The notes beneath the pieces were generated by a model. It made no database searches, had not been told where the DNA came from, and worked only from the letters and a program-made list of their open reading frames with translations. Made by a program: the position numbers and the translations under genes. A stretch of DNA of 55,568 nt from Desulfocurvibacter africanus subsp. africanus DSM 2603 (GTDB lineage Bacteria; Desulfobacterota; Desulfovibrionia; Desulfovibrionales; Desulfovibrionaceae): contig NZ_KE383874.1 in assembly GCF_000422545.1 (NCBI RefSeq), forward strand, positions 1 through 55,568. The letters are read 5' to 3'. Positions 1-55,568 of the stretch are shown in pieces. Positions within the stretch are counted from its first letter, which is position 1. The number at the start of each line of letters is the position of its first letter.

Positions 1-74
1 ATTCAGGGCATCCAGGGCCAGCCGTCTTTTTTCTTCCGATGCTATTGGCATGCAGACCAGCTAACAACGCTCAC

Positions 75-110
75 TAGAATTGCAAGTTGCTTTAAAAGCA
101 ATATGCTCTA
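75..110. repeat. Remnant of the MITE-like repeat
   Basis: The right end reads AAAAGCAATATGCTCTA and matches the terminal inverted repeat of the 128-129 bp family found at 16704, 21840, 24036, 33514, 36499 and 52614. A TAGA-type left end lies only about 30 bases away, so this looks like an internally deleted copy. The rest of bases 1-186 shows nothing I recognise. Confidence 0.5.
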
Positions 111-186
111 AGACCAAAATTTTCCAATTCTTGTCTACCTTGATACCCTATTCTCCAAGAGACCGAAGTCTAAGGGCAGGTGAACG

Positions 187-3100
187 TTATCCGCTCTCAC
201 GTGCCTGATCCATCCGAGCCAGCACGCGATCCAGTTCCTCCATGTCGATGGGCTTGGATAGGTAGTCGTCCATGCCTGCAACCAGAAAGCGTTCCCTGTC
301 GCCTTCAAGGGCGTAGGCCGTCAGGGCCACGATGGGCACCCTGGGATCACCAGCCTCGCCCGCACGGATGCGCCGAGTGGCTTCCTCGCCGCCCATCTCG
401 GGCATTTGGACATCCATGAGCACGAGGTCGAAAGGCTCCTTGGCGAGTGCCTCCAAAGCCTCCTTTCCTGTCGAGACCCCTGTGACGGAGTTTCCCCTTT
501 TCTTGAGCAGTTCCTTGGCTAGGTGCATATTTATCGCATTGTCCTCGGCCAAGAGGACTCGCAAGCCTTGTCTTGGCAAGGCAAGGGCTGGCGTGATCAG
601 GCCCGGAGCCTCTGTGATCTGCTCTTTGGTCAGGCCAAAGTTCGCTGTAAACGAGAAGGTCGAACCGATGCCCATCTCGCTACGGGCCTGAATCGTGCCT
701 CCCATCAGCTCCACGAGATGCTTGGAGATGGACAGCCCAAGTCCCGTCCCCCCGTATTTGACGTGCGCCGAACTGTCGACCTGGGCGAAGCTATCGAAAA
801 TGGTACTGAGCTTGTCAGCTGGTATACCGATGCCTTCATCCGCGACCTCAAAGCTGATGGTGGCCTGCTCGGATGAAAGCGTCCCGCCATCCAAACCGAC
901 AGAAACGCGCACCCAACCCTTGTGCGAGAACTTGACCGCGTTGCCTACAAGGTTGGTGAGCACTTGCCTGAGCCGCCCCCTGTCGCCCATGAGGGCATCA
1001 GGGACATCTGGAGCGACTTGGAGGGACACTTTCAAACCCTTTCCTTGGGCGACGACGTCCAAAGGCTTCAGGGTCGCCTCAAGACTCTCACGCAGGCTGA
1101 AGGGCTTTTTCTCCAGCATGACCTTGCCAGCCTCGATCTTGGAGAGGTCGAGGATGTCGTTGATGATGTCGAGCAAGGTAAGACCGGACCTCTTGACCAT
1201 CTGCAGGTATTCACGGGCCTTCGGTTCTTCCACGGTAATGAGCGCCAACTCGGTCAGGCCGATGACCCCGTTCATCGGAGTTCTGATCTCGTGGCTCATG
1301 TTGGCCAGGAACTCGGACTTGGCACGGTTGGCCTGTTCAGCTTCAATTCTGGCTGAAAGGTGCTGCAGCCCAAGGGAGGCCACGCCCGCGAGCTGTCCCA
1401 GCAAAGTCTCATCTTCGGCTGTAAATGTACCGTCTGTCTTGGTGGAAACGCTGATGAGTCCCTCAGGCTTTCCTTGTGTATTGGTCAGAGCGGCGATGAG
1501 CAAACCGCGCAGGGGCGGATGATCACTAGCCAGGTTCCATTCGCGAGGAGTCTCCGGCAGCTCCATTTCGCTTAGGCGTATTATGCCTGGGTTGCGGCTA
1601 TCAAACAGCTTTTTGAAAATGCCGCCACAATGCCCGCTCAGGTGCTCGGAGTTTGGGAATCGTGCTATTGCATGCGGGGAATGCACTGCGAAATCGAAGC
1701 GCTTATCGGCCACCTGGTAGCCGCTTGCCGCCACCCGAGCGTTCGTAACTATCTGGGCCGCCTTGGCCACGGTCGTGAGGAGTCCTTCTATAGTCTGTTC
1801 GGCCAGGATATCCTTGGTCGCGATTATAAGCTTGTTCTGAAGGTTGAGTGAGCGTAGGCGGGCTTTCTCGGCCTGCTTGCGTTCGGTGATGTCGCGGATG
1901 ACCATGCTGGTCAGGGTCCTGTCTTGGGCACCTTGGTAAAGCCCAGAGGACATCTCGGCTTCGAAGTGGCTTCCATCACTTCGTCGATACCGCAGTTCGC
2001 CACGCGTACGTCCGGTGCGGACGCGCTCCTCCAAGAGAATGGGCAGGCGAGGATCAGAAGTGTCGACAAGGCCTTCGCGGCCAGCAGCGATGATTTCCTG
2101 TTCAGTTAGACCAAACATGTCCTGAGCTGCCCGATTGGCAGCCAGGATGGACCCGTCAGGAGCAGTCAGGAGCACGGCGTCCATGCTTGCCTCGAAGAAG
2201 GCCCGCAGGCGCTCCTCACGGTCTACCAAGGCGTCCTCGGCCTGCTTGCGATCAGAGATATCCTCGACCGCGCCGATGAGGCCGACGGGCTGGCCAGCCG
2301 AATTGTAATCCAGTGAGACGGCCAGGGTAGCCCAGACAAGGGAATTATCCTTGCGGATATAGCGTTTTTCCAGAGAATACGAGTTGGTTTTGCCTGCCAG
2401 GAGCTGCCGTATGAGGGGCAGTTCCCTCTCCAGATCATCAGGATGGGTGAGATCCTCATACCGTAGATTGAGAAGCTCGTCCCTGGAGTAGCCCAGGATG
2501 TCGCAAAGCTTCTGATTCACCTGAAGCAGGCGATTGTCCAGTTTTGCCCTAGCCAGTCCCACGGCCGCCTGCTCGAAAACGGATTGGTATCTGGCCTCCT
2601 GCTCACGCAGCACGGTAATGTCGCGACACGACACAAGCACGCTGTCGATCTGGCCATTGGAGCTACGTTCAGGCATGCAGCGGCAGTGAAAGACCTGTCT
2701 GCCGCTCTCCGTCTGCCGCACGAACTCCGCCGTCTTCTCCACGCCTTCGCTCAAGGTCTTGTGCAGGATGGTTTCCAGACCGGCAAAACCGGCATCATCA
2801 ATTCCAGCCTCGGGTAGGGAACGGCCAATGTAGGATCTTGCGGGCTGGCCGAACGCGGATTCGATGGCCGGATTGGCGTAGGTGCAGCGTAGGTCTTGAT
2901 CGAAGCGGACGATGACGTCAGGGGAATTCTCTACAAGCAGTCTGTACCCGGCATCGGCTTGTAAAAAAGATCGTATGGCGTCCGCGACGCTCCGATGGCC
3001 CTGCCCGGACTCCCGGTAAGCTGCGACCACGCCTGCGAGTATGTAACCGAATCCGAGGATTTGGCTGATTCTACCAAGCCAGCTAAGAGGAGTGCCCACA

Positions 3101-3795
3101 GCATGCATAAGGCTGTAGCAAATCATGCCGGTCATGATGAGCACGAGTCCAAGCAGGAACCAGTAGCCGAAAGCCGAGCGATTGCGCTTGTACACGGAGT
3201 ATTGGTCTTTCACCGCGACGACAAAAAGGATCAGGGCGGTCGAAAGTACAAGTCGGCGGATGCCCGTTGGCCCCTCTCCCTGGATAAAGAAGGTTGGCAG
3301 GTTGCCGCTTAGACTTGCCCCGTAGACGAGCAAGGGAAGCAGAAACATGCTTGCGTAGACCAATACCAGTAAAAAGCGTTTTGCTTTTCCCCGAGTATTG
3401 CGACCGGCGGTCCGCAGGCTTAGGTGTGTGCTCATGGCGCAGCTAGCGGCAAAGGCAAGCGTGCTCACGTTGTTTATCTTTACGATGTCATCGGCTCCAA
3501 GCCCAAAGATCGAATGGAAACCCGTCAGCAGGCTGGCCATGCCGAAGGCGACCATGCCGCTGCCAAGCGCAAGGGCGCTTGCCAATCTCTGAATCAGGTA
3601 AATCCTGGCGGAAAGGATGGCCACGAGCGCGCATGGCACAATGATGAACAGGAGGGTGGCTGCCGGTAGGAGGTAAGGCGGCTCAATAATACGCCGAGAA
3701 TCTTGTAGCGTTAGCAAGGCCATGAGGACTGGCATCGCGATCGCAGCGAGTAGGGCCAAGCGCCTGGAAATTCTCGCCCCAGGGGCGGCTTGCAT
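187..3795 (-). CDS. Membrane-bound hybrid sensor histidine kinase (PAS-GAF-HisKA-HATPase-REC)
   Basis: This 1202-residue protein should sense a signal, autophosphorylate on histidine and pass the phosphate to its own receiver. The first 270 residues or so hold about eight hydrophobic segments (a MASE-like membrane sensor). Three PAS domains (about 285-660) and a GAF domain (about 690-830) follow. The HisKA H-box SHEIRTPMNG lies near residue 834, the ATPase G2 box GTGLGLS near 1015, and the receiver aspartate in LMDVQMPEMGG near 1123, with SKPI as the conserved lysine. I start at the ATG at 3795, which has AAGGAG eight bases upstream; an upstream in-frame ATG at 3822 lacks a ribosome site. No output domain is present, so phosphate presumably leaves to an unlinked partner. 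The signal cannot be told. The C-terminal receiver resembles that of the kinase at 52763-55270, which suggests paralogy. Confidence 0.93.
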   Translation of the reverse strand: MQAAPGARISRRLALLAAIAMPVLMALLTLQDSRRIIEPPYLLPAATLLFIIVPCALVAILSARIYLIQRLASALALGSGMVAFGMASLLTGFHSIFGLGADDIVKINNVSTLAFAASCAMSTHLSLRTAGRNTRGKAKRFLLVLVYASMFLLPLLVYGASLSGNLPTFFIQGEGPTGIRRLVLSTALILFVVAVKDQYSVYKRNRSAFGYWFLLGLVLIMTGMICYSLMHAVGTPLSWLGRISQILGFGYILAGVVAAYRESGQGHRSVADAIRSFLQADAGYRLLVENSPDVIVRFDQDLRCTYANPAIESAFGQPARSYIGRSLPEAGIDDAGFAGLETILHKTLSEGVEKTAEFVRQTESGRQVFHCRCMPERSSNGQIDSVLVSCRDITVLREQEARYQSVFEQAAVGLARAKLDNRLLQVNQKLCDILGYSRDELLNLRYEDLTHPDDLERELPLIRQLLAGKTNSYSLEKRYIRKDNSLVWATLAVSLDYNSAGQPVGLIGAVEDISDRKQAEDALVDREERLRAFFEASMDAVLLTAPDGSILAANRAAQDMFGLTEQEIIAAGREGLVDTSDPRLPILLEERVRTGRTRGELRYRRSDGSHFEAEMSSGLYQGAQDRTLTSMVIRDITERKQAEKARLRSLNLQNKLIIATKDILAEQTIEGLLTTVAKAAQIVTNARVAASGYQVADKRFDFAVHSPHAIARFPNSEHLSGHCGGIFKKLFDSRNPGIIRLSEMELPETPREWNLASDHPPLRGLLIAALTNTQGKPEGLISVSTKTDGTFTAEDETLLGQLAGVASLGLQHLSARIEAEQANRAKSEFLANMSHEIRTPMNGVIGLTELALITVEEPKAREYLQMVKRSGLTLLDIINDILDLSKIEAGKVMLEKKPFSLRESLEATLKPLDVVAQGKGLKVSLQVAPDVPDALMGDRGRLRQVLTNLVGNAVKFSHKGWVRVSVGLDGGTLSSEQATISFEVADEGIGIPADKLSTIFDSFAQVDSSAHVKYGGTGLGLSISKHLVELMGGTIQARSEMGIGSTFSFTANFGLTKEQITEAPGLITPALALPRQGLRVLLAEDNAINMHLAKELLKKRGNSVTGVSTGKEALEALAKEPFDLVLMDVQMPEMGGEEATRRIRAGEAGDPRVPIVALTAYALEGDRERFLVAGMDDYLSKPIDMEELDRVLARMDQARESG

Positions 3796-4195
3796 GTTGA
3801 CCGACTCCTTTATTCTTATCATAGGCGGTATTAGTCAGCCCCCATGATCCAAGAGGGTTGCGATGATCCTGATGAGTAGGAACAAGTGATCTTGCGGAGT
3901 CAGCGCATTACACGGGTTTTGTCAATTATATTTGAATGCGGCAAAACAATCCGCGGTAGCTTAGGGTGATGCAATTAGTGACACTAAGCATCTCTGATGT
4001 AGAATCAAGATTGAGGGGGCGAGGCTTTTGCACGCCAGGCACTTAGAGCAATTAACAAAACCTCTTACGTATCTGAGCGTGATGAGGCTTTGCTAGTCGC
4101 TCTTATCAGGGGCTGTTTTTTGTCCGCATTTTGTCCGCAAGGATGCGGACAAGTCACGCTAAATTCAGTTATTTTCAGGCAGTCAGGTTTTACCC
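3796..4195. other. Gene-free stretch upstream of tRNA-Thr
   Basis: No credible coding sequence is visible. The only structure is a cluster of TTGTCCGCA units at 4120-4152, listed separately. Short open frames here lack ribosome sites and overlap the tRNA. Confidence 0.6.
4120..4152. repeat. Paired TTGTCCGCA units plus inverted copy
   Basis: TTGTCCGCA occurs at 4120 and again at 4131, and its complement TGCGGACAA ends at 4152. The second and third units form a 9-bp perfect inverted repeat around a 4-base loop. Short tandem decamers of this kind are typical of arm-type binding sites of tyrosine integrases, but no integrase with a matching site is near. A hairpin or regulator site is equally possible. 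Confidence 0.45.
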
Positions 4196-4223
4196 TTGAC
4201 CACCCGTCACCGCCTGATATAAA
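4196..4223 (+). promoter_or_regulatory. Sigma-70 promoter of tRNA-Thr
   Basis: TTGACC (4196-4201) and TATAAA (4218-4223) are separated by 16 bases and lie 17 bases before the mature tRNA 5' end. Confidence 0.75.
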
Positions 4224-4240
4224 AGGCCCTTCGCGAGTTC

Positions 4241-4316
4241 GCCAGCGTAGCTCAGTTGGTAGAGCAGCTGATTCGTAATCAGCAGGTCCGGAGTTCAAAT
4301 CTCCGCGCTGGCTCCA
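4241..4316 (+). tRNA. tRNA-Thr (anticodon CGT)
   Basis: The 76-nt gene folds as a full cloverleaf: acceptor GCCAGCG pairs with CGCTGGC, the D-arm is GCTCAGTTGGTAGAGC, the anticodon loop is TTCGTAA with anticodon CGT (threonine, ACG codons), the T-loop is GTTCAAAT, and CCA is encoded. Its 3' part, from the anticodon arm (4271) onward, is duplicated at 16530-16575, so the gene is the integration target of the downstream element. Integration has restored a complete tRNA. Confidence 0.97.
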
Positions 4317-4353
4317 AAAAAAACAGGGACTTACACATCTGCCGGTAAGTCCC
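4271..4353 (+). repeat. attL: left 83-bp direct repeat of the integrated element
   Basis: Bases 4271-4316 (46 bp, tRNA 3' part) are identical to 16530-16575. After nine divergent bases, 4326-4353 is identical to 16585-16612. The repeat therefore spans the tRNA 3' end and its terminator. The element between the two copies is about 12.26 kb. Confidence 0.93.
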
Positions 4354-4359
4354 TTTTTT
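4326..4359 (+). terminator. Intrinsic terminator of tRNA-Thr
   Basis: GGGACTTAC (4326-4334) pairs with GTAAGTCCC (4345-4353) over a 10-base loop and is followed by six T. The same hairpin recurs at 16585-16612 behind the partial tRNA copy. Confidence 0.9.
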
Positions 4360-4362
4360 CAT

Positions 4363-4396
4363 GGGTGAGCAAAAAGTGAGCAAAGTGGGGCAAAAA
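4363..4396. repeat. Left arm-type integrase binding repeats
   Basis: GTGAGCAAAAAGTGAGCAAA starts at 4365, followed by a weaker GTGGGGCAAAAA unit. The same 22-bp block (4363-4384) occurs at 16352-16373 in the same orientation, directly before the integrase gene. Paired decamers at both ends of an integrated element are the usual layout of arm sites bound by a tyrosine integrase N-terminal domain. Confidence 0.75.
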
Positions 4397-4516
4397 GCCT
4401 CGCTGGAATAGAGGGTTGGGAGATTGTCCCAGCCCTTTTGTTTTTGGATCACTGAACTGTAAAATTTTGGTAACGTGAGAAGTCCTGACCCATCCCTGAA
4501 CCTCGGGAAGATGCTT

Positions 4517-4942
4517 ATGAGTGAATGGATTGCGTTGGAGAAGGCAGCAAAGGACTACTTCGAGAACAACCTTGGTATTGATCTTCAAAGCCCGTTTCCC
4601 ATTCTGATCAATGTCCCTGGTCGAACTCCCCAAATCCACAGGTTTGATGCGGGTTCACATGAGCATCAGATAGCGATTGAGTGCAAATGTCATCAGTGGG
4701 TAAGGGGTAAGGCGTTGCCCCCGGCGAAATTCTCCAACTGGAATGAGGCTATGCACCTTTTCAACTGCCTTCCTGAGGGTTTCCGCAAAGTCTTTTGTGT
4801 GATGAGGTGCTTACAAGAGGGTTCAGGCAAGGCGTTATCCGCTCTCTATATTGAAAGAAATGGTCACCTGATACCAAGTGATGTTGAAATATATGAGGGT
4901 GAGAAAAACCCGGTAAACTGGTCTTTTTCAAGAGTCTTGTAG
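4517..4942 (+). CDS. PD-(D/E)XK nuclease-like protein of unknown role
   Basis: This protein of about 141 residues carries FDAGS followed by IAIECKCHQW, which fits the D...ExK active-site pattern of the PD-(D/E)XK nuclease fold, and then a WNEAM segment that I associate with an uncharacterised family of that fold. The start is uncertain: I chose the ATG at 4517, with GGGAAG 11 bases upstream; ATG 4511 and GTG 4475 are in frame. It is the first gene inside the left end of the element and converges on the HEPN-like gene. Its place next to a KAP NTPase and a HEPN-like protein suggests a defence or DNA-processing role. That is inference from fold and location. Confidence 0.7.
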   Translation: MSEWIALEKAAKDYFENNLGIDLQSPFPILINVPGRTPQIHRFDAGSHEHQIAIECKCHQWVRGKALPPAKFSNWNEAMHLFNCLPEGFRKVFCVMRCLQEGSGKALSALYIERNGHLIPSDVEIYEGEKNPVNWSFSRVL

Positions 4943-4969
4943 TCGTCAATTCCGCTACAATTCTTTGAT

Positions 4970-5707
4970 TTACTTATCAGTCTTTTTTCTTTGACAGTTT
5001 TTCATCATTTCTTGAAAATGCTCTTTGAAATTTGGGTAAAAGTTGTCGCGAATATTATGGAGAATTCTTACAACAAAATCGTTGAAATTCTTCATTGTGT
5101 ATTCGTCTGAATTCAACTCACTTTCATCAGTAATGTGGATATGAATATTATTACGTAGTCTTCTGCATTTATCAATCATCTTGACGTCATCTCTGTCCCA
5201 ATGCAAAACTTCAAGCCTTCGAAACTCATTTATAACTTTAAGTAAGTCTTTTGCATCGAACTTTATTGAGCGGTACTTGCATTCGGTAATTGGACATTTC
5301 CCATCTCCATCACAATAATCATTCAAATTCTTCATGCACCCTCTTATCAGTGCCTCAATGATAGTATATAGGTTGATGATTTGGTACTTGTAAAAAATGC
5401 TTTGAACTGAAAGACCGATATCAAATCTATTGGCAATGAAGTTTAAAAAGTCACCATATTGAAAAGCATAAGTTATATTCTGTTTCAGCAGTTTGTCCTT
5501 TACAAGAGGGTATATGCTATAAGCTGCATTGAAGTAGTCAGTGGTACGTATATAACCAGTAGGCAAACGTATTCTATCCTTCTTGGAGAGAATCATTTGA
5601 GAAACCGGCGGATTGAAACCAGCTTCCCTTTGTAGTTTCTCGATTTCCATTAGCGTTTCAGAACAGGAATAACAAAGTTCCATCAGCTTCTTTTGGTGCC
5701 CATTCAC
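4970..5707 (-). CDS. HEPN-like protein, possible ribonuclease
   Basis: This helical protein of 245 residues has KCRRLRNNIHIH near residues 180-191, close to the R-x(4-6)-H signature of HEPN ribonucleases, preceded by a YTIIEALIRGC helix typical of HEPN-type bundles. A CDGDGKCPITEC segment near 132-143 could bind a metal. The start is a GTG at 5707 with GAGG eight bases upstream. A small gene (5728-5940) lies just upstream on the same strand, an arrangement seen for toxin-antitoxin or defence pairs. HEPN membership is judged by eye; an adaptor role without catalysis is possible. Confidence 0.65.
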   Translation of the reverse strand: MNGHQKKLMELCYSCSETLMEIEKLQREAGFNPPVSQMILSKKDRIRLPTGYIRTTDYFNAAYSIYPLVKDKLLKQNITYAFQYGDFLNFIANRFDIGLSVQSIFYKYQIINLYTIIEALIRGCMKNLNDYCDGDGKCPITECKYRSIKFDAKDLLKVINEFRRLEVLHWDRDDVKMIDKCRRLRNNIHIHITDESELNSDEYTMKNFNDFVVRILHNIRDNFYPNFKEHFQEMMKNCQRKKTDK

Positions 5708-5727
5708 GATGCCACCCTCAGCTTGCG

Positions 5728-5940
5728 TTAAATTATACCAAAAATAGCTGCCGTAAGTTTTTCCGCGTCCGCATTGTCCTTTATGAGTTTGAGAGCTTCA
5801 TGCGGCATCAGACGAAGAAAGTCTTCAAACTTCTCCCGGCTTACCCCCGCCCTCTTCCACAGGCGCAAAGCCTCGTAGCGTTTTCGCGAGTACCCAAGGA
5901 TAGCCCAGGGTTTTTCTAGTTGTAGCTTGCTAATCGTCAT
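5728..5940 (-). CDS. Small basic hypothetical protein
   Basis: This protein of about 70 residues is rich in Lys, Arg and Leu (YSRKRYEALRLWKRAG) and likely all-helical. I do not recognise a family. The ATG at 5940 is chosen over the in-frame GTG at 5955; neither has a strong ribosome site. It precedes the HEPN-like gene by 20 bases and probably shares its transcript, so it may be the partner protein of a two-gene module. It is divergent from the KAP NTPase gene. Confidence 0.5.
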   Translation of the reverse strand: MTISKLQLEKPWAILGYSRKRYEALRLWKRAGVSREKFEDFLRLMPHEALKLIKDNADAEKLTAAIFGII

Positions 5941-6138
5941 TCTGTATGTGTCCACTGAGACTTACGATTGACAACAATCAATAGTTTTGCTTGTCTTTTA
6001 AAGTAAATCAGGCACATCTAGATATATTTGCTGCGAGAGTACGAATCCGTCAAGCGTCTTAGCTCATGCTTGGACTTTTTCCAGGATGAAACTATCGGTC
6101 CACCAAGCGGCATCAGCGACTAATTGGAGGTATTCAAT

Positions 6139-7494
6139 ATGAAGCTATTTCCCCCTGAAATTGAAGTGGGTGAAGATGAAGGCTTTGAGCCCTCCAAAGA
6201 TATTTTCAAGCGCAAAGAATATGGTGAATATCTAGCTCGCCTTTTTTCAGTGGTCGAAGACCCGATGGTCGTTGTTTTGGATGAGCCTTGGGGAAGCGGT
6301 AAGACAACGTTCGTAAAGATGCTAGCGGGACATCTCCGGAATGAGAGCTTTCCTGTGATCTACTATGATGCTTTCGCTAATGACTACAATGATGACGCTT
6401 TTATCAGTATAACCGGTGAAGTAATGTCGTTGGCTGACAAATTGAAGACGGAGCTGGATAGTCGAAAGGAAAGGTTTTTGGATGCCGCAACATCTCTTGC
6501 CAAGAAGGTCTTGCCTATACTTGGTAAAGCTGCTGTAAAAGCTGCTACATGTAATATAATTACCGACAAGAATTTTGAAGATGTATCAAAAGCTATGTCA
6601 GATTCCTTTGCAAACCTTGCAGAAACTGAGTTACGCTCGTTTATAGCCCAGTATGGAAAAAACAAAGAGTTGGTGAGCGAGTTTAAAAACTCTCTTACAA
6701 GTTTAGCAATGATGCTAAGAGAGTCAAAGGCTTCTGAGAAGCCTCTTGTTTTCATCATTGATGAGCTGGATAGATGTAAACCGCCTTTTGCATTAAGTCT
6801 CCTGGAAAGGATAAAGCATTTTTATTCTATCAAAGGCATTCATTTCCTGCTTGTCGCAGATATGAGACAACTTGAAAACTCGGTGATGTACAGCTATGGA
6901 TCTTCAATAGATTCAAAGAGATATCTTCAAAAATTCTACAATCTTGTCGAAAGATTTCCCTCAAAGGATGAACGTAGGCAAAGTGACGTAAGAACCTTCT
7001 TAACTAACGTTTATGAGGGCTTGCCAGATGATTCCCAGGATGGTGAATATAAAAATCAAATTATAGAGACTCTTGAAGCAATTTCGTTGCAGAAAGGGTT
7101 TACACTTAGGACAGTGGAGAAAATTTCTTCCCATGTCGCGTTGCTACTGTTGAAAACTAATCATAACACACTTAGGATTTCCACCATAATGACTTGCCTC
7201 TGCGCATTAAAGGTGGAGCAGCCCAGTTTGTATGAGCGTGCGCAAAAGAAGCTTATCAGCTTTGAAGAATTGGACGATTACTTCAAATTTAACTTGTGGA
7301 GAACAGATGAACACAGCATAAAATTTGCTGTTGACTGGTGGAAGTTCTGTGTTCTTCCCTCATTGGAGGGCGACAACGAGGAACTTAATGATTTTTCAAA
7401 ACATCTGCATCGATATGGCATCAGAAACAGGAAAGATATAATTCCAGTGCTTTGTCGGCTTCTGGATGGAACAAAATTTGTTTCAGACAAGTAG
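6139..7494 (+). CDS. KAP family P-loop NTPase
   Basis: This 451-residue protein has Walker A WGSGKTTF near residues 51-58 and Walker B LVFIIDELDRCKP near 203-215. The latter is the diagnostic KAP (Kidins220/PifA) form, followed by LLVADMRQLENSV and the region YLQKFYNLVERFP. KAP NTPases are STAND-like switches; PifA of plasmid F excludes phage T7 and many KAP proteins lie in defence islands. No clear membrane insertion is seen between the Walker motifs, unlike many bacterial KAP proteins. The ATG at 6139 has TTGGAGG upstream; the open frame begins at a TTG inside that ribosome site. Cargo of the element; defence is inferred. Confidence 0.9.
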   Translation: MKLFPPEIEVGEDEGFEPSKDIFKRKEYGEYLARLFSVVEDPMVVVLDEPWGSGKTTFVKMLAGHLRNESFPVIYYDAFANDYNDDAFISITGEVMSLADKLKTELDSRKERFLDAATSLAKKVLPILGKAAVKAATCNIITDKNFEDVSKAMSDSFANLAETELRSFIAQYGKNKELVSEFKNSLTSLAMMLRESKASEKPLVFIIDELDRCKPPFALSLLERIKHFYSIKGIHFLLVADMRQLENSVMYSYGSSIDSKRYLQKFYNLVERFPSKDERRQSDVRTFLTNVYEGLPDDSQDGEYKNQIIETLEAISLQKGFTLRTVEKISSHVALLLLKTNHNTLRISTIMTCLCALKVEQPSLYERAQKKLISFEELDDYFKFNLWRTDEHSIKFAVDWWKFCVLPSLEGDNEELNDFSKHLHRYGIRNRKDIIPVLCRLLDGTKFVSDK

Positions 7495-7539
7495 ATACTG
7501 AAAGTTAACACTCAGGGCACTCATATCCTTTGGAGAATA

Positions 7540-7568
7540 GGGCTCCTGAAATAGCCAGGAGCCCCTTT
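7540..7568. terminator. Bidirectional terminator between convergent genes
   Basis: GGGCTCCTG (7540-7548) pairs perfectly with CAGGAGCCC (7556-7564) and is followed by CTTT, between the ends of the KAP gene and the 7574-7948 gene. Confidence 0.7.
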
Positions 7569-7573
7569 GAAAC

Positions 7574-7948
7574 CTATTCCTGCTCCTGGCACTGCTTCTG
7601 GCTCTCTTCCTGCTGTTCATCATCCATCACGTCGCCAAACCTCATGAACTGGTGCAGGCGTCCGCCTTCTTCATCCATGAGTTTCATAAAATCCTCGGCG
7701 AGCTTCAATTCCTGATAATCTACCAACCCTTGCTCCAACTCTTTTATAAGCCCAACGGCAAGCATTCCCCCCGCAACATGTTCAGGAGAAACCCCATAGA
7801 ATTCAGCATAGTTGGTTATGACTTCTTGAAGTTTATCACTTATCAAAACGGTGATGGTTCCATTTGGAAATTGCTTTATTCCGTGTAGAATATCAGCACC
7901 TTGGGTAAGTGTAAATTCGATTACTTCTTTATCTGTCTTTTTTATCAT
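7574..7948 (-). CDS. Hypothetical acidic protein
   Basis: This 124-residue protein starts at an ATG with AAGGAG eight bases upstream. The sequence is strongly acidic with a Gln/Glu-rich tail (DDEQQEESQKQCQEQE). No domain is recognised. It lies downstream of, and probably in one transcript with, the 214-residue zinc-binding protein, and ends at a shared terminator. The good ribosome site and AT-rich codon use match the rest of the element, so it is likely expressed. Function unknown. Confidence 0.65.
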   Translation of the reverse strand: MIKKTDKEVIEFTLTQGADILHGIKQFPNGTITVLISDKLQEVITNYAEFYGVSPEHVAGGMLAVGLIKELEQGLVDYQELKLAEDFMKLMDEEGGRLHQFMRFGDVMDDEQQEESQKQCQEQE

Positions 7949-8002
7949 AAAAATCTCCTTTATATTTTCAAATATTTACTATCAGCAGCCCGCTATCATT
8001 GA

Positions 8003-8647
8003 CTATCCTGCTTTTCCATCTCCGCATGAGAGGATTTCAGCAAGCAACTTTTCCACATATTGAACAGTGATAGGCTTGCCGTTCTCAGCATAGAAGCCTT
8101 TTTCATTCAACACACTTGCTATTTTGTCTGGCTCCATTGGTAGCAGTGGCTCTATTTCCAGCATGATAAGTCTTCGGTGTGTCTTCTTTGCAACAAGGTC
8201 ATTTGGGTCAAGAAGCCCATGGAAATCCAGGAGAAACTTTACCTTGTAGACCATCCATTTTCCACCAAGCGGAGCGGGGATGTTCCTTGAATTGAGGATG
8301 TCTGCAATATCATTTGGATGATGAACAGCAAGTTCTCTCGCAACGTTTCCCAAGACGGCGAGGATACGATTTTCCTTTGAGCCCATAAGTGAAATACCCT
8401 TGGATAATGAGGTTTCAAGATGATGTTTCAAAGGTGAGCATTTATCACATAGGGAATGTAATTGGTTCTTTGATTTTACATCATCACTTCCAGGCGCATT
8501 ACATATGCAGCATTTGTTGACTTTGCTTGATGCTGTTGGTTTCCATCCTCTTGATGTAAAACGCTGCTCATAATAGTCTTTCTGCTGTTCATACAGCTCA
8601 TCATCCCATTCTGACCATTTTCCGTTTCCATATTCTGTTGGTAGCAT
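8003..8647 (-). CDS. Zinc-finger protein with recombinase-like winged segment
   Basis: In this 214-residue protein, CCICNAPG and LCDKC form a likely four-cysteine zinc site near residues 46-74. Further on, IADILNSRNIPAPLGGKW followed by VKFLL resembles the DNA-binding recombinase segment of large serine recombinases (LNxxGIxxPxGGxW). No serine catalytic domain is present, so this is probably a DNA-binding regulator rather than an enzyme. The ATG at 8647 has TGGAG upstream. It is divergent from the small operon at 8773 and could control it through the near-palindrome at 8710-8741. Function is inferred only. Confidence 0.6.
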   Translation of the reverse strand: MLPTEYGNGKWSEWDDELYEQQKDYYEQRFTSRGWKPTASSKVNKCCICNAPGSDDVKSKNQLHSLCDKCSPLKHHLETSLSKGISLMGSKENRILAVLGNVARELAVHHPNDIADILNSRNIPAPLGGKWMVYKVKFLLDFHGLLDPNDLVAKKTHRRLIMLEIEPLLPMEPDKIASVLNEKGFYAENGKPITVQYVEKLLAEILSCGDGKAG

Positions 8648-8709
8648 TTTTTTTCTCCATCAAATCTGAATTTCACTCCTGTATTTATTCAATAGTAATC
8701 AACAAAATT

Positions 8710-8741
8710 ATAAAAATGTGTGTCGTTTGAGCACACTTTTA
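8710..8741. promoter_or_regulatory. Near-palindrome in a divergent intergenic region
   Basis: ATAAAAATGTGTG and CACACTTTTAT face each other across TCGTTTGAG, midway between the divergent genes at 8647 (-) and 8773 (+). Its symmetry and position fit an operator for a dimeric regulator. Confidence 0.45.
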
Positions 8742-8772
8742 TAAATAGTACAGACTGGAATGGAGGACGTAA

Positions 8773-8976
8773 ATGTTACAAGATGTTATCGCTGAAAAAA
8801 TTTATACTCATATATTGAATGATGTTGAGTTCAAGTATCTGAGAAATGTTCTTACAAATATAGCAGTTGATGAAGATGCAAAAAATAAAACACGTGAATA
8901 TATTACACGGACATTCAAAAAAATCTCATTGATGGCGGCAGAGCAAGCAATCAGAAATATAAAAGGAGAAAAGTAA
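8773..8976 (+). CDS. Small hypothetical protein, first gene of the prohead-protease operon
   Basis: This 67-residue, mostly helical and charged protein has no recognised family. Its start has GGAGG eight bases upstream. Its stop lies two bases before the protease start, and the protease ribosome site (AAAGGAG) sits inside this gene, so the two are tightly coupled. In T4-like phages small core proteins precede the gp21 protease; homology cannot be claimed from sequence this short. Confidence 0.6.
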   Translation: MLQDVIAEKIYTHILNDVEFKYLRNVLTNIAVDEDAKNKTREYITRTFKKISLMAAEQAIRNIKGEK

Positions 8977-8978
8977 TA

Positions 8979-9527
8979 ATGGCGTTACTTTTGGAATATA
9001 GCACTGACTACGGAGTGACCGTCAAAGGGGATAACCTCTTTATTGAGGGAGTTTTCGCAAAAGCGATGGTCAAGAATGAGAACAGCAGAGTTTACCCAAT
9101 TGCGCTACTTGAACGTGAAGTGAGTAAACTACTTCCGAAAATTGAAAATAAACAGTTATTTGGACAGCTGAATCATCCGGAAGAACCCCAAATTGACCTT
9201 TCAAGGGTCGCAATCCGAATTGATGAACTATTTTGGGTCAAGAATGAATTATTTGGAAAAGCAAAAGTGCTGGATACGCCAATGGGTGAGATTGCAAAAA
9301 CTCTGGTAAGAGAAGGACAAATTGGCATCTCTTCTCGTGGCATTGGAACTGTTGGTGCTGATGGAATTGTCAGAGACAACTATCAATTGATTACATTTGA
9401 TTTGGTTGCTGACCCTTCCACAACTGAAATGGTCAGTTGCGTTCATGAAAGCATTCGAAGAGATGATAGTTTTGAGAAAATGATGAAAATTTGGATACAG
9501 AAGACAAGGGAGTTGAACAACAAATGA
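8979..9527 (+). CDS. T4 gp21-type prohead core protease (peptidase U9 family)
   Basis: This 182-residue protein would mature a procapsid by cleaving scaffold and capsid proteins. It aligns by eye with T4 gp21 along its length: FIEGVFAKAMVKNENSRVYP near residues 21-40, GQLNHPEE with candidate catalytic His66, GKAKVLDTPMG, GISSRGIGTV with candidate catalytic Ser118 or Ser119, and TFDLVADPS with candidate acidic residues Asp141 or Asp145. gp21 has about 212 residues, so this is a compact but apparently intact member. AAAGGAG precedes the ATG. No portal, scaffold, major capsid, terminase or tail gene is visible in the element, which leaves the protease without an encoded substrate. It may act on proteins of a co-infecting T4-like phage. 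Confidence 0.88.
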   Translation: MALLLEYSTDYGVTVKGDNLFIEGVFAKAMVKNENSRVYPIALLEREVSKLLPKIENKQLFGQLNHPEEPQIDLSRVAIRIDELFWVKNELFGKAKVLDTPMGEIAKTLVREGQIGISSRGIGTVGADGIVRDNYQLITFDLVADPSTTEMVSCVHESIRRDDSFEKMMKIWIQKTRELNNK

Positions 9528-9688
9528 AATTTCTGAAATACATTTATAAGACTGAAACTACTGAACAACTCAATAAGCATAATGATAACTTCAATTCACT
9601 TTTGAAAAAGTCACGGTGCAAAGTAGAGAAATCTGAGTATAAGAAAATTATCGAAATGATTCAAAATATGTTGGCTGAGAGGAAGTAG
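9524..9688 (+). CDS. Small hypothetical protein translationally coupled to the protease
   Basis: This protein of 54 residues starts at the ATG in the ATGA overlap with the protease stop. It is Lys- and Glu-rich (EKSEYKKIIEMIQNML) and probably helical. A longer in-frame start at 9491 lies within the protease and has no ribosome site. No family is recognised. The overlap implies production in step with the protease, so a partner, inhibitor or scaffold peptide is a reasonable guess. Confidence 0.6.
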   Translation: MKFLKYIYKTETTEQLNKHNDNFNSLLKKSRCKVEKSEYKKIIEMIQNMLAERK

Positions 9689-9692
9689 AACT

Positions 9693-10052
9693 ATGCAAAA
9701 TTTACACATATATCTTGTAGAATTTCAACTTCGTTCACTATATCCAGGTCAGTTTGCAAATCCTGACAAATTTGAGATGATGACTGCGAACATAGTTGCA
9801 ATCAGCGCAGAGGACGCGATGAACGTTGTTGCTGAATACTATGGCAATAGGCTTTTCAAAATTATTGATGCTCGTGTTATAAACAGCGTTGACGCACTCG
9901 GTTATGGGGTTATCAGTAGAGTTGTGATTGATAACTACCAATCAGTAAAAGCCAAGGCGCTCCATCAATACAGAGATATGCATGGCTCCCGTGGGCTTGA
10001 AAAAGGTGAAAAGTCCATGCTGCTGGAAAAGTTGGGGATTGAAAATGCGTAG
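9693..10052 (+). CDS. Hypothetical protein in the prohead-protease operon
   Basis: This 119-residue protein starts four bases after the preceding stop, with GAGAGGAAG upstream. The N-terminal half (IYLVEFQLRSLYPG, IVAISAEDAMNVVAEYYG) looks like a small alpha/beta domain and the C-terminal third is basic and helical. No family is recognised. It overlaps the next gene by eight bases. Confidence 0.6.
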   Translation: MQNLHIYLVEFQLRSLYPGQFANPDKFEMMTANIVAISAEDAMNVVAEYYGNRLFKIIDARVINSVDALGYGVISRVVIDNYQSVKAKALHQYRDMHGSRGLEKGEKSMLLEKLGIENA

Positions 10053-10188
10053 ACAGCAGGAGCGAGTTACGGTCTACCTACCCAAATGGCACATTGAAGT
10101 CCTCAAAGAGCAGTCGAGCCGCGAAAAGATCAGCATGAGCGCCCATATACGGCGCTTGCTGGCTCGCGTGGAGACCAAGAAGGTATAA
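10045..10188 (+). CDS. Ribbon-helix-helix (CopG/Arc-like) DNA-binding protein
   Basis: This 47-residue protein has QERVTVYLPKWHIEVLKEQS, a beta strand and first helix, followed by EKISMSAHIRRLLAR, the second helix: the ribbon-helix-helix layout of dimeric repressors. The ATG at 10045 overlaps the preceding gene. It closes the operon and lies just upstream of the TTGACATTCAT repeats at 10258-10393, a plausible operator, so it may regulate the recombinase at 10423 or its own operon. Confidence 0.7.
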   Translation: MRRQQERVTVYLPKWHIEVLKEQSSREKISMSAHIRRLLARVETKKV

Positions 10189-10214
10189 ATAAGTCACTAT
10201 GGTCATGTATGGGT

Positions 10215-10255
10215 AAGGGCGGGCTCTCCTGTTGGGAGGCTCGCCCTTATCTTTT
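10215..10255 (+). terminator. Intrinsic terminator of the prohead-protease operon
   Basis: AAGGGCGGGCTCTCC pairs with GGAGGCTCGCCCTT (ending 10248) with minor mismatches and is followed by ATCTTTT. Confidence 0.75.
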
Positions 10256-10257
10256 CC

Positions 10258-10403
10258 TGAATGTCAATTTATACAGAGAAATTGACATTCATAATTTTAC
10301 GTCATGATTTCAAATGCTTAGCCAGCATGTTGAATTGACTTGATTTTTGAATATCAAGTATGTATAAATAGAGTCAGCAAACTTGACATTCATCCCGTAC
10401 GGG
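10258..10403. promoter_or_regulatory. Operator-like region before the core recombinase
   Basis: TGAATGTCAATTT (10258-10270) and AAATTGACATTCA (10279-10291) form a perfect 13-bp inverted repeat. TTGACATTCAT recurs at 10383. ACTTGAT (10338) and ATCAAGT (ending 10359) form a second inverted repeat around a weak promoter (TTGACT 10335, TATGTA 10359). CCCGTACGGG (10394) is a 10-bp palindrome. Repeated symmetric half-sites suggest binding by a dimeric regulator, possibly the ribbon-helix-helix protein just upstream. Confidence 0.5.
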
Positions 10404-10422
10404 AGACCAGGAGAATAAAGAA

Positions 10423-10974
10423 ATGATAGTGGAACCAATCACCAGCCTTGACGCAATCGAGACAATCAAGAAGATGTTGAGTCCTCGGGATAAGTTGCTG
10501 TTCGTCGTGGGAATCAACAACGGGCTCCGGATCGGTGACTTGCTCCGACTCAAAGTGGATGACCTGGACGGCAAGAAAGTTGGCGAGTGCGTGTCCCTGG
10601 TGGAAGAGAAGACCGGAAAGCCCAATGTCCTTATGGTCAACAAGACGGTTTTCAAGGTTTTCAAAGAGTACAAGGAAGCCTGCAATCCCCTTCCGGGAGA
10701 TTTCTTGTTCCAGTCCAGGAAGGGAAAGAATCAACCTTTGAGCGTCGAGGCGTGTAACCGGATGGTCAAGTCCTGGTGTAAGGCTGTTGGGCTCAAAGGG
10801 AATTTTGGGACACACACCTTGCGCAAAACGTGGGGATGGGTTCAGCACTCGCAGTTTGGTACTTCATCGGAAATCATTTGCAGACGCTATAACCATTCGA
10901 GCCCCCGTATCACAATGACTTATCTCGGAATTACGAGTAGGGATGTGGAAAATGTATTGCTCAGGGAGATATAA
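10423..10974 (+). CDS. Tyrosine recombinase, catalytic core only
   Basis: This 183-residue protein has all active-site residues of a tyrosine recombinase: Arg36 in GLRIGD, Lys63 or Lys66 in EEKTGK, His131 and Arg134 in HTLRKTWG, His158 in RRYNHSS and the nucleophile Tyr167 in MTYLGI. It lacks the arm-binding and core-binding N-terminal domains of normal integrases. AGGAG precedes the ATG. The element already has a full integrase at 15065, so this is a second recombinase, perhaps a resolvase for multimers of an excised circle, an inversion enzyme or a helper. Four bases separate it from the next gene. Confidence 0.85.
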   Translation: MIVEPITSLDAIETIKKMLSPRDKLLFVVGINNGLRIGDLLRLKVDDLDGKKVGECVSLVEEKTGKPNVLMVNKTVFKVFKEYKEACNPLPGDFLFQSRKGKNQPLSVEACNRMVKSWCKAVGLKGNFGTHTLRKTWGWVQHSQFGTSSEIICRRYNHSSPRITMTYLGITSRDVENVLLREI

Positions 10975-10977
10975 GCA

Positions 10978-11592
10978 ATGGAGTCCCACTACATCCACTG
11001 GGAATTCTTCAAGGCGATAGAGGAGGATTTCAAGAAGTGCTCACGCTACATAGCATTTGATGAGAGAAATCTACAAACCTACTCAATTGAGTTATCAAGG
11101 CTCATCATAGATTGTGGCTCATATATCGACACATTGATGAAAGATTTATGCTGTTGCTTGGAACCTCAGGTTGAAAGAAAAGATTATGATAATATCAAAA
11201 CATGGCATGCCCCAATCAAGGGACATTTATCACATTTTTTTGATCTTGAAATTCACATGCCCTCAAATGGTATGGTGTTCACTCCTTGGAAAGAATGGAA
11301 ACAGGTTGAAGATAAAATTCAAAGTCCTTTCTGGTGGAAGTATGGCTACAACCAGATAAAGCATCATCGTAGCAATAACTTTGAGGCTGCATGTCTGAAA
11401 AACGCTCTTGAATGTGCCGCAGGTCTTTTGGTGCTGATTATGTGTTATAGTGTGCATGTAAGTAATCCAAAGCCATGTTTTGATGTCAGTCAGCATAAGG
11501 TCTTTATACCAAAAAATTTGGTTCCAACATTCTTTGCTCCGGTGACTTTGTTCTGTGAATATGAGACCATTGAAGAGTTTTATATCTTTTGA
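10978..11592 (+). CDS. HEPN-like hypothetical protein
   Basis: This 204-residue protein carries WWKYGYNQIKHHRSNNFEAA near residues 120-140 followed by a hydrophobic helix with AAGLLVLIM. The YNxxKHxR pattern is common in uncharacterised HEPN-like helical proteins. It lacks a clear R-x(4-6)-H nuclease motif elsewhere. It starts four bases after the core recombinase stop, with GGGAG upstream, so the two are probably co-transcribed. A defence or nucleotide-sensing role is possible but unsupported. Confidence 0.6.
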   Translation: MESHYIHWEFFKAIEEDFKKCSRYIAFDERNLQTYSIELSRLIIDCGSYIDTLMKDLCCCLEPQVERKDYDNIKTWHAPIKGHLSHFFDLEIHMPSNGMVFTPWKEWKQVEDKIQSPFWWKYGYNQIKHHRSNNFEAACLKNALECAAGLLVLIMCYSVHVSNPKPCFDVSQHKVFIPKNLVPTFFAPVTLFCEYETIEEFYIF

Positions 11593-11600
11593 GTATAAGT

Positions 11601-11780
11601 TCAGCCTCGAAGCATTTTAATTTTTTCAGTCTCATACCGCGAACAATAGTCAATAATCATCCGACGCAACAATTGGCTGATTGTCATTCCACGGTCACTT
11701 GCCATGACCATCAAACGTGTTTTGATTTCAGGAGTAAGGTAGGTTTCTGCTTTCTCTTTGAAAACTGTTCTTTTCGTCAT
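11601..11780 (-). CDS. Ribbon-helix-helix-like DNA-binding protein
   Basis: This protein of about 59 residues has KAETYLTPEIKTRLMVMASD followed by GMTISQLLRRMIIDY, a strand-helix-helix pattern typical of CopG/Arc proteins. The ATG at 11780 lies two bases after the upstream stop; a TTG at 11792 is also in frame. It may act as a copy-number or partition-type regulator given the replication-like region downstream. That is inference. Confidence 0.6.
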   Translation of the reverse strand: MTKRTVFKEKAETYLTPEIKTRLMVMASDRGMTISQLLRRMIIDYCSRYETEKIKMLRG

Positions 11781-11782
11781 TG

Positions 11783-12109
11783 TTATATCCAATCAAGTGA
11801 AGTCTTATTATTTCCAAAATCTTCTTTTCGTTGAAGAGCTGTTTCAGCAATCTTCTCTCTCATCCATTGTTCACCAATTGTCATTTGAACTCTTGTTGAT
11901 ATCATATCAACAAATCCCCTGTGGTAAATGCTGATAATGTGATACGTTTCAACTTTGGCTTCAAGAGAGAGAACCTTTTCAAGTTTCTCATTGATATCTT
12001 CGCGGTCAATGGCGATGAGTGACCACTTGTGTCTTTCAGGTGTGGACTTGTTTTGATCTTTCAGCATCAACTCAACCTCAATATCAAAAACAGATAACTT
12101 TTTCATCAT
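11783..12109 (-). CDS. Hypothetical protein
   Basis: This protein of about 108 residues has no recognised domain. The ATG at 12109 (or 12106) is preceded by TTGGAGG; the longer reading to 12181 lacks a ribosome site. The sequence mixes short strands (LSVFDIEVELML) and charged helices. It is directly followed on the same strand by the ribbon-helix-helix gene, so the two form a small operon pointing away from the palindrome-rich region. Confidence 0.6.
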   Translation of the reverse strand: MMKKLSVFDIEVELMLKDQNKSTPERHKWSLIAIDREDINEKLEKVLSLEAKVETYHIISIYHRGFVDMISTRVQMTIGEQWMREKIAETALQRKEDFGNNKTSLDWI

Positions 12110-12840
12110 ATTCCTCCAATCGTCATTACTACGCATATTTATCAAATGACTGTGAAAGAATGTAAATGAATGTAAATTCAATATTGGTCATTATTGCATC
12201 TGGATTTCTCAATACCAATCTTGGAAATATAACAACATAATCAATGGTATAGTATGTAAACAAGAATCATCAACTTTCAATCAATGGTAATTTTCATCAA
12301 TGTTTACAATATATTTTCCCCTGGTAGGTAAGAGATAGTCTGACATATGAATAACAGTGGGTAAAGGTTCAACATGAAGAAATTACAGTCCCTTGAAATG
12401 ATCTACGCGCATAGCGCGTGAACATGTCCAGGGGAATATCAAACGGATCACGTCCACGAGTCACCTAACGCCGTTTTTACCCCCTATGGGGAATCAACGG
12501 GAGTTGGGCAGGGTCAGTGTCTCAAACGACATTGTGAGCCATCTGAGAGCCCCAAGTTATGAGGTTCGCGCCATGCGCGAGTATCAAAGGGATGGTGATC
12601 AAGAGACAAGGTAACCAATGGAACTTTCAGGAGTGATTTCAAAAAATTATCACGCGACATCAATGCATCTGTGATTCCAGGTGGATATAAGACCTTTTTT
12701 GAAATCAAAGATGATTGAATGATAGTAATTCAATCTCTCCTGAAACCTGAGCGAAGCGAAAAGCGCTATTTTTAATTTTTCTTATCTATAAGAACTATCT
12801 ATAACTATCTATCAGGTCGAGTTATCCCAGCAGTACCAAC
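12110..12840. other. Gene-free AT-rich region with palindromes, candidate replication region
   Basis: No gene with a ribosome site is visible. The region holds the inverted repeat TGTAAACA (12255) / TGTTTACA (12301), two ATCAATGGTA copies near 12240 and 12280, and the GC-rich palindromes ACGCGCATAGCGCGT (12405-12419) and TCGCGCCATGCGCGA (12566-12580). Together with the iteron-like cluster that follows and the putative replication gene, it could contain an origin. This is inference. Confidence 0.4.
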
Positions 12841-12857
12841 GAAAATTCGGCGGCTGA

Positions 12858-13129
12858 CCCCTCACGGTGAGGGCATCCCCCCTCATCATGAGGGCATCCC
12901 CCTCATGATGAGGGCAAATGTACTCATGGTGAGTATAAAACCCCTCACCGTGAGGGGGTCATGAAGCACAATTTCAACATAAACCATGTCCAGAATGAAA
13001 AGCATTGATGGATAAAGGAAAATTATCTGCCATTCGTTGAACATCAAAAAATGAAAAACCCCTCACGGTGAGGGGTTTCATAAAAATGTTGGCGTAACAA
13101 AAGGGATATAACGTACTCATCGTGAGGGT
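12858..13129. repeat. Cluster of seven CTCA-YSR-TGAG palindromes (iteron or operator array)
   Basis: Seven palindromes share the core CTCA(C/T)(C/G)(A/G)TGAG, most widened to CCCTCAC..GTGAGGG: 12858-12873, 12880-12894, 12900-12914, 12921-12935, 12941-12957, 13056-13078 and 13114-13129. The first five are spaced about 21 bp apart, close to two helical turns. They lie just downstream of the putative replication gene (13148-13894, reading away). Regular spacing and symmetry suggest cooperative binding by a dimeric protein, as in plasmid iterons or partition sites. Confidence 0.8.
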
Positions 13130-13147
13130 GTATTAGCGTGAAACATT

Positions 13148-13894
13148 CTACTGCTTCTTTTTCTTTTCCTCGGCAATTCGGAGTCTTGTAAGTCTCTCTT
13201 TCACTCCAAGCTCAATTGCATGTTGGTTCACTTTCCATGTGTCCCAATGTATATTGATCGCATATTCATCATTATATTCAATGAGCATGTTCTTTTCGCA
13301 TAAATTTTTCAATGTTCTTTTGATATTCCTGTTTGTGATACCTGTGTATTCTGAAATTTCTTTATTCTTTCTTGGGTAGAACTGCCGAAAAGAATTATAT
13401 CCCATCTGAAAGTTGTAGAAATACTCAAATAGCGGTCTTTCCGCTGAACCAAGCTCAGCCCTCATCAAAACCACGTACATTTCAATCGGCATTTGGCGGT
13501 AATGCTTATAGCACTGTGATTTGAAGTCCATAGGTATGGTATCTGGCTCTTCCTGATCTTCCTGATTTTCTTCTTGGTTCTCCTCGGGCTCTCCATCTGG
13601 CTTGGGTTCAGGCTCAACTTGAACCGCCTTGGCTTGCCTGGGCTCCTGTCTCGGGCTCTCTTGCTTGGTTTCTCTCTTGGGCTCCTGGCTGGGCTCCTGC
13701 TCTCCTTCACCGTCCAGGCTGTTCAAAGACGCTTGCAATTCCTGATCTATAAACTGTCCATTCCTGTATTCAAGCCCATACCCCTGTAATTCCTGATAAA
13801 GACTTTCTATTTTTTGTTTTTGCATCTTGTTCGGATTCGCTGCTCTCGACAGACTGTTGTAAACCCTCACTTTATTTTCAATAACATAATTCAT
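13148..13894 (-). CDS. Putative replication initiator / winged-helix DNA-binding protein
   Basis: This 248-residue protein has three parts: a basic N-terminal region, a long Pro/Glu/Gln-rich linker (about 70-125), and a C-terminal domain with NKEISEYTGITNRNIKRTL, a helix-turn-helix, then a strand pair LIEYNDEYAINIHWDTW, as in winged-helix replication proteins of plasmids and phages. The ATG at 13894 has GGAGG about ten bases upstream. The array of palindromes starts 20 bases after its stop, which supports a Rep/iteron relation. A transcription regulator of the same fold is the alternative. I do not see primase or helicase motifs. Confidence 0.6.
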   Translation of the reverse strand: MNYVIENKVRVYNSLSRAANPNKMQKQKIESLYQELQGYGLEYRNGQFIDQELQASLNSLDGEGEQEPSQEPKRETKQESPRQEPRQAKAVQVEPEPKPDGEPEENQEENQEDQEEPDTIPMDFKSQCYKHYRQMPIEMYVVLMRAELGSAERPLFEYFYNFQMGYNSFRQFYPRKNKEISEYTGITNRNIKRTLKNLCEKNMLIEYNDEYAINIHWDTWKVNQHAIELGVKERLTRLRIAEEKKKKQ

Positions 13895-13924
13895 TTTCAA
13901 AAATCCTCCATAATTTTTACTTTA

Positions 13925-13976
13925 CCTTGGAGGATGTCTGATGTAGTATCACATTACAACATCTTTGGTGCTACAT
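13925..13976. promoter_or_regulatory. Long imperfect inverted repeat upstream of the putative rep gene
   Basis: GAGGAT..CTGATGTAG near 13932 and CTACATCAG..ATCCTC ending near 13986 are complementary apart from a few mismatches. Located 30-90 bases before the replication-like gene, the structure could be a leader hairpin or autoregulatory operator. Confidence 0.4.
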
Positions 13977-13990
13977 CAGTTATCCTCTCA

Positions 13991-14020
13991 AAAGGCACTA
14001 CTCGAAAAGTAGTGCCTTTT
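13991..14020. terminator. Intrinsic terminator
   Basis: AAAGGCACTACT and AGTAGTGCCTTT form a near-perfect stem with a short loop and flanking A and T runs, so it can work on both strands. It overlaps the last codons of the 62-residue gene on the minus strand. Confidence 0.75.
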
Positions 14021-14186
14021 CTTTATCCAACTCTTCACGAATAACTTTCATCTCTCTTTCTACCCGTTCGTTTGTCTGTTCTTTGGTCATGCTGAACATT
14101 GCGTATAAATCGCCGTATAACTTCATTCTCAACTTCAATAAGTCCATTTTCTGATCTGGCGTGAGTCTGCTGTTCCATCTCTTCAT
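13998..14186 (-). CDS. Small charged helical protein
   Basis: This 62-residue protein is basic at its N-terminal half (MKRWNSRLTPDQKMDLLKLR) and ends in a charged coil (NERVEREMKVIREELDKEK). The ATG has AAGGAG seven bases upstream, which marks it as a real gene. No family is recognised. It lies in a row of small minus-strand genes between the integrase and the putative replication gene. Confidence 0.65.
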   Translation of the reverse strand: MKRWNSRLTPDQKMDLLKLRMKLYGDLYAMFSMTKEQTNERVEREMKVIREELDKEKALLFE

Positions 14187-14215
14187 TTGAAATCTCCTTT
14201 TTGTTTCGTTTACAT

Positions 14216-14312
14216 AAAGGAGACTCGCTGTTACCTTATAAATAGATTTGAGAACAGCGAAGTCTCCTTTTTGATGGCGTTCCTTTTTGGTAGGGGGAGC
14301 GCCATTTTTTAT
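14216..14312. terminator. Two stacked hairpins, likely terminators
   Basis: AAAGGAGACTCGCTGTT (14216-14232) pairs with AACAGCGAAGTCTCCTTT, and GATGGCG...CGCCAT (14274-14306) forms a second hairpin followed by T-rich sequence. They lie between two small minus-strand genes. Confidence 0.6.
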
Positions 14313-14317
14313 TGTCC

Positions 14318-14470
14318 CTATTGATGTTCTTTGATCGTTTTTGCTACGTAATCTCTTACAAATTCAGAAAAAGGAAGATTGTACTTCTTCAAGACTGAGT
14401 CAATTTCTTTTGCCTGACTTGTGGTGAGCATAACATTTTTCATTACGCTGAATCTTTCTTTTACTTGCAT
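14318..14470 (-). CDS. 50-residue ribbon-helix-helix-like protein
   Basis: This 50-residue protein begins at an ATG (14470) with a strong GGAGGT seven bases upstream and ends at a TAG at 14318. The sequence includes RFSVMKNVMLTTSQAKEIDS, a strand and helix, and LPFSEFVRDYVAKTI, a second helix, which fits a ribbon-helix-helix DNA-binding protein. It adds to two others of that fold in the element, so one of them is a candidate binder for the CTCA/TGAG palindromes. Confidence 0.65.
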   Translation of the reverse strand: MQVKERFSVMKNVMLTTSQAKEIDSVLKKYNLPFSEFVRDYVAKTIKEHQ

Positions 14471-14579
14471 TGATGGACCTCCATGTGCATAAATATTTCA
14501 ATCATACATATATTTATATAAATCATACTACGATGTAAACCTTCCTCATTTCTCTTTTGTGCATCATTGGAAATGAGAA

Positions 14580-14609
14580 AGGGGTACAACCATTGCTGGT
14601 CATACCCCT
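14580..14609 (-). terminator. Intrinsic terminator of the 88-residue acidic gene
   Basis: AGGGGTA (14580-14586) pairs with TACCCCT (14603-14609), with an inner ACCA/TGGT pair, and on the minus strand it is followed by TTTCTC. Confidence 0.6.
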
Positions 14610-14632
14610 CTGTGATTGGTTGATTACACTGC

Positions 14633-14899
14633 TTATTCCGCGAAGTCAGGAACCTCATATTCATCCGGTCCGTACTCCGACCCGTATTCGTAGACTTCCT
14701 GCTTTATGATTTCAATCATGTTCTCATCGGTGTGAACATCCGTCCCACGTCCAGTATCCTTGTACTCGATGTCGTTATTTTCCCCATCTGAATGAACATT
14801 GTGTCGAATCGTGGCGGCATAAAGCCAATACTCTGACTTTGGGATAGTAAATTTCAGAGTAACTTCAATCTCTTCATCTTCCATATCATATTCAATCAT
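14633..14899 (-). CDS. Small acidic hypothetical protein
   Basis: This protein of 88 residues is extremely acidic (EYDMEDEEIEV, EYGSEYGPDEYEVPDF). The ATG at 14899 has TTGGAGG upstream; a longer reading begins at a TTG inside that site. Highly acidic small proteins in mobile elements are sometimes DNA mimics such as Ocr or anti-restriction proteins. That reading is only suggested by composition here. No family recognised. Confidence 0.6.
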   Translation of the reverse strand: MIEYDMEDEEIEVTLKFTIPKSEYWLYAATIRHNVHSDGENNDIEYKDTGRGTDVHTDENMIEIIKQEVYEYGSEYGPDEYEVPDFAE

Positions 14900-15006
14900 A
14901 TAATCCTCCAAGATTGTTTTTATACTTTGAAAGTATAGATCATAAATTCATTCATTTGTCAACAATATTCATTTTTGATGAAATTGCATCATCAAAAAAC
15001 AAAGAA

Positions 15007-15036
15007 CGGACCAAGATACATTCCCTGGTCCGCTCT
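15007..15036 (-). terminator. Intrinsic terminator of the integrase gene
   Basis: CGGACCA (15007-15013) pairs with TGGTCCG (15026-15032). On the minus strand the stem is followed by TTCTTTGTTTTTT, 30 bases after the integrase stop. Confidence 0.7.
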
Positions 15037-15064
15037 CTTTTGGGCTCTCAAAAAAGAAAAATGA

Positions 15065-16342
15065 CTACTTCGTCTCTTTCAGCAACTCCAAAACGTTGAG
15101 TTTTATTCTCAACTCATTGATTTCTCGGTCAATCTCTTCCACGTTGGCTTCCATTTTTCGTTGCAGGATGATTTCTTCTCTCTTTTTCTCGGAGGCATTG
15201 AAAGCCTTGACCGCGTCATGGTCACGAAAATGCCCATATCGCAATTCAATCATCTTGGTGTCCACGTGACCCATTGCCCGAGCGATGAAGGGGAGAGGAA
15301 TATCAGGTCGTTTTGCCATGTCTTGTGCAAATTTATGACGACAGTGGTACAATGTATAATCATTTTTTATCTTACATACTTTCAAGCATGCCTTGAAAGA
15401 TTTTCTTATGTTCAATATCCTATTCCCATTATCATCAACAAATATATAATCATTTTGTCTCTTTTTGATCTTGTCCCTTTGATGGAGTGCTTCCAGGATT
15501 TTTACTGCCCTGTCCACAAGTGGAACGTTTCTATGTTGTGGTGTCTTTTTTTTGGATTTCATCGCCCGAATGAGGATGGTTTGTTTATTCCAGTCCACAT
15601 CAGACCAAATCAAGTTGTTCAATTCTTGTGGATACCTCAATCCAGTGAGCAACAAAAACCTTATCATTTGAGCATAGTATAAATTTTCTTCGTCAAAATA
15701 TGCAAGTATCTGATCTCTTTCACTATCCGACATTGGTTCGGATCGAATGTTTTCTTCAAGGTAAGCAACTTTTGGGCATGGTTTATCAACCAATTGGTGC
15801 TCATGGACTTGTGCATAACGCAAGATTGCGACAAGTAATTGTGCTTCTCTGTTCAATAAACAATTTGAAACTTCTGTAAATTTTCTACCAGTGATGACCT
15901 TGCCATTACGTTTATATTGCTGAACCTGCTTTGTCTTGTGCGTCTTGTAGTAACCACGCCTCCATTTTATGTAATCGTTCACGTCTTTTTGAATAAAGTC
16001 ATTGACATCCTTGGTTTTATACCTCTCAATCAGGTATGTTGAATGATGTTTATACATTGCATATGTCTTTGCTTTGACCCTATCTTTCTTGAAGTCCAAA
16101 AATTTCTTGACGCATGTTGTAAAATCAAGCGGCTTTGCAATCCTCTTTCCTGAAATAATATCATTATATACTTTGGTTACAAATCGTGCTGCTTGCTTTT
16201 CATCCGAAGTTTTGCATGAACCCTTGTGAGCCTTGCCTTTATGATCCGTGAAATAGTAGTAGATTTTATCACTTTTCCCGTCGCCACGACGAAAGAGGGT
16301 GATTGGGTAGTCTTCCAACTTGCGCAGGGTGACTTGTGACAT
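15065..16342 (-). CDS. int: Tyrosine site-specific integrase
   Basis: This 425-residue protein would catalyse integration and excision of the element at tRNA-Thr. The N-terminal part (DYPITLFRRGDGKSDKIYYY) is an arm-binding domain, followed by a SAM-like core-binding region and a catalytic domain with Arg in TGLRYPQEL, Lys in AMKSKKK, YHCRHKFAQ as the HxxR box (with Tyr at the usual first His), GH in MGHVDTK and nucleophile Tyr in LRYGHF. I start at the ATG at 16342, with GGAG seven bases upstream; an open-frame start at 16384 would lie inside the arm-type repeat at 16352-16373. The gene faces inward from the right end, about 190 bases from attR. Overlap of its leader with arm sites suggests autoregulation. 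Confidence 0.93.
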   Translation of the reverse strand: MSQVTLRKLEDYPITLFRRGDGKSDKIYYYFTDHKGKAHKGSCKTSDEKQAARFVTKVYNDIISGKRIAKPLDFTTCVKKFLDFKKDRVKAKTYAMYKHHSTYLIERYKTKDVNDFIQKDVNDYIKWRRGYYKTHKTKQVQQYKRNGKVITGRKFTEVSNCLLNREAQLLVAILRYAQVHEHQLVDKPCPKVAYLEENIRSEPMSDSERDQILAYFDEENLYYAQMIRFLLLTGLRYPQELNNLIWSDVDWNKQTILIRAMKSKKKTPQHRNVPLVDRAVKILEALHQRDKIKKRQNDYIFVDDNGNRILNIRKSFKACLKVCKIKNDYTLYHCRHKFAQDMAKRPDIPLPFIARAMGHVDTKMIELRYGHFRDHDAVKAFNASEKKREEIILQRKMEANVEEIDREINELRIKLNVLELLKETK

Positions 16343-16351
16343 GGTGTCTCC

Positions 16352-16443
16352 GGGTGAGCAAAAAGTGAGCAAAATTTTCGACAAAACTGTCCTGGAACCC
16401 TTTGTAAATCAAGGTCTCCCAGGTGAGCAAGAGGTGAGTTCCA
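16352..16443. repeat. Right arm-type integrase binding repeats
   Basis: GTGAGCAAAAAGTGAGCAAA at 16354-16373 copies the left arm block at 4365-4384 in the same orientation. A related AGGTGAGCAAGAGGTGAG pair lies at 16421. They sit between the integrase start and attR, so integrase bound here would also cover its own promoter. Confidence 0.75.
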
Positions 16444-16529
16444 GACCTGAATTTTTTATTGATTTTTTATCTGAAAAAATTATAATATTTCAAAATATTA
16501 GATTGAATTTTTTCGCGGAGAGCCTTTGA

Positions 16530-16612
16530 ATTCGTAATCAGCAGGTCCGGAGTTCAAATCTCCGCGCTGGCTCCAGAAATTAAAGGGACTTACACATCTG
16601 CCGGTAAGTCCC
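16530..16612 (+). repeat. attR: right direct repeat with partial tRNA-Thr and terminator
   Basis: It matches 4271-4353 over the 46-bp tRNA 3' part and the 28-bp terminator hairpin (16585-16612). Only the 3' half of the tRNA is present, so it cannot make a functional tRNA. It marks the right end of the element and probably the original host 3' end displaced by insertion. Confidence 0.93.
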
Positions 16613-17526
16613 TTTCTCTTTTCCTTCAGTTTAGTCCCTCATTGGCCTCTCTCTCAAGGCTTGGATGGCAGCCTCTAAGAGATATACCGAGTAAAATCCC
16701 TTTTAGAGCATTTTGCTTTTGAAAATGCTCTGCAAGCCATGCGTCGGCATGGCTTGCCGCCGCGTAGGCGTAGGCGCAATTCACTTGCACCGTCAACGCC
16801 GGAGCGGGCGTCTTAAAAGCAATCTGCTCTAAAAGAGGCACCCAGATGCTCCGGATCGATCCGAAGTGAATGAGACCTCAAAATCTTTGCTGAAGAGGCT
16901 TTGGAAGCCAGCACAAACATCTTAGAAAGCGGCTCTTTGGCGAGTGCTTTATAGATGGGCAAAGGAACAAGGTCCTATAATTGCTGCTAGCAACGCAGCT
17001 TGGACCTCATCAAGTTCGCCCTAAGAGGCTTTGCCGTTTCCGTGGCCGGGAAAAGGATACGGCAAGCAGGCGCTGCAAACCATAAATGCACGGTCCTTGC
17101 ATGCCTGGCTATATTTGCTGGGTTTTTATACATTTTGTACATGGAATTATCCATATGTGCCAGCTTGGTATAGGCATGACAAAACTATACATAGCATAAC
17201 ACAATTTTCTTCCGAAATTCTAAAGATCAACTGTTGGATTAGTCTGCCAACTCATTTAGCATTTGGATGATGCCAAATTCACCTTTTCTCTCGTTATTCC
17301 CTCAAGTTTATCCGCTGCTCGCCGATCTATTATAACGTTACCTATCCCCCGTGCCAGTACACCTTGTTGGTATGCACCTTGCTAGGTGGTTACTAATTAT
17401 TGAAGAAAGCGGCTTTCTTGTTCTTGAGCGAGGCTGCCGTGCATGATCGACTACCTTTTCTTTATAAGACAGGCAATATTCAACTAACCTAAGCATCTGC
17501 GACTTCAAGTCACAGGAGGATCGCGC
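16613..17526. other. Gene-free host DNA right of the element
   Basis: Apart from the MITE-like repeat at 16704-16831, nothing is recognised. Short open frames, such as one at 17031-17270, have no ribosome site or family likeness. Confidence 0.5.
16704..16831 (+). mobile_element. MITE-like palindromic repeat, copy A (128 bp)
   Basis: The ends are TAGAGCATTTTGCTTTT and AAAAGCAATCTGCTCTA, imperfect inverted repeats that begin and end with TA. Inside are hairpins GCAAGCCATG/CATGGCTTGC and a GGCGCAATTCACTTG block. No coding capacity. Confidence 0.88.
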
Positions 17527-19965
17527 GTGAGCCTGCGCTATAAAATCTCAATTCCACTTATTGTGGCAGTCATTGTCCTTGGCACAATAAGCTACTTCGT
17601 TACTAACAGCAGTTTGGTGGAGCTCAAAGACAGCACTTTGGCCATAATGGTCGATAACAAAGCTCACGAAGTAGAGCAGGGTATCGAGCAGGCTTCTTTG
17701 GAGGCCCTGGGGCTCGCTTCGCTCTTCAGCAAACTTCCCGAAGTGGCAGAGGCCTATGAAGTGGCCTTCTCGGGCAATATAAACGACGAAAAAAGTCCGC
17801 AGTCGCAGCAGGCCCGCGAGATGCTGCGACGTGTACTCGCGCCTACCCTTGCAGGCTACAAGGCGGCCATGGGTAGTGACCTCAAGCTGCACTTCCATCT
17901 GCCAAACGGTCGCAGCCTACTGCGCGCCTGGTGGAAGCAGAACGTGCAACGGAAGGGGCAATGGCTGGACATCTCCGACGATATCTCCGGTTTCCGTCAG
18001 ACCGTTCTCGATGTGAACCGCTCAGGTCAAAACCTTAAAGGTATTGAGCTGGGCAGAGGCGGTTTCGAAGTGCGCGGGGTCCTTCCTGTGTTCAATGCCC
18101 AGGGCCGACAGCTTGGTTCCGTGGAGATACTCTTTCCCTTTAACCCGATTATGGAGCGCGCCTCCAAGGGCAAGGGCCAGAGTCTTGTGGTATACATGAA
18201 CGCCGAGGGCCTCGAAATCGCCACTGGACTAAGTGATGAAAGCAAGAATCCTCGTGTAGGCTCCAAGTATGTGCTTTTGTCCGGCTCCTCCACTGGCGAA
18301 GTTGAGAAGCTGGTGAATATGGATTTGCTAGATCGCGCCAGACAGGGTCTGTCCACGATAGAGCATGGCAGCACAATGCTCGCGGGTTTCCCCATCAAGG
18401 ATTACCAGGGCAAGCAGACCGGGGTCGTGATCTACGCCATGGACACGGCCCGCCAAGTCGGAATCATTCGCAATATACAGTTGATTTTCGTGGGCGTCAT
18501 GGCCGCGCTGCTTATAGTGCCGACGCTCATCGGTGGGCTGTTTGTCTCGCGCTTTGTAGTTACACCCACGAGGGGCATGATTTCCAAGATCAAAGACATC
18601 GCCGAAGACCGTGCAAATCTCAAGGATCGCCTGGACGATTCCCAGCGTGACGAGATAGGCGAGTTGGCGACCTGGTTTAATCGGCTCATGGGCAAAATCG
18701 ACACCATTCTGTGTGATGTCCAAGGTTATGTGAATATGGTCAATGCCGTGCCCGATCCCATCTTCTCGGTGGACGATAACTTCCGGATACTGCAAGCCAA
18801 TACGGCCACGCAGACATTTCTGGGCAAGGCAGAAAAAGAACTCAAGGGCAACTGCTGCCACGAGTTTTTCAAGACTTCCGTCTGCAAGACGGACAAGTGC
18901 CCTATTGCCATGGCCAAGAAACTCCAGGGAGCTTTCAAGAGCGATATCATTGATCTCAGCCGCGACGGCAAGGTCATGTTTATTCAACCTGCCGGCGACA
19001 TCCTGCGCGACTGTGACGGCAATCGGGTCGGTTATGTAGAGGTGGCTCGCAACGTGACGGAACTCGTGCTCAAGGAACGAGAAATACATAATAATCTAGG
19101 CCTTATCAAAAAGGTCAACAACGAGACGCGTGATGCGGCGTCTCAGATTGCCGCAGCTTCGGATCAAATCATGACCCGCCTTGAGGACGTGAACGAAGGT
19201 GCCTCGAAACAGCGCGACAGGGCGACTGAAACAGCCACGGCCATGGAGCAGATGAACGCCACGGTACTTGAGGTGGCGCGTAATGCGTCCGAAGCCTCCA
19301 AGCAGGCTGATGCAACGCGCACGAAGGCCTTGGAGGGCGCAGAAGTCGTTTCCAAGGCGGTCGAGGCTATTTCCCAGGTTCGGGATCGCTCCATGGGGAT
19401 GAAGGCCACACTCGGAGAATTAGGCGGCCAAGCGGAATCTATTGGACGCATCATGAGCGTCATCAACGATATCGCCGACCAGACCAACCTCTTGGCTCTC
19501 AACGCAGCTATCGAGGCTGCGCGTGCTGGCGACGCTGGACGCGGATTTGCCGTAGTGGCGGACGAGGTGCGCAAGCTTGCCGAAAAGACCATGACCGCCA
19601 CCAAGGAAGTCGGCGAGGCCATTTCCGCAATCCAGAGGGGCACCGAAAGCAATATCAAGGAGATGGACCGCGCCGTCACAGCAGTGGAATCCGCAGTGGT
19701 ACTGGCCAACAATTCGGGCACGGCTCTGCAGGAGATCGTCAAGCTCGTCAACACCACGACGGACCAAGTACGCTCCATCGCCACGGCGGCAGAGGAGCAA
19801 TCCTCTACCAGTGAACAAATCGGTCAAGCCATTGTGGAGGTCAACCGCATAGCCGGCGACACGGCTCAAGGCATGAGCGAATCGGTACAGGCGATATCGG
19901 AACTTGTCGCCCTTGCCGATCGACTGCGCGATCTATCCAATGGAGATGGAGTCGAACAAGCTTAA
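17527..19965 (+). CDS. Methyl-accepting chemotaxis protein (periplasmic sensor-HAMP-PAS-signalling)
   Basis: This 812-residue chemoreceptor controls a CheA kinase at the inner membrane. TM1 spans about 7-29, a large Cache-like periplasmic sensor about 35-310, TM2 about 315-342, HAMP about 343-395 and PAS about 400-520. The signalling hairpin follows, with the highly conserved tip around residues 638-690 ([20 protein letters not shown]). The PAS domain contains [19 protein letters not shown] near residue 440, a four-cysteine cluster that could bind a metal or sense redox. The start is a GTG with AGGAGG seven bases upstream. It ends before a strong terminator shared with the convergent coiled-coil gene. 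The ligand is unknown. Confidence 0.95.
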
Positions 19966-20012
19966 AGCAGCACTGCCGACAGGCGTGGCAGGCTACAGCG
20001 AATAGTCTTCAT

Positions 20013-20069
20013 GAGCCGTGCGAAGCCAAAAACTTGGTATCACAACAAGCCACAGGCTTCGCACGGCTC
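20013..20069. terminator. Bidirectional terminator
   Basis: GAGCCGTGCGAAGCC (20013-20027) and its exact complement (20055-20069) form a 15-bp stem with a 27-base loop between convergent genes. Confidence 0.7.
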
Positions 20070-20083
20070 AAATAAGGCAAATG

Positions 20084-20581
20084 CTACTGAGCCAGCTCTG
20101 TCTGAAGCTGCTGTAAGAGTTGCTGTGCTTCTTGCAGTCTCGTGGCCTGCTGGCCGCTTAATTGCGAGCCGATGTGTCCAAGGCGCTGGTTCATGGCATT
20201 CAGATCGTTCATAAGAATCATGTTTCTGGTCTGAGCTGGCAGTTTCTCCAACTCAACAAATCTGTTCTCCAAAGAGCCGACGTTCTCCTGGACACTCCCA
20301 ACAGTCTGTTGAATATCGCCAAACTGCGTAGCAAGCGTCGCAACATCTTGACGTAATGCACCAAGGTTTTGAACTTCCTGATTCAGACCAGTGATATTTT
20401 GGTTAAGACCAAAAAAGAAAATTACGAGCAATAGGACTGACAGGATAGAAATAAAGATAGCTACTTTGCCCATGTCCTTTTCGCTTTTGCGCTTGATATC
20501 CTCCATGTCGTCCTGACGTGGTTTTTCAGACCGTGTGAAATCCTGAATGGAATGGACTTTCTCACGAGATGCTTCCGCCAT
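20084..20581 (-). CDS. Membrane-anchored coiled-coil protein, unknown function
   Basis: This 165-residue protein has a charged cytoplasmic N-terminus, one transmembrane helix near residues 42-62 (KVAIFISILSVLLLVIFFFG) and a long Gln-rich coiled coil to the end (NQNITGLNQEVQNLG, LQEAQQLLQQLQTELAQ). The ATG at 20581 has AGGAGA upstream; the open frame begins further back without a ribosome site. The type II topology places the coil outside the cytoplasm. No family is recognised; a structural or tether role is a guess. Its terminator is shared with the chemoreceptor. Confidence 0.75.
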   Translation of the reverse strand: MAEASREKVHSIQDFTRSEKPRQDDMEDIKRKSEKDMGKVAIFISILSVLLLVIFFFGLNQNITGLNQEVQNLGALRQDVATLATQFGDIQQTVGSVQENVGSLENRFVELEKLPAQTRNMILMNDLNAMNQRLGHIGSQLSGQQATRLQEAQQLLQQLQTELAQ

Positions 20582-20789
20582 GGCATGTCTCCTAATCCGT
20601 TGATTTTGGACTATTCCCTCCATCGAGCTTCCCAACTTACACAATATGGGATTTGAACTTTTAGAGCAACTCAAGCAGAGCTGAAACGACAGTATTATAA
20701 ACTATTGGTATTTCCGGAGGGTTGCCAAGGGCACCCTGTGGACGTGGTCGATGGCGAGGATGCTCGCTTCGTCTCATAAGCCACCATAA

Positions 20790-20827
20790 GCAAGAAGGCC
20801 CTCCAGGAATCTGGAGGGCCTTCTTGC
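20790..20827. terminator. Strong terminator downstream of mrp
   Basis: A 17-bp perfect stem (GCAAGAAGGCCCTCCAG and its complement) with the loop GAAT lies 60 bases after the mrp stop. Confidence 0.85.
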
Positions 20828-20888
20828 GGCACTTACGCTATTATCCAAAGTGTTATTGCTGACGCCTGTGTGGCGCCAGTACCAAGAC

Positions 20889-21776
20889 TTAGGCAGTCAC
20901 GGGCAGCATGTCGAGCATGGGCTGGACGATCTCGCGCATGATCTTGGAAGTTTCGCTGTCGGGATAGACCTTGATGTAGGCGAAGCCTTCGTCACCGGCG
21001 CGGGCCAATTCCGGGTCCACCGGAATGCGGCCGAGGAACGGCACACCCATGTCCATGGCCATCTGCTCGCCGGCACCGGATTTGAAGATCTCGTGACGCT
21101 TGCCGCAATCCGGGCAAACAAAACCGCTCATGTTCTCCACCACACCCAGGAGCTGGTTGCCGGTGCGCTTGCAGAAGGTGATGGACCGACGCACATCGTC
21201 GATGGCCAGCATCTGCGGGGTGGTGACGATGACCGACTTGGCTTCCTTGCCCAGGAGCTGCATGACCGTGAGCGGTTCGTCGCCCGTGCCCGGAGGGCAA
21301 TCCACGATCAGGAAATCCAATTCACCCCAGGCAACGTTCTGCAGAAACTGACGGATGAGGCCCATTTTTACTGGACCGCGCCAGATGACCGCCTCATTGG
21401 GGTCAGGCAGAAGGAAACCGAGAGACATGACCCACAGATTCTTGCTCCAGGGTATAGGCTCGATATAATCCTTCTCGATATGGGCCTGCTGGCCGGAAAG
21501 GCTCAAGAGCCGGGGAATGCTAGGTCCGTGTACGTCCACATCCAACAAGCCGACTTTCTTGCCGGCCAGGGCCAAGGCGAGAGCAATGTTCACGGCTACC
21601 GTGGATTTGCCTACGCCGCCCTTGCCTGACATGACCACAATCTTGTTCTTGATCCGGCCGAGATTCTCGGCCAGCTTAAGATCCTCGGGGCTTTTCGCCT
21701 TCTCTCCGCAGTCCTTGCCCTCCTTCTGGGAGGAGCAACTTCCGCTCTTGCCGCAGCTTTTACATGCGTCACTCAT
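20889..21776 (-). CDS. mrp: Mrp/NBP35-family P-loop ATPase, Fe-S cluster carrier
   Basis: This 295-residue cytoplasmic ATPase of the Mrp/ApbC/NBP35 group carries and delivers Fe-S clusters to target proteins. It has the deviant Walker A GKGGVGKST at 51-59, LLDVDVHGPSIPRLL after it, VDCPPGTGDEPL in the middle and a CPDCG pair in the C-terminal half that bridges the dimer and holds the cluster. The N-terminal CKSCGKSGSC..C cluster resembles the ferredoxin-like N-terminus of NBP35. The ATG at 21776 has AGGAGG seven bases upstream. A sulfate reducer rich in Fe-S enzymes would need it. Confidence 0.95.
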   Translation of the reverse strand: MSDACKSCGKSGSCSSQKEGKDCGEKAKSPEDLKLAENLGRIKNKIVVMSGKGGVGKSTVAVNIALALALAGKKVGLLDVDVHGPSIPRLLSLSGQQAHIEKDYIEPIPWSKNLWVMSLGFLLPDPNEAVIWRGPVKMGLIRQFLQNVAWGELDFLIVDCPPGTGDEPLTVMQLLGKEAKSVIVTTPQMLAIDDVRRSITFCKRTGNQLLGVVENMSGFVCPDCGKRHEIFKSGAGEQMAMDMGVPFLGRIPVDPELARAGDEGFAYIKVYPDSETSKIMREIVQPMLDMLPVTA

Positions 21777-21839
21777 ATGTATCCTCCTGTTCATGCATGC
21801 GCACGGAAGTATCCGTAACGACATGGAATAATCAGTATT

Positions 21840-21967
21840 TAGAGCATTTTACTTTTGAAAATGCTCTGCAAGCCATGCGTCGACATGGCTTGCCACCGCG
21901 TAGGCGTAGGCGCAATTCACTTGCGCCGTCAACGCCGGAGCGGGCGTCTTAAAAGCAATTTGCTCTA
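21840..21967 (+). mobile_element. MITE-like palindromic repeat, copy B (128 bp)
   Basis: The copy runs from TAGAGCA to TGCTCTA in the same orientation as copy A and differs at only a few positions. It lies 63 bases upstream of the mrp start. Confidence 0.88.
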
Positions 21968-22499
21968 AAGATGGTCAAGAAAGATATGGCCCGTGTTCGG
22001 CCGGGGCACTCTACCCGAATGCGCCGTGATGGCAAGCGCTGCTCGGAGCCTCAACTTTGCTTGAGACATAAGCCTGATTTCCCGGGAAGATGGCCTTGAT
22101 GGGGAATTGCGCGTGTAGCCGAAATCAGCCGATACCAAAACACGTAAAACCTTCCGACAACCCCGCCCCCCTTCTCCATAGGCACGGCGCGCCACAAGTC
22201 CATGCGAGTGGGGTGTCAAGTTCTGAAACCCCAGGCGACTTTTTGCCACGCTAAGTAGAAATGCATAAGATTTTAACTTTAAAGACTTAATGCAAATCCT
22301 AAACAATCCAATAACGCGTTATCACAATTCTAAACCAGGAAAAAAAACAGCACTGAGTCACATTGACCCATTTTCTAGTTTACTGTGTGTCAATATTTCC
22401 ATCTATCAAAAAATATTTTTTGGTATTATGAGTGCAAACAAACTACTCTAGTAAGCACTTAGACAAAGTACTTGGGACTTTCCTTAAGGCGAGGGAGAT
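21968..22499. other. Gene-free stretch before the second chemoreceptor
   Basis: No credible gene is seen. An ATTGAC (22364) / GTCAAT (near 22392) pair may mark a regulatory site about 105 bases before the chemoreceptor start. Confidence 0.4.
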
Positions 22500-24038
22500 A
22501 TGAAGATCAGATTTGCGGCAATGTTTGCACTTATCATTATCTCATCAATAATACTTGCTTTCCTTTCCATTGGGCAAACGCCAATGCTCATACTCAGTCT
22601 CTTCATTATTGGAGTGGCTTCGAGTTGTGCTATCTGTGCGTTCCGTCAATTTGTGCGGCCTCTGCAAATAATAGTCGCATATGCTCGCCAGATTGCAGAC
22701 GGAAATCTCACGGGCTCCATTGAAGGCAAATTTATTTTGGAGCTGAACGAACTTGCTTTCGCTCTACAAAAAGTGGCCAACACCCTCAGCAACAAGCTCG
22801 CCTTCATGACGAGTATGCTTGATAACATCCCTACACCTATGGCTTTCATTAGTCCCAACGGTAAGATTACCTGGCTGAACAAACCGATGGTTGATCTGAT
22901 TGACGCCGGCGGCTCCCCCGAAAGCCACTACGGTGAGGATTTCTCGGTCTTCTTCTATGGGGAGCGCAGGGAAACAGTCACGGAAAAGGCCATCCGCACG
23001 CGGGAGCGCCATAGCGCCAAGGGTGAGGTGACCTCTCGCAAAGGGATTAAAAAATGGATCTCCGTGGCCTCTTCGCCGATATTCGATCCGAACGGCGTGC
23101 TCATCGGCGGCTTCACCTCGGTCTTCGACTTCACTCGCGTAGTTGAAAAAGAACAGGGAATGACCCGGATGAACCAACAGATAATGGAGGCTGTCCGGAC
23201 ATTCGAAGAAATCTCGAAAGAACTGTCATTGACCGGTGTTAGCCTTGGCGAAGACATCGCGGGCGTAAACAAAGGCATGGACGAACAGAAGGATCGCGTT
23301 AACGAAACAGTTACGGCCATGGAGCAAATGAACGCCACGGTTCTGGAAGTAGCCAGGAACGCCTCCGAGGCGGCTGGGAATTCAGCCAAGGCCAAGGATC
23401 AGGCCTTTGAAGGTGAGGAAGTCGTCAAGCAGGTTGTTGCATCGATACAGGCGGTTCAGGCCCAAGCAATGAACCTGAAGGAAAGCATGTCGGCCCTCGG
23501 CAAGCAGTCGGAGTCCATTGGCGCAATCCTGGAAGTCATCTCCGATATCGCCGATCAGACCAATCTGTTGGCCTTGAACGCCGCCATCGAGGCTGCCAGG
23601 GCCGGCGATGCCGGGCGCGGCTTCGCTGTCGTGGCTGATGAGGTGAGAAAACTCGCGGAGAAGACCATGAACGCCACCAAAGAGGTGGGCCAAGCCATCA
23701 GCGGAATTCAGCAAGGCACCCGCGAGAACATGCACAGTGTGGACAAGGCAGTTCAAGCCATCGAGGAAACCACGGTCCATGCAAAAGAGTCAGGCATCTC
23801 TTTGCAGGCCATCGTCGACTACACGGAAACCTCTTCGATCCAGGTTCAATCCATCGCCACGGCAGCCGAAGAACAGTCGTCCGCAAGCGAACAGATCAAC
23901 AGGGCCATGGTGGGGATAGACCATGCGACCGAAGATACGCTTGCGGCAATGCGCAGGGCTGTGGCGCACGTGGAGCACCTCAATGGCTTGGCGGAAAAAC
24001 TGACTGACTCCATGCATGCCCTCGCTTCTACTTCATAA
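22500..24038 (+). CDS. Methyl-accepting chemotaxis protein with cytoplasmic PAS sensor
   Basis: In this 512-residue chemoreceptor two closely spaced transmembrane helices (about 5-22 and 30-48) leave almost no periplasmic loop, so sensing is inside the cell. HAMP (about 50-100) and PAS (about 105-215) follow, then the signalling hairpin with tip [20 protein letters not shown] near residue 340-360. The membrane-anchored HAMP-PAS layout is like redox-sensing receptors. GGGAGAT precedes the ATG. The stop codon TAA is at the same time the first three bases of a MITE-like repeat, so the end of the gene may have been set by that insertion. Confidence 0.95.
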
Positions 24039-24163
24039 AGCATTTTGCATTTCAGACGCTCCCTTCGGCGTTGACGGCGGAATTACATTCCGCCTACGCC
24101 TGCGGGGCGGCAAGCCATGCCGACGCATGGCTTGCAGAGCATTTTCAAAAGCAAAATGCTCTA
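24036..24163 (-). mobile_element. MITE-like palindromic repeat, copy C (128 bp)
   Basis: This copy has reverse orientation: TAAAGCATTTTGC at the left and AAAAGCAAAATGCTCTA at the right. The left end supplies the stop codon of the upstream chemoreceptor gene. The interior is more diverged than in copies A and B (GGCGGAATTACATTCCGCC in place of GGCGCAATTCACTTGCGCC). Confidence 0.85.
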
Positions 24164-24255
24164 TAGCGTATGGTGCGCTGGGCAAACGGTGGATTGTCAA
24201 CACCCACGCCGCCAAGGGTGAGGGGCCGGAGGGAATAGCGCTCCCTCCAGCCGAA

Positions 24256-24289
24256 TCATCCCGAAGTAGCATCAACTACTTCGGGATGA
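24256..24289. terminator. Bidirectional terminator
   Basis: TCATCCCGAAGTAG (24256-24269) pairs perfectly with CTACTTCGGGATGA (24276-24289), between the convergent chemoreceptor and zinc-ribbon genes. Confidence 0.75.
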
Positions 24290-24303
24290 CAGATAAGATG
24301 ATC

Positions 24304-24546
24304 TTACAGGAAGTCCGGATCAATGCTCGCTTGGCCGTTGGCGGTTACGAGCTTGAGGTACTGAATGGTGCGCGCGTCCACGGGCACAATGGGGAAGGTC
24401 TTGCGGCAAACGTCGCATTGAGCCATGGCCGGGGAAGTGGGCGAGATAAGCGGAACTTCCCGGCCACAGTAGGGGCATGGATAAAGAAAGATAATCTCCA
24501 TGTTCACTGGCTTGACCGGGTTAAGCGGGCGGTTGCTACTTTGCAT
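24304..24546 (-). CDS. Small zinc-ribbon protein
   Basis: This protein of 80 residues has CPYCGREVPL and CDVCRKTFP, two CxxC knuckles 18 residues apart, which form a zinc ribbon. No catalytic domain is present. The ATG at 24546 overlaps the end of gpmI by about ten bases, so it is the third gene of the rsfS-gpmI unit. The linkage gives little clue; such ribbons are often nucleic-acid or protein adaptors. Confidence 0.7.
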   Translation of the reverse strand: MQSSNRPLNPVKPVNMEIIFLYPCPYCGREVPLISPTSPAMAQCDVCRKTFPIVPVDARTIQYLKLVTANGQASIDPDFL

Positions 24547-26113
24547 GACCTGCACCTTCGTTGACAATTATGAGCGGTGCGCCGGTCATCTGCACCGGGA
24601 TGGGCAAGCCCATTAGCATGAGCAGCGTGGGCGCGATGTCGCCAAGGATGCCGCCCTGGCGCAGGGCAACATTGTCCAATGCAAGCTCCACGCCCTGCTC
24701 GATGTAAACGAATGGTACCGGGTTCTTGCTGTGCGCAGTCTGCTTGCCGCCCTTCTCGTCAAGCATCTCCTCGGCATTGCCATGGTCCGCGGTTATGCAG
24801 ATGCGGCCGCCAGAGGCCAGAACCGCTTCGACTATGCGCGCCACGCACTCGTCCACGGCTTTGGCCGCTTCCATGGCCGCCGGGATAATGCCTGTATGGC
24901 CCACCATATCCAAGTTGGCCAAGTTGCAGACAGTAAGATCGTAGTCGCGCCATTTGGCCAGCAGAATATCCGTGACCTGACGCACGCTCATCTCCGGCTT
25001 CAGGTCATAAGTGGCCACGTCTCGTGGAGATGGCACCAGGACGCGATCTTCGCCAGGAAAAGGCTCTTCCCGGCCGCAACTCAAAAAATAGGTCACATGG
25101 GCGTATTTTTCGGTTTCGGCTAGCCGGAGTTGCTTCAAGTCCGCCTCGGAGACTATTTGGCCCAGGGACTTGTCCACTGATTGGGGAGGGTAAGCCGCGG
25201 GCAGAGGGAAATCCGAGTCATACTCGGTCATGGTCGCCAGCATGGCCAGCTTGGGCCAACTCTTGCGCGCAAACCCCTTGAACTCCGCGTCATGGAGAGC
25301 TCGCGTGATCTGCCGGGCACGATCGGCACGGAAGTTGAAAAAGATGACGACATCGCCGTCCTGCAAAGTTCCAAGAGGCGCGCCATTGGCATCAACCACC
25401 ACGCGCGGCTTCACGAACTCGTCGTTTTCCCCCGCGGCATAGGCTTCCTCGATGGCCGCAACCGGGTCCACAATCTTCTGGCCTTGCCCCAAGGTCAGGG
25501 CATCATAGGCCAGTTCGTTGCGTTCCCAGCGCTTGTCGCGGTCCATGGCCCAATAGCGGCCGATGACTGAAGCGACGCGCCCAATACCGATTTCTTTCAT
25601 CTTCGCCATGAGATGGCGAAGATAGCCCGCGCCACTGGTCGGCGGCGTGTCGCGGCCGTCCAGGAACGCATGCACGAGCACATTGTCCAGCCCCTGACGC
25701 TTGGCCAGCTCAAGCAAGGCGAAGATGTGCTTCTCGTGACTGTGTACGCCGCCGTCCGAGACCAGACCCATCAGGTGCAGCCGGCCTCCGCTCGTCTTGG
25801 CCAAATGCGCGGCCTGCGTCAACGCCGGGTTCTCGAAGAAGCTGCCATCCTCGATGGCCACGTCGATGCGGGTCATGTCCTGATATATCACGCGTCCCGC
25901 ACCGATATTCATGTGCCCGACCTCGGAATTGCCCATGAACCCGTCAGGCAGGCCAACTGCCCGACCCGAGCAGGCCAGCAGCGTGGACGGGTATGTTGCG
26001 CGCAGCCTATCCAGCGTTGGGGTTCCGGCCATGCACACGGCATTGCCCGGTCCCTTTTCGGCGCAACCCCAGCCATCCAGGATGAGCAAAATGGTTGGCT
26101 TAATCGTCTGCAT
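24536..26113 (-). CDS. gpmI: 2,3-bisphosphoglycerate-independent phosphoglycerate mutase
   Basis: This 525-residue enzyme interconverts 3- and 2-phosphoglycerate in glycolysis and gluconeogenesis, using two Mn ions and a phosphoserine. Asp13 in ILDGWG and catalytic Ser63 in GNSEVGHMNIG are present, as are the HSHEKH region, FLDGRDTPP, FFNFRADRARQ and the C-terminal metal site ITADHGNAEEM. The length fits the family. It overlaps the end of rsfS by 14 bases, which implies translational coupling. Confidence 0.96.
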   Translation of the reverse strand: MQTIKPTILLILDGWGCAEKGPGNAVCMAGTPTLDRLRATYPSTLLACSGRAVGLPDGFMGNSEVGHMNIGAGRVIYQDMTRIDVAIEDGSFFENPALTQAAHLAKTSGGRLHLMGLVSDGGVHSHEKHIFALLELAKRQGLDNVLVHAFLDGRDTPPTSGAGYLRHLMAKMKEIGIGRVASVIGRYWAMDRDKRWERNELAYDALTLGQGQKIVDPVAAIEEAYAAGENDEFVKPRVVVDANGAPLGTLQDGDVVIFFNFRADRARQITRALHDAEFKGFARKSWPKLAMLATMTEYDSDFPLPAAYPPQSVDKSLGQIVSEADLKQLRLAETEKYAHVTYFLSCGREEPFPGEDRVLVPSPRDVATYDLKPEMSVRQVTDILLAKWRDYDLTVCNLANLDMVGHTGIIPAAMEAAKAVDECVARIVEAVLASGGRICITADHGNAEEMLDEKGGKQTAHSKNPVPFVYIEQGVELALDNVALRQGGILGDIAPTLLMLMGLPIPVQMTGAPLIIVNEGAGHAK

Positions 26114-26486
26114 GGAAGGGAAGCTCTATGGGAGTGCCTTCGGACCAGAGGCCCTCGATGTTATAGAACTGGCGGTTGTCTGTCTGAAAGATGTGCACAA
26201 GCACATCATTCAGGTCGATGAGGATCCAGCTTCCTTGCTGGGAACCCTCCATGCCCAGGTATTCGAGCTTTTCCTCGCTCACCTTGTCCAGGATGTGGTT
26301 AGCCAAACCTTGAGCATGGCGCACGCTGGAGGCCGTGGCCACTACCAAGCTTTCGGTGATGGGGCTTATGCCGCGAACATCGAGGGCGATTATATCGATG
26401 GCCTTCTTGTCGCGCAGCCACGTGGCCACGGTTTTGGCCTTGTCTGTGGTGGAAATAGTCCTGTGTAATTCCTTAACCTTCTGCAT
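26100..26486 (-). CDS. rsfS: Ribosomal silencing factor RsfS
   Basis: This 128-residue protein binds ribosomal protein L14 and blocks 30S-50S joining in starvation. Family features are KKAIDIIALDVRGISPITES at the N-terminus, VVATASSVRHAQGLANHI, EGSQQGSWILIDLNDVLVHIF and YNIEGLW. The ATG at 26486 has AAGGAG five bases upstream. It opens the rsfS-gpmI-zinc-ribbon unit; rsfS is often found near nicotinate adenylyltransferase, which is absent here. Confidence 0.94.
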   Translation of the reverse strand: MQKVKELHRTISTTDKAKTVATWLRDKKAIDIIALDVRGISPITESLVVATASSVRHAQGLANHILDKVSEEKLEYLGMEGSQQGSWILIDLNDVLVHIFQTDNRQFYNIEGLWSEGTPIELPFHADD

Positions 26487-26831
26487 GGAACTCCTTGTGG
26501 GCGCGTCGCCAATCCGGTTTTCGCCTCCGGCGATCCGGCTGCCGCCGGACGATTGGGCGCCTCGCGTGGGATCATAAGTATCGAACGCAAAACAATAATG
26601 CATTCCCCGCCACCTCGCAATGGCCGCGCCATAACTGATAGTTGCCCGCAACTGCAATATCGCGCCAAGCTGTCTGGATTTCGGGAAAAAACTTGACTGT
26701 CCCTCAGCCTCTCGGGCACAAAAAATTGCTCCGGCACGTTACCGTGCTGCCGTGAATCGCCGGCCTGTCGAGCGTTCCCTGTAGGCCATTTTGCCAAACA
26801 CGAATCACCAGCCTTTGTCAGGAGGAGTCGA
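26487..26831. other. Divergent intergenic region, rsfS / paaK
   Basis: It must hold both promoters. TTGACT at 26693 is a possible -35 box toward paaK without a good -10. A TCCGGCG/CGCCGGA hairpin lies at 26526-26549. No gene is seen. Confidence 0.4.
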
Positions 26832-28133
26832 ATGATCTTCGACGTCGACAAGGAGACCCTCCCGCGCGAGGATTTGGAAGCCTTGCAGCTTAGGCGTCTC
26901 AAATACCTTGTGGAGCGCACCTACGCCAACGTGCCCTTCTACCGGAACAAACTCGACGAATCCGGCGTCAAGCCCGCCGACATCCGCAAGCTTTCGGACG
27001 TACGCCTGCTGCCCTTTACCGAGAAGCAAGATCTGCGCAACAACTATCCCTTCGGGCTGTTCGCCGTGCCCAAGGAAAACGTGGTGCGCATCCATGCTTC
27101 CTCGGGCACCACGGGCAGGGCCACCGTGGTCGGCTACACTGCCAGGGACGTGGACAACTGGGCTCAGCTCATGGCCCGCTCGTTCATGGCCGCCGGAGCA
27201 ACCAGCCAAGACATCGTGCATAATGCTTACGGCTACGGCCTGTTCACCGGAGGTCTGGGCGCACATTACGGAGCGGAACGCCTGGGCGCGACCATCGTGC
27301 CCATCTCGGGTGGCAGCACCAAGCGCCAAGTCATGTTGCTCAAGGATTTCGGCGCCACCGTGATCTGCTGCACGCCCTCTTATGCCCTGTATCTCTTTGA
27401 GGCTGCGCAGGAGGCCGGCATTGATTTCGCGAGCCTGCCGCTCAAGGTTGGCATCTTCGGCGCCGAGCCTTGGACCGAGGAAATGCGCAAAGAGATCGAA
27501 TCCAAGCTGCAGATCAAGGCCATCGACATCTATGGCTTGTCCGAGATCATGGGTCCCGGCGTGGCCATCGAATGCGTGGAAGCCCAGAGCGGCCTACATA
27601 TCCAAGAAGATCATTTCCTGGCCGAGATCATCGATCCGGACACGGGTGAGCAGCTTCCTCCCGGCTCCACTGGCGAGCTCGTGCTGACCACGTTGACCAA
27701 GGAGGCCCAGCCGCTGCTGCGCTACCGCACGCGCGACATCACCTCCCTCGACTGCGTGCCCTGCCGCTGCGGCAGGACCTTCGCGCGCATGCGCCGCGTC
27801 AAGGGCCGCTCCGACGACATGCTCATCATCCGCGGAGTGAACGTCTTCCCCTCCCAGATCGAGTCAATCCTGCTGGAAACAGAAGGCTTGGCGCCGCACT
27901 ATCAGCTCGTAATACGCCGCGAAGGCGCATTGGACATGCTGGAGATCAACGTGGAGGTCAACGAGAAGCTCTTCTCGGATGAGATCAAGAATTTACAAAG
28001 GCTGGAAGCCAAGATACAAAAAAACATCAAAGAGTTCCTAGGCGTCACGGCCAAGATCAAGCTCGTGGAGCCAAAATCCATCCAACGCTCCGAAGGCAAG
28101 GCTAAACGCATCATCGACCAGCGGAACATCTAG
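26832..28133 (+). CDS. paaK: Phenylacetate-CoA ligase family adenylate-forming enzyme
   Basis: This 433-residue enzyme activates an aryl acid such as phenylacetate or indoleacetate with ATP and CoA. It has the signature loop [16 protein letters not shown] near residues 92-107, [43 protein letters not shown] and the C-terminal [20 protein letters not shown]. CxC-type cysteines near CVPCRCGR fit the family. AGGAGG precedes the ATG. The next gene, 30 bases on, encodes an ACT-domain protein, a pairing common in anaerobes where the ligase accompanies amino-acid or aryl-acid metabolism; ACT may sense aromatic amino acids. Confidence 0.93.
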
Positions 28134-28163
28134 CCGCGATACGCGACACAAGCGAGGCTGACC

Positions 28164-28595
28164 ATGAAAGCGGACCAGTTGTCCATCTTCCTGGAGAATC
28201 GGGCCGGCCGATTGGCCGAGGTGACCAAGAGCCTTTCCGATGCGGGCATCAATATCAGAGCTCTGTCCCTGGCCGATACTTCCGACTTCGGCATTCTGCG
28301 GCTCATCGTCTCGGACTTCGAGAAAGCCCGCCAAGTGCTCAAGGAAAAAGGCTTCACCGTGGGCCGCACCTCGGTCGTGGCCGTGGCGGTGCCGGACAGA
28401 CCGGGCGGATTGCATGAGCTGCTGGAGCTTTTCGGCAAAAACGGGATCAATGTCGAATACATGTACGCCTTCGTGCAGCAAAGCGGCACCAACGCCACTA
28501 TTATCTTCCGCTTTGACCGCACCGAGCAGGCCATCGAACTCCTGCAGGCCAACAACATCACCATCATTCCCAGCCAGAAGCTCTACAGCATGTAA
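28164..28595 (+). CDS. Tandem ACT-domain protein
   Basis: This 143-residue protein consists of two ACT domains: LSIFLENRAGRLAEVTKSLSD (about 6-26) and VAVPDRPGGLHELLELFGKN (about 73-92), each with the ligand-binding Gly turn. ACT pairs bind amino acids and regulate partner enzymes. It follows paaK with GAGG before its ATG and a terminator after it, so the two form an operon. Confidence 0.9.
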   Translation: MKADQLSIFLENRAGRLAEVTKSLSDAGINIRALSLADTSDFGILRLIVSDFEKARQVLKEKGFTVGRTSVVAVAVPDRPGGLHELLELFGKNGINVEYMYAFVQQSGTNATIIFRFDRTEQAIELLQANNITIIPSQKLYSM

Positions 28596-28606
28596 AGCTA
28601 GATTTT

Positions 28607-28635
28607 TCAGGCGGGTGGCCCGGCCGCCCGCCTGA
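28607..28635. terminator. Terminator after the paaK-ACT operon
   Basis: TCAGGCGGG (28607-28615) pairs with CCCGCCTGA (28627-28635), 12 bases after the ACT stop. Confidence 0.7.
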
Positions 28636-28727
28636 CTTCTTGGCATTATTCCTTTCTCCACTCTCCACGCCCAGCCTTCCCTTTCCTCACGCCAGAGCTT
28701 ATCTTGTGAGCTTATTGCGGAGGACTT

Positions 28728-30161
28728 ATGCGCCCGGACACTCTCGAACGTATTTCACCTTGGGAATGGCGACTACAGCCTACCGGCTCCATGCGCGTGC
28801 CCGGTGTGATCTACGCCTCCGAGCCCTTGCTGCGGGACATGGAAGAAGACGTGCTCATACAGCTTGCCGGAGTGGCCTCGCTGCCCGGCGTGACGGGCAC
28901 GGTCTATGCCATGCCCGACGCCCACACGGGCTTCGGCTTTCCGATCGGCGGCGTTGCGGCCATGGACCCTGATCGTGGCGGGGTGATCTCGGCCGGTGGT
29001 GTGGGTTACGACATTGCCTGTGGAGTGCGTGTACTGCTCTCGGGCATGCACATAGACGATCTGCTGCCCCATCAGGAAACTTTGGCCGATGCCTTGTTCG
29101 CGACCATCCCTGCAGGCGTGGGCAGCACGGGAGCCATCCGCCTGAACGACGACGAGACGGACGCCATGCTGGCCCGTGGCGCTGCTTGGGCTGTGGGGCG
29201 TGGCTGGGGGCGCGGTGATGACCTGGCGCACATCGAAGACCACGGCACTGCGCCAGGAGCCGAGCCGGAGCTGGTTTCAGCCGAGGCTCGCAAGCGCCAG
29301 CGCGACGAGATGGGAACCTTGGGTTCAGGCAACCATTATCTGGAAATCCAGGTCGTGGAGGACATTATCGATGCCGCTGCGGCTGACGCCTTCGGCCTGC
29401 GCTTGGGCGACGTGCTCGTGGCCATTCACTGCGGCTCGCGCGGTTTGGGGCATCAGGTTGCCACTGATTACTCAAAGCTCATGCTCGCCGAGGCGCCTAA
29501 GCATAAGATCACCCTGCCGCACCGTGATCTGGCCTGCGCACCTATTCGTTCGGAGTTGGGCCGTCGCTATCTGGGCGCAATGCGCGCGGGCATCAACTGC
29601 GCCCTGGCCAACCGCCAGATCCTGACGCATCTTGTCCGCGAGGCCTTTGAGCGGGTTTTCCGGAAGTCCGTGGCCCTGCCTTTGCTGTATGACGTTGCCC
29701 ACAACACATGCAGGGAAGAAGAGCATCGCGTGGGTCCCGTGTCTCGCCGGCTGTATGTGCACCGCAAGGGCGCCACGCGGGCTTTGCCGCCGGGGCACCC
29801 TGCGCTGCCGGCGGAATTTTCCAAGGTCGGCCAGCCAGTGCTCGTGGGCGGCAGCATGGGTACTGCATCGTACATCCTGGCCGGTATGGCCGGCAGCGAG
29901 GGCAAGTCCTTGTCCTCGGCCTGCCACGGAGCCGGCAGACTTATGAGCCGCGGCGAGGCCAAACGCCGCTTCCAGGGCCGTGAAGTGGTCGGCAGCCTCA
30001 AACGCCAGGGAATCCTCGTACGCACTCCGTCCTTCAAGGGAGTCGCCGAGGAGGCTCCCGGGGCTTACAAGGACGTGCACATGGTTATCGAGGTCACTCA
30101 GCATGCAGGCTTGGCCCGGCCGGTGGCCAAGGTCAGGCCCGTGATCAACGTCAAAGGCTAG
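28728..30161 (+). CDS. rtcB: RNA-splicing ligase RtcB
   Basis: This 477-residue Mn- and GTP-dependent ligase joins RNA 2',3'-cyclic phosphate or 3'-phosphate ends to 5'-OH ends. PDAHTGFGFPIGGVAA and GVGYDIACGVR carry metal ligands, GSGNHYLEI and IHCGSRGLGH the next metal histidines, YDVAHNTCR another, and CHGAGRLMSR holds the histidine (about residue 400) that becomes guanylylated. GGAGG precedes the ATG. Archease and the RtcR regulator, frequent partners, are not next to it. Confidence 0.95.
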   Translation: MRPDTLERISPWEWRLQPTGSMRVPGVIYASEPLLRDMEEDVLIQLAGVASLPGVTGTVYAMPDAHTGFGFPIGGVAAMDPDRGGVISAGGVGYDIACGVRVLLSGMHIDDLLPHQETLADALFATIPAGVGSTGAIRLNDDETDAMLARGAAWAVGRGWGRGDDLAHIEDHGTAPGAEPELVSAEARKRQRDEMGTLGSGNHYLEIQVVEDIIDAAAADAFGLRLGDVLVAIHCGSRGLGHQVATDYSKLMLAEAPKHKITLPHRDLACAPIRSELGRRYLGAMRAGINCALANRQILTHLVREAFERVFRKSVALPLLYDVAHNTCREEEHRVGPVSRRLYVHRKGATRALPPGHPALPAEFSKVGQPVLVGGSMGTASYILAGMAGSEGKSLSSACHGAGRLMSRGEAKRRFQGREVVGSLKRQGILVRTPSFKGVAEEAPGAYKDVHMVIEVTQHAGLARPVAKVRPVINVKG

Positions 30162-30241
30162 CCACGTTTTTCCGAATGCTCGACTAAAAAAATCAGTGTT
30201 TTTAAGTTGAAGTTCCACCAGGATCGAAGAACAAGCCTTCA

Positions 30242-32356
30242 ATGGGTGACCGATTTCCAACCACGGCGCACATCGGCCTTGCCCCTGTGGCCGTGGCGAA
30301 CTATAAGGGGGCGATTTTGCCAATCTGGAGGTCGCCCCCCCGGCCTCCCGCAAGAAGGGGATTAACTATTACTACCGCGGCCCAGACCAGGGTCCTGCTC
30401 CTTGGTGGCCATCCTGCCATCGAGGATATCAGGATTTACCTGGCGAATAATTTATTGGACGTATTCGTCGTCAACAACCTTGATGGGCTATCGCTCGATA
30501 GCACTCAAAATGTTAGCTGCGTTTTGCTCCACCTTGGTGAGGGCCACAACGCCATGACCGAATGCATCCAAGACTATTTAGCTAAAAAGCTGGAAGTGCC
30601 GACCATTCTGCTGCACAGCGGCAACTCGGAAGCGCCCGCCACGGCTTGGCCCTTCGTTGCCAGCTATTCTTTAGATCGGTTGGATATGGACCGTTTGCAT
30701 AGCGATATTGAAATGCTCTGTAAGATGGAAAAAAGGCTACGCGCAACTGCCTCCGCGCATAAGAGCACGGGAAATACCCCATCGGAAACGTTGACCCAGG
30801 GGAAGATTTCCGTCCAGACTCAGAGGAATTTTCTTACTATGGTGAGCCACGATATACGTACGCCCATGAGCGGCATCATCGGCATGGCCGATCTTGCTCT
30901 GACAAAGACGGATTCTCCAGCTGTACGCCGGCACATTGAGACAATAAAGCAGTCCGCGCAATCACTTCTGTCCACTCTCAACGACATTGTCGACCTTTCA
31001 CACAGCGAAGCCGGCAATCTGAAACTGGACAACAGGCCTCTGCAGTTGCGTGAAACGCTTGCTCCTTCAATGGAGGTCATCGCGAATTTGTGCCGGGAAA
31101 AGGGTCTGGCCTTCTCCTGCCGCTTCGATCCTCATATTCCGGAATACCTGGAAGGCGATCCAGGCCGCCTGATCCAGATATTTAATAACCTGCTCATGAA
31201 CGCGGTAACATTTACCCAGCAGGGCGAAATCTCAGTCAAGGCAGAAGCGATGGACACGCAGGGCCAATCTGCCGCAAACGGCATGGTGCGTGTGCGGTTC
31301 TGCGTGCAGGACACGGGAATCGGTCTGTCTAAGGAGTTCCAGGGGCAATTCCTAGCAGGCTTATCTCCGGAGCATGACTGTCAAATCATTCCGAACACCG
31401 GCGCCAGCCTGACCCTGGGCCTCGTTCACAACTTGGTCCAACTCATGGGCGGCAGCCTCGATTTGGAGAGTCAGAAGAACGTCGGCAGCATCTTTCGGAT
31501 TACCCTGCCCTTTACCCGCGCCAGCGTGCCACGCGCTAGACAGAAAAAAGCCACGCAACTTGATTCACCCGATTCTGGACCTGAAGCCCTAAGCGTCCTG
31601 CTCGTAGAGGATAACAAGGTAAACCAGCTTTTTACCAGGGAGATGCTTTTGGCCGAGGGACACAGCGTCATAGTGGCGGAAAACGGCCAGGAGGCCGTGG
31701 ATATCCTCGCGCGACAGCGCTTCGATATCGTGCTCATGGATATCCAGATGCCTGTCATGGACGGAGTTGAGGCCACTCGGACTATTCGTGACCCGAGTTC
31801 CGCAGTTCTGGATCACGACGTTCCCATCATTGCCCTCACAGCCCATGCCATCAAGGGCGACAGGGAACGCTTCATACAGGCGGGCATGACCGATTACCTT
31901 ACTAAGCCCGTAGATTTCCGTAAACTCTTCGGGATCATGACCACCCTGTTTCCGAGCAAGAAGATTGTCGCTGGCTCTCCCCCTCCTCCTGTGACCGTAT
32001 CGTCGACTCAGGAACAAAACGGTCCTGCCATCGACCTTGAGTGGTTCGGCAAGATGCTGTCTTCCCGAAAGGACTTTCTCAGGCGCATGTTCGAAGTTTT
32101 CGTACGTGAAGAGCCCTTGCGTCTGGAGAAAACCAAGAAGGCCCTGGAGGCGGGAGATATGGAAATCCTGCGCTTTCTGGCCCACTCCATCAAGGGCGCC
32201 ACGGCAACCATGGGCGCGTATGGGGCCAGGGATCACGCCGCGGCCTTGGAAAAGGCCGCCAAAGCGGCGGACCCCCAGGAGGCAAGCTGCCAATACGCGC
32301 GACTGGCCGAGGAGATGGGGAGGGTCTTGGAGTTCATGCAGGGATTTTTGGACTAG
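30242..32356 (+). CDS. Cytoplasmic hybrid histidine kinase (pseudo-receiver-HisKA-HATPase-REC-Hpt)
   Basis: This protein of up to 704 residues has a receiver-like region without the acidic pocket (about 48-160), the H-box MVSHDIRTPMSG near 203, an ATPase domain with N-box NLLMNAVTF and VQDTGIGL, a receiver with Asp near 499 in LMDIQMPVMDG and TKPVD, and a C-terminal Hpt with AHSIKGATATMGA near 650. No transmembrane segment. The ATPase G2 box reads NTGASLTLGL instead of GTGLGLxI, so ATP-lid function may be altered. The start is uncertain: the ATG at 30242 has no good ribosome site and a GGGGGCGA/TCGCCCCC hairpin lies at 30307-30339 in the first codons. Translation may begin further in. Confidence 0.85.
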   Translation: MGDRFPTTAHIGLAPVAVANYKGAILPIWRSPPRPPARRGLTITTAAQTRVLLLGGHPAIEDIRIYLANNLLDVFVVNNLDGLSLDSTQNVSCVLLHLGEGHNAMTECIQDYLAKKLEVPTILLHSGNSEAPATAWPFVASYSLDRLDMDRLHSDIEMLCKMEKRLRATASAHKSTGNTPSETLTQGKISVQTQRNFLTMVSHDIRTPMSGIIGMADLALTKTDSPAVRRHIETIKQSAQSLLSTLNDIVDLSHSEAGNLKLDNRPLQLRETLAPSMEVIANLCREKGLAFSCRFDPHIPEYLEGDPGRLIQIFNNLLMNAVTFTQQGEISVKAEAMDTQGQSAANGMVRVRFCVQDTGIGLSKEFQGQFLAGLSPEHDCQIIPNTGASLTLGLVHNLVQLMGGSLDLESQKNVGSIFRITLPFTRASVPRARQKKATQLDSPDSGPEALSVLLVEDNKVNQLFTREMLLAEGHSVIVAENGQEAVDILARQRFDIVLMDIQMPVMDGVEATRTIRDPSSAVLDHDVPIIALTAHAIKGDRERFIQAGMTDYLTKPVDFRKLFGIMTTLFPSKKIVAGSPPPPVTVSSTQEQNGPAIDLEWFGKMLSSRKDFLRRMFEVFVREEPLRLEKTKKALEAGDMEILRFLAHSIKGATATMGAYGARDHAAALEKAAKAADPQEASCQYARLAEEMGRVLEFMQGFLD

Positions 32357-32364
32357 AAGCCATC

Positions 32365-33009
32365 TCATGACCCACGGCCAACCGCCACGGCCTTGGCCAA
32401 GGCACGAGCGGCATCTTTCGGCGAGGGAGCGGAACAGATGGCCGAAACCACGGCCACCCCTTCGGCTCCGGCAGATACGATCCGAGCAGCATTGCCGACG
32501 TCCACCCCGCCGATGCCTACCATGGGCCGACTGATGCGCGGGCGTAAACGGCGCAGTCCCTCGATGCCCCACGGCTGGTGACAGAAGTCCGTCTTGGTCG
32601 AGGTCGGGAACACAGGGCCGACTCCGTAGTAGTCCACCGGCAGCCCCTCGGCCTCAAGAATCTGCTCCAGTGTATCCGTGGACAGCCCCAGGATGGCCCG
32701 TGGCCCAAGAATGCGCCGCACATCCAGCACATGCATGTCGCCCTGCCCTACGTGCACACCGTCCGCACCCGCAGCCAGAGCTACATCGACCCGGTCGTTA
32801 ATGAGCAGCGGAACGCCTTGTGGCGCCAGCATGGCCTTGAGGGCCCGGGCCAGCTCCACGAACTCGCGGGTATCGGCCATCTTCTCGCGCAACTGGACCA
32901 TGCTGACCCCGCCGCGCACGGCTTGGCCCACGATATCCAACAGGTCGCGGCCCTGGCACAGGGGCCGATCCGTGACAAGGTATACGCTCAGATCGAAAGA
33001 GCGGCTCAT
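32365..33009 (-). CDS. thiE: Thiamine-phosphate synthase
   Basis: This 214-residue TIM-barrel enzyme couples HMP-pyrophosphate and thiazole phosphate to thiamine phosphate. Family signatures are YLVTDRPLCQGR, GGVSMVQLREK, LLINDRVDVALAAGADGVHVGQ, LGLSTDTLEQ, DYYGVGPVFPTSTK and VGIGGV near the C-terminus, with a phosphate-binding loop GAEGVAVVSAI. GAGGAAG precedes the ATG. It shares its strand with the thiamine-binding protein just upstream. No TPP riboswitch is apparent before either gene. Confidence 0.94.
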   Translation of the reverse strand: MSRSFDLSVYLVTDRPLCQGRDLLDIVGQAVRGGVSMVQLREKMADTREFVELARALKAMLAPQGVPLLINDRVDVALAAGADGVHVGQGDMHVLDVRRILGPRAILGLSTDTLEQILEAEGLPVDYYGVGPVFPTSTKTDFCHQPWGIEGLRRLRPRISRPMVGIGGVDVGNAARIVSAGAEGVAVVSAICSAPSPKDAARALAKAVAVGRGS

Positions 33010-33079
33010 GCGGTCTTCCTCGAATTACATTAGCAATATGTATGCAAGCAGGCTTGCCGGAGGCGAAAATGAACGGCGG

Positions 33080-33379
33080 CTAGCCGACTAACCTTTTCTC
33101 CACATCGCCGACCTTCTGCTCCAGCCCACCGGAACGCCCCGCGCGGCCGTCCACCTTGAGGGTCATGTAGACCCTGTCGCAGTCAGCCTGCAAAGCCTTG
33201 AAGCAGCGGCCCACCACGGCCATGATCTCGTCGTACTCGCCCTCGATGGCCGTGCCCATTGGGCCTAAGCGATGGGGCAGGCCGCTGTCGCGGATGATCT
33301 TCACCGCGCGGGCCACGTATTCGGCCACGCTCTCGCCCTTGCCTACGGGAAAAAGAGACAGATCGACAATGACGCTCAT
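33080..33379 (-). CDS. MTH1187-family thiamine-binding protein
   Basis: This 99-residue protein starts MSVIVDLSLFPVGKGESVAEYVARAV and contains LGPMGTAIEGEYDEIMAVV, typical of the UPF0045/MTH1187 family (ferredoxin-like fold, binds thiamine or HMP-type ligands). GAGGAG precedes the ATG. It sits 70 bases upstream of thiE on the same strand, which fits a role in thiamine salvage or transfer. Confidence 0.85.
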   Translation of the reverse strand: MSVIVDLSLFPVGKGESVAEYVARAVKIIRDSGLPHRLGPMGTAIEGEYDEIMAVVGRCFKALQADCDRVYMTLKVDGRAGRSGGLEQKVGDVEKRLVG

Positions 33380-33513
33380 ACTGCGCTCCTCGATATTTTA
33401 GCTGACGGAATATGGCGCCGCACCCGCCCGGTGAGAAGTGCCCGGCTCAGGCCCTCTGCCTACCGCATGGGCCACGGAAAGAAAAGCCGCGGCCATGCCG
33501 TTGCCGGTCATAC

Positions 33514-33642
33514 TAGAGCAGATTGCTTTTAAGACGCCCGCTCCGGCGTTGACGGCGCAAGTGAATTGCGCCTACGCCGAAGCTAGCGGAAAGCCATGCC
33601 GACGCATGGCTTGCAGAGCATTTTCAAAAGCAAAATGCTCTA
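33514..33642 (-). mobile_element. MITE-like palindromic repeat, copy D (129 bp)
   Basis: Reverse orientation, TAGAGCAGATTGCTTTT to AAAAGCAAAATGCTCTA, of the subtype with GCCGAAGCTAGCGG inside. It lies between the divergent thiamine-binding and darP genes. Confidence 0.88.
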
Positions 33643-33857
33643 AGCGATCAGCCAGGCTTCAGGCCAAGCTTCATGCTGGGCTCCGCACAGTTGCCGGGAC
33701 AACACAATCCAAGCGTTGCCCGATGCACAGGCGGCAGGCATATATTGGCCTTTTGCGCCGCCGAGCTTGACCAGGCCCCGGCGGACCCTTATTCCCCCGA
33801 TTGCGATCGGTGCAAGCAAGGTCACGGCCTTGTCCGCAACGTCGCAAAGGAGACCGC

Positions 33858-34391
33858 ATGACAATGAAACGGCATGGCAACTATCTGCAGGAACTCAAGT
33901 CGCGTTCCCAGAAGAAGCGTGAAATGAACGCGCTCCAGGATCTGGGCGAGCGCCTGGTGGACCTGCCGCAGACAAAACTGGAGTCCCTCGGACTCGACAG
34001 CGTGATCGTGCAGGCCGCCGTCATGGCCCGCAAGCTGCGCGGTGCGAAGAACGACTCCTACCGCCGCCAGCTCCAGTACATCGGCCGGCTCATGCGCGAA
34101 ATCGATACAGCTCCGCTGCAGGAGCACTTCGCCGCGACTGACGCCGACCAGGAAGGTGAAATCCAGGTATTCAAACGCCTGGAGCGCTGGCGCGACGCGC
34201 TGCTGGAAGGCGACGAGAGCGTGCTCGACGAAATCCGCCAAGCCTTTCCCCAGGCCGACATTCCGGGCCTTCGTGAAACAGCCAACAAGGCCATCTCCGA
34301 AAAGGAGCTGGACCGGCCTGCCAAATCCGCGCGGCAGATCTTCCGTTACCTGCGCAGCCTGGAGAATGAAGCCCAGGACGAACAAGCCTGA
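33858..34391 (+). CDS. darP: Ribosome-associated 50S maturation factor DarP (YjgA/DUF615)
   Basis: This 177-residue helical protein has the family opening KSRSQKKREMNALQDLGERL, then RKLRGAKNDSYRRQLQYIGRLMR and QIFRYLRSL at the end. In E. coli YjgA binds late 50S precursors and promotes peptidyl-transferase-centre maturation. The ATG at 33858 has AAAGGAG upstream. A hairpin terminator follows. Confidence 0.93.
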   Translation: MTMKRHGNYLQELKSRSQKKREMNALQDLGERLVDLPQTKLESLGLDSVIVQAAVMARKLRGAKNDSYRRQLQYIGRLMREIDTAPLQEHFAATDADQEGEIQVFKRLERWRDALLEGDESVLDEIRQAFPQADIPGLRETANKAISEKELDRPAKSARQIFRYLRSLENEAQDEQA

Positions 34392-34450
34392 CGGCCGAGA
34401 CCGTCAGGCTGGGCGGGAAGCGACCGGAGTTTCCATCTCCGGCCGTTTCT
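34387..34450 (+). terminator. Terminator region after darP
   Basis: CCTGACGG/CCGTCAGG (34387-34408) overlaps the stop, and CCGGAG/CTCCGG (34424-34442) is followed by CCGTTTCTT. Confidence 0.65.
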
Positions 34451-34490
34451 TAACGGAAAGGCCTGGCTGGAGGGAAGCGTGAGCGGAGCG

Positions 34491-34694
34491 CTACTTCTCG
34501 ACCATGAAGGAGATCTTGGTCGTGACCCGGAACACGGTCACCTGGTTATTCTCCACCTTGGCCTCGAATTCCTTTATCCATACAGACACGATGTTGCGGA
34601 CCGACTTGGCCACTTCGGACACGGCCGTGCGCACCGCATCCTCAAAGCCCTTCTCCGATTGGGCGATGATCTCGATGGTCTTGACTACTGCCAT
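34491..34694 (-). CDS. Dodecin-family flavin-binding protein
   Basis: This 67-residue protein has the dodecin pattern: VVKTIEIIAQSEKGFEDAV, a helix with VRTAVSEVAKSVRNI, then VSVWIKEFEAKVENNQVTVF and a last strand. Dodecins form 12-mers that store flavins. AAGGAG precedes the ATG. A flavin buffer next to superoxide reductase fits an oxidative-stress setting but no operon links them. Confidence 0.9.
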   Translation of the reverse strand: MAVVKTIEIIAQSEKGFEDAVRTAVSEVAKSVRNIVSVWIKEFEAKVENNQVTVFRVTTKISFMVEK

Positions 34695-34725
34695 GACTCA
34701 CTCCTTAACGCCGTCGGTGTGAGGG

Positions 34726-34968
34726 TTATGATCCCGCCCGAAGCCATTCAATGCCGGATGAGAGGGCCGGGAAGGCGTTCCCCAGAGGTGTGATGAACAG
34801 GGAAGGCTGATCCCCGAACCTGCTGCAATACTTGAGGCGCCAGCATTCGCTCGTGCGCTCCCCGTTAAGGCAGTAGGCCTTGACCATGGCCTGGACGGAA
34901 CGGCTCTTGTCCGAGCCAAAGGACTTATAGAAAGGGCATGTGCGTAGATAGGTGCATGTTCCCGCCAC
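34726..34968 (-). CDS. Small cysteine-rich protein
   Basis: This protein of about 80 residues carries TCTYLRTCPFY, VKAYCLNG, SECWRLKYCSRFG: five cysteines that could hold an Fe-S cluster or zinc. The GTG at 34968 is chosen because GGAGGAG lies nine bases upstream; longer in-frame starts at 34989 and 35076 lack a site. No named family is recognised. It is divergent from superoxide reductase across a 10-bp palindrome, so shared control is possible. Confidence 0.65.
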   Translation of the reverse strand: MAGTCTYLRTCPFYKSFGSDKSRSVQAMVKAYCLNGERTSECWRLKYCSRFGDQPSLFITPLGNAFPALSSGIEWLRAGS

Positions 34969-35093
34969 CGCTGTTGACTCCTCCTCCATATTTGATTGAA
35001 TCCCAGGATCCGCCGAACCTGGACGGCCGAAGCCGCTCTGCATACACCAATCTATCTCTTTTCTAATGTTGGGCATTCAGCTTTTGTCTGATT

Positions 35094-35120
35094 TTCATGT
35101 CGGTGACAGTCCGACATGAA
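35094..35120. promoter_or_regulatory. Perfect inverted repeat between the Cys-rich and superoxide reductase genes
   Basis: TTCATGTCGG and CCGACATGAA form a 10-bp perfect inverted repeat with a 7-base spacer, about 120 bases before each start. An operator for a dimeric regulator is the simplest reading. Confidence 0.5.
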
Positions 35121-35241
35121 CGCACGGCAAGCCCTGGGGACGGCTGGATAAGGCTATTGACCCTGTGCTGAAAAATGGGCACACACTCAGGCGAGGATCA
35201 CCCTGTTTCAGCTAACGAAAACCTTCCCCAAGGAGGACAAA

Positions 35242-35634
35242 ATGAAGGCCGGAGAACTGTACCAGACTGCTGATTGGAAGAACGAGAAGCATGTGCCCGT
35301 GATCGAATGCCCCGACAGCGTGGCCGCCGACCAGATGTTCGACGTGAAGGTGACCATCGGCAAGGAGATCTCCCATCCCAACACCACGGCTCACCACATC
35401 GCTTGGATCAAGCTGTACTTCAAGCCTGAAGGGGGCAAGTTCCCTTACGAGATCGGCGGATTCTTCTTCTCGGCCCATGGAGCATCCACCGAGGGCCCGG
35501 ACACCAGCAGTGTGTACACGCACCACGGCGTGACCTGCTCTTTCAAGACGAGCAAGCCCGGCACCCTGCTGGCAACCTCCTACTGCAACATCCACGGCCT
35601 GTGGGAAAATTCGAAGACTCTCGGCATCAAGTAG
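35242..35634 (+). CDS. sor: Superoxide reductase (neelaredoxin, class II)
   Basis: This 130-residue protein reduces superoxide to peroxide with rubredoxin as donor, protecting strict anaerobes. The iron ligands of the family are all visible: Glu15 and His17 in NEKHVP, His45 and His51 in ISHPNTTAHHIAW, Cys115 and His118 in YCNIHGLWE. The N-terminal desulforedoxin domain of class I enzymes is absent. AAGGAGG precedes the ATG and a terminator follows, so it is monocistronic. Confidence 0.96.
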   Translation: MKAGELYQTADWKNEKHVPVIECPDSVAADQMFDVKVTIGKEISHPNTTAHHIAWIKLYFKPEGGKFPYEIGGFFFSAHGASTEGPDTSSVYTHHGVTCSFKTSKPGTLLATSYCNIHGLWENSKTLGIK

Positions 35635-35669
35635 GCCGGATATGGCGAGCCTTGCCCGGCAAGCATGAC

Positions 35670-35697
35670 AAAGGCCCGGATCTCTCCGGGCCTTTTT
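35670..35697 (+). terminator. Intrinsic terminator of superoxide reductase
   Basis: AAAGGCCCGGA/TCCGGGCCTTT with loop TCTC and two further T. Confidence 0.9.
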
Positions 35698-35936
35698 GAA
35701 TTGGATGCTCTGCATCCGCCGAGCCATCTTGGCCCGCGCAGCCCGTTTTGTACCGGGCTATAATAACACTGCGCATAAACTATTCGGGTCCGTGAAACCA
35801 GGGGCCGCTCTCCATATGAAATAGCCCTGGTGGGCGGGGTCATTTAGGGCCATGCCCAGCCCAGGTCTTACGCAAACAGCCTTGGCCTCCGTACGCCGTT
35901 AACCGGCTGCCCAGAGCCACGGGTCCAGGCGGCTGC

Positions 35937-36239
35937 TCAGACCCGCCGGTCCAGATTATCGCCGGGCTGCGGCCTGCTTGGGGCGACTAGTTCCATGAAT
36001 ACGGCCGCCGAGGCCTGCTCCAACAGCTCCAAGGTCAAAGCCATGCGGCCGGGGCGGTATTGATCCAGAGCAAGATCCTCCACGCGCCGGGCATGGCCTC
36101 CGGGGCCCTCCGCCTCGGGTTCGCCCGCTTCGGCGTTCCCGGCGGCGGCAATCCTCCCGCAACGGCCCACGACGGCTCGCTCATCCAAGCCCCGGAGGCT
36201 GCCCATGGCGTAAGGCGAACAGGAAAACTCGATACGCAT
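35937..36239 (-). CDS. Possible hypothetical protein
   Basis: This 100-residue open frame has GAGG just before its ATG. The sequence begins MRIEFSCSPYAMGSLRGLDE and is rich in Ala, Glu and Arg; no family is recognised. The region is otherwise empty for almost a kilobase, and GC-rich DNA gives long chance frames, so this is only a candidate. Bases 35698-35936 and 36240-36438 show nothing else. Confidence 0.4.
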   Translation of the reverse strand: MRIEFSCSPYAMGSLRGLDERAVVGRCGRIAAAGNAEAGEPEAEGPGGHARRVEDLALDQYRPGRMALTLELLEQASAAVFMELVAPSRPQPGDNLDRRV

Positions 36240-36438
36240 TCCTCGACCCTCTAGCCATGAGATCGGCTGGATCGAGGCGAAACTTTAGGGCAATTTGCGA
36301 GCGAACTTGGTGGTTCCGGCGACTTTCCATCAAGGGCGCCATGGGAATCCGGTGAAGACAAAGCCTTTCCGGCTCATGTGCAAGAGGCCAAAAAACTTGT
36401 TTCAAGGTAAATTGAAGAGAGCTCCGCACGCCCCGAAC

Positions 36439-36499
36439 CAATCGCGACAGGGATAGACGCGCTTCTGTCGCGATTGTCCTTATCGGACAGTTTCAGATT
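36439..36499. other. Adjacent inverted repeats, possible terminator or RNA structure
   Basis: CAATCGCGACAG (36439) and CTGTCGCGATTG (ending 36486) form a perfect 12-bp pair with a 24-base loop, followed by TGTCC/GGACA at 36485-36499, where a MITE-like repeat begins. Confidence 0.5.
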
Positions 36500-36627
36500 A
36501 GAGCAGATTGCTTTTAAGACGCCCGCTCCGGCGCCCGCGGCGCAAGTGAATTGCGCCTACGCCGAAGCTAGCGGCAAGCCATGCCGACGCATGGCTTGCA
36601 GAGCATTTTCAAAAGCAAAATGCTCTA
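36499..36627 (-). mobile_element. MITE-like palindromic repeat, copy E (129 bp)
   Basis: Reverse orientation, nearly identical to copy D apart from GGCGCCCGCGGCGC where D has GGCGTTGACGGCGC. It lies 79 bases before the small membrane-protein gene. Confidence 0.88.
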
Positions 36628-36706
36628 GGTTGCGCGGCGGGCAAGGCGCGGCTTAAACCCGCTCCGGAGTGCTTTCCATGTGCCGGGACGCGAGGTATGA
36701 GGCTCC

Positions 36707-37039
36707 ATGCTCAACTGGACACTCGCCGCACTGCTCGTACTCCTGCAGGTTCCGGACATCCTGACCACCAACGCCATACTGGCCGCCGGCGGCCGCGAGC
36801 TGAACCCGATCATGCGCCTGTGCATGCGCCTGAGTTCATCCTGGCGGTTGTCCTGGCTGCCCTGGTGGATGCCCAAAATGGCAATCGCCATGGGCGGGGC
36901 CGGAATCCTCGGCTCCTCGCAAGATACGGATGCCCGCGTGGCCCTGGCCCTGCTCGTACTGGCCTACCTTGCCGTCGTGGGCTCCAATCTCATGCAGCTC
37001 CGGCGCCTGCGCGCAAGGGCAAGGCGCTGGGCCGCCTGA
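36707..37039 (+). CDS. Small integral membrane protein (DUF5658-like)
   Basis: This 110-residue protein has three hydrophobic segments. VPDILTTNAILAAGGRELNP carries the D-x-x-TT...E-x-NP pattern of the DUF5658 membrane family. The ends are basic. No ribosome site is obvious. Function of the family is unknown. It converges on ilvN, eight bases apart. Confidence 0.75.
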   Translation: MLNWTLAALLVLLQVPDILTTNAILAAGGRELNPIMRLCMRLSSSWRLSWLPWWMPKMAIAMGGAGILGSSQDTDARVALALLVLAYLAVVGSNLMQLRRLRARARRWAA

Positions 37040-37046
37040 ACAAGGC

Positions 37047-37479
37047 CTATGGCGCCATGAGTGTTTCGAACGGCCCCAGGCCGTCCCGCCTGTTCACGTC
37101 CAGCACATCCCCGAGTTTGCCGACCTGACGCATGAGCTGCCCGAGCCGTCCGTCCTCGGGCACCAGCAGCCAGATGCTCTGCCAGCCGCCGGAGGCAGGC
37201 AGACACAGCATGGCCTCCACCGGGAAGGCCCTGCGCGCCAACAGGCCGCAGACCTGGGGCAACGAGCCGGAGTGGCCGGCCACGCGCAACTCCAGCACGG
37301 CCTTACCCTGGCCGATCGGTTCCGACAGCGCCGGTGATATCCCCGCTGCTCCGGCCTGACCGCTGGGCTCAGTCCCCTCCCCTTCCTGTCCGCTCTGCCG
37401 GTTCGCAGCCCTGTAAGAATCCACAGTCATCGAATCCCCAGCGTTCTTGGCATTATGGGTATCAGGGGTATCTGGGGCA

Positions 37480-37499
<20 letters not shown>
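37047..37499 (-). CDS. ilvN: Acetolactate synthase regulatory (small) subunit
   Basis: This 150-residue protein has an unstructured Gly/Gln/Glu-rich N-terminal 60 residues and then one ACT domain (VLELRVAGHSGSLPQVCGLL to about 145), as in short IlvN/IlvM subunits that bind valine and stimulate the catalytic subunit. AAGGAGG precedes the ATG, which overlaps the end of ilvB by 20 bases, so the two are coupled. The N-terminal extension is longer than usual for IlvN. Confidence 0.88.
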
Positions 37500-39195
<1,696 letters not shown>

Positions 39196-39251
39196 GGGCT
39201 CTCTCCTTTGCGTTGCCTCCGGCTTGCGCCTGGGGAGCCCTTGAAACGGAA

Positions 39252-39287
39252 AACCCCCGCCGGCGCTTGCGCCGACGGGGGTTGTGG
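39252..39287 (-). terminator. Attenuator terminator before ilvB
   Basis: On the minus strand AACCCCCGTCGGCGC pairs with GCGCCGGCGGGGGTT over a short AA-type loop and is followed by TTCCGTTT. It lies 25 bases after the leader-peptide stop and 57 bases before ilvB. Confidence 0.88.
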
Positions 39288-39307
39288 ATGCTCTGGTGGT
39301 TCTGTGC

Positions 39308-39433
39308 CTAGCCCTGCTCTCCCGCAAACGGCGCGTTAGCGTCTACTACGACGCCTACGACTACGCGTACTACGACTACTAGGCCGGCTAGGCCGAGAGA
39401 GGCGAAGTGGTTGGTCGTAGTGCTGAGCCGCAT
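39308..39433 (-). CDS. ilvL: ilv leader peptide with valine and leucine control codons
   Basis: This 41-codon open frame runs from ATG (39433) to TAG (39308). Its middle reads LVVVVRVVVGVVVD: ten valine codons, most of them GTA, plus four leucines and no isoleucine. In attenuation a ribosome that stalls at such codons when charged tRNA-Val is scarce lets an antiterminator form so that ilvBN is transcribed. A promoter lies 40-70 bases upstream and the terminator 25 bases downstream. The ribosome site is weak (CGGAAT). Confidence 0.9.
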   Translation of the reverse strand: MRLSTTTNHFASLGLAGLVVVVRVVVGVVVDANAPFAGEQG

Positions 39434-39473
39434 GGAGATTCCGAGCTAAAGGTTACAGAATATTTCTGGAAAA

Positions 39474-39502
39474 TCGATAGCCGCAAAAGCTGGCAGCGTC
39501 AA
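39474..39502 (-). promoter_or_regulatory. Sigma-70 promoter of the ilvL-ilvB-ilvN operon
   Basis: On the minus strand TTGACG (39502-39497) and TATCGA (39479-39474) are 17 bases apart, about 40 bases before the leader ATG. Confidence 0.65.
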
Positions 39503-39581
39503 TGCCCAAAATGCAGGCACGAACCGGCCCAGGATCGCCGGGTCGTTTTCCGATGCCCTGGCAGCCGAAGCCTGGCCCATT

Positions 39582-39687
39582 TAAAGCATTCTGTTTTTGA
39601 AAATGCTCTGCACAGGGCTTGCTGTCACGCAGGCGCAATTCACTTGCGCCTATGCCTGCGCGGGCGTCTTGAAAAAAGTCTGCTCAA
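39582..39687 (+). mobile_element. Degenerate MITE-like repeat, copy F (about 106 bp)
   Basis: It starts TAAAGCATTCTGTTTTTGAA and ends AAAGTCTGCTCAA, keeps GGCGCAATTCACTTGCGCC inside, and has lost part of the middle hairpin. It lies upstream of the ilv promoter. Confidence 0.75.
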
Positions 39688-39889
39688 ATGGAGGGCACGT
39701 GGACATTCGCAAGGGAATAATTCCCCGGCCCCATTCTCATGGGCAACCCCTTCTCCCCCCTTCCCTCCTGGCCCTGTCCGCCCTTTCCGCCCTTCCCGAG
39801 CAACTCGTCCCGAATCACCTGCAAGGCAGCGGCAGCACGGCGCTAGCCCTCAGGCTCAGCCATTCCGCACCTCCAGGAGCAAGGCCAAT

Positions 39890-40040
39890 GAAAAAGTGGT
39901 CCGGGCCGAGGCCCGAACCACTATATGGGGAGGGGAGAGGCTGAGGTGTTGTTTTCCTGGGCTGGTAGGCCAGCCCAGGCTGAGGAGGGGTGTCGAGGAA
40001 CGGGTCGCTGGGGTTTCCCGATCTGCGTTGATGTGCACCC
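39890..40040 (-). ncRNA. Candidate small RNA with intrinsic terminator
   Basis: On the minus strand a perfect 10-bp hairpin CCTGGGCTGG/CCAGCCCAGG (39956-39979) is followed by AGTGGTTCGGGC/GCCCGGACCACT (39895-39922) and then TTTTT, a classic terminator. No gene on that strand ends here. AATCCGCGGATT, a 12-bp palindrome at 40044-40055, lies just upstream. The 5' end and any promoter are not defined. The rest of 39688-40320 shows no gene. Confidence 0.4.
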
Positions 40041-40320
40041 TAGAATCCGCGGATTAAATGAACATGGACCAAGGATTACGGGAAGTTAATCCAGGCCCTT
40101 GCGTAACCTTCACGTCAGGTAGCCCGATCAGGCCTTGATCTGGCATTGGACAGGCCTGACATCGCCAGCCGTCTATTCCACCAAAGTCTCCCGGCGTCTT
40201 TTTACAGAATGTAAAAAAAACGGACACCTCAAGCGGTCCGAGTTCACCTGCTTAGCCTGCCCCACCATCATAAGTCCTTTCCCGAACTGGAAGAATTATC
40301 TCATGTGGATTGCCGGATTG

Positions 40321-40335
40321 TGGCACCCCCCTTGC
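40321..40335 (+). promoter_or_regulatory. Sigma-54 (-24/-12) promoter
   Basis: TGGCACCCCCCTTGC matches the consensus TGGCAC-N5-TTGC with exact GG-to-GC spacing of ten bases, 36 bases before the first gene of the receiver/transporter operon. A sigma-54 activator would have to be encoded elsewhere. Confidence 0.8.
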
Positions 40336-40370
40336 GTTAGGAGTTTCACAAAGGGGGTAGGAGCAAAACC

Positions 40371-40769
40371 GTGAAGCCGAGCATCCCATGGCGCATCCTT
40401 GTCACAGACCGCAATCCCCGCGTCCGGCGGCTCTTGTGCCGCGAGTTGGAACGCGAGGGCTTCCGGGTCCTGTCAGCTTCGGGCTGGAGCGAAATAGCCC
40501 GGGCCGTGGGCAACGGAGTGGACTGCGTGGTCATGGATCTGAACCTGCCCTCTCAGGCCGGCCAGGATGGGGCCGCGCTCCTGGAACAGCTCAAGCGCAA
40601 CGCCCCTTACGTGCCCGTGGTGGTGCACGCTTTCTCGTCCGAGGAAGCCCTGGAAGCAGGCACCCTGCGGCTGGCCTCGGCCGTGGTGGAAAAAAGCGGC
40701 AGTACCGAGGACCTCAAGGCCGCGGTGCGCAGAGTGCTTGCCCATGGCAGTGGCAGGAGGAAGGCATGA
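40371..40769 (+). CDS. Single-domain response regulator, atypical
   Basis: This 132-residue protein is one receiver domain: ILVTDRNPRVRRLL, phosphoacceptor Asp in VVMDLNLPSQAG, and Lys in VEKSGS. The acidic pocket has one Asp instead of two and the switch Thr/Ser is within VHAFSS, so phosphorylation may be weak. The GTG start has TAGGAG seven bases upstream. It opens the sigma-54 operon and its stop overlaps the next start (ATGA). Confidence 0.85.
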   Translation: MKPSIPWRILVTDRNPRVRRLLCRELEREGFRVLSASGWSEIARAVGNGVDCVVMDLNLPSQAGQDGAALLEQLKRNAPYVPVVVHAFSSEEALEAGTLRLASAVVEKSGSTEDLKAAVRRVLAHGSGRRKA

Positions 40770-41164
40770 GCGACACGGCCCGTATGCCCGAAAACGGTCT
40801 CAGGATCATGCTCGTGGACGACGAATCCCCTTTCATTGATGCCCTGGCCAAGCGTCTCACGCGTCGCGGCATCAAGGTCAGCAGAGCCTTGAGCGGGGAC
40901 GAGGCCCTGGAGCGCCTGGCTGCGGGCGAAAGCCCGGAGGTGGTCGTCCTGGATGTAAAGATGCCGGGCATGGACGGCATGCAGGCCCTGGAACTCATCA
41001 AGCATCGCCATCCGCTGGTGGAGGTCATCATGCTCACGGGGCATGCCACTGTGGAAAGCGCCATTCAAGGCATGAAACTCGGCGCTTTCGATTACCTCAT
41101 GAAGCCCTGCGATCTGGACGAACTCATCCGCAAGGCCAACGAGGCTGGAGCGATGCGCAGATGA
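40766..41164 (+). CDS. Single-domain response regulator
   Basis: This 132-residue canonical receiver has IMLVDDESPF, VVLDVKMPGMDG, IMLTGHAT and DYLMKPCD, with no output domain. It would act by protein contact or as a phosphate relay. Both its start and its stop overlap neighbouring genes by ATGA, so it is coupled to the atypical receiver and to the carrier gene. Confidence 0.93.
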   Translation: MSDTARMPENGLRIMLVDDESPFIDALAKRLTRRGIKVSRALSGDEALERLAAGESPEVVVLDVKMPGMDGMQALELIKHRHPLVEVIMLTGHATVESAIQGMKLGAFDYLMKPCDLDELIRKANEAGAMRR

Positions 41165-42522
41165 GCGTGAACACGGGGACAAAGCGGAAACGCATAGCGG
41201 ATAGGTATTTTGTAACGAAAACGAATGCGAGGTTGGCAATGAAAGCACTGAGGACACTGAACGCGGTCCTGCTCGAAGGAGCCAGGGCTCATGCCCGCTG
41301 GGAGATCGAAAACGCAAGGATCATCACGGGCAGCAAGAAGCGCCTTTTCATCCTGGCCATTCTGACCATTCCGGCCGTGCTTCTGTCCGTAGCCTTCGCC
41401 ACGGACAGCCTGCCGGATATGGTCGGCGGCAAGCATGCCTACATGCCGGCTTTCTATGACGGCACGACCTTTGCCGTGTCCATTGTTATCGGCCTGTGCG
41501 CCGGCCTCATCACCGGCTGTATCGGAGCCGGCGGCGGATTCATCATCACTCCGGCGCTCATGAGCGCTGGCATCAAGGGAATCCTGGCCGTGGGCACGGA
41601 CTTGTTCCACATCTTCGCCAAGGCCATCATGGGCACGGCCGTGCACAAGAAACTCGGCAACGTCTCCGTGGCCTTGGCCATCTGGTTCCTGGTGGGTTCT
41701 GGTGTGGGCGTCACGGGCGGCGGCCTCATCAACCGCGCCTTGTACGAGTTCAACCCTATTCTTTCCGATGCCTTCATCAGCGTGGTCTACGTCGTGCTGC
41801 TGGGCTTCCTGGGCTTCTATTCCCTGTTCGACTTCCTCAAGCTGCGCAAGAGCGGAGAGGATGTCGGCGCACACCACGGCGCCAGCAAGCACGGCACAGA
41901 GGCCGCGTCCGGCAAGAAAGGCCTGCCCGCGACGCTGCAGGCCTCCAAGATCCCGCCTTACATCACCTTCGATGAGGACCTGGTTCCCGGCGGCAAGCGG
42001 ATTCCGGCCCTGTACGTGGCCATCTGCGGCGCCATCGTGGGCTTCATGGCCGCCATCATGGGCGTGGGCGGCGGTTTCCTGACCTTCCCCATATTCGTGT
42101 ACGTGCTCGGCGTGTCCTCCTTCACCACCGTGGGCACGGACATCCTGCAGATCATCTTCACCGCCGGCTATGCCTCCATCACGCAGTACGCAATTTACGG
42201 CTTCATCTTCTACACCCTGGCCATGGGCATGCTCATCGGCTCGCTGCTTGGCATCCAGCTCGGCGCGCTGACCACCAAGGTGGTCAAGGGCATCTACATC
42301 CGCGGGTTCTACGCCACGGCCATCCTGGCCGGCTTCATCAACCGCCTGTTCGCCCTTCCCGGCACGCTCACGGACATGGAATACATCCACCTGTCCAAGG
42401 GCACGGTGTCGATGCTCAAGATGGTGGGCAACTGGAGCTTCTTCCTGGTGGTGGCCATCTTCGGATTCTTCGTCATCAGCAAGTTCTTCGGCAACCTCAA
42501 GACCCTCAGACAGGGCGCCTAA
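41161..42522 (+). CDS. TauE/SafE (TSUP) family sulfite/organic anion permease
   Basis: This membrane carrier of up to 453 residues has the twin TSUP hallmark: GCIGAGGGFIITPALM near residue 120 and GVGGGFLTFPIFVYVLGV near 300, each followed by GTDLFHIF or GTDILQIIF. About nine membrane segments are seen, with a His/Lys-rich cytoplasmic loop near 240-265. TSUP members move sulfite, sulfonates or organic acids. The start at 41161 overlaps the previous stop; an ATG at 41239 is an alternative. Co-transcription with receivers suggests control by phosphorylation. Confidence 0.9.
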   Translation: MSVNTGTKRKRIADRYFVTKTNARLAMKALRTLNAVLLEGARAHARWEIENARIITGSKKRLFILAILTIPAVLLSVAFATDSLPDMVGGKHAYMPAFYDGTTFAVSIVIGLCAGLITGCIGAGGGFIITPALMSAGIKGILAVGTDLFHIFAKAIMGTAVHKKLGNVSVALAIWFLVGSGVGVTGGGLINRALYEFNPILSDAFISVVYVVLLGFLGFYSLFDFLKLRKSGEDVGAHHGASKHGTEAASGKKGLPATLQASKIPPYITFDEDLVPGGKRIPALYVAICGAIVGFMAAIMGVGGGFLTFPIFVYVLGVSSFTTVGTDILQIIFTAGYASITQYAIYGFIFYTLAMGMLIGSLLGIQLGALTTKVVKGIYIRGFYATAILAGFINRLFALPGTLTDMEYIHLSKGTVSMLKMVGNWSFFLVVAIFGFFVISKFFGNLKTLRQGA

Positions 42523-42537
42523 TACGGGAGGCCAGTC

Positions 42538-43248
42538 ATGCTTATAGCCGACAAGAAGCACTTCACCCTGGGCCTGTTCATGGCCATTGTCTTCGCGGGC
42601 ATCATGTTCGCCATGTTCATGCCGCTGTTCGAGCATGGCGAGAACGCCTTCCAGGCCTCGGACCGGCTGTTCAACCGCATCTCCAAGGATTCGTCCTACT
42701 ATATGCCCGAAATGCTCAAGGCCGCCGAGTCCCAGCAGGGCACGAACGTGGACGTGAGCTTCACGCTGGGCGGCGAGAACCTCAACCAGTACGCCAAGAC
42801 CTTGCTGACCAGCTCCGGCATGAGCGTGCAGGATCTCGACGGCAAGATGCAGGTCCAGGGTGACCTGGGCCAGATGATGGCTTCCTCCCTGCGCGACGCC
42901 GATGCCATGTTCTTCAACAAGGGCGATGAGGTGCAGGCCCGCTACGGCATTCCCGAACGCTCGGCCATGTACACTTGGTGGCTTATCTACGGAGCCATGG
43001 ACAAGGACCTCAAGCTCCAATCGAACTTCGCCCCCGCCGCCGTGCTGGGCAAGGTGAAGAACAAGGGCATCGAGGTGGCCTACAACTACTACGGCATCAA
43101 GCCCATCAGCGCCGCCTCCAACTGGGGAATCCTGACCTTCTCCCTGGTCTTCTACGTGGCCTATACGCTATGGTGGGGATACGCTATATTCTTCCTGTGC
43201 GAAGGCATGGGCCTGGTCATGAAGAAGGGCGCCAAGAAAGAAGCCTAG
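42538..43248 (+). CDS. Two-TM membrane protein with extracytoplasmic domain
   Basis: This 236-residue protein has a TM near 9-30 (FTLGLFMAIVFAGIMFAMFM), a soluble region of about 150 residues, and a second TM near 195-222. No named family is recognised. It starts 15 bases after the carrier, with GGGAGG upstream, so it is probably an accessory subunit of the carrier. Confidence 0.75.
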   Translation: MLIADKKHFTLGLFMAIVFAGIMFAMFMPLFEHGENAFQASDRLFNRISKDSSYYMPEMLKAAESQQGTNVDVSFTLGGENLNQYAKTLLTSSGMSVQDLDGKMQVQGDLGQMMASSLRDADAMFFNKGDEVQARYGIPERSAMYTWWLIYGAMDKDLKLQSNFAPAAVLGKVKNKGIEVAYNYYGIKPISAASNWGILTFSLVFYVAYTLWWGYAIFFLCEGMGLVMKKGAKKEA

Positions 43249-43262
43249 CAGTCCGAAAAGCG

Positions 43263-43300
43263 TTGCCGGCCGCCCGATGTACGCCTCGGGCGGCCGGCAA
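43263..43300 (+). terminator. Perfect 15-bp intercistronic hairpin
   Basis: TTGCCGGCCGCCCGA and its exact complement flank the loop TGTACGCC. There is no T-run, so it may be a partial terminator or an mRNA-stabilising stem that sets different levels for the genes on either side. Confidence 0.65.
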
Positions 43301-43324
43301 ATCCTGCGAGCAAGGAGGCGGTTC

Positions 43325-43765
43325 ATGGAAGGTCAGTGCAAGGTGCTCTTGGTGGACGACGAGGCGGATTTCGCCGATACGCTGGTCAAGCGGCTTGGCA
43401 AGCGCGGCATGGATGCCGCTGCCCGCTACAGCGGCGGCACGGCCCTGGACTACCTGGAGGACCACCCCGTCGATGTGGTGGTGCTGGACGTCAAGATGCC
43501 GGGCATGGACGGTATCGACTGCCTGCGCAAGATCAAGGAGCGCTATCCCCTGGTGGAGGTGGTCCTGCTCACGGGCCACGCCAGCCTGGACGTGGCCATC
43601 AACGGCATGGAACTCGGGGCCTTCGACTACCTCATGAAGCCCGCCGACATGGACGATCTGCGCTACAAGATAGAGGACGCCCTTAATCGCAAACGGCTGG
43701 CCGAGCGACGCATCGCCCGTGAAAAAGAGAAGCTTCAGGCCCTGGGTCAAGAAGGCAAGGCCTAG
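43325..43765 (+). CDS. Single-domain response regulator with basic C-terminal helix
   Basis: This 146-residue canonical receiver has VLLVDDEADF, VVLDVKMPGMDG, VLLTGHAS and DYLMKPAD, then a charged helix (NRKRLAERRIAREKEKLQ). AAGGAGG precedes the ATG. It is similar to the receiver at 40766, with a shared MPGMDG and LMKP context, so one may be a duplicate of the other. Confidence 0.93.
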   Translation: MEGQCKVLLVDDEADFADTLVKRLGKRGMDAAARYSGGTALDYLEDHPVDVVVLDVKMPGMDGIDCLRKIKERYPLVEVVLLTGHASLDVAINGMELGAFDYLMKPADMDDLRYKIEDALNRKRLAERRIAREKEKLQALGQEGKA

Positions 43766-43814
43766 CCCGTCGGGCATCCCCGCCTTATAGTTATCCCATG
43801 ACCGGCAGGATAGA

Positions 43815-46424
43815 ATGGGCCTGATATCCTACATCCGCGACCTGCTCCGCAGGGAACCCGAGGAGCCGCAGGTTTCGGCCGAGGAACTGCGCGACGACTT
43901 CCGGGCCCGCTATCATCATTTCAAGCTTCTGCTCACGGCCAACAACAATGCCCTGGAAGTCATGGCCGAGCTGGAATCCGTGCTCTCGGGCACGCGTCCC
44001 TTCGGCATGCGCTTCGTGCGCTCGCGCGTCACGCGCGTGGCCGCCCAGGTCTATCGCATGATCCAGAGCATGAACAACCTTGCGCCGGGCAAGTATGATG
44101 CTCTGCACGCGAGCTATCAGCGTATCCAGGTGGCTGTGAACCTAGCCTTGGAGCTTCGGCGGACCGCGCAACCGGCGGACCAGGGCGAGCTGGTGCTGTC
44201 CCTGTCCAAAGCCGGCCGCGAGCACGCCGACCTCATCGGCGCCAAGATGGCTTCCCTGGCCGAGGCCGGCCGCAAACTCGAGCTGCCCATTCCGCACGGC
44301 TTCGCCATCACCGCCGCGGCCTATGCCGCTTTCATGGCCGAGAGCGACCTGCAAGCCGAAATTGACCGCCGCATCCAACGGGCCCACGCCAGCCGTCTGG
44401 ACGAGATTTTTGCCCTTTCTGCCGAAGTGCAGCAGCTCATAATGAAAGCCCCGGTGCCGGCCATAGTCGAACAGGCCATCCTTGACGCATTCGCGGAGCT
44501 CAAACAACGCCACGGACCAAGCCACGTCGCCATGCGCTCCAGCGCCTTGGGCGAGGATGCCCTTGGAGCGTCCTTTGCGGGCCAATACCGTTCCCTGCTC
44601 AATGTGGGCGAAAACAACCTCATTTCGGCCTACAAGGAAGTCATTGCCGGCAAGTATACGCCCCAGGCCATGGCCTACCGGCTGAACAAAGGCATCCCGG
44701 ACGAGGATGTAGCCATGTGCGTGGGCTGTATGCGCATGATAGACGCCGTCTCCGGCGGCGTGGCCTACTCCTGCAACCCGCTGGACCTGACCGACAACGC
44801 CGTGCACGTCAACTCGGTCTGGGGCCTGCCCAGAGCCGTGGTGGACGGTGTGGCTCCGGTGGACACACTCACCGTGGCCCGCGATCCCCTGCGCGTGCGC
44901 TCGCGCGACATCCCCAGCAAGAGCCAAAAGTACGTGTGTTTCCCGGACGAAGGCCTGTGCAGGGAAGAACTCACCGACGGCGAGGCCGGGCTGCAGTCCA
45001 TCCCCGACGACAAGCTCCTGGAGCTGGCGGCCATGGCCGTGCGTCTTGAAGAATTTTACGGCGGTCCCCAGGACATGGAATGGGCCCTGGAACGCGACGG
45101 CAGACTGGTGCTCCTGCAATGCCGGCCTCTGCGCCTGACCGAAGCCGCACCTGCGCCCATGGCGGAAGCGGATGACGAGGGCCACGAAGTGCTCCTGGCC
45201 GGCGGGGTGGCCGCAAGCCTTGGCGGAGGCATCGGACCGGTATTCGTGGCGCGCGGCGGCATGGACGCCCTGCGCTTTCCCGATCGCGCCGTGCTCGTCG
45301 TGGCCCAGGCCCTGCCGCGCTGGGCCGCACTGTTGCCCAGAGCCGCGGCCGTGGTGACCGAGAGCGGCAGCCTGGCCGGACATCTGGCCAATGTGGCCCG
45401 CGAATTCGGGGTCCCTGCCCTGTTCAATGTGCCTGAGGCCACCAAGCTGCTGCAGGATGGAATGACGGTCACCGTGGACGCCACGGCGCGCAAGGTCTTT
45501 GCCGGCGAGCGCCAGCGTTCCGTGGCCAGGACCGAGCCGGCTCGCGCCTTCATGGCCGGAACGCCGGTGCACGACATCCTGCGCGAGGTAGTCGGCCATA
45601 TCGTCCCGCTTACGCTGCTGGACCCCGACGCGCCGTCCTTCCGGGCCGAAAACTGTCAAACCCTGCACGACATCACACGCTTCTGCCACGAGAAAGCCGT
45701 GGTGGAGATGTTTCGCTTCGGCACCGAGCACAATTTTTCCGAACGCGCGGCCAAACAGCTCTGGGTCGGCGTACCCATGCAGTTCTGGGTCATCAACCTG
45801 GACGACGGCTTTGCCCACGATGTGCCGGGCAAGCTCATCAAGCTTTCGGAGATAGTCTCCGTGCCCATGCTGGCCCTGTGGAAGGGCATGGTGGCCAAGG
45901 AGTGGGCCGGCCCCCCACCCATCAACGCGCGCGGCTTCATGTCCGTGCTGCTGGAGGCCTCGGCCAACCCCAACCTGGACCCTGCATCGGAATCGGCCTA
46001 CTCGGCGCGCAATTACTTCATGGTCTCCAAGCACTTCACCAACCTCCAGTCGCGCTTCGGCTTCCACTTCTGCACCGTGGAAGCCCTGGCCAGCGAGCGG
46101 GCTCAGGAAAACTACGCGAGCTTCTCCTTCAAGGGCGGCGCAGCCAACTTCGAGCGCAAGGTGCAACGCGTGCGCTTCATCGCCAATTTCCTGGAAGAGT
46201 ACGGATTCCGCTGTGAAGTACGCGAGGATAACTGCTTCGCGCGCGTGGAGGGGCTGTCCCAATGCGACATGGAGGAACGGCTCGTGGTGCTCGGTTATGT
46301 GATCATGCACACGCGCCAGCTGGACATGGTCATGTCCGACGGCCGCTCGGCGGCCCAGTTCACTGCCAAATTCCGCCAGGACATGCGGCAGATACTCAGC
46401 GAGACCTGTCAGCGGCCCGCGTAG
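43815..46424 (+). CDS. PEP-synthase-like ATP-grasp/phosphohistidine protein with unusual C-terminus
   Basis: In this 869-residue protein a helical N-terminal region (1-120) precedes a PEP/pyruvate-dikinase ATP-binding domain with HVAMRSSALGEDALGASFAG near 235-255 and a DMEWALERDGRLVLLQCRPL end near 417-436. The phosphohistidine domain carries TESGSLAGHLANVAREFGVP near 513-532. The PEP-binding TIM barrel of true PpsA or PpdK is missing; instead about 290 residues of unrecognised sequence follow. It may phosphorylate a small molecule or a partner protein. It follows the receiver gene by 49 bases. Confidence 0.85.
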   Translation: MGLISYIRDLLRREPEEPQVSAEELRDDFRARYHHFKLLLTANNNALEVMAELESVLSGTRPFGMRFVRSRVTRVAAQVYRMIQSMNNLAPGKYDALHASYQRIQVAVNLALELRRTAQPADQGELVLSLSKAGREHADLIGAKMASLAEAGRKLELPIPHGFAITAAAYAAFMAESDLQAEIDRRIQRAHASRLDEIFALSAEVQQLIMKAPVPAIVEQAILDAFAELKQRHGPSHVAMRSSALGEDALGASFAGQYRSLLNVGENNLISAYKEVIAGKYTPQAMAYRLNKGIPDEDVAMCVGCMRMIDAVSGGVAYSCNPLDLTDNAVHVNSVWGLPRAVVDGVAPVDTLTVARDPLRVRSRDIPSKSQKYVCFPDEGLCREELTDGEAGLQSIPDDKLLELAAMAVRLEEFYGGPQDMEWALERDGRLVLLQCRPLRLTEAAPAPMAEADDEGHEVLLAGGVAASLGGGIGPVFVARGGMDALRFPDRAVLVVAQALPRWAALLPRAAAVVTESGSLAGHLANVAREFGVPALFNVPEATKLLQDGMTVTVDATARKVFAGERQRSVARTEPARAFMAGTPVHDILREVVGHIVPLTLLDPDAPSFRAENCQTLHDITRFCHEKAVVEMFRFGTEHNFSERAAKQLWVGVPMQFWVINLDDGFAHDVPGKLIKLSEIVSVPMLALWKGMVAKEWAGPPPINARGFMSVLLEASANPNLDPASESAYSARNYFMVSKHFTNLQSRFGFHFCTVEALASERAQENYASFSFKGGAANFERKVQRVRFIANFLEEYGFRCEVREDNCFARVEGLSQCDMEERLVVLGYVIMHTRQLDMVMSDGRSAAQFTAKFRQDMRQILSETCQRPA

Positions 46425-46489
46425 AGCGCGTCAGCAAAGAGGGACGATCCCAACGGGGGCGGCAGGCAATACCCGCAAAAGAGGCGCTC

Positions 46490-46885
46490 ATGGAAACTCT
46501 GCAGATCCGCACCCGCAATCGAGAGGAGATGCTGGATATTACCGGCGAGGTCCGCAGCCTGATTCTGGCCAATCGCTGGTCGAGCGGCCTGCTGCTGCTC
46601 TACTGCCCGCATACCACTGGGGCAGTGACAGTGAACGAAGGAGCTGATCCGGATGTGGTTCGCGATATCATCGTTAATTTGCGTAAGATTGTTCCCCATC
46701 AGGGCGACTACCGCCATTCCGAGGGCAACTCCGACGCGCATATCAAGTCGAGCCTGTTCGGCTGCAGTCAGACGTTGATCATCGAAGGCGGCCAGGTGCA
46801 GCTTGGAACCTGGCAGAAGGTTTACTTCTGCGAATTCGACGGGCCGAGATCACGCACGCTTTGGGCCAAATTCATGGCTGCCTGA
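46490..46885 (+). CDS. YjbQ family protein (secondary thiamine-phosphate synthase family)
   Basis: This 131-residue protein has LLLYCPHTTGAVTVNEGADP and GNSDAHIKSSLFG, with the conserved His residues of the UPF0047/YjbQ fold, and GTWQKVYFCEFDGPR at the end. Overproduced YjbQ can replace ThiE weakly; the native role is unknown. The ATG at 46490 has GAGG upstream, and the gene trails the PEP-synthase-like gene by 65 bases. Confidence 0.93.
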   Translation: METLQIRTRNREEMLDITGEVRSLILANRWSSGLLLLYCPHTTGAVTVNEGADPDVVRDIIVNLRKIVPHQGDYRHSEGNSDAHIKSSLFGCSQTLIIEGGQVQLGTWQKVYFCEFDGPRSRTLWAKFMAA

Positions 46886-47206
46886 GCTTTAGGGCATCTT
46901 GCGCAAGAGCTGGCAGAAACTGGGCAGGGCTTTGCCCTCCCAGACCCTCCCACCAGGGAAATGATTCCCCTGGACCCCCCATTTCAAATGCAATCTGCCC
47001 CAGACGAACCGTCCGCTGCACGCCGAACGGCGTAAACTCGCCGCCAAACGGTCGACCGGCCCTCCCCTCTCGCCATTTGCCGCTGATGCACCCGCATGCG
47101 CCATCCACCGAAAAACGCTGCACATAAAATATTTCACATGGCAAACAGGTGTCGTGGTGCCCGCCTGGGCATCGCCGACCGCAACCGACCGCGCGAGGAG
47201 GCAGCC
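46886..47206. repeat. Second dispersed repeat, copy 1, in a 320-base gene-free gap
   Basis: Bases 46886-46998 match 50888-50999, nearly identical from ACTGGGCAGGGCTTTGCCCT onward. It contains AGGGC/GCCCT and CCAGGGAAATGATTCCCCTGG-type hairpins. The remainder of the gap, to the DUF485 start, shows nothing. Confidence 0.8.
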
Positions 47207-47506
47207 ATGATCTCCGTAACCAACGTGCTCCAAAAGGCCAAATTCCTGGAACTCGTCCGGCGCAAGTGGACCATCTCCCTGATCCTGACCGCCGCGATCC
47301 TGGCCATCTACTTCGGCTTCGTGCTTGTCCTGGCCTTCGGCAAGCAGCTGCTCATGGCCAAAATCGGCGCGCACATGACCCTGGGCATCCTGGTGGGCCT
47401 GGGGGTCATCCTGGCCGCCTGGGTCCTGACCGGCATCTATGTGGTCTGGGCCAACACATCCTATGACAAGGCCGTCAGCGAAATACTCGCCGAGGAACAG
47501 GAGTAG
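47207..47506 (+). CDS. DUF485 (YjcH-like) membrane protein
   Basis: This 99-residue protein has two membrane helices (about 23-46 and 56-80) and the DUF485 layout with [15 protein letters not shown] before TM1 and [14 protein letters not shown] at the end. GAGGAGG precedes the ATG at 47207. DUF485 proteins are the small partners of ActP-type symporters; here the symporter starts two bases after the stop. Confidence 0.92.
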
Positions 47507-47508
47507 CC

Positions 47509-49056
47509 ATGCAACCTTTCAGCACCACCATCGGACAGCCCAACGCCCTGTCCATCACGCTTTTCTTCGCCTTCGTGGCCTTGACCCTGGTCATCACCTA
47601 CTTTGCTGCCAAACGGAGCAAGACCGCCTCGGATTTCTACGCCGCGGGCCGCAGCGTGACCGGCTTCCAGAACGGCCTGGCCCTGGCCGGCGACTACATG
47701 TCCGCCGCGTCCTTCCTGGGCATCGCCGGGCTCGTGTCGCTCAAGGGCTATGACGGACTCATCTACTCCATCGGCTTCCTGGTGGGCTGGCCCATCGTGC
47801 TCTTCCTCATCGCCGAGCCCCTGCGCAACCTGGGCAAGTACACCTTCGCCGACGTGGTGGCCTACCGCCTGCGCCAGAAACCGGTGCGCATCGCCGCGTC
47901 CGTGGGTTCCCTGACCACCGTGGCCTTCTACCTCATCGCCCAGATGGTCGGCTCGGGATCGCTCGTCAAGCTCATGTTCGGGCTGCCCTACGAGCTGGCC
48001 GTGATCATCGTCGGGGCCATCATGATCGCCTACGTGCTCTTCGGCGGCATGCTCGCCACGACCTGGGTGCAGATCATCAAGGCCGTGCTCCTGCTCAGCG
48101 GCGCCACGGTCATGGTTTTCCTCGTCCTGGCCCACTTCGGCTTCAACCCGGGCAGGATGTTCTCCGCGGCCGCCGCGCGCTACGGAGACGGCGTCCTGGC
48201 CCCCGGAGGCCTGGTGGCCAATCCCCTGGACGCCGTGTCCCTGGGCATCGCGCTCATGTTCGGCACCGCCGGGCTGCCGCACATCCTCATGCGCTTCTAC
48301 ACCGTCCCCGACGCCAAGGCCGCGCGCAAGTCGGTCTTCTACGCCACGGGCCTCATCGGCTACTTCTACATACTGACCTTCATCATCGGCTTCGGGGCCA
48401 TGGTCCTCGTGGGCCAGGACATCATCACCCGCATCGACAAGGGCGGAAACATGGCTGCCCTGCTCCTGGCCGAAGCCACCGGCGGCACGGTCTTCCTGGG
48501 CTTCATCGCCGCCGTGGCCTTCGCCACCATCCTGGCCGTGGTCGCCGGGCTGACCCTGGCCGGGGCCACGACCTTCGCCCACGACCTCTACGTGAACGTG
48601 TTCGCCGCCGGCCGGGCCACGGAGACGCAGGAGATCAAGGTCGCCAAGCGGGCCACCCTGGCCCTGGGCGTCCTGGCCATCGGCCTGGGCATAGCCTTCA
48701 AGGGCCAGAACGTGGCCTTCATGGTCGGTCTGGCCTTCGCCATCGCCGCCAGCGCCAACTTCCCGGCCCTGCTCATGTCCATCCTGTGGCAGCGCTTCAG
48801 CACCTTCGGGGCCACCCTGTCCATCGCCACGGGCGCGCTGACCGCCACGACGCTCATCATCCTCTCGCCCACCGTCTGGGTGGACGTGCTCGGCAACCCG
48901 AGCGCCATCTTCGCCTGGAAGAACCCGGCGCTCATCTCCATGCCGGCGGCCTTCCTGGCCGGCTGGCTCGGCTCGCTGCTGCGGCCCGAGGAAGAAGCCG
49001 AGAAGAAGTTCGCCATGCTCAAGGTGCGCAACTACCTGTCGGTCGGCGCCGAATGA
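47509..49056 (+). CDS. Cation:acetate/monocarboxylate symporter (SSS family, ActP-like)
   Basis: This 515-residue permease has about 13 membrane segments. Family features are [59 protein letters not shown] and the region [20 protein letters not shown]. ActP imports acetate, and relatives take up lactate or pyruvate with sodium or protons. It overlaps the next gene by ATGA. Confidence 0.94.
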
Positions 49057-50894
49057 GCGAGGCCCTGCTCACCTTCCTGGAACGGGTCTCCCCGTTCAGC
49101 GACCTCCCCCCGGACATCCGGCGGGAGGCCGCAGCGCGGGCGGCCATCCGGCACATCCCGGCTGGCGGGCGGCTGCCATCCCCGGCCCGCGAGGATCGAC
49201 AGGTACACGTGGTCGTGTCCGGGCTGTTCGAGATCCTGTGCGAGGACCAGGCCGTGGACCTGGCCGTGCCCGGCGACGTGCTCGGCTTCGAGGCCCATCT
49301 GTCCGGGGAGGAGCTGCCGCCCCTGTCCGCCCAGGCCCTGGAGGACGGCAGCGTGGCGGCCCTGCCTGCGCAGACCTTCGCCGGCCTGCTGGCCCTGCCC
49401 GAGGCCGCCGAGCACTTCGCCTGGCGGGCGGCGCGGCTGCGCTTCGCCCTGGAGCTTGCCGAACGCCGCGCGGTCATGCCCGCGGACCCACTCTTGGGTC
49501 GCCGCCTGGCCGACCTGGAGCTGCGCGCCCCGCTCACGCTCGGGCCCGGCCTGAGCCTGGCCGAGGCGGCCGGCCGCCTGGCCGAGGCCGGTGCCGCGTC
49601 CTGCCTGCTCGACCTGGGCGAGGGAAGCCTGGGCATCCTCACCGAGCGCGACGTGGTGCGGGCGGTGGCCCAGAACGCCGGAAGCAGGCCGGCTCGGGAT
49701 TTCGCGAGCAGCCCGCTGGTCACCATGGACAGGAGCAGGCTTCTGGTGGAAGCCTTCGCGGCCATGGTGCAGAAGAACATCCGCCGCCTCGTGCTCACGG
49801 GCGAGGACGGGCGGCCCCGGGCCATCGTGGAGGAGCGCGACCTGCTCACCTCGGGCGGCGACAACCCCGTGCACACGGCCAGGCTCATAGATAAGGCCGA
49901 AACCCCGGCGGCCCTGGCCGCGGTCATGGAGCGGCTGACGGCCATGGTCGCACGCGCCGTGGCCGAAGGCTTGGCCATGGAGAAGGTCGGCCGGCTCACG
50001 GCGCTCATCGCGGACCGCGTGCTCCTGCGCGCCGCGGTCCTGGCCGGAGACGGCTCCGGGCAGCAGGCAGCCCTGTGCGCGCTGGGCAGCGAAGGCCGCC
50101 GCGAGCAATTCCTGGCCACGGACCAGGACAACGCCATGATCGTGCCGGACGGCTCCGGCGAGGCGGGAGTGAAGGCCGCCGGCGAATTCGCCGGGCGGCT
50201 CGTGGCGATCCTGGCCGAAGCCGGGCTGCCGCGCTGCAGCAAGGGCATCATGGCCGACAACCCGGCCTGGAGGATGCCGCTGTCCCGCTGGCGGGCCGAA
50301 ATCGACCGCCTGGTGCTCAAGGCCGACGCCGAGGCCGTGCTCAAGCTCTCGCTGCTGGCCGACGCCCGGCATATCCTGGGCGACGCGGCCCTGACCGAAG
50401 GGTTGCGCGCGCACCTCGTGCGCAAGCTGGCGGACGCCCCGGTGCTGCTGCGCTATCTGGCGCGCGAGGCCCTGCGCTTCGACCCGCCGCTCGGCTTCTT
50501 CGGCGGCCTGCAGGTGGAGCGCGGCGGCTCGGCCCACGGGCGGCTCGACGTGAAGAAGGGCGGCCTGTTCCCCATCATGCAGGGCGCCAAGACCCTGGCC
50601 CTGGAGCACGGCATCGCCGAGACCTCGACCTTCGACCGTCTGGACCGGCTGGCCGAGGCCGGAGTGCTGCCCGAGACCCTGTGCCGCGACCTGTGCGAGG
50701 CCTACGAGCATATCCAGGCCCTGCGCGTGCGCGGCCAGATCGAGCGGCTGCGCGCCGGGCTGCCTCCCGACAACGCCATCGACCCGCGCGGGCTGTCGGC
50801 CCTGGAGCGCGACCGCCTGCGCCAGTGCCTGAAGCTCGTGGCCTCCTTCCAGGGCCTGCTCAGCGAGAAATACGGCCTGCGCCTGCTGCCCTAA
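49053..50894 (+). CDS. cNMP-binding/CBS/DUF294 nucleotidyltransferase-like protein
   Basis: This 613-residue soluble protein has a cyclic-nucleotide-binding-like domain (about 1-140), two CBS motifs (about 150-275), then the DUF294 nucleotidyltransferase core with [21 protein letters not shown] near 350-370 (GS...DxD, as in GlnD) and a C-terminal DUF294 domain ([13 protein letters not shown]). Such proteins often sit beside ActP-type symporters and probably regulate them by nucleotide transfer or adenine-nucleotide sensing. The start overlaps the symporter stop. Confidence 0.93.
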
Positions 50895-50999
50895 GAGCTT
50901 TTTGCATAAGAGTTGGCAAAACTGGGCAGGGCTTTGCCCTCCCAGACCCTCCCACCAGGGAAATGATTCCCCTGGACCCCCATTTCAAAAGCAATCTGC
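50888..50999. repeat. Second dispersed repeat, copy 2
   Basis: It matches 46886-46998. It lies between the convergent DUF294 and histidine kinase genes, contains the stop codon and last codons of the kinase, and its hairpins could end transcription from both sides. Confidence 0.8.
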
Positions 51000-52133
51000 G
51001 TGGGCCTGTTCAGCCTGGCGCCCTGCGCGTTCGGCGTCGACCTTGGGCAGGCTCAGGGTGCAGGTCGTCCCCTGGCCGGGCGGGGAGCTGCAGGCGGCCC
51101 TTCCGCCATGCAGGCCGGCGATGTCGCGCACGAAGGATAGCCCCAGCCCCGAAGCCAAGGGCTTCGTGCTATACGTCCCATCGAACAACTTGGGGAGGAC
51201 TTCTTGGGGAATGCCGGGCCCGCGGTCTTGTACCTGGAAACGAACCATACTCTCTGCGTCTTCCGCCCCAAGCGTCACTTCCGCTCCCCGAGGACTCGCC
51301 TCTATGGCGTTGAGCGCCAGTTCCGTCAGTGCCATGGCCAGGCTCTCACGGTCGGCGCGCAGGTCCAGTCCGGGAGGACCAGGCTCGAGGCGCAAGGTCA
51401 CCCCACGAGAGCCGGCAGCGGTCCGGCTGAGCCGCAGGGTGTCGTCCAGGATATCCGAGGCCAGGACTTGAGCAAAATGTAGTGGAGCCTCGTGCCGGGT
51501 TTTGAGGATGCCGTCCACCAACCGTTCCAGCCGGGAGCATTCGTCCAGGATGATGTCCAGCCGCTGGCAGGGTCGCTCCTGGTCTCCGCATTCCCGGCGT
51601 AGGATGCGCGCGAAGCCGGCGATGCTGGAAAGCGGGTTGCGGGTCTCATGGGCCAGAGCGGTAACGATCCGGCTGACCACGGCCTTGCGCTCCAGGATCA
51701 GCATCCGTTGATGCTGCAGCTGCAGGTCGCGATAGGTATCCTTGAGGGCGGTGTAGGAATGTTCCAAGCGTTGCGAATAGCTGCGAAGCAAATCCACATT
51801 TTCCTCTACTTTCCCATAGAGAAACGACACTGCGGCGATGATGATAAACGTCGCGGTGTTCAGGGCCCCACTGTACGGGGTCAACTCCTGCCACAGATCG
51901 GTCCGACCCATGGCCAGAAGCACGGCCTTGCCCATGTGCCCCAGGGCCCGGCTCAGGGCGAAAGCAGCCAGGGCCAGAGCCAAGACACCCATGTACGACC
52001 AGCGAGGGTTTTCAGGTTCTCGCGCAGCCAGGCGCAAGGTTATTGCCACCGAGGCTCCGCCCAGGATAACCAGCACCCCGGAACCCAGGAAGTCCACCAC
52101 CAGCACGAGGTTCAACGGCATCCCCAGGATCAT
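50985..52133 (-). CDS. Membrane sensor histidine kinase (orthodox)
   Basis: This 382-residue protein has three N-terminal membrane helices (about 6-32, 45-72, 88-107), a coiled coil (about 110-150), an H-box ALAHETRNPLSSIAG near 163 and an ATPase domain with LTELALNAIEA, VQDRGPGIP and SGLGLSFVRDIAGLHGG. No HAMP or receiver. GGAG lies ten bases before the ATG. The start overlaps the stop of the upstream membrane-protein gene (ATGA), so the pair probably forms one sensory unit. The last residues are encoded by a dispersed repeat. Confidence 0.93.
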   Translation of the reverse strand: MILGMPLNLVLVVDFLGSGVLVILGGASVAITLRLAAREPENPRWSYMGVLALALAAFALSRALGHMGKAVLLAMGRTDLWQELTPYSGALNTATFIIIAAVSFLYGKVEENVDLLRSYSQRLEHSYTALKDTYRDLQLQHQRMLILERKAVVSRIVTALAHETRNPLSSIAGFARILRRECGDQERPCQRLDIILDECSRLERLVDGILKTRHEAPLHFAQVLASDILDDTLRLSRTAAGSRGVTLRLEPGPPGLDLRADRESLAMALTELALNAIEASPRGAEVTLGAEDAESMVRFQVQDRGPGIPQEVLPKLFDGTYSTKPLASGLGLSFVRDIAGLHGGRAACSSPPGQGTTCTLSLPKVDAERAGRQAEQAHADCF

Positions 52134-52570
52134 GGGCGTTCTCCAAGCAAGCCACGCAAGCCCAGGTAGAAGTAGAGCATCGCCGGCACAAGGATGAGAT
52201 TGTCCAGCGAGCTTATATAGATGAGATAACTCAGAAGTGAAGCGTCACCTGGCGCACTCCAAACCGGCGGGACTTGGCCGCGGTCCACGGCCGTGGCGAC
52301 TTGAACCTCAAAGAAGTGGGAAGTGAAGGCCACGACGTTCCAGAGCGCGAAGAGCGCCGCGGACCAACGCATCCTGCGCCAAGGCCGGCTCGCGGCTCGG
52401 AATCTGGCTCTCAGCAGCAGCCATAGCTTGACTACCGCCGCGAAGAAGAGAATGTGGCCCAACTGGTGGACGTAAAGCCCCTCCGCTCCGCCATGGGGCT
52501 GTACAGCCCAAGCCGGTACCGGCCAGGCAGTGAAGATAGCGACCAGGGCGAATGGTATGCCTCGAACCAT
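52130..52570 (-). CDS. Membrane protein paired with a histidine kinase
   Basis: This 146-residue protein has an N-terminal signal-like helix and three further membrane helices. HQLGHILFFAAVVKLWLLL carries a histidine in a membrane helix that could bind haem, and a second candidate is TSHFFEV. No named family is recognised. Overlap with the kinase start indicates a sensor partner. Confidence 0.75.
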   Translation of the reverse strand: MVRGIPFALVAIFTAWPVPAWAVQPHGGAEGLYVHQLGHILFFAAVVKLWLLLRARFRAASRPWRRMRWSAALFALWNVVAFTSHFFEVQVATAVDRGQVPPVWSAPGDASLLSYLIYISSLDNLILVPAMLYFYLGLRGLLGERP

Positions 52571-52613
52571 GTCGTCCCTCCGGACGAGCTTGAATCATGC
52601 TGAAGTCGAGCAC

Positions 52614-52742
52614 TAGAGCATTTTGCTTTTGAAAATGCTCTGCAAGCCATGCGCCGACATGGCTTGCCGCTAGCTTCGGCGTAGGCGCAATTCACTTGCG
52701 CCGTCAACGCCGGAGCGGGCGTCTTAAAAGCAATCTGCTCTA
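52614..52742 (+). mobile_element. MITE-like palindromic repeat, copy G (129 bp)
   Basis: TAGAGCATTTTGCTTTT to AAAAGCAATCTGCTCTA, subtype with CCGCTAGCTTCGGCG inside (as in D and E), in + orientation. It lies 20 bases after the stop of the adjacent hybrid kinase. Confidence 0.88.
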
Positions 52743-52762
52743 GCAGATGCTGAAAGCACTGA

Positions 52763-55270
<2,508 letters not shown>

Positions 55271-55460
55271 GACCGACCTCCGCTGATTTGGAGGGTCCAG
55301 GAGCAGGATACCAGATAGGAAAGGAGGGGCAACAGCCAGGGGTTCGGTTCAGGGGCAGGATCTGCGCAGGCTTTCTCGAACCAGCGGGAACTGAAGCGGA
55401 TGGCCGGCATGAAAAGGAGAGGCACGCGAGGCATTCGGCAAGCCGGCCGCTGTAGGGAGA

Positions 55461-55568
55461 GTCTCAATTCACGCCCCTGCACGAGGGGCGACCTGCCCCC
55501 ATACAGGACTTCGGTGGCCGGAGTCTGGTTTCAATCCACGCCCCTGCATGAGGGGCGACCTAGATGAG
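55461..55568 (-). CRISPR. Leader-distal end of a CRISPR array (type I-C-like repeat), cut by window edge
   Basis: Two 32-bp repeats occur at 55461-55492 and 55528-55559, separated by a 35-bp spacer, and a second spacer begins at 55560. The full repeat starts GTTTCAATCCACGCCCC; its complement ends ATTGAAAC as in type I-C repeats, so crRNA is probably read from the minus strand with the leader beyond the window. The left repeat differs at three positions, as expected for the oldest terminal repeat. No cas gene is in the window. Confidence 0.85.

What the first reader, a model, noticed from the sequence alone, without database searches (positions are those of the whole stretch)
4271..16612. A 12.26-kb AT-rich integrated element in tRNA-Thr that matches no standard class
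Seen directly: 83-bp direct repeats, a full integrase, a core-only recombinase, a replication-like gene facing a palindrome array, several ribbon-helix-helix miniproteins, a KAP/HEPN/PD-(D/E)XK block and a phage prohead protease operon. Not seen: conjugation, terminase, portal, capsid or tail genes. The mix of plasmid-type replication, defence cargo and one head-maturation gene suggests a phage satellite or integrative plasmid type I cannot place in a named family.
Basis: partly seen in the sequence, partly recalled or inferred. Interest (0 to 1): 0.8.

Follow-up and report, generated by a model that had tools for sequence, protein, structure and literature searches.

The report
Probable satellite of a T4-like phage
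A 12-kilobase piece of foreign DNA sits in a tRNA gene of this bacterium and carries a T4-type capsid-maturation protease, a small protein that starts like a T4 capsid filling and T4-type switch sequences, but no capsid genes, so it probably lives off an invading T4-like virus.

Summary
Confirmed: a tRNA-Thr(CGT)-integrated element, 86-bp repeats (95%), 40% GC in a 56-61% GC region, with integrase, second short recombinase, weak Rep-like gene beside a palindrome array, KAP NTPase and a phage head protease; no terminase, portal, capsid, tail or relaxase family hit. New here: (1) the protease is T4 gp21-type (S77), modelled like PDB 5jbl, with catalytic His and Ser and the N-terminal propeptide motif. 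(2) The 35 S77 loci found by pattern scans all lie beside T4-like structural genes; this copy does not. (3) The gene upstream begins MLQDVIAEK, like T4 internal proteins and scaffold (EFIAE|A, LIAE|A); the strict motif is in 3 of 330 control ORFs. (4) TATAAATA, the T4 late-promoter consensus, occurs five times in the element and nowhere else in the window, once 25 nt before the protease operon. Best reading: a satellite of a T4-like helper with a helper-switched prohead-core operon (inferred, about 0.5). Rivals: anti-phage weapon, or inert capture. No sibling element or helper was found; excision and transfer are unshown. By gene content it is not P4-like, PICI, cfPICI or PICMI.

The parts
4241..4316 (+). 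tRNA-Thr(CGT), attachment gene, intact at the left junction
   Evidence: ARAGORN; Rfam tRNA E 1.1e-14
4271..4356 (+). left 86-bp repeat: tRNA 3' half plus hairpin terminator
   Evidence: fold
16530..16615 (+). right 86-bp repeat, 95% identical
4365..4384 (+). GTGAGCAA x2 just inside the left junction, arm-type-site-like
   Evidence: function inferred
16354..16438 (+). GTGAGCAA x3 just inside the right junction, at the integrase start, arm-type-site-like
   Evidence: function inferred; one further copy at 15645 inside the integrase gene
15065..16342 (-). tyrosine integrase, 425 aa from ATG
   Evidence: PF00589 3.1e-22; phrog_1 8.1e-41; no close relative in 99 genomes
14633..14899 (-). acidic small protein, unknown
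   Evidence: no convincing family
14318..14470 (-). 50-aa RHH-like small protein (by eye)
   Evidence: weak PHROG hits
13998..14186 (-). 62-aa protein, unknown
13148..13894 (-). Rep-like protein (phage O / DnaD-like wHTH)
   Evidence: weak: Phage_rep_O 1.4e-4, below cut-off; phrog_16826 1.6e-5
12861..13126 (.). seven palindromes CTCA[CT]S[AG]TGAG, five phased at 20-21 bp: candidate origin/operator array
   Evidence: role inferred
8740..8747 (+). T4-type late-promoter consensus TATAAATA, 25 nt before the protease operon's first ATG
   Evidence: controls; consensus from PMC1524935 passages
8773..8976 (+). 67-aa protein starting MLQDVIAEK, T4 capsid-targeting / gp21-cleavage-like N-terminus
   Evidence: no homologue found
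8979..9527 (+). T4 gp21-type prohead protease (S77), His66 and Ser118 kept, propeptide MALLLE
   Evidence: PF03420 1.2e-25; phrog_207 1.9e-43; 5jbl; model
9524..9688 (+). 54-aa protein, start overlaps the protease stop (ATGA)
   Evidence: sequence
9693..10052 (+). 119-aa protein, N-terminus MQNLHIYLVE (loose cleavage motif)
   Evidence: no phage match
10045..10188 (+). 47-aa RHH protein closing the operon
   Evidence: RHH_1 5.3e-4, just below cut-off; phrog_2639 6.9e-5
10211..10253 (+). strong hairpin and T-rich tail, probable operon terminator
   Evidence: fold; not listed by the consensus scan
10363..10370 (+). TATAAATA 52 nt before the short recombinase (a TTGATT -35 at 17 nt is also present)
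10423..10974 (+). short (catalytic-domain) tyrosine recombinase
   Evidence: phrog_216 1.8e-43; phage relatives
10978..11592 (+). 204-aa protein, HEPN-like motif by eye
   Evidence: no family; phrog_19461 0.0076
11601..11780 (-). RHH (NikA-like, below cut-off)
   Evidence: PF21983 3.8e-4
11783..12109 (-). unknown protein
8003..8647 (-). 214-aa Cys-cluster/HTH protein, recombinase-like helix
   Evidence: PF07508 0.0019, PF20552 0.0026, both below cut-off; 1 of 288 family genomes (own)
7574..7948 (-). 124-aa unknown
6139..7494 (+). KAP P-loop NTPase, candidate defence protein
   Evidence: PF07693 2.9e-34; PADLOC PDC-S20 1.8e-90
5728..5955 (-). 75-aa ORF, doubtful
   Evidence: phrog_28761 0.0088; left out of the gene counts
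4970..5707 (-). 245-aa HEPN-like protein (motif by eye)
   Evidence: no family
4475..4942 (+). 155-aa PD-(D/E)XK-like protein (motif by eye)
   Evidence: no family
14237..14244 (+). TATAAATA followed about 30 nt later by a hairpin terminator: possible short RNA
   Evidence: inference
10184..10191 (+). TATAAATA over the end of the RHH gene, before the terminator
14511..14518 (-). TATAAATA 40 nt before the 50-aa gene (TTTACA at 15 nt also present)

Best explanation
The element is a phage satellite (phage-inducible island) adapted to a T4-like myovirus. Shown: it lies in tRNA-Thr between attachment-type repeats with a tyrosine integrase; it has Rep/origin-like parts, candidate defence cargo and a five-gene operon holding a T4 gp21-type protease behind a T4-type late-promoter sequence; it lacks virion genes. 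Inferred: when a T4-like phage infects, the element excises and replicates from the palindrome array; the helper's late sigma factor (gp55 type) reads TATAAATA and switches the operon on; the 67-aa (perhaps also the 119-aa) protein enters the helper's prohead core by its N-terminal targeting peptide and is cut by gp21-type protease; the element's protease joins or replaces the helper's and biases head maturation toward the element. DNA would be packed as multi-copy concatemers in full heads (12.3 kb is about 1/14 of the T4 genome), and the second recombinase could resolve multimers. KAP and its neighbours would be cargo against other phages.
For: S77/gp21 identity by sequence and fold. H66 and S118 align with the two residues that read Ala in 5jbl, and H66, S118, R120 are invariant in 28 aligned rows. 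Propeptide M-x-L-x-x-E: 32 of 38 rows including this one (start codons were chosen by a script that favours such a pattern); in T4, loss of nine N-terminal residues activates the enzyme (PMC9958956 passages). No portal/scaffold/capsid in the element, whereas 35 of 35 comparison loci have at least one beside the protease, tested with annotated references. Cleavage/targeting motif: strict form in 1 of 19 element genes (the 67-aa one), 3 of 330 control ORFs, 3 of 49 ORFs in 28 kb of T4 (gp22, IPII, IPIII); loose form in 3 of 19 element genes, all in the protease operon, 22 of 330 controls, 8 of 49 T4. TATAAATA: five in the element, none elsewhere in the window; 0.48 expected in 1000 dinucleotide shuffles, none reaching 5; TATAAATAG six times in the 4.4-Mb genome, three in this 12 kb. 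At gene starts: 76 of 94 sites in 30 T4-like contigs, 6 of 33 in five AT-rich temperate phages, 3 of 5 here.
Against: No sibling element and no helper phage found: protease in 1 of 198 relatives (own); Rep in 2 of 395 (own and one weak hit); no phage match for the 119- and 214-aa proteins and one chance-level match for the 67-aa one. Own genome: no Gp23 hit, but that search had no working control. The 67-aa protein is no detectable homologue of gp67, gp68 or gp22. In the unrooted tree the protease attaches on a long branch between 34 T4-like rows and three divergent ones (L049, G201, G252), so its T4-like origin is not settled. Two of the three gene-start TATAAATA sites also have plausible sigma-70 -35 boxes (by eye); with ORFs of at least 90 aa only, 1 of 13 element genes has a site; phage GR1, not a T4-like reference, has 6 of 10 at gene starts; several other AT-only 8-mers are as frequent in the element; the reversed 9-mer is commoner genome-wide (11 against 6). 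T4-like phages also vary: Aeh1 uses CTAAATA. The motif tests were designed after the N-terminus had been noticed. One copy, so selection cannot be measured.
Confidence: 0.5

Rival explanations
1. A defence-carrying integrative element, not packaged in virions, that uses the gp21-type protease and the core-like protein as a weapon: late expression during T4-like infection misdirects or prematurely proteolyses the invader's prohead core.
For: KAP PDC-S20 and HEPN/nuclease-like neighbours (by eye); isolated protease without capsid genes; a T4-type late promoter would limit expression to infection; shorter, diverged C-terminus.
Against: The propeptide is kept, as expected of an enzyme still activated in a prohead; a Rep/origin module and a second recombinase are more than defence needs. 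No relaxase or other transfer route seen.
Confidence: 0.22
2. A chimaeric integrative plasmid-like element that picked up a piece of a T4-like or related phage head module by chance; the protease operon is inert baggage.
For: Singleton in the searches; mixed composition (47% GC around the recombinase gene); no homologues of the neighbouring small genes.
Against: Frame, catalytic residues and propeptide intact on a long branch, which suggests long persistence; promoter-like site, coupled starts and terminator; no scaffold or capsid sequence left beside it.
Confidence: 0.2
3. A decayed prophage that once had a full head module.
For: Presence of a head gene; an integrase and a separate short recombinase occur together in temperate phage Javan370.
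Against: No terminase, portal, capsid or tail family among 20 ORFs; attachment repeats neatly enclose 12.3 kb; T4-type phages are large and normally virulent (recalled).
Confidence: 0.05

Closest known systems
PICMI (satellites of virulent Vibrio phages; PMC10803314, abstract and passages read)
   Same: small integrated element with integrase and replication gene that rides a virulent phage and protects against others; its concatemer packing without capsid remodelling is what we infer here
   Different: PICMI sits next to fis with AlpA and a primase; this one is in tRNA-Thr, has an O/DnaD-like Rep, a second recombinase and a gp21-type operon
P4 satellite (NC_001609)
   Same: 11.6 kb; integrase with arm repeats; origin repeats apart from the replication gene; late genes controlled with the helper (last point recalled)
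   Different: no alpha primase-helicase, Sid, Psu or Delta family hit here; P4 has no TATAAATA; helper type differs
PLE of Vibrio cholerae, PICIs and cfPICIs (features recalled; some titles and abstract starts seen)
   Same: phage-triggered islands that alter the helper's head production
   Different: no family hit to PICI-type hallmarks; cfPICIs carry their own capsid genes, absent here; PLE genes were not searched one by one
T4 gp21 / Peptidase S77 (PDB 5jbl)
   Same: fold, His/Ser residues, propeptide motif
   Different: stands alone; 182 aa against 212-220 in T4 and cyanophages; 30-48% identical to the phage proteins aligned
T4 internal proteins II, III and scaffold gp22
   Same: N-terminal peptide ending I-A-E before the cut (translations; cut positions recalled)
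   Different: rest of the 67-aa protein has no detectable similarity

Membership tests
Peptidase S77 (T4 gp21 type) | profile match above curated cut-off; catalytic His and Ser | tested here: met
   90.6 bits against cut-off 27; H66, S118; fold 5jbl E 1.9e-13
Integrated tRNA element with tyrosine integrase | tRNA gene, flanking repeats, integrase next to one end | tested here: met
Phage satellite (general) | excised and packaged by a helper phage | not testable with these tools
   no reads, no helper sequence
Phage satellite (general) | no complete virion gene set of its own | tested here: met
Satellite of a T4-like helper | T4-type late promoters before element genes | tested here: inconclusive
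   sequence enriched and placed before the protease operon; sigma-70 reading open at two of three gene-start sites
T4 capsid-targeted internal proteins | N-terminal peptide ending [LI]xE before the cut | tested here: met
   67-aa protein; strict motif in 3 of 330 controls; sequence motif only
T4 capsid-targeted internal proteins | actual incorporation into proheads and cleavage | not testable with these tools
   needs bench work
P4-like satellite | alpha primase-helicase, Sid/Psu/Delta | tested here: not met
   no such Pfam/PHROG hit in 20 ORFs
PICI / cfPICI | AlpA/Stl-type regulator, primase-rep, terS or capsid genes | tested here: not met
   no such hit
PICMI | integration next to fis; integrase, AlpA, primase | tested here: not met
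   tRNA-Thr site; no AlpA or primase hit
PLE | PLE-specific genes | not tested
   no PLE profile was searched by name
Mobilisable or conjugative element | relaxase | tested here: not met
   no relaxase family in 20 ORFs; an oriT used in trans was not tested; one RHH is NikA-like below cut-off
Prophage | terminase, portal, capsid, tail | tested here: not met

The most novel reading that the evidence does not exclude
A new satellite class that parasitises T4-like phages by late-promoter piracy and by inserting its own prohead-core module (a gp21-type zymogen protease plus capsid-targeted cargo proteins) into the helper's assembling head, so that its cargo protein is injected into the next cell together with its DNA.
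Probability: 0.35. Interest if true: 0.85.

Novelty: new variant of a known kind. Interest (0 to 1): 0.62.

Why it matters
In the listings of four literature searches (titles and abstract starts only, showing 20 of 29) I saw no satellite presented as depending on a T4-like phage; that is a limited search, not proof of absence. An element with the T4 head-maturation protease, a capsid-targeting peptide and T4 late-promoter sequences would mean that T4-type virulent phages too have parasites, entering through the prohead core, and it gives sequence marks (stand-alone S77 plus TATAAATA in a tRNA-borne island) for finding more.

Tried and rejected
Homology of the 67-aa protein to T4 gp67/gp68 or to the small cyanophage gene before gp21: none visible in an alignment, and phage tblastn gave one chance-level hit at E 7. 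Sibling elements by Rep, short recombinase, 119-aa and 214-aa proteins in IMG/VR: none; integrase: one 42% piece over 61 residues. Rep in phages and plasmids: none. Alignment A1 was too divergent for a scan, so the closer set A2 was used. Rfam: only the tRNA is credible; the other six matches lie far below their gathering scores. Decayed prophage and conjugative element: set aside for lack of the required genes. PMC12324425, the one paper found with 'phage satellite' and 'prohead protease' (parts 1-2 of 7 read), concerns small circular marine elements; nothing in those parts resembles this element. Empty-site test: of 58 relatives with a tRNA-Thr match (59 genomes) the 29 foreign loci kept (up to 1.5 kb each side) showed no tblastn hit to four integrases and the short recombinase, and 28 show one tRNA 3' end, one being cut off; integrases farther away would be missed, and in G024 a second tRNA 3' end lies 2.2 kb downstream, so this is weak support for empty sites.


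Full report
The element. A tRNA-Thr(CGT) gene lies at 4241-4316. Two 86-bp repeats, 4271-4356 and 16530-16615, 95% identical and 12,259 bp apart, start in the anticodon loop and run through the tRNA 3' half into a hairpin terminator, so integration kept both tRNA and terminator. GC is 0.402 inside against 0.561 and 0.607 outside. GTGAGCAA repeats lie just inside both junctions (4365, 4376; 16354, 16365, 16423; one more at 15645), as arm-type integrase sites would; this role is inferred.

Gene content. Pfam and PHROG scans of 20 ORFs give a full integrase, a short tyrosine recombinase, a KAP NTPase (PADLOC candidate defence protein PDC-S20, 1.8e-90), RHH proteins, a weak O/DnaD-type replication protein and a Peptidase_S77 protease. 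No terminase, portal, capsid, tail or relaxase family appears. The Rep gene is followed by seven palindromes CTCA[CT]S[AG]TGAG, five of them 20-21 bp apart. The short recombinase has relatives in 169 phage records; of the two looked at, in temperate phage Javan370 it is separate from the integrase and lies two genes before the large terminase gene, in GR1 it does not. The HEPN and PD-(D/E)XK labels are motif readings by eye.

The protease. It matches T4 gp21 in the PDB (5jbl, 2.3e-17), and its model (mean pLDDT 79, residues 146-164 below 50, 23-row alignment of mostly partial rows) finds 5jbl first (E 1.9e-13). Two residues that read Ala in 5jbl align with His66 and Ser118 here, which are invariant in 28 aligned rows. 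T4 gp21 is activated by removal of nine N-terminal residues (PMC9958956, passages), that is MNEPQLLIE by the translation; 32 of 38 proteases begin M-x-L-x-x-E, the element with MALLLE. Start codons were chosen by a script that prefers such a pattern, so that count is favourable; among the eight rows of A1, whose starts I set by annotation or ORF list, M1 and L3 are invariant. It looks like a working zymogen. In the unrooted tree it attaches on a long branch between 34 T4-like rows and three divergent ones (L049, G201, G252); by BLAST its best scores are to T4-like proteins, but also to L049 at about the same level.

It stands alone. A pattern scan of 84,980 species genomes with alignment A2 gave 29 loci and IMG/VR gave 6; such scans are not exhaustive. 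With annotated portal, scaffold and capsid proteins of T4, S-WAM2 and vB_OspM_OC as queries, 35 of 35 loci have at least one beside the protease, and the element has none (with a wider query set agrees). In the phylum, PF03420 was over its cut-off in 3 of 395 genomes: this one and two others, both with portal- and capsid-like hits nearby.

The operon looks like prohead core. The gene directly upstream encodes MLQDVIAEKIYTH. T4 proteins cut by gp21 begin MKTYQEFIAE|A (IPII, IPIII) and MLKEQLIAE|A (gp22) (translations; cut positions recalled). A strict form of the motif within about 15 residues occurs in 3 of 330 ORFs of six control phages, in 3 of 49 ORFs from 28 kb of T4 (gp22, IPII and IPIII; it misses gp21 itself, IPI and gp23) and in 1 of 19 element genes, the 67-aa one. 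A loose form occurs in 22 of 330 controls, 8 of 49 T4 ORFs and 3 of 19 element genes, all three in the protease operon (67 aa, protease, 119 aa) (the doubtful 75-aa ORF at 5728-5955 is left out of the 19). By hand, the chance that all three fall in this five-gene operon is 10/969. The motif was defined from T4 but after I had noticed the N-terminus, which weakens the test. T4 internal proteins are diverse apart from the targeting sequence (PMC3012670, passages), so lack of further similarity is not decisive.

T4-type late promoters. In T4 the consensus TATAAATA is read by the phage sigma factor gp55, and in five T4-like phages late promoters were found only 5' of late-gene orthologues, though the first T varies and Aeh1 uses CTAAATA (PMC1524935, passages). 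TATAAATA occurs five times in the element and nowhere else in the window; shuffles of the element give 0.48 and none of 1000 reaches 5; order-1 and order-2 estimates give 0.5 and 0.8. TATAAATAG occurs six times in the 4.4-Mb genome, three in this element; the reversed control occurs 11 times, once in the element. Sites at gene starts (my ORF calls): 76 of 94 in 30 T4-like contigs, 5 of 5 in three references (two of them nearly identical here), 9 of 14 in two stretches of T4, 6 of 33 in five AT-rich temperate phages, 6 of 10 in phage GR1, 3 of 5 here; counting only ORFs of at least 90 aa, 1 of 13 element genes has one. The site at 8740 is followed by a ribosome site and the operon's ATG and shows no -35 box by eye; the sites at 10363 and 14511 could also be sigma-70 promoters, and several other AT-only 8-mers are as frequent. 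The promoter case is fair for the protease operon and open for the rest.

Reading. Enzyme type, targeting peptide and promoter each point to one partner, a T4-like myovirus. With Rep/origin-like parts, an integrase and no virion genes, the simplest account is a satellite whose late operon enters the helper's prohead core. PICMIs show that satellites of virulent phages can be packed as concatemers in full heads (PMC10803314, abstract and passages). Excision, replication, packaging and the effect on a helper are not shown. The anti-phage-weapon and inert-capture rivals remain possible.

Protease in 1 of 198 relatives (own); Rep in 1 of 99 (own) and 2 of 395 (own; one weak, E 8.6e-4, 27% over 84 residues); the 214-aa protein in 1 of 288 (own); integrase hits in 58 of 99 genomes (own included), the best foreign one 34% over part of the catalytic domain. 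The element is a singleton in these searches. Gp23 was not found in the own genome, but that search had no working control.

Noticed in passing
L114 (G000 contig C35) 2315-2381 and window 4215-4281: A 67-bp, 99% copy of the tRNA-Thr upstream region and 5' half lies on another contig, followed by a different terminator-like hairpin; near both copies are TGTCCGCA repeats (window 4118-4139). It may mark the two ends of a second element or rearrangement that used the 5' side of the same tRNA gene.
   Followed up: partly
window 12300-12850: About 550 bp without convincing ORFs between the palindrome array and the gene at 11783-12109; possible origin or RNA region.
   Followed up: no
window 14207-14310: TATAAATA in the loop of a long hairpin, followed by a second hairpin with a T run: possible short plus-strand RNA.
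   Followed up: partly
L049: Prochlorococcus single-cell contig (130 kb) with a 425-aa S77 protease and a capsid protein only 28% like the T4-like references; no portal detected within the 20 kb held.
   Followed up: partly
G024 C1:1263506-1263584 and 1265709-1265753: In a relative, the tRNA-Thr 3' end is repeated 2.2 kb downstream: another element may use the same tRNA gene.
   Followed up: no
window 16700-16835: 21-nt inverted repeat, 90% complementary, 94 nt apart, just right of the element.
   Followed up: no
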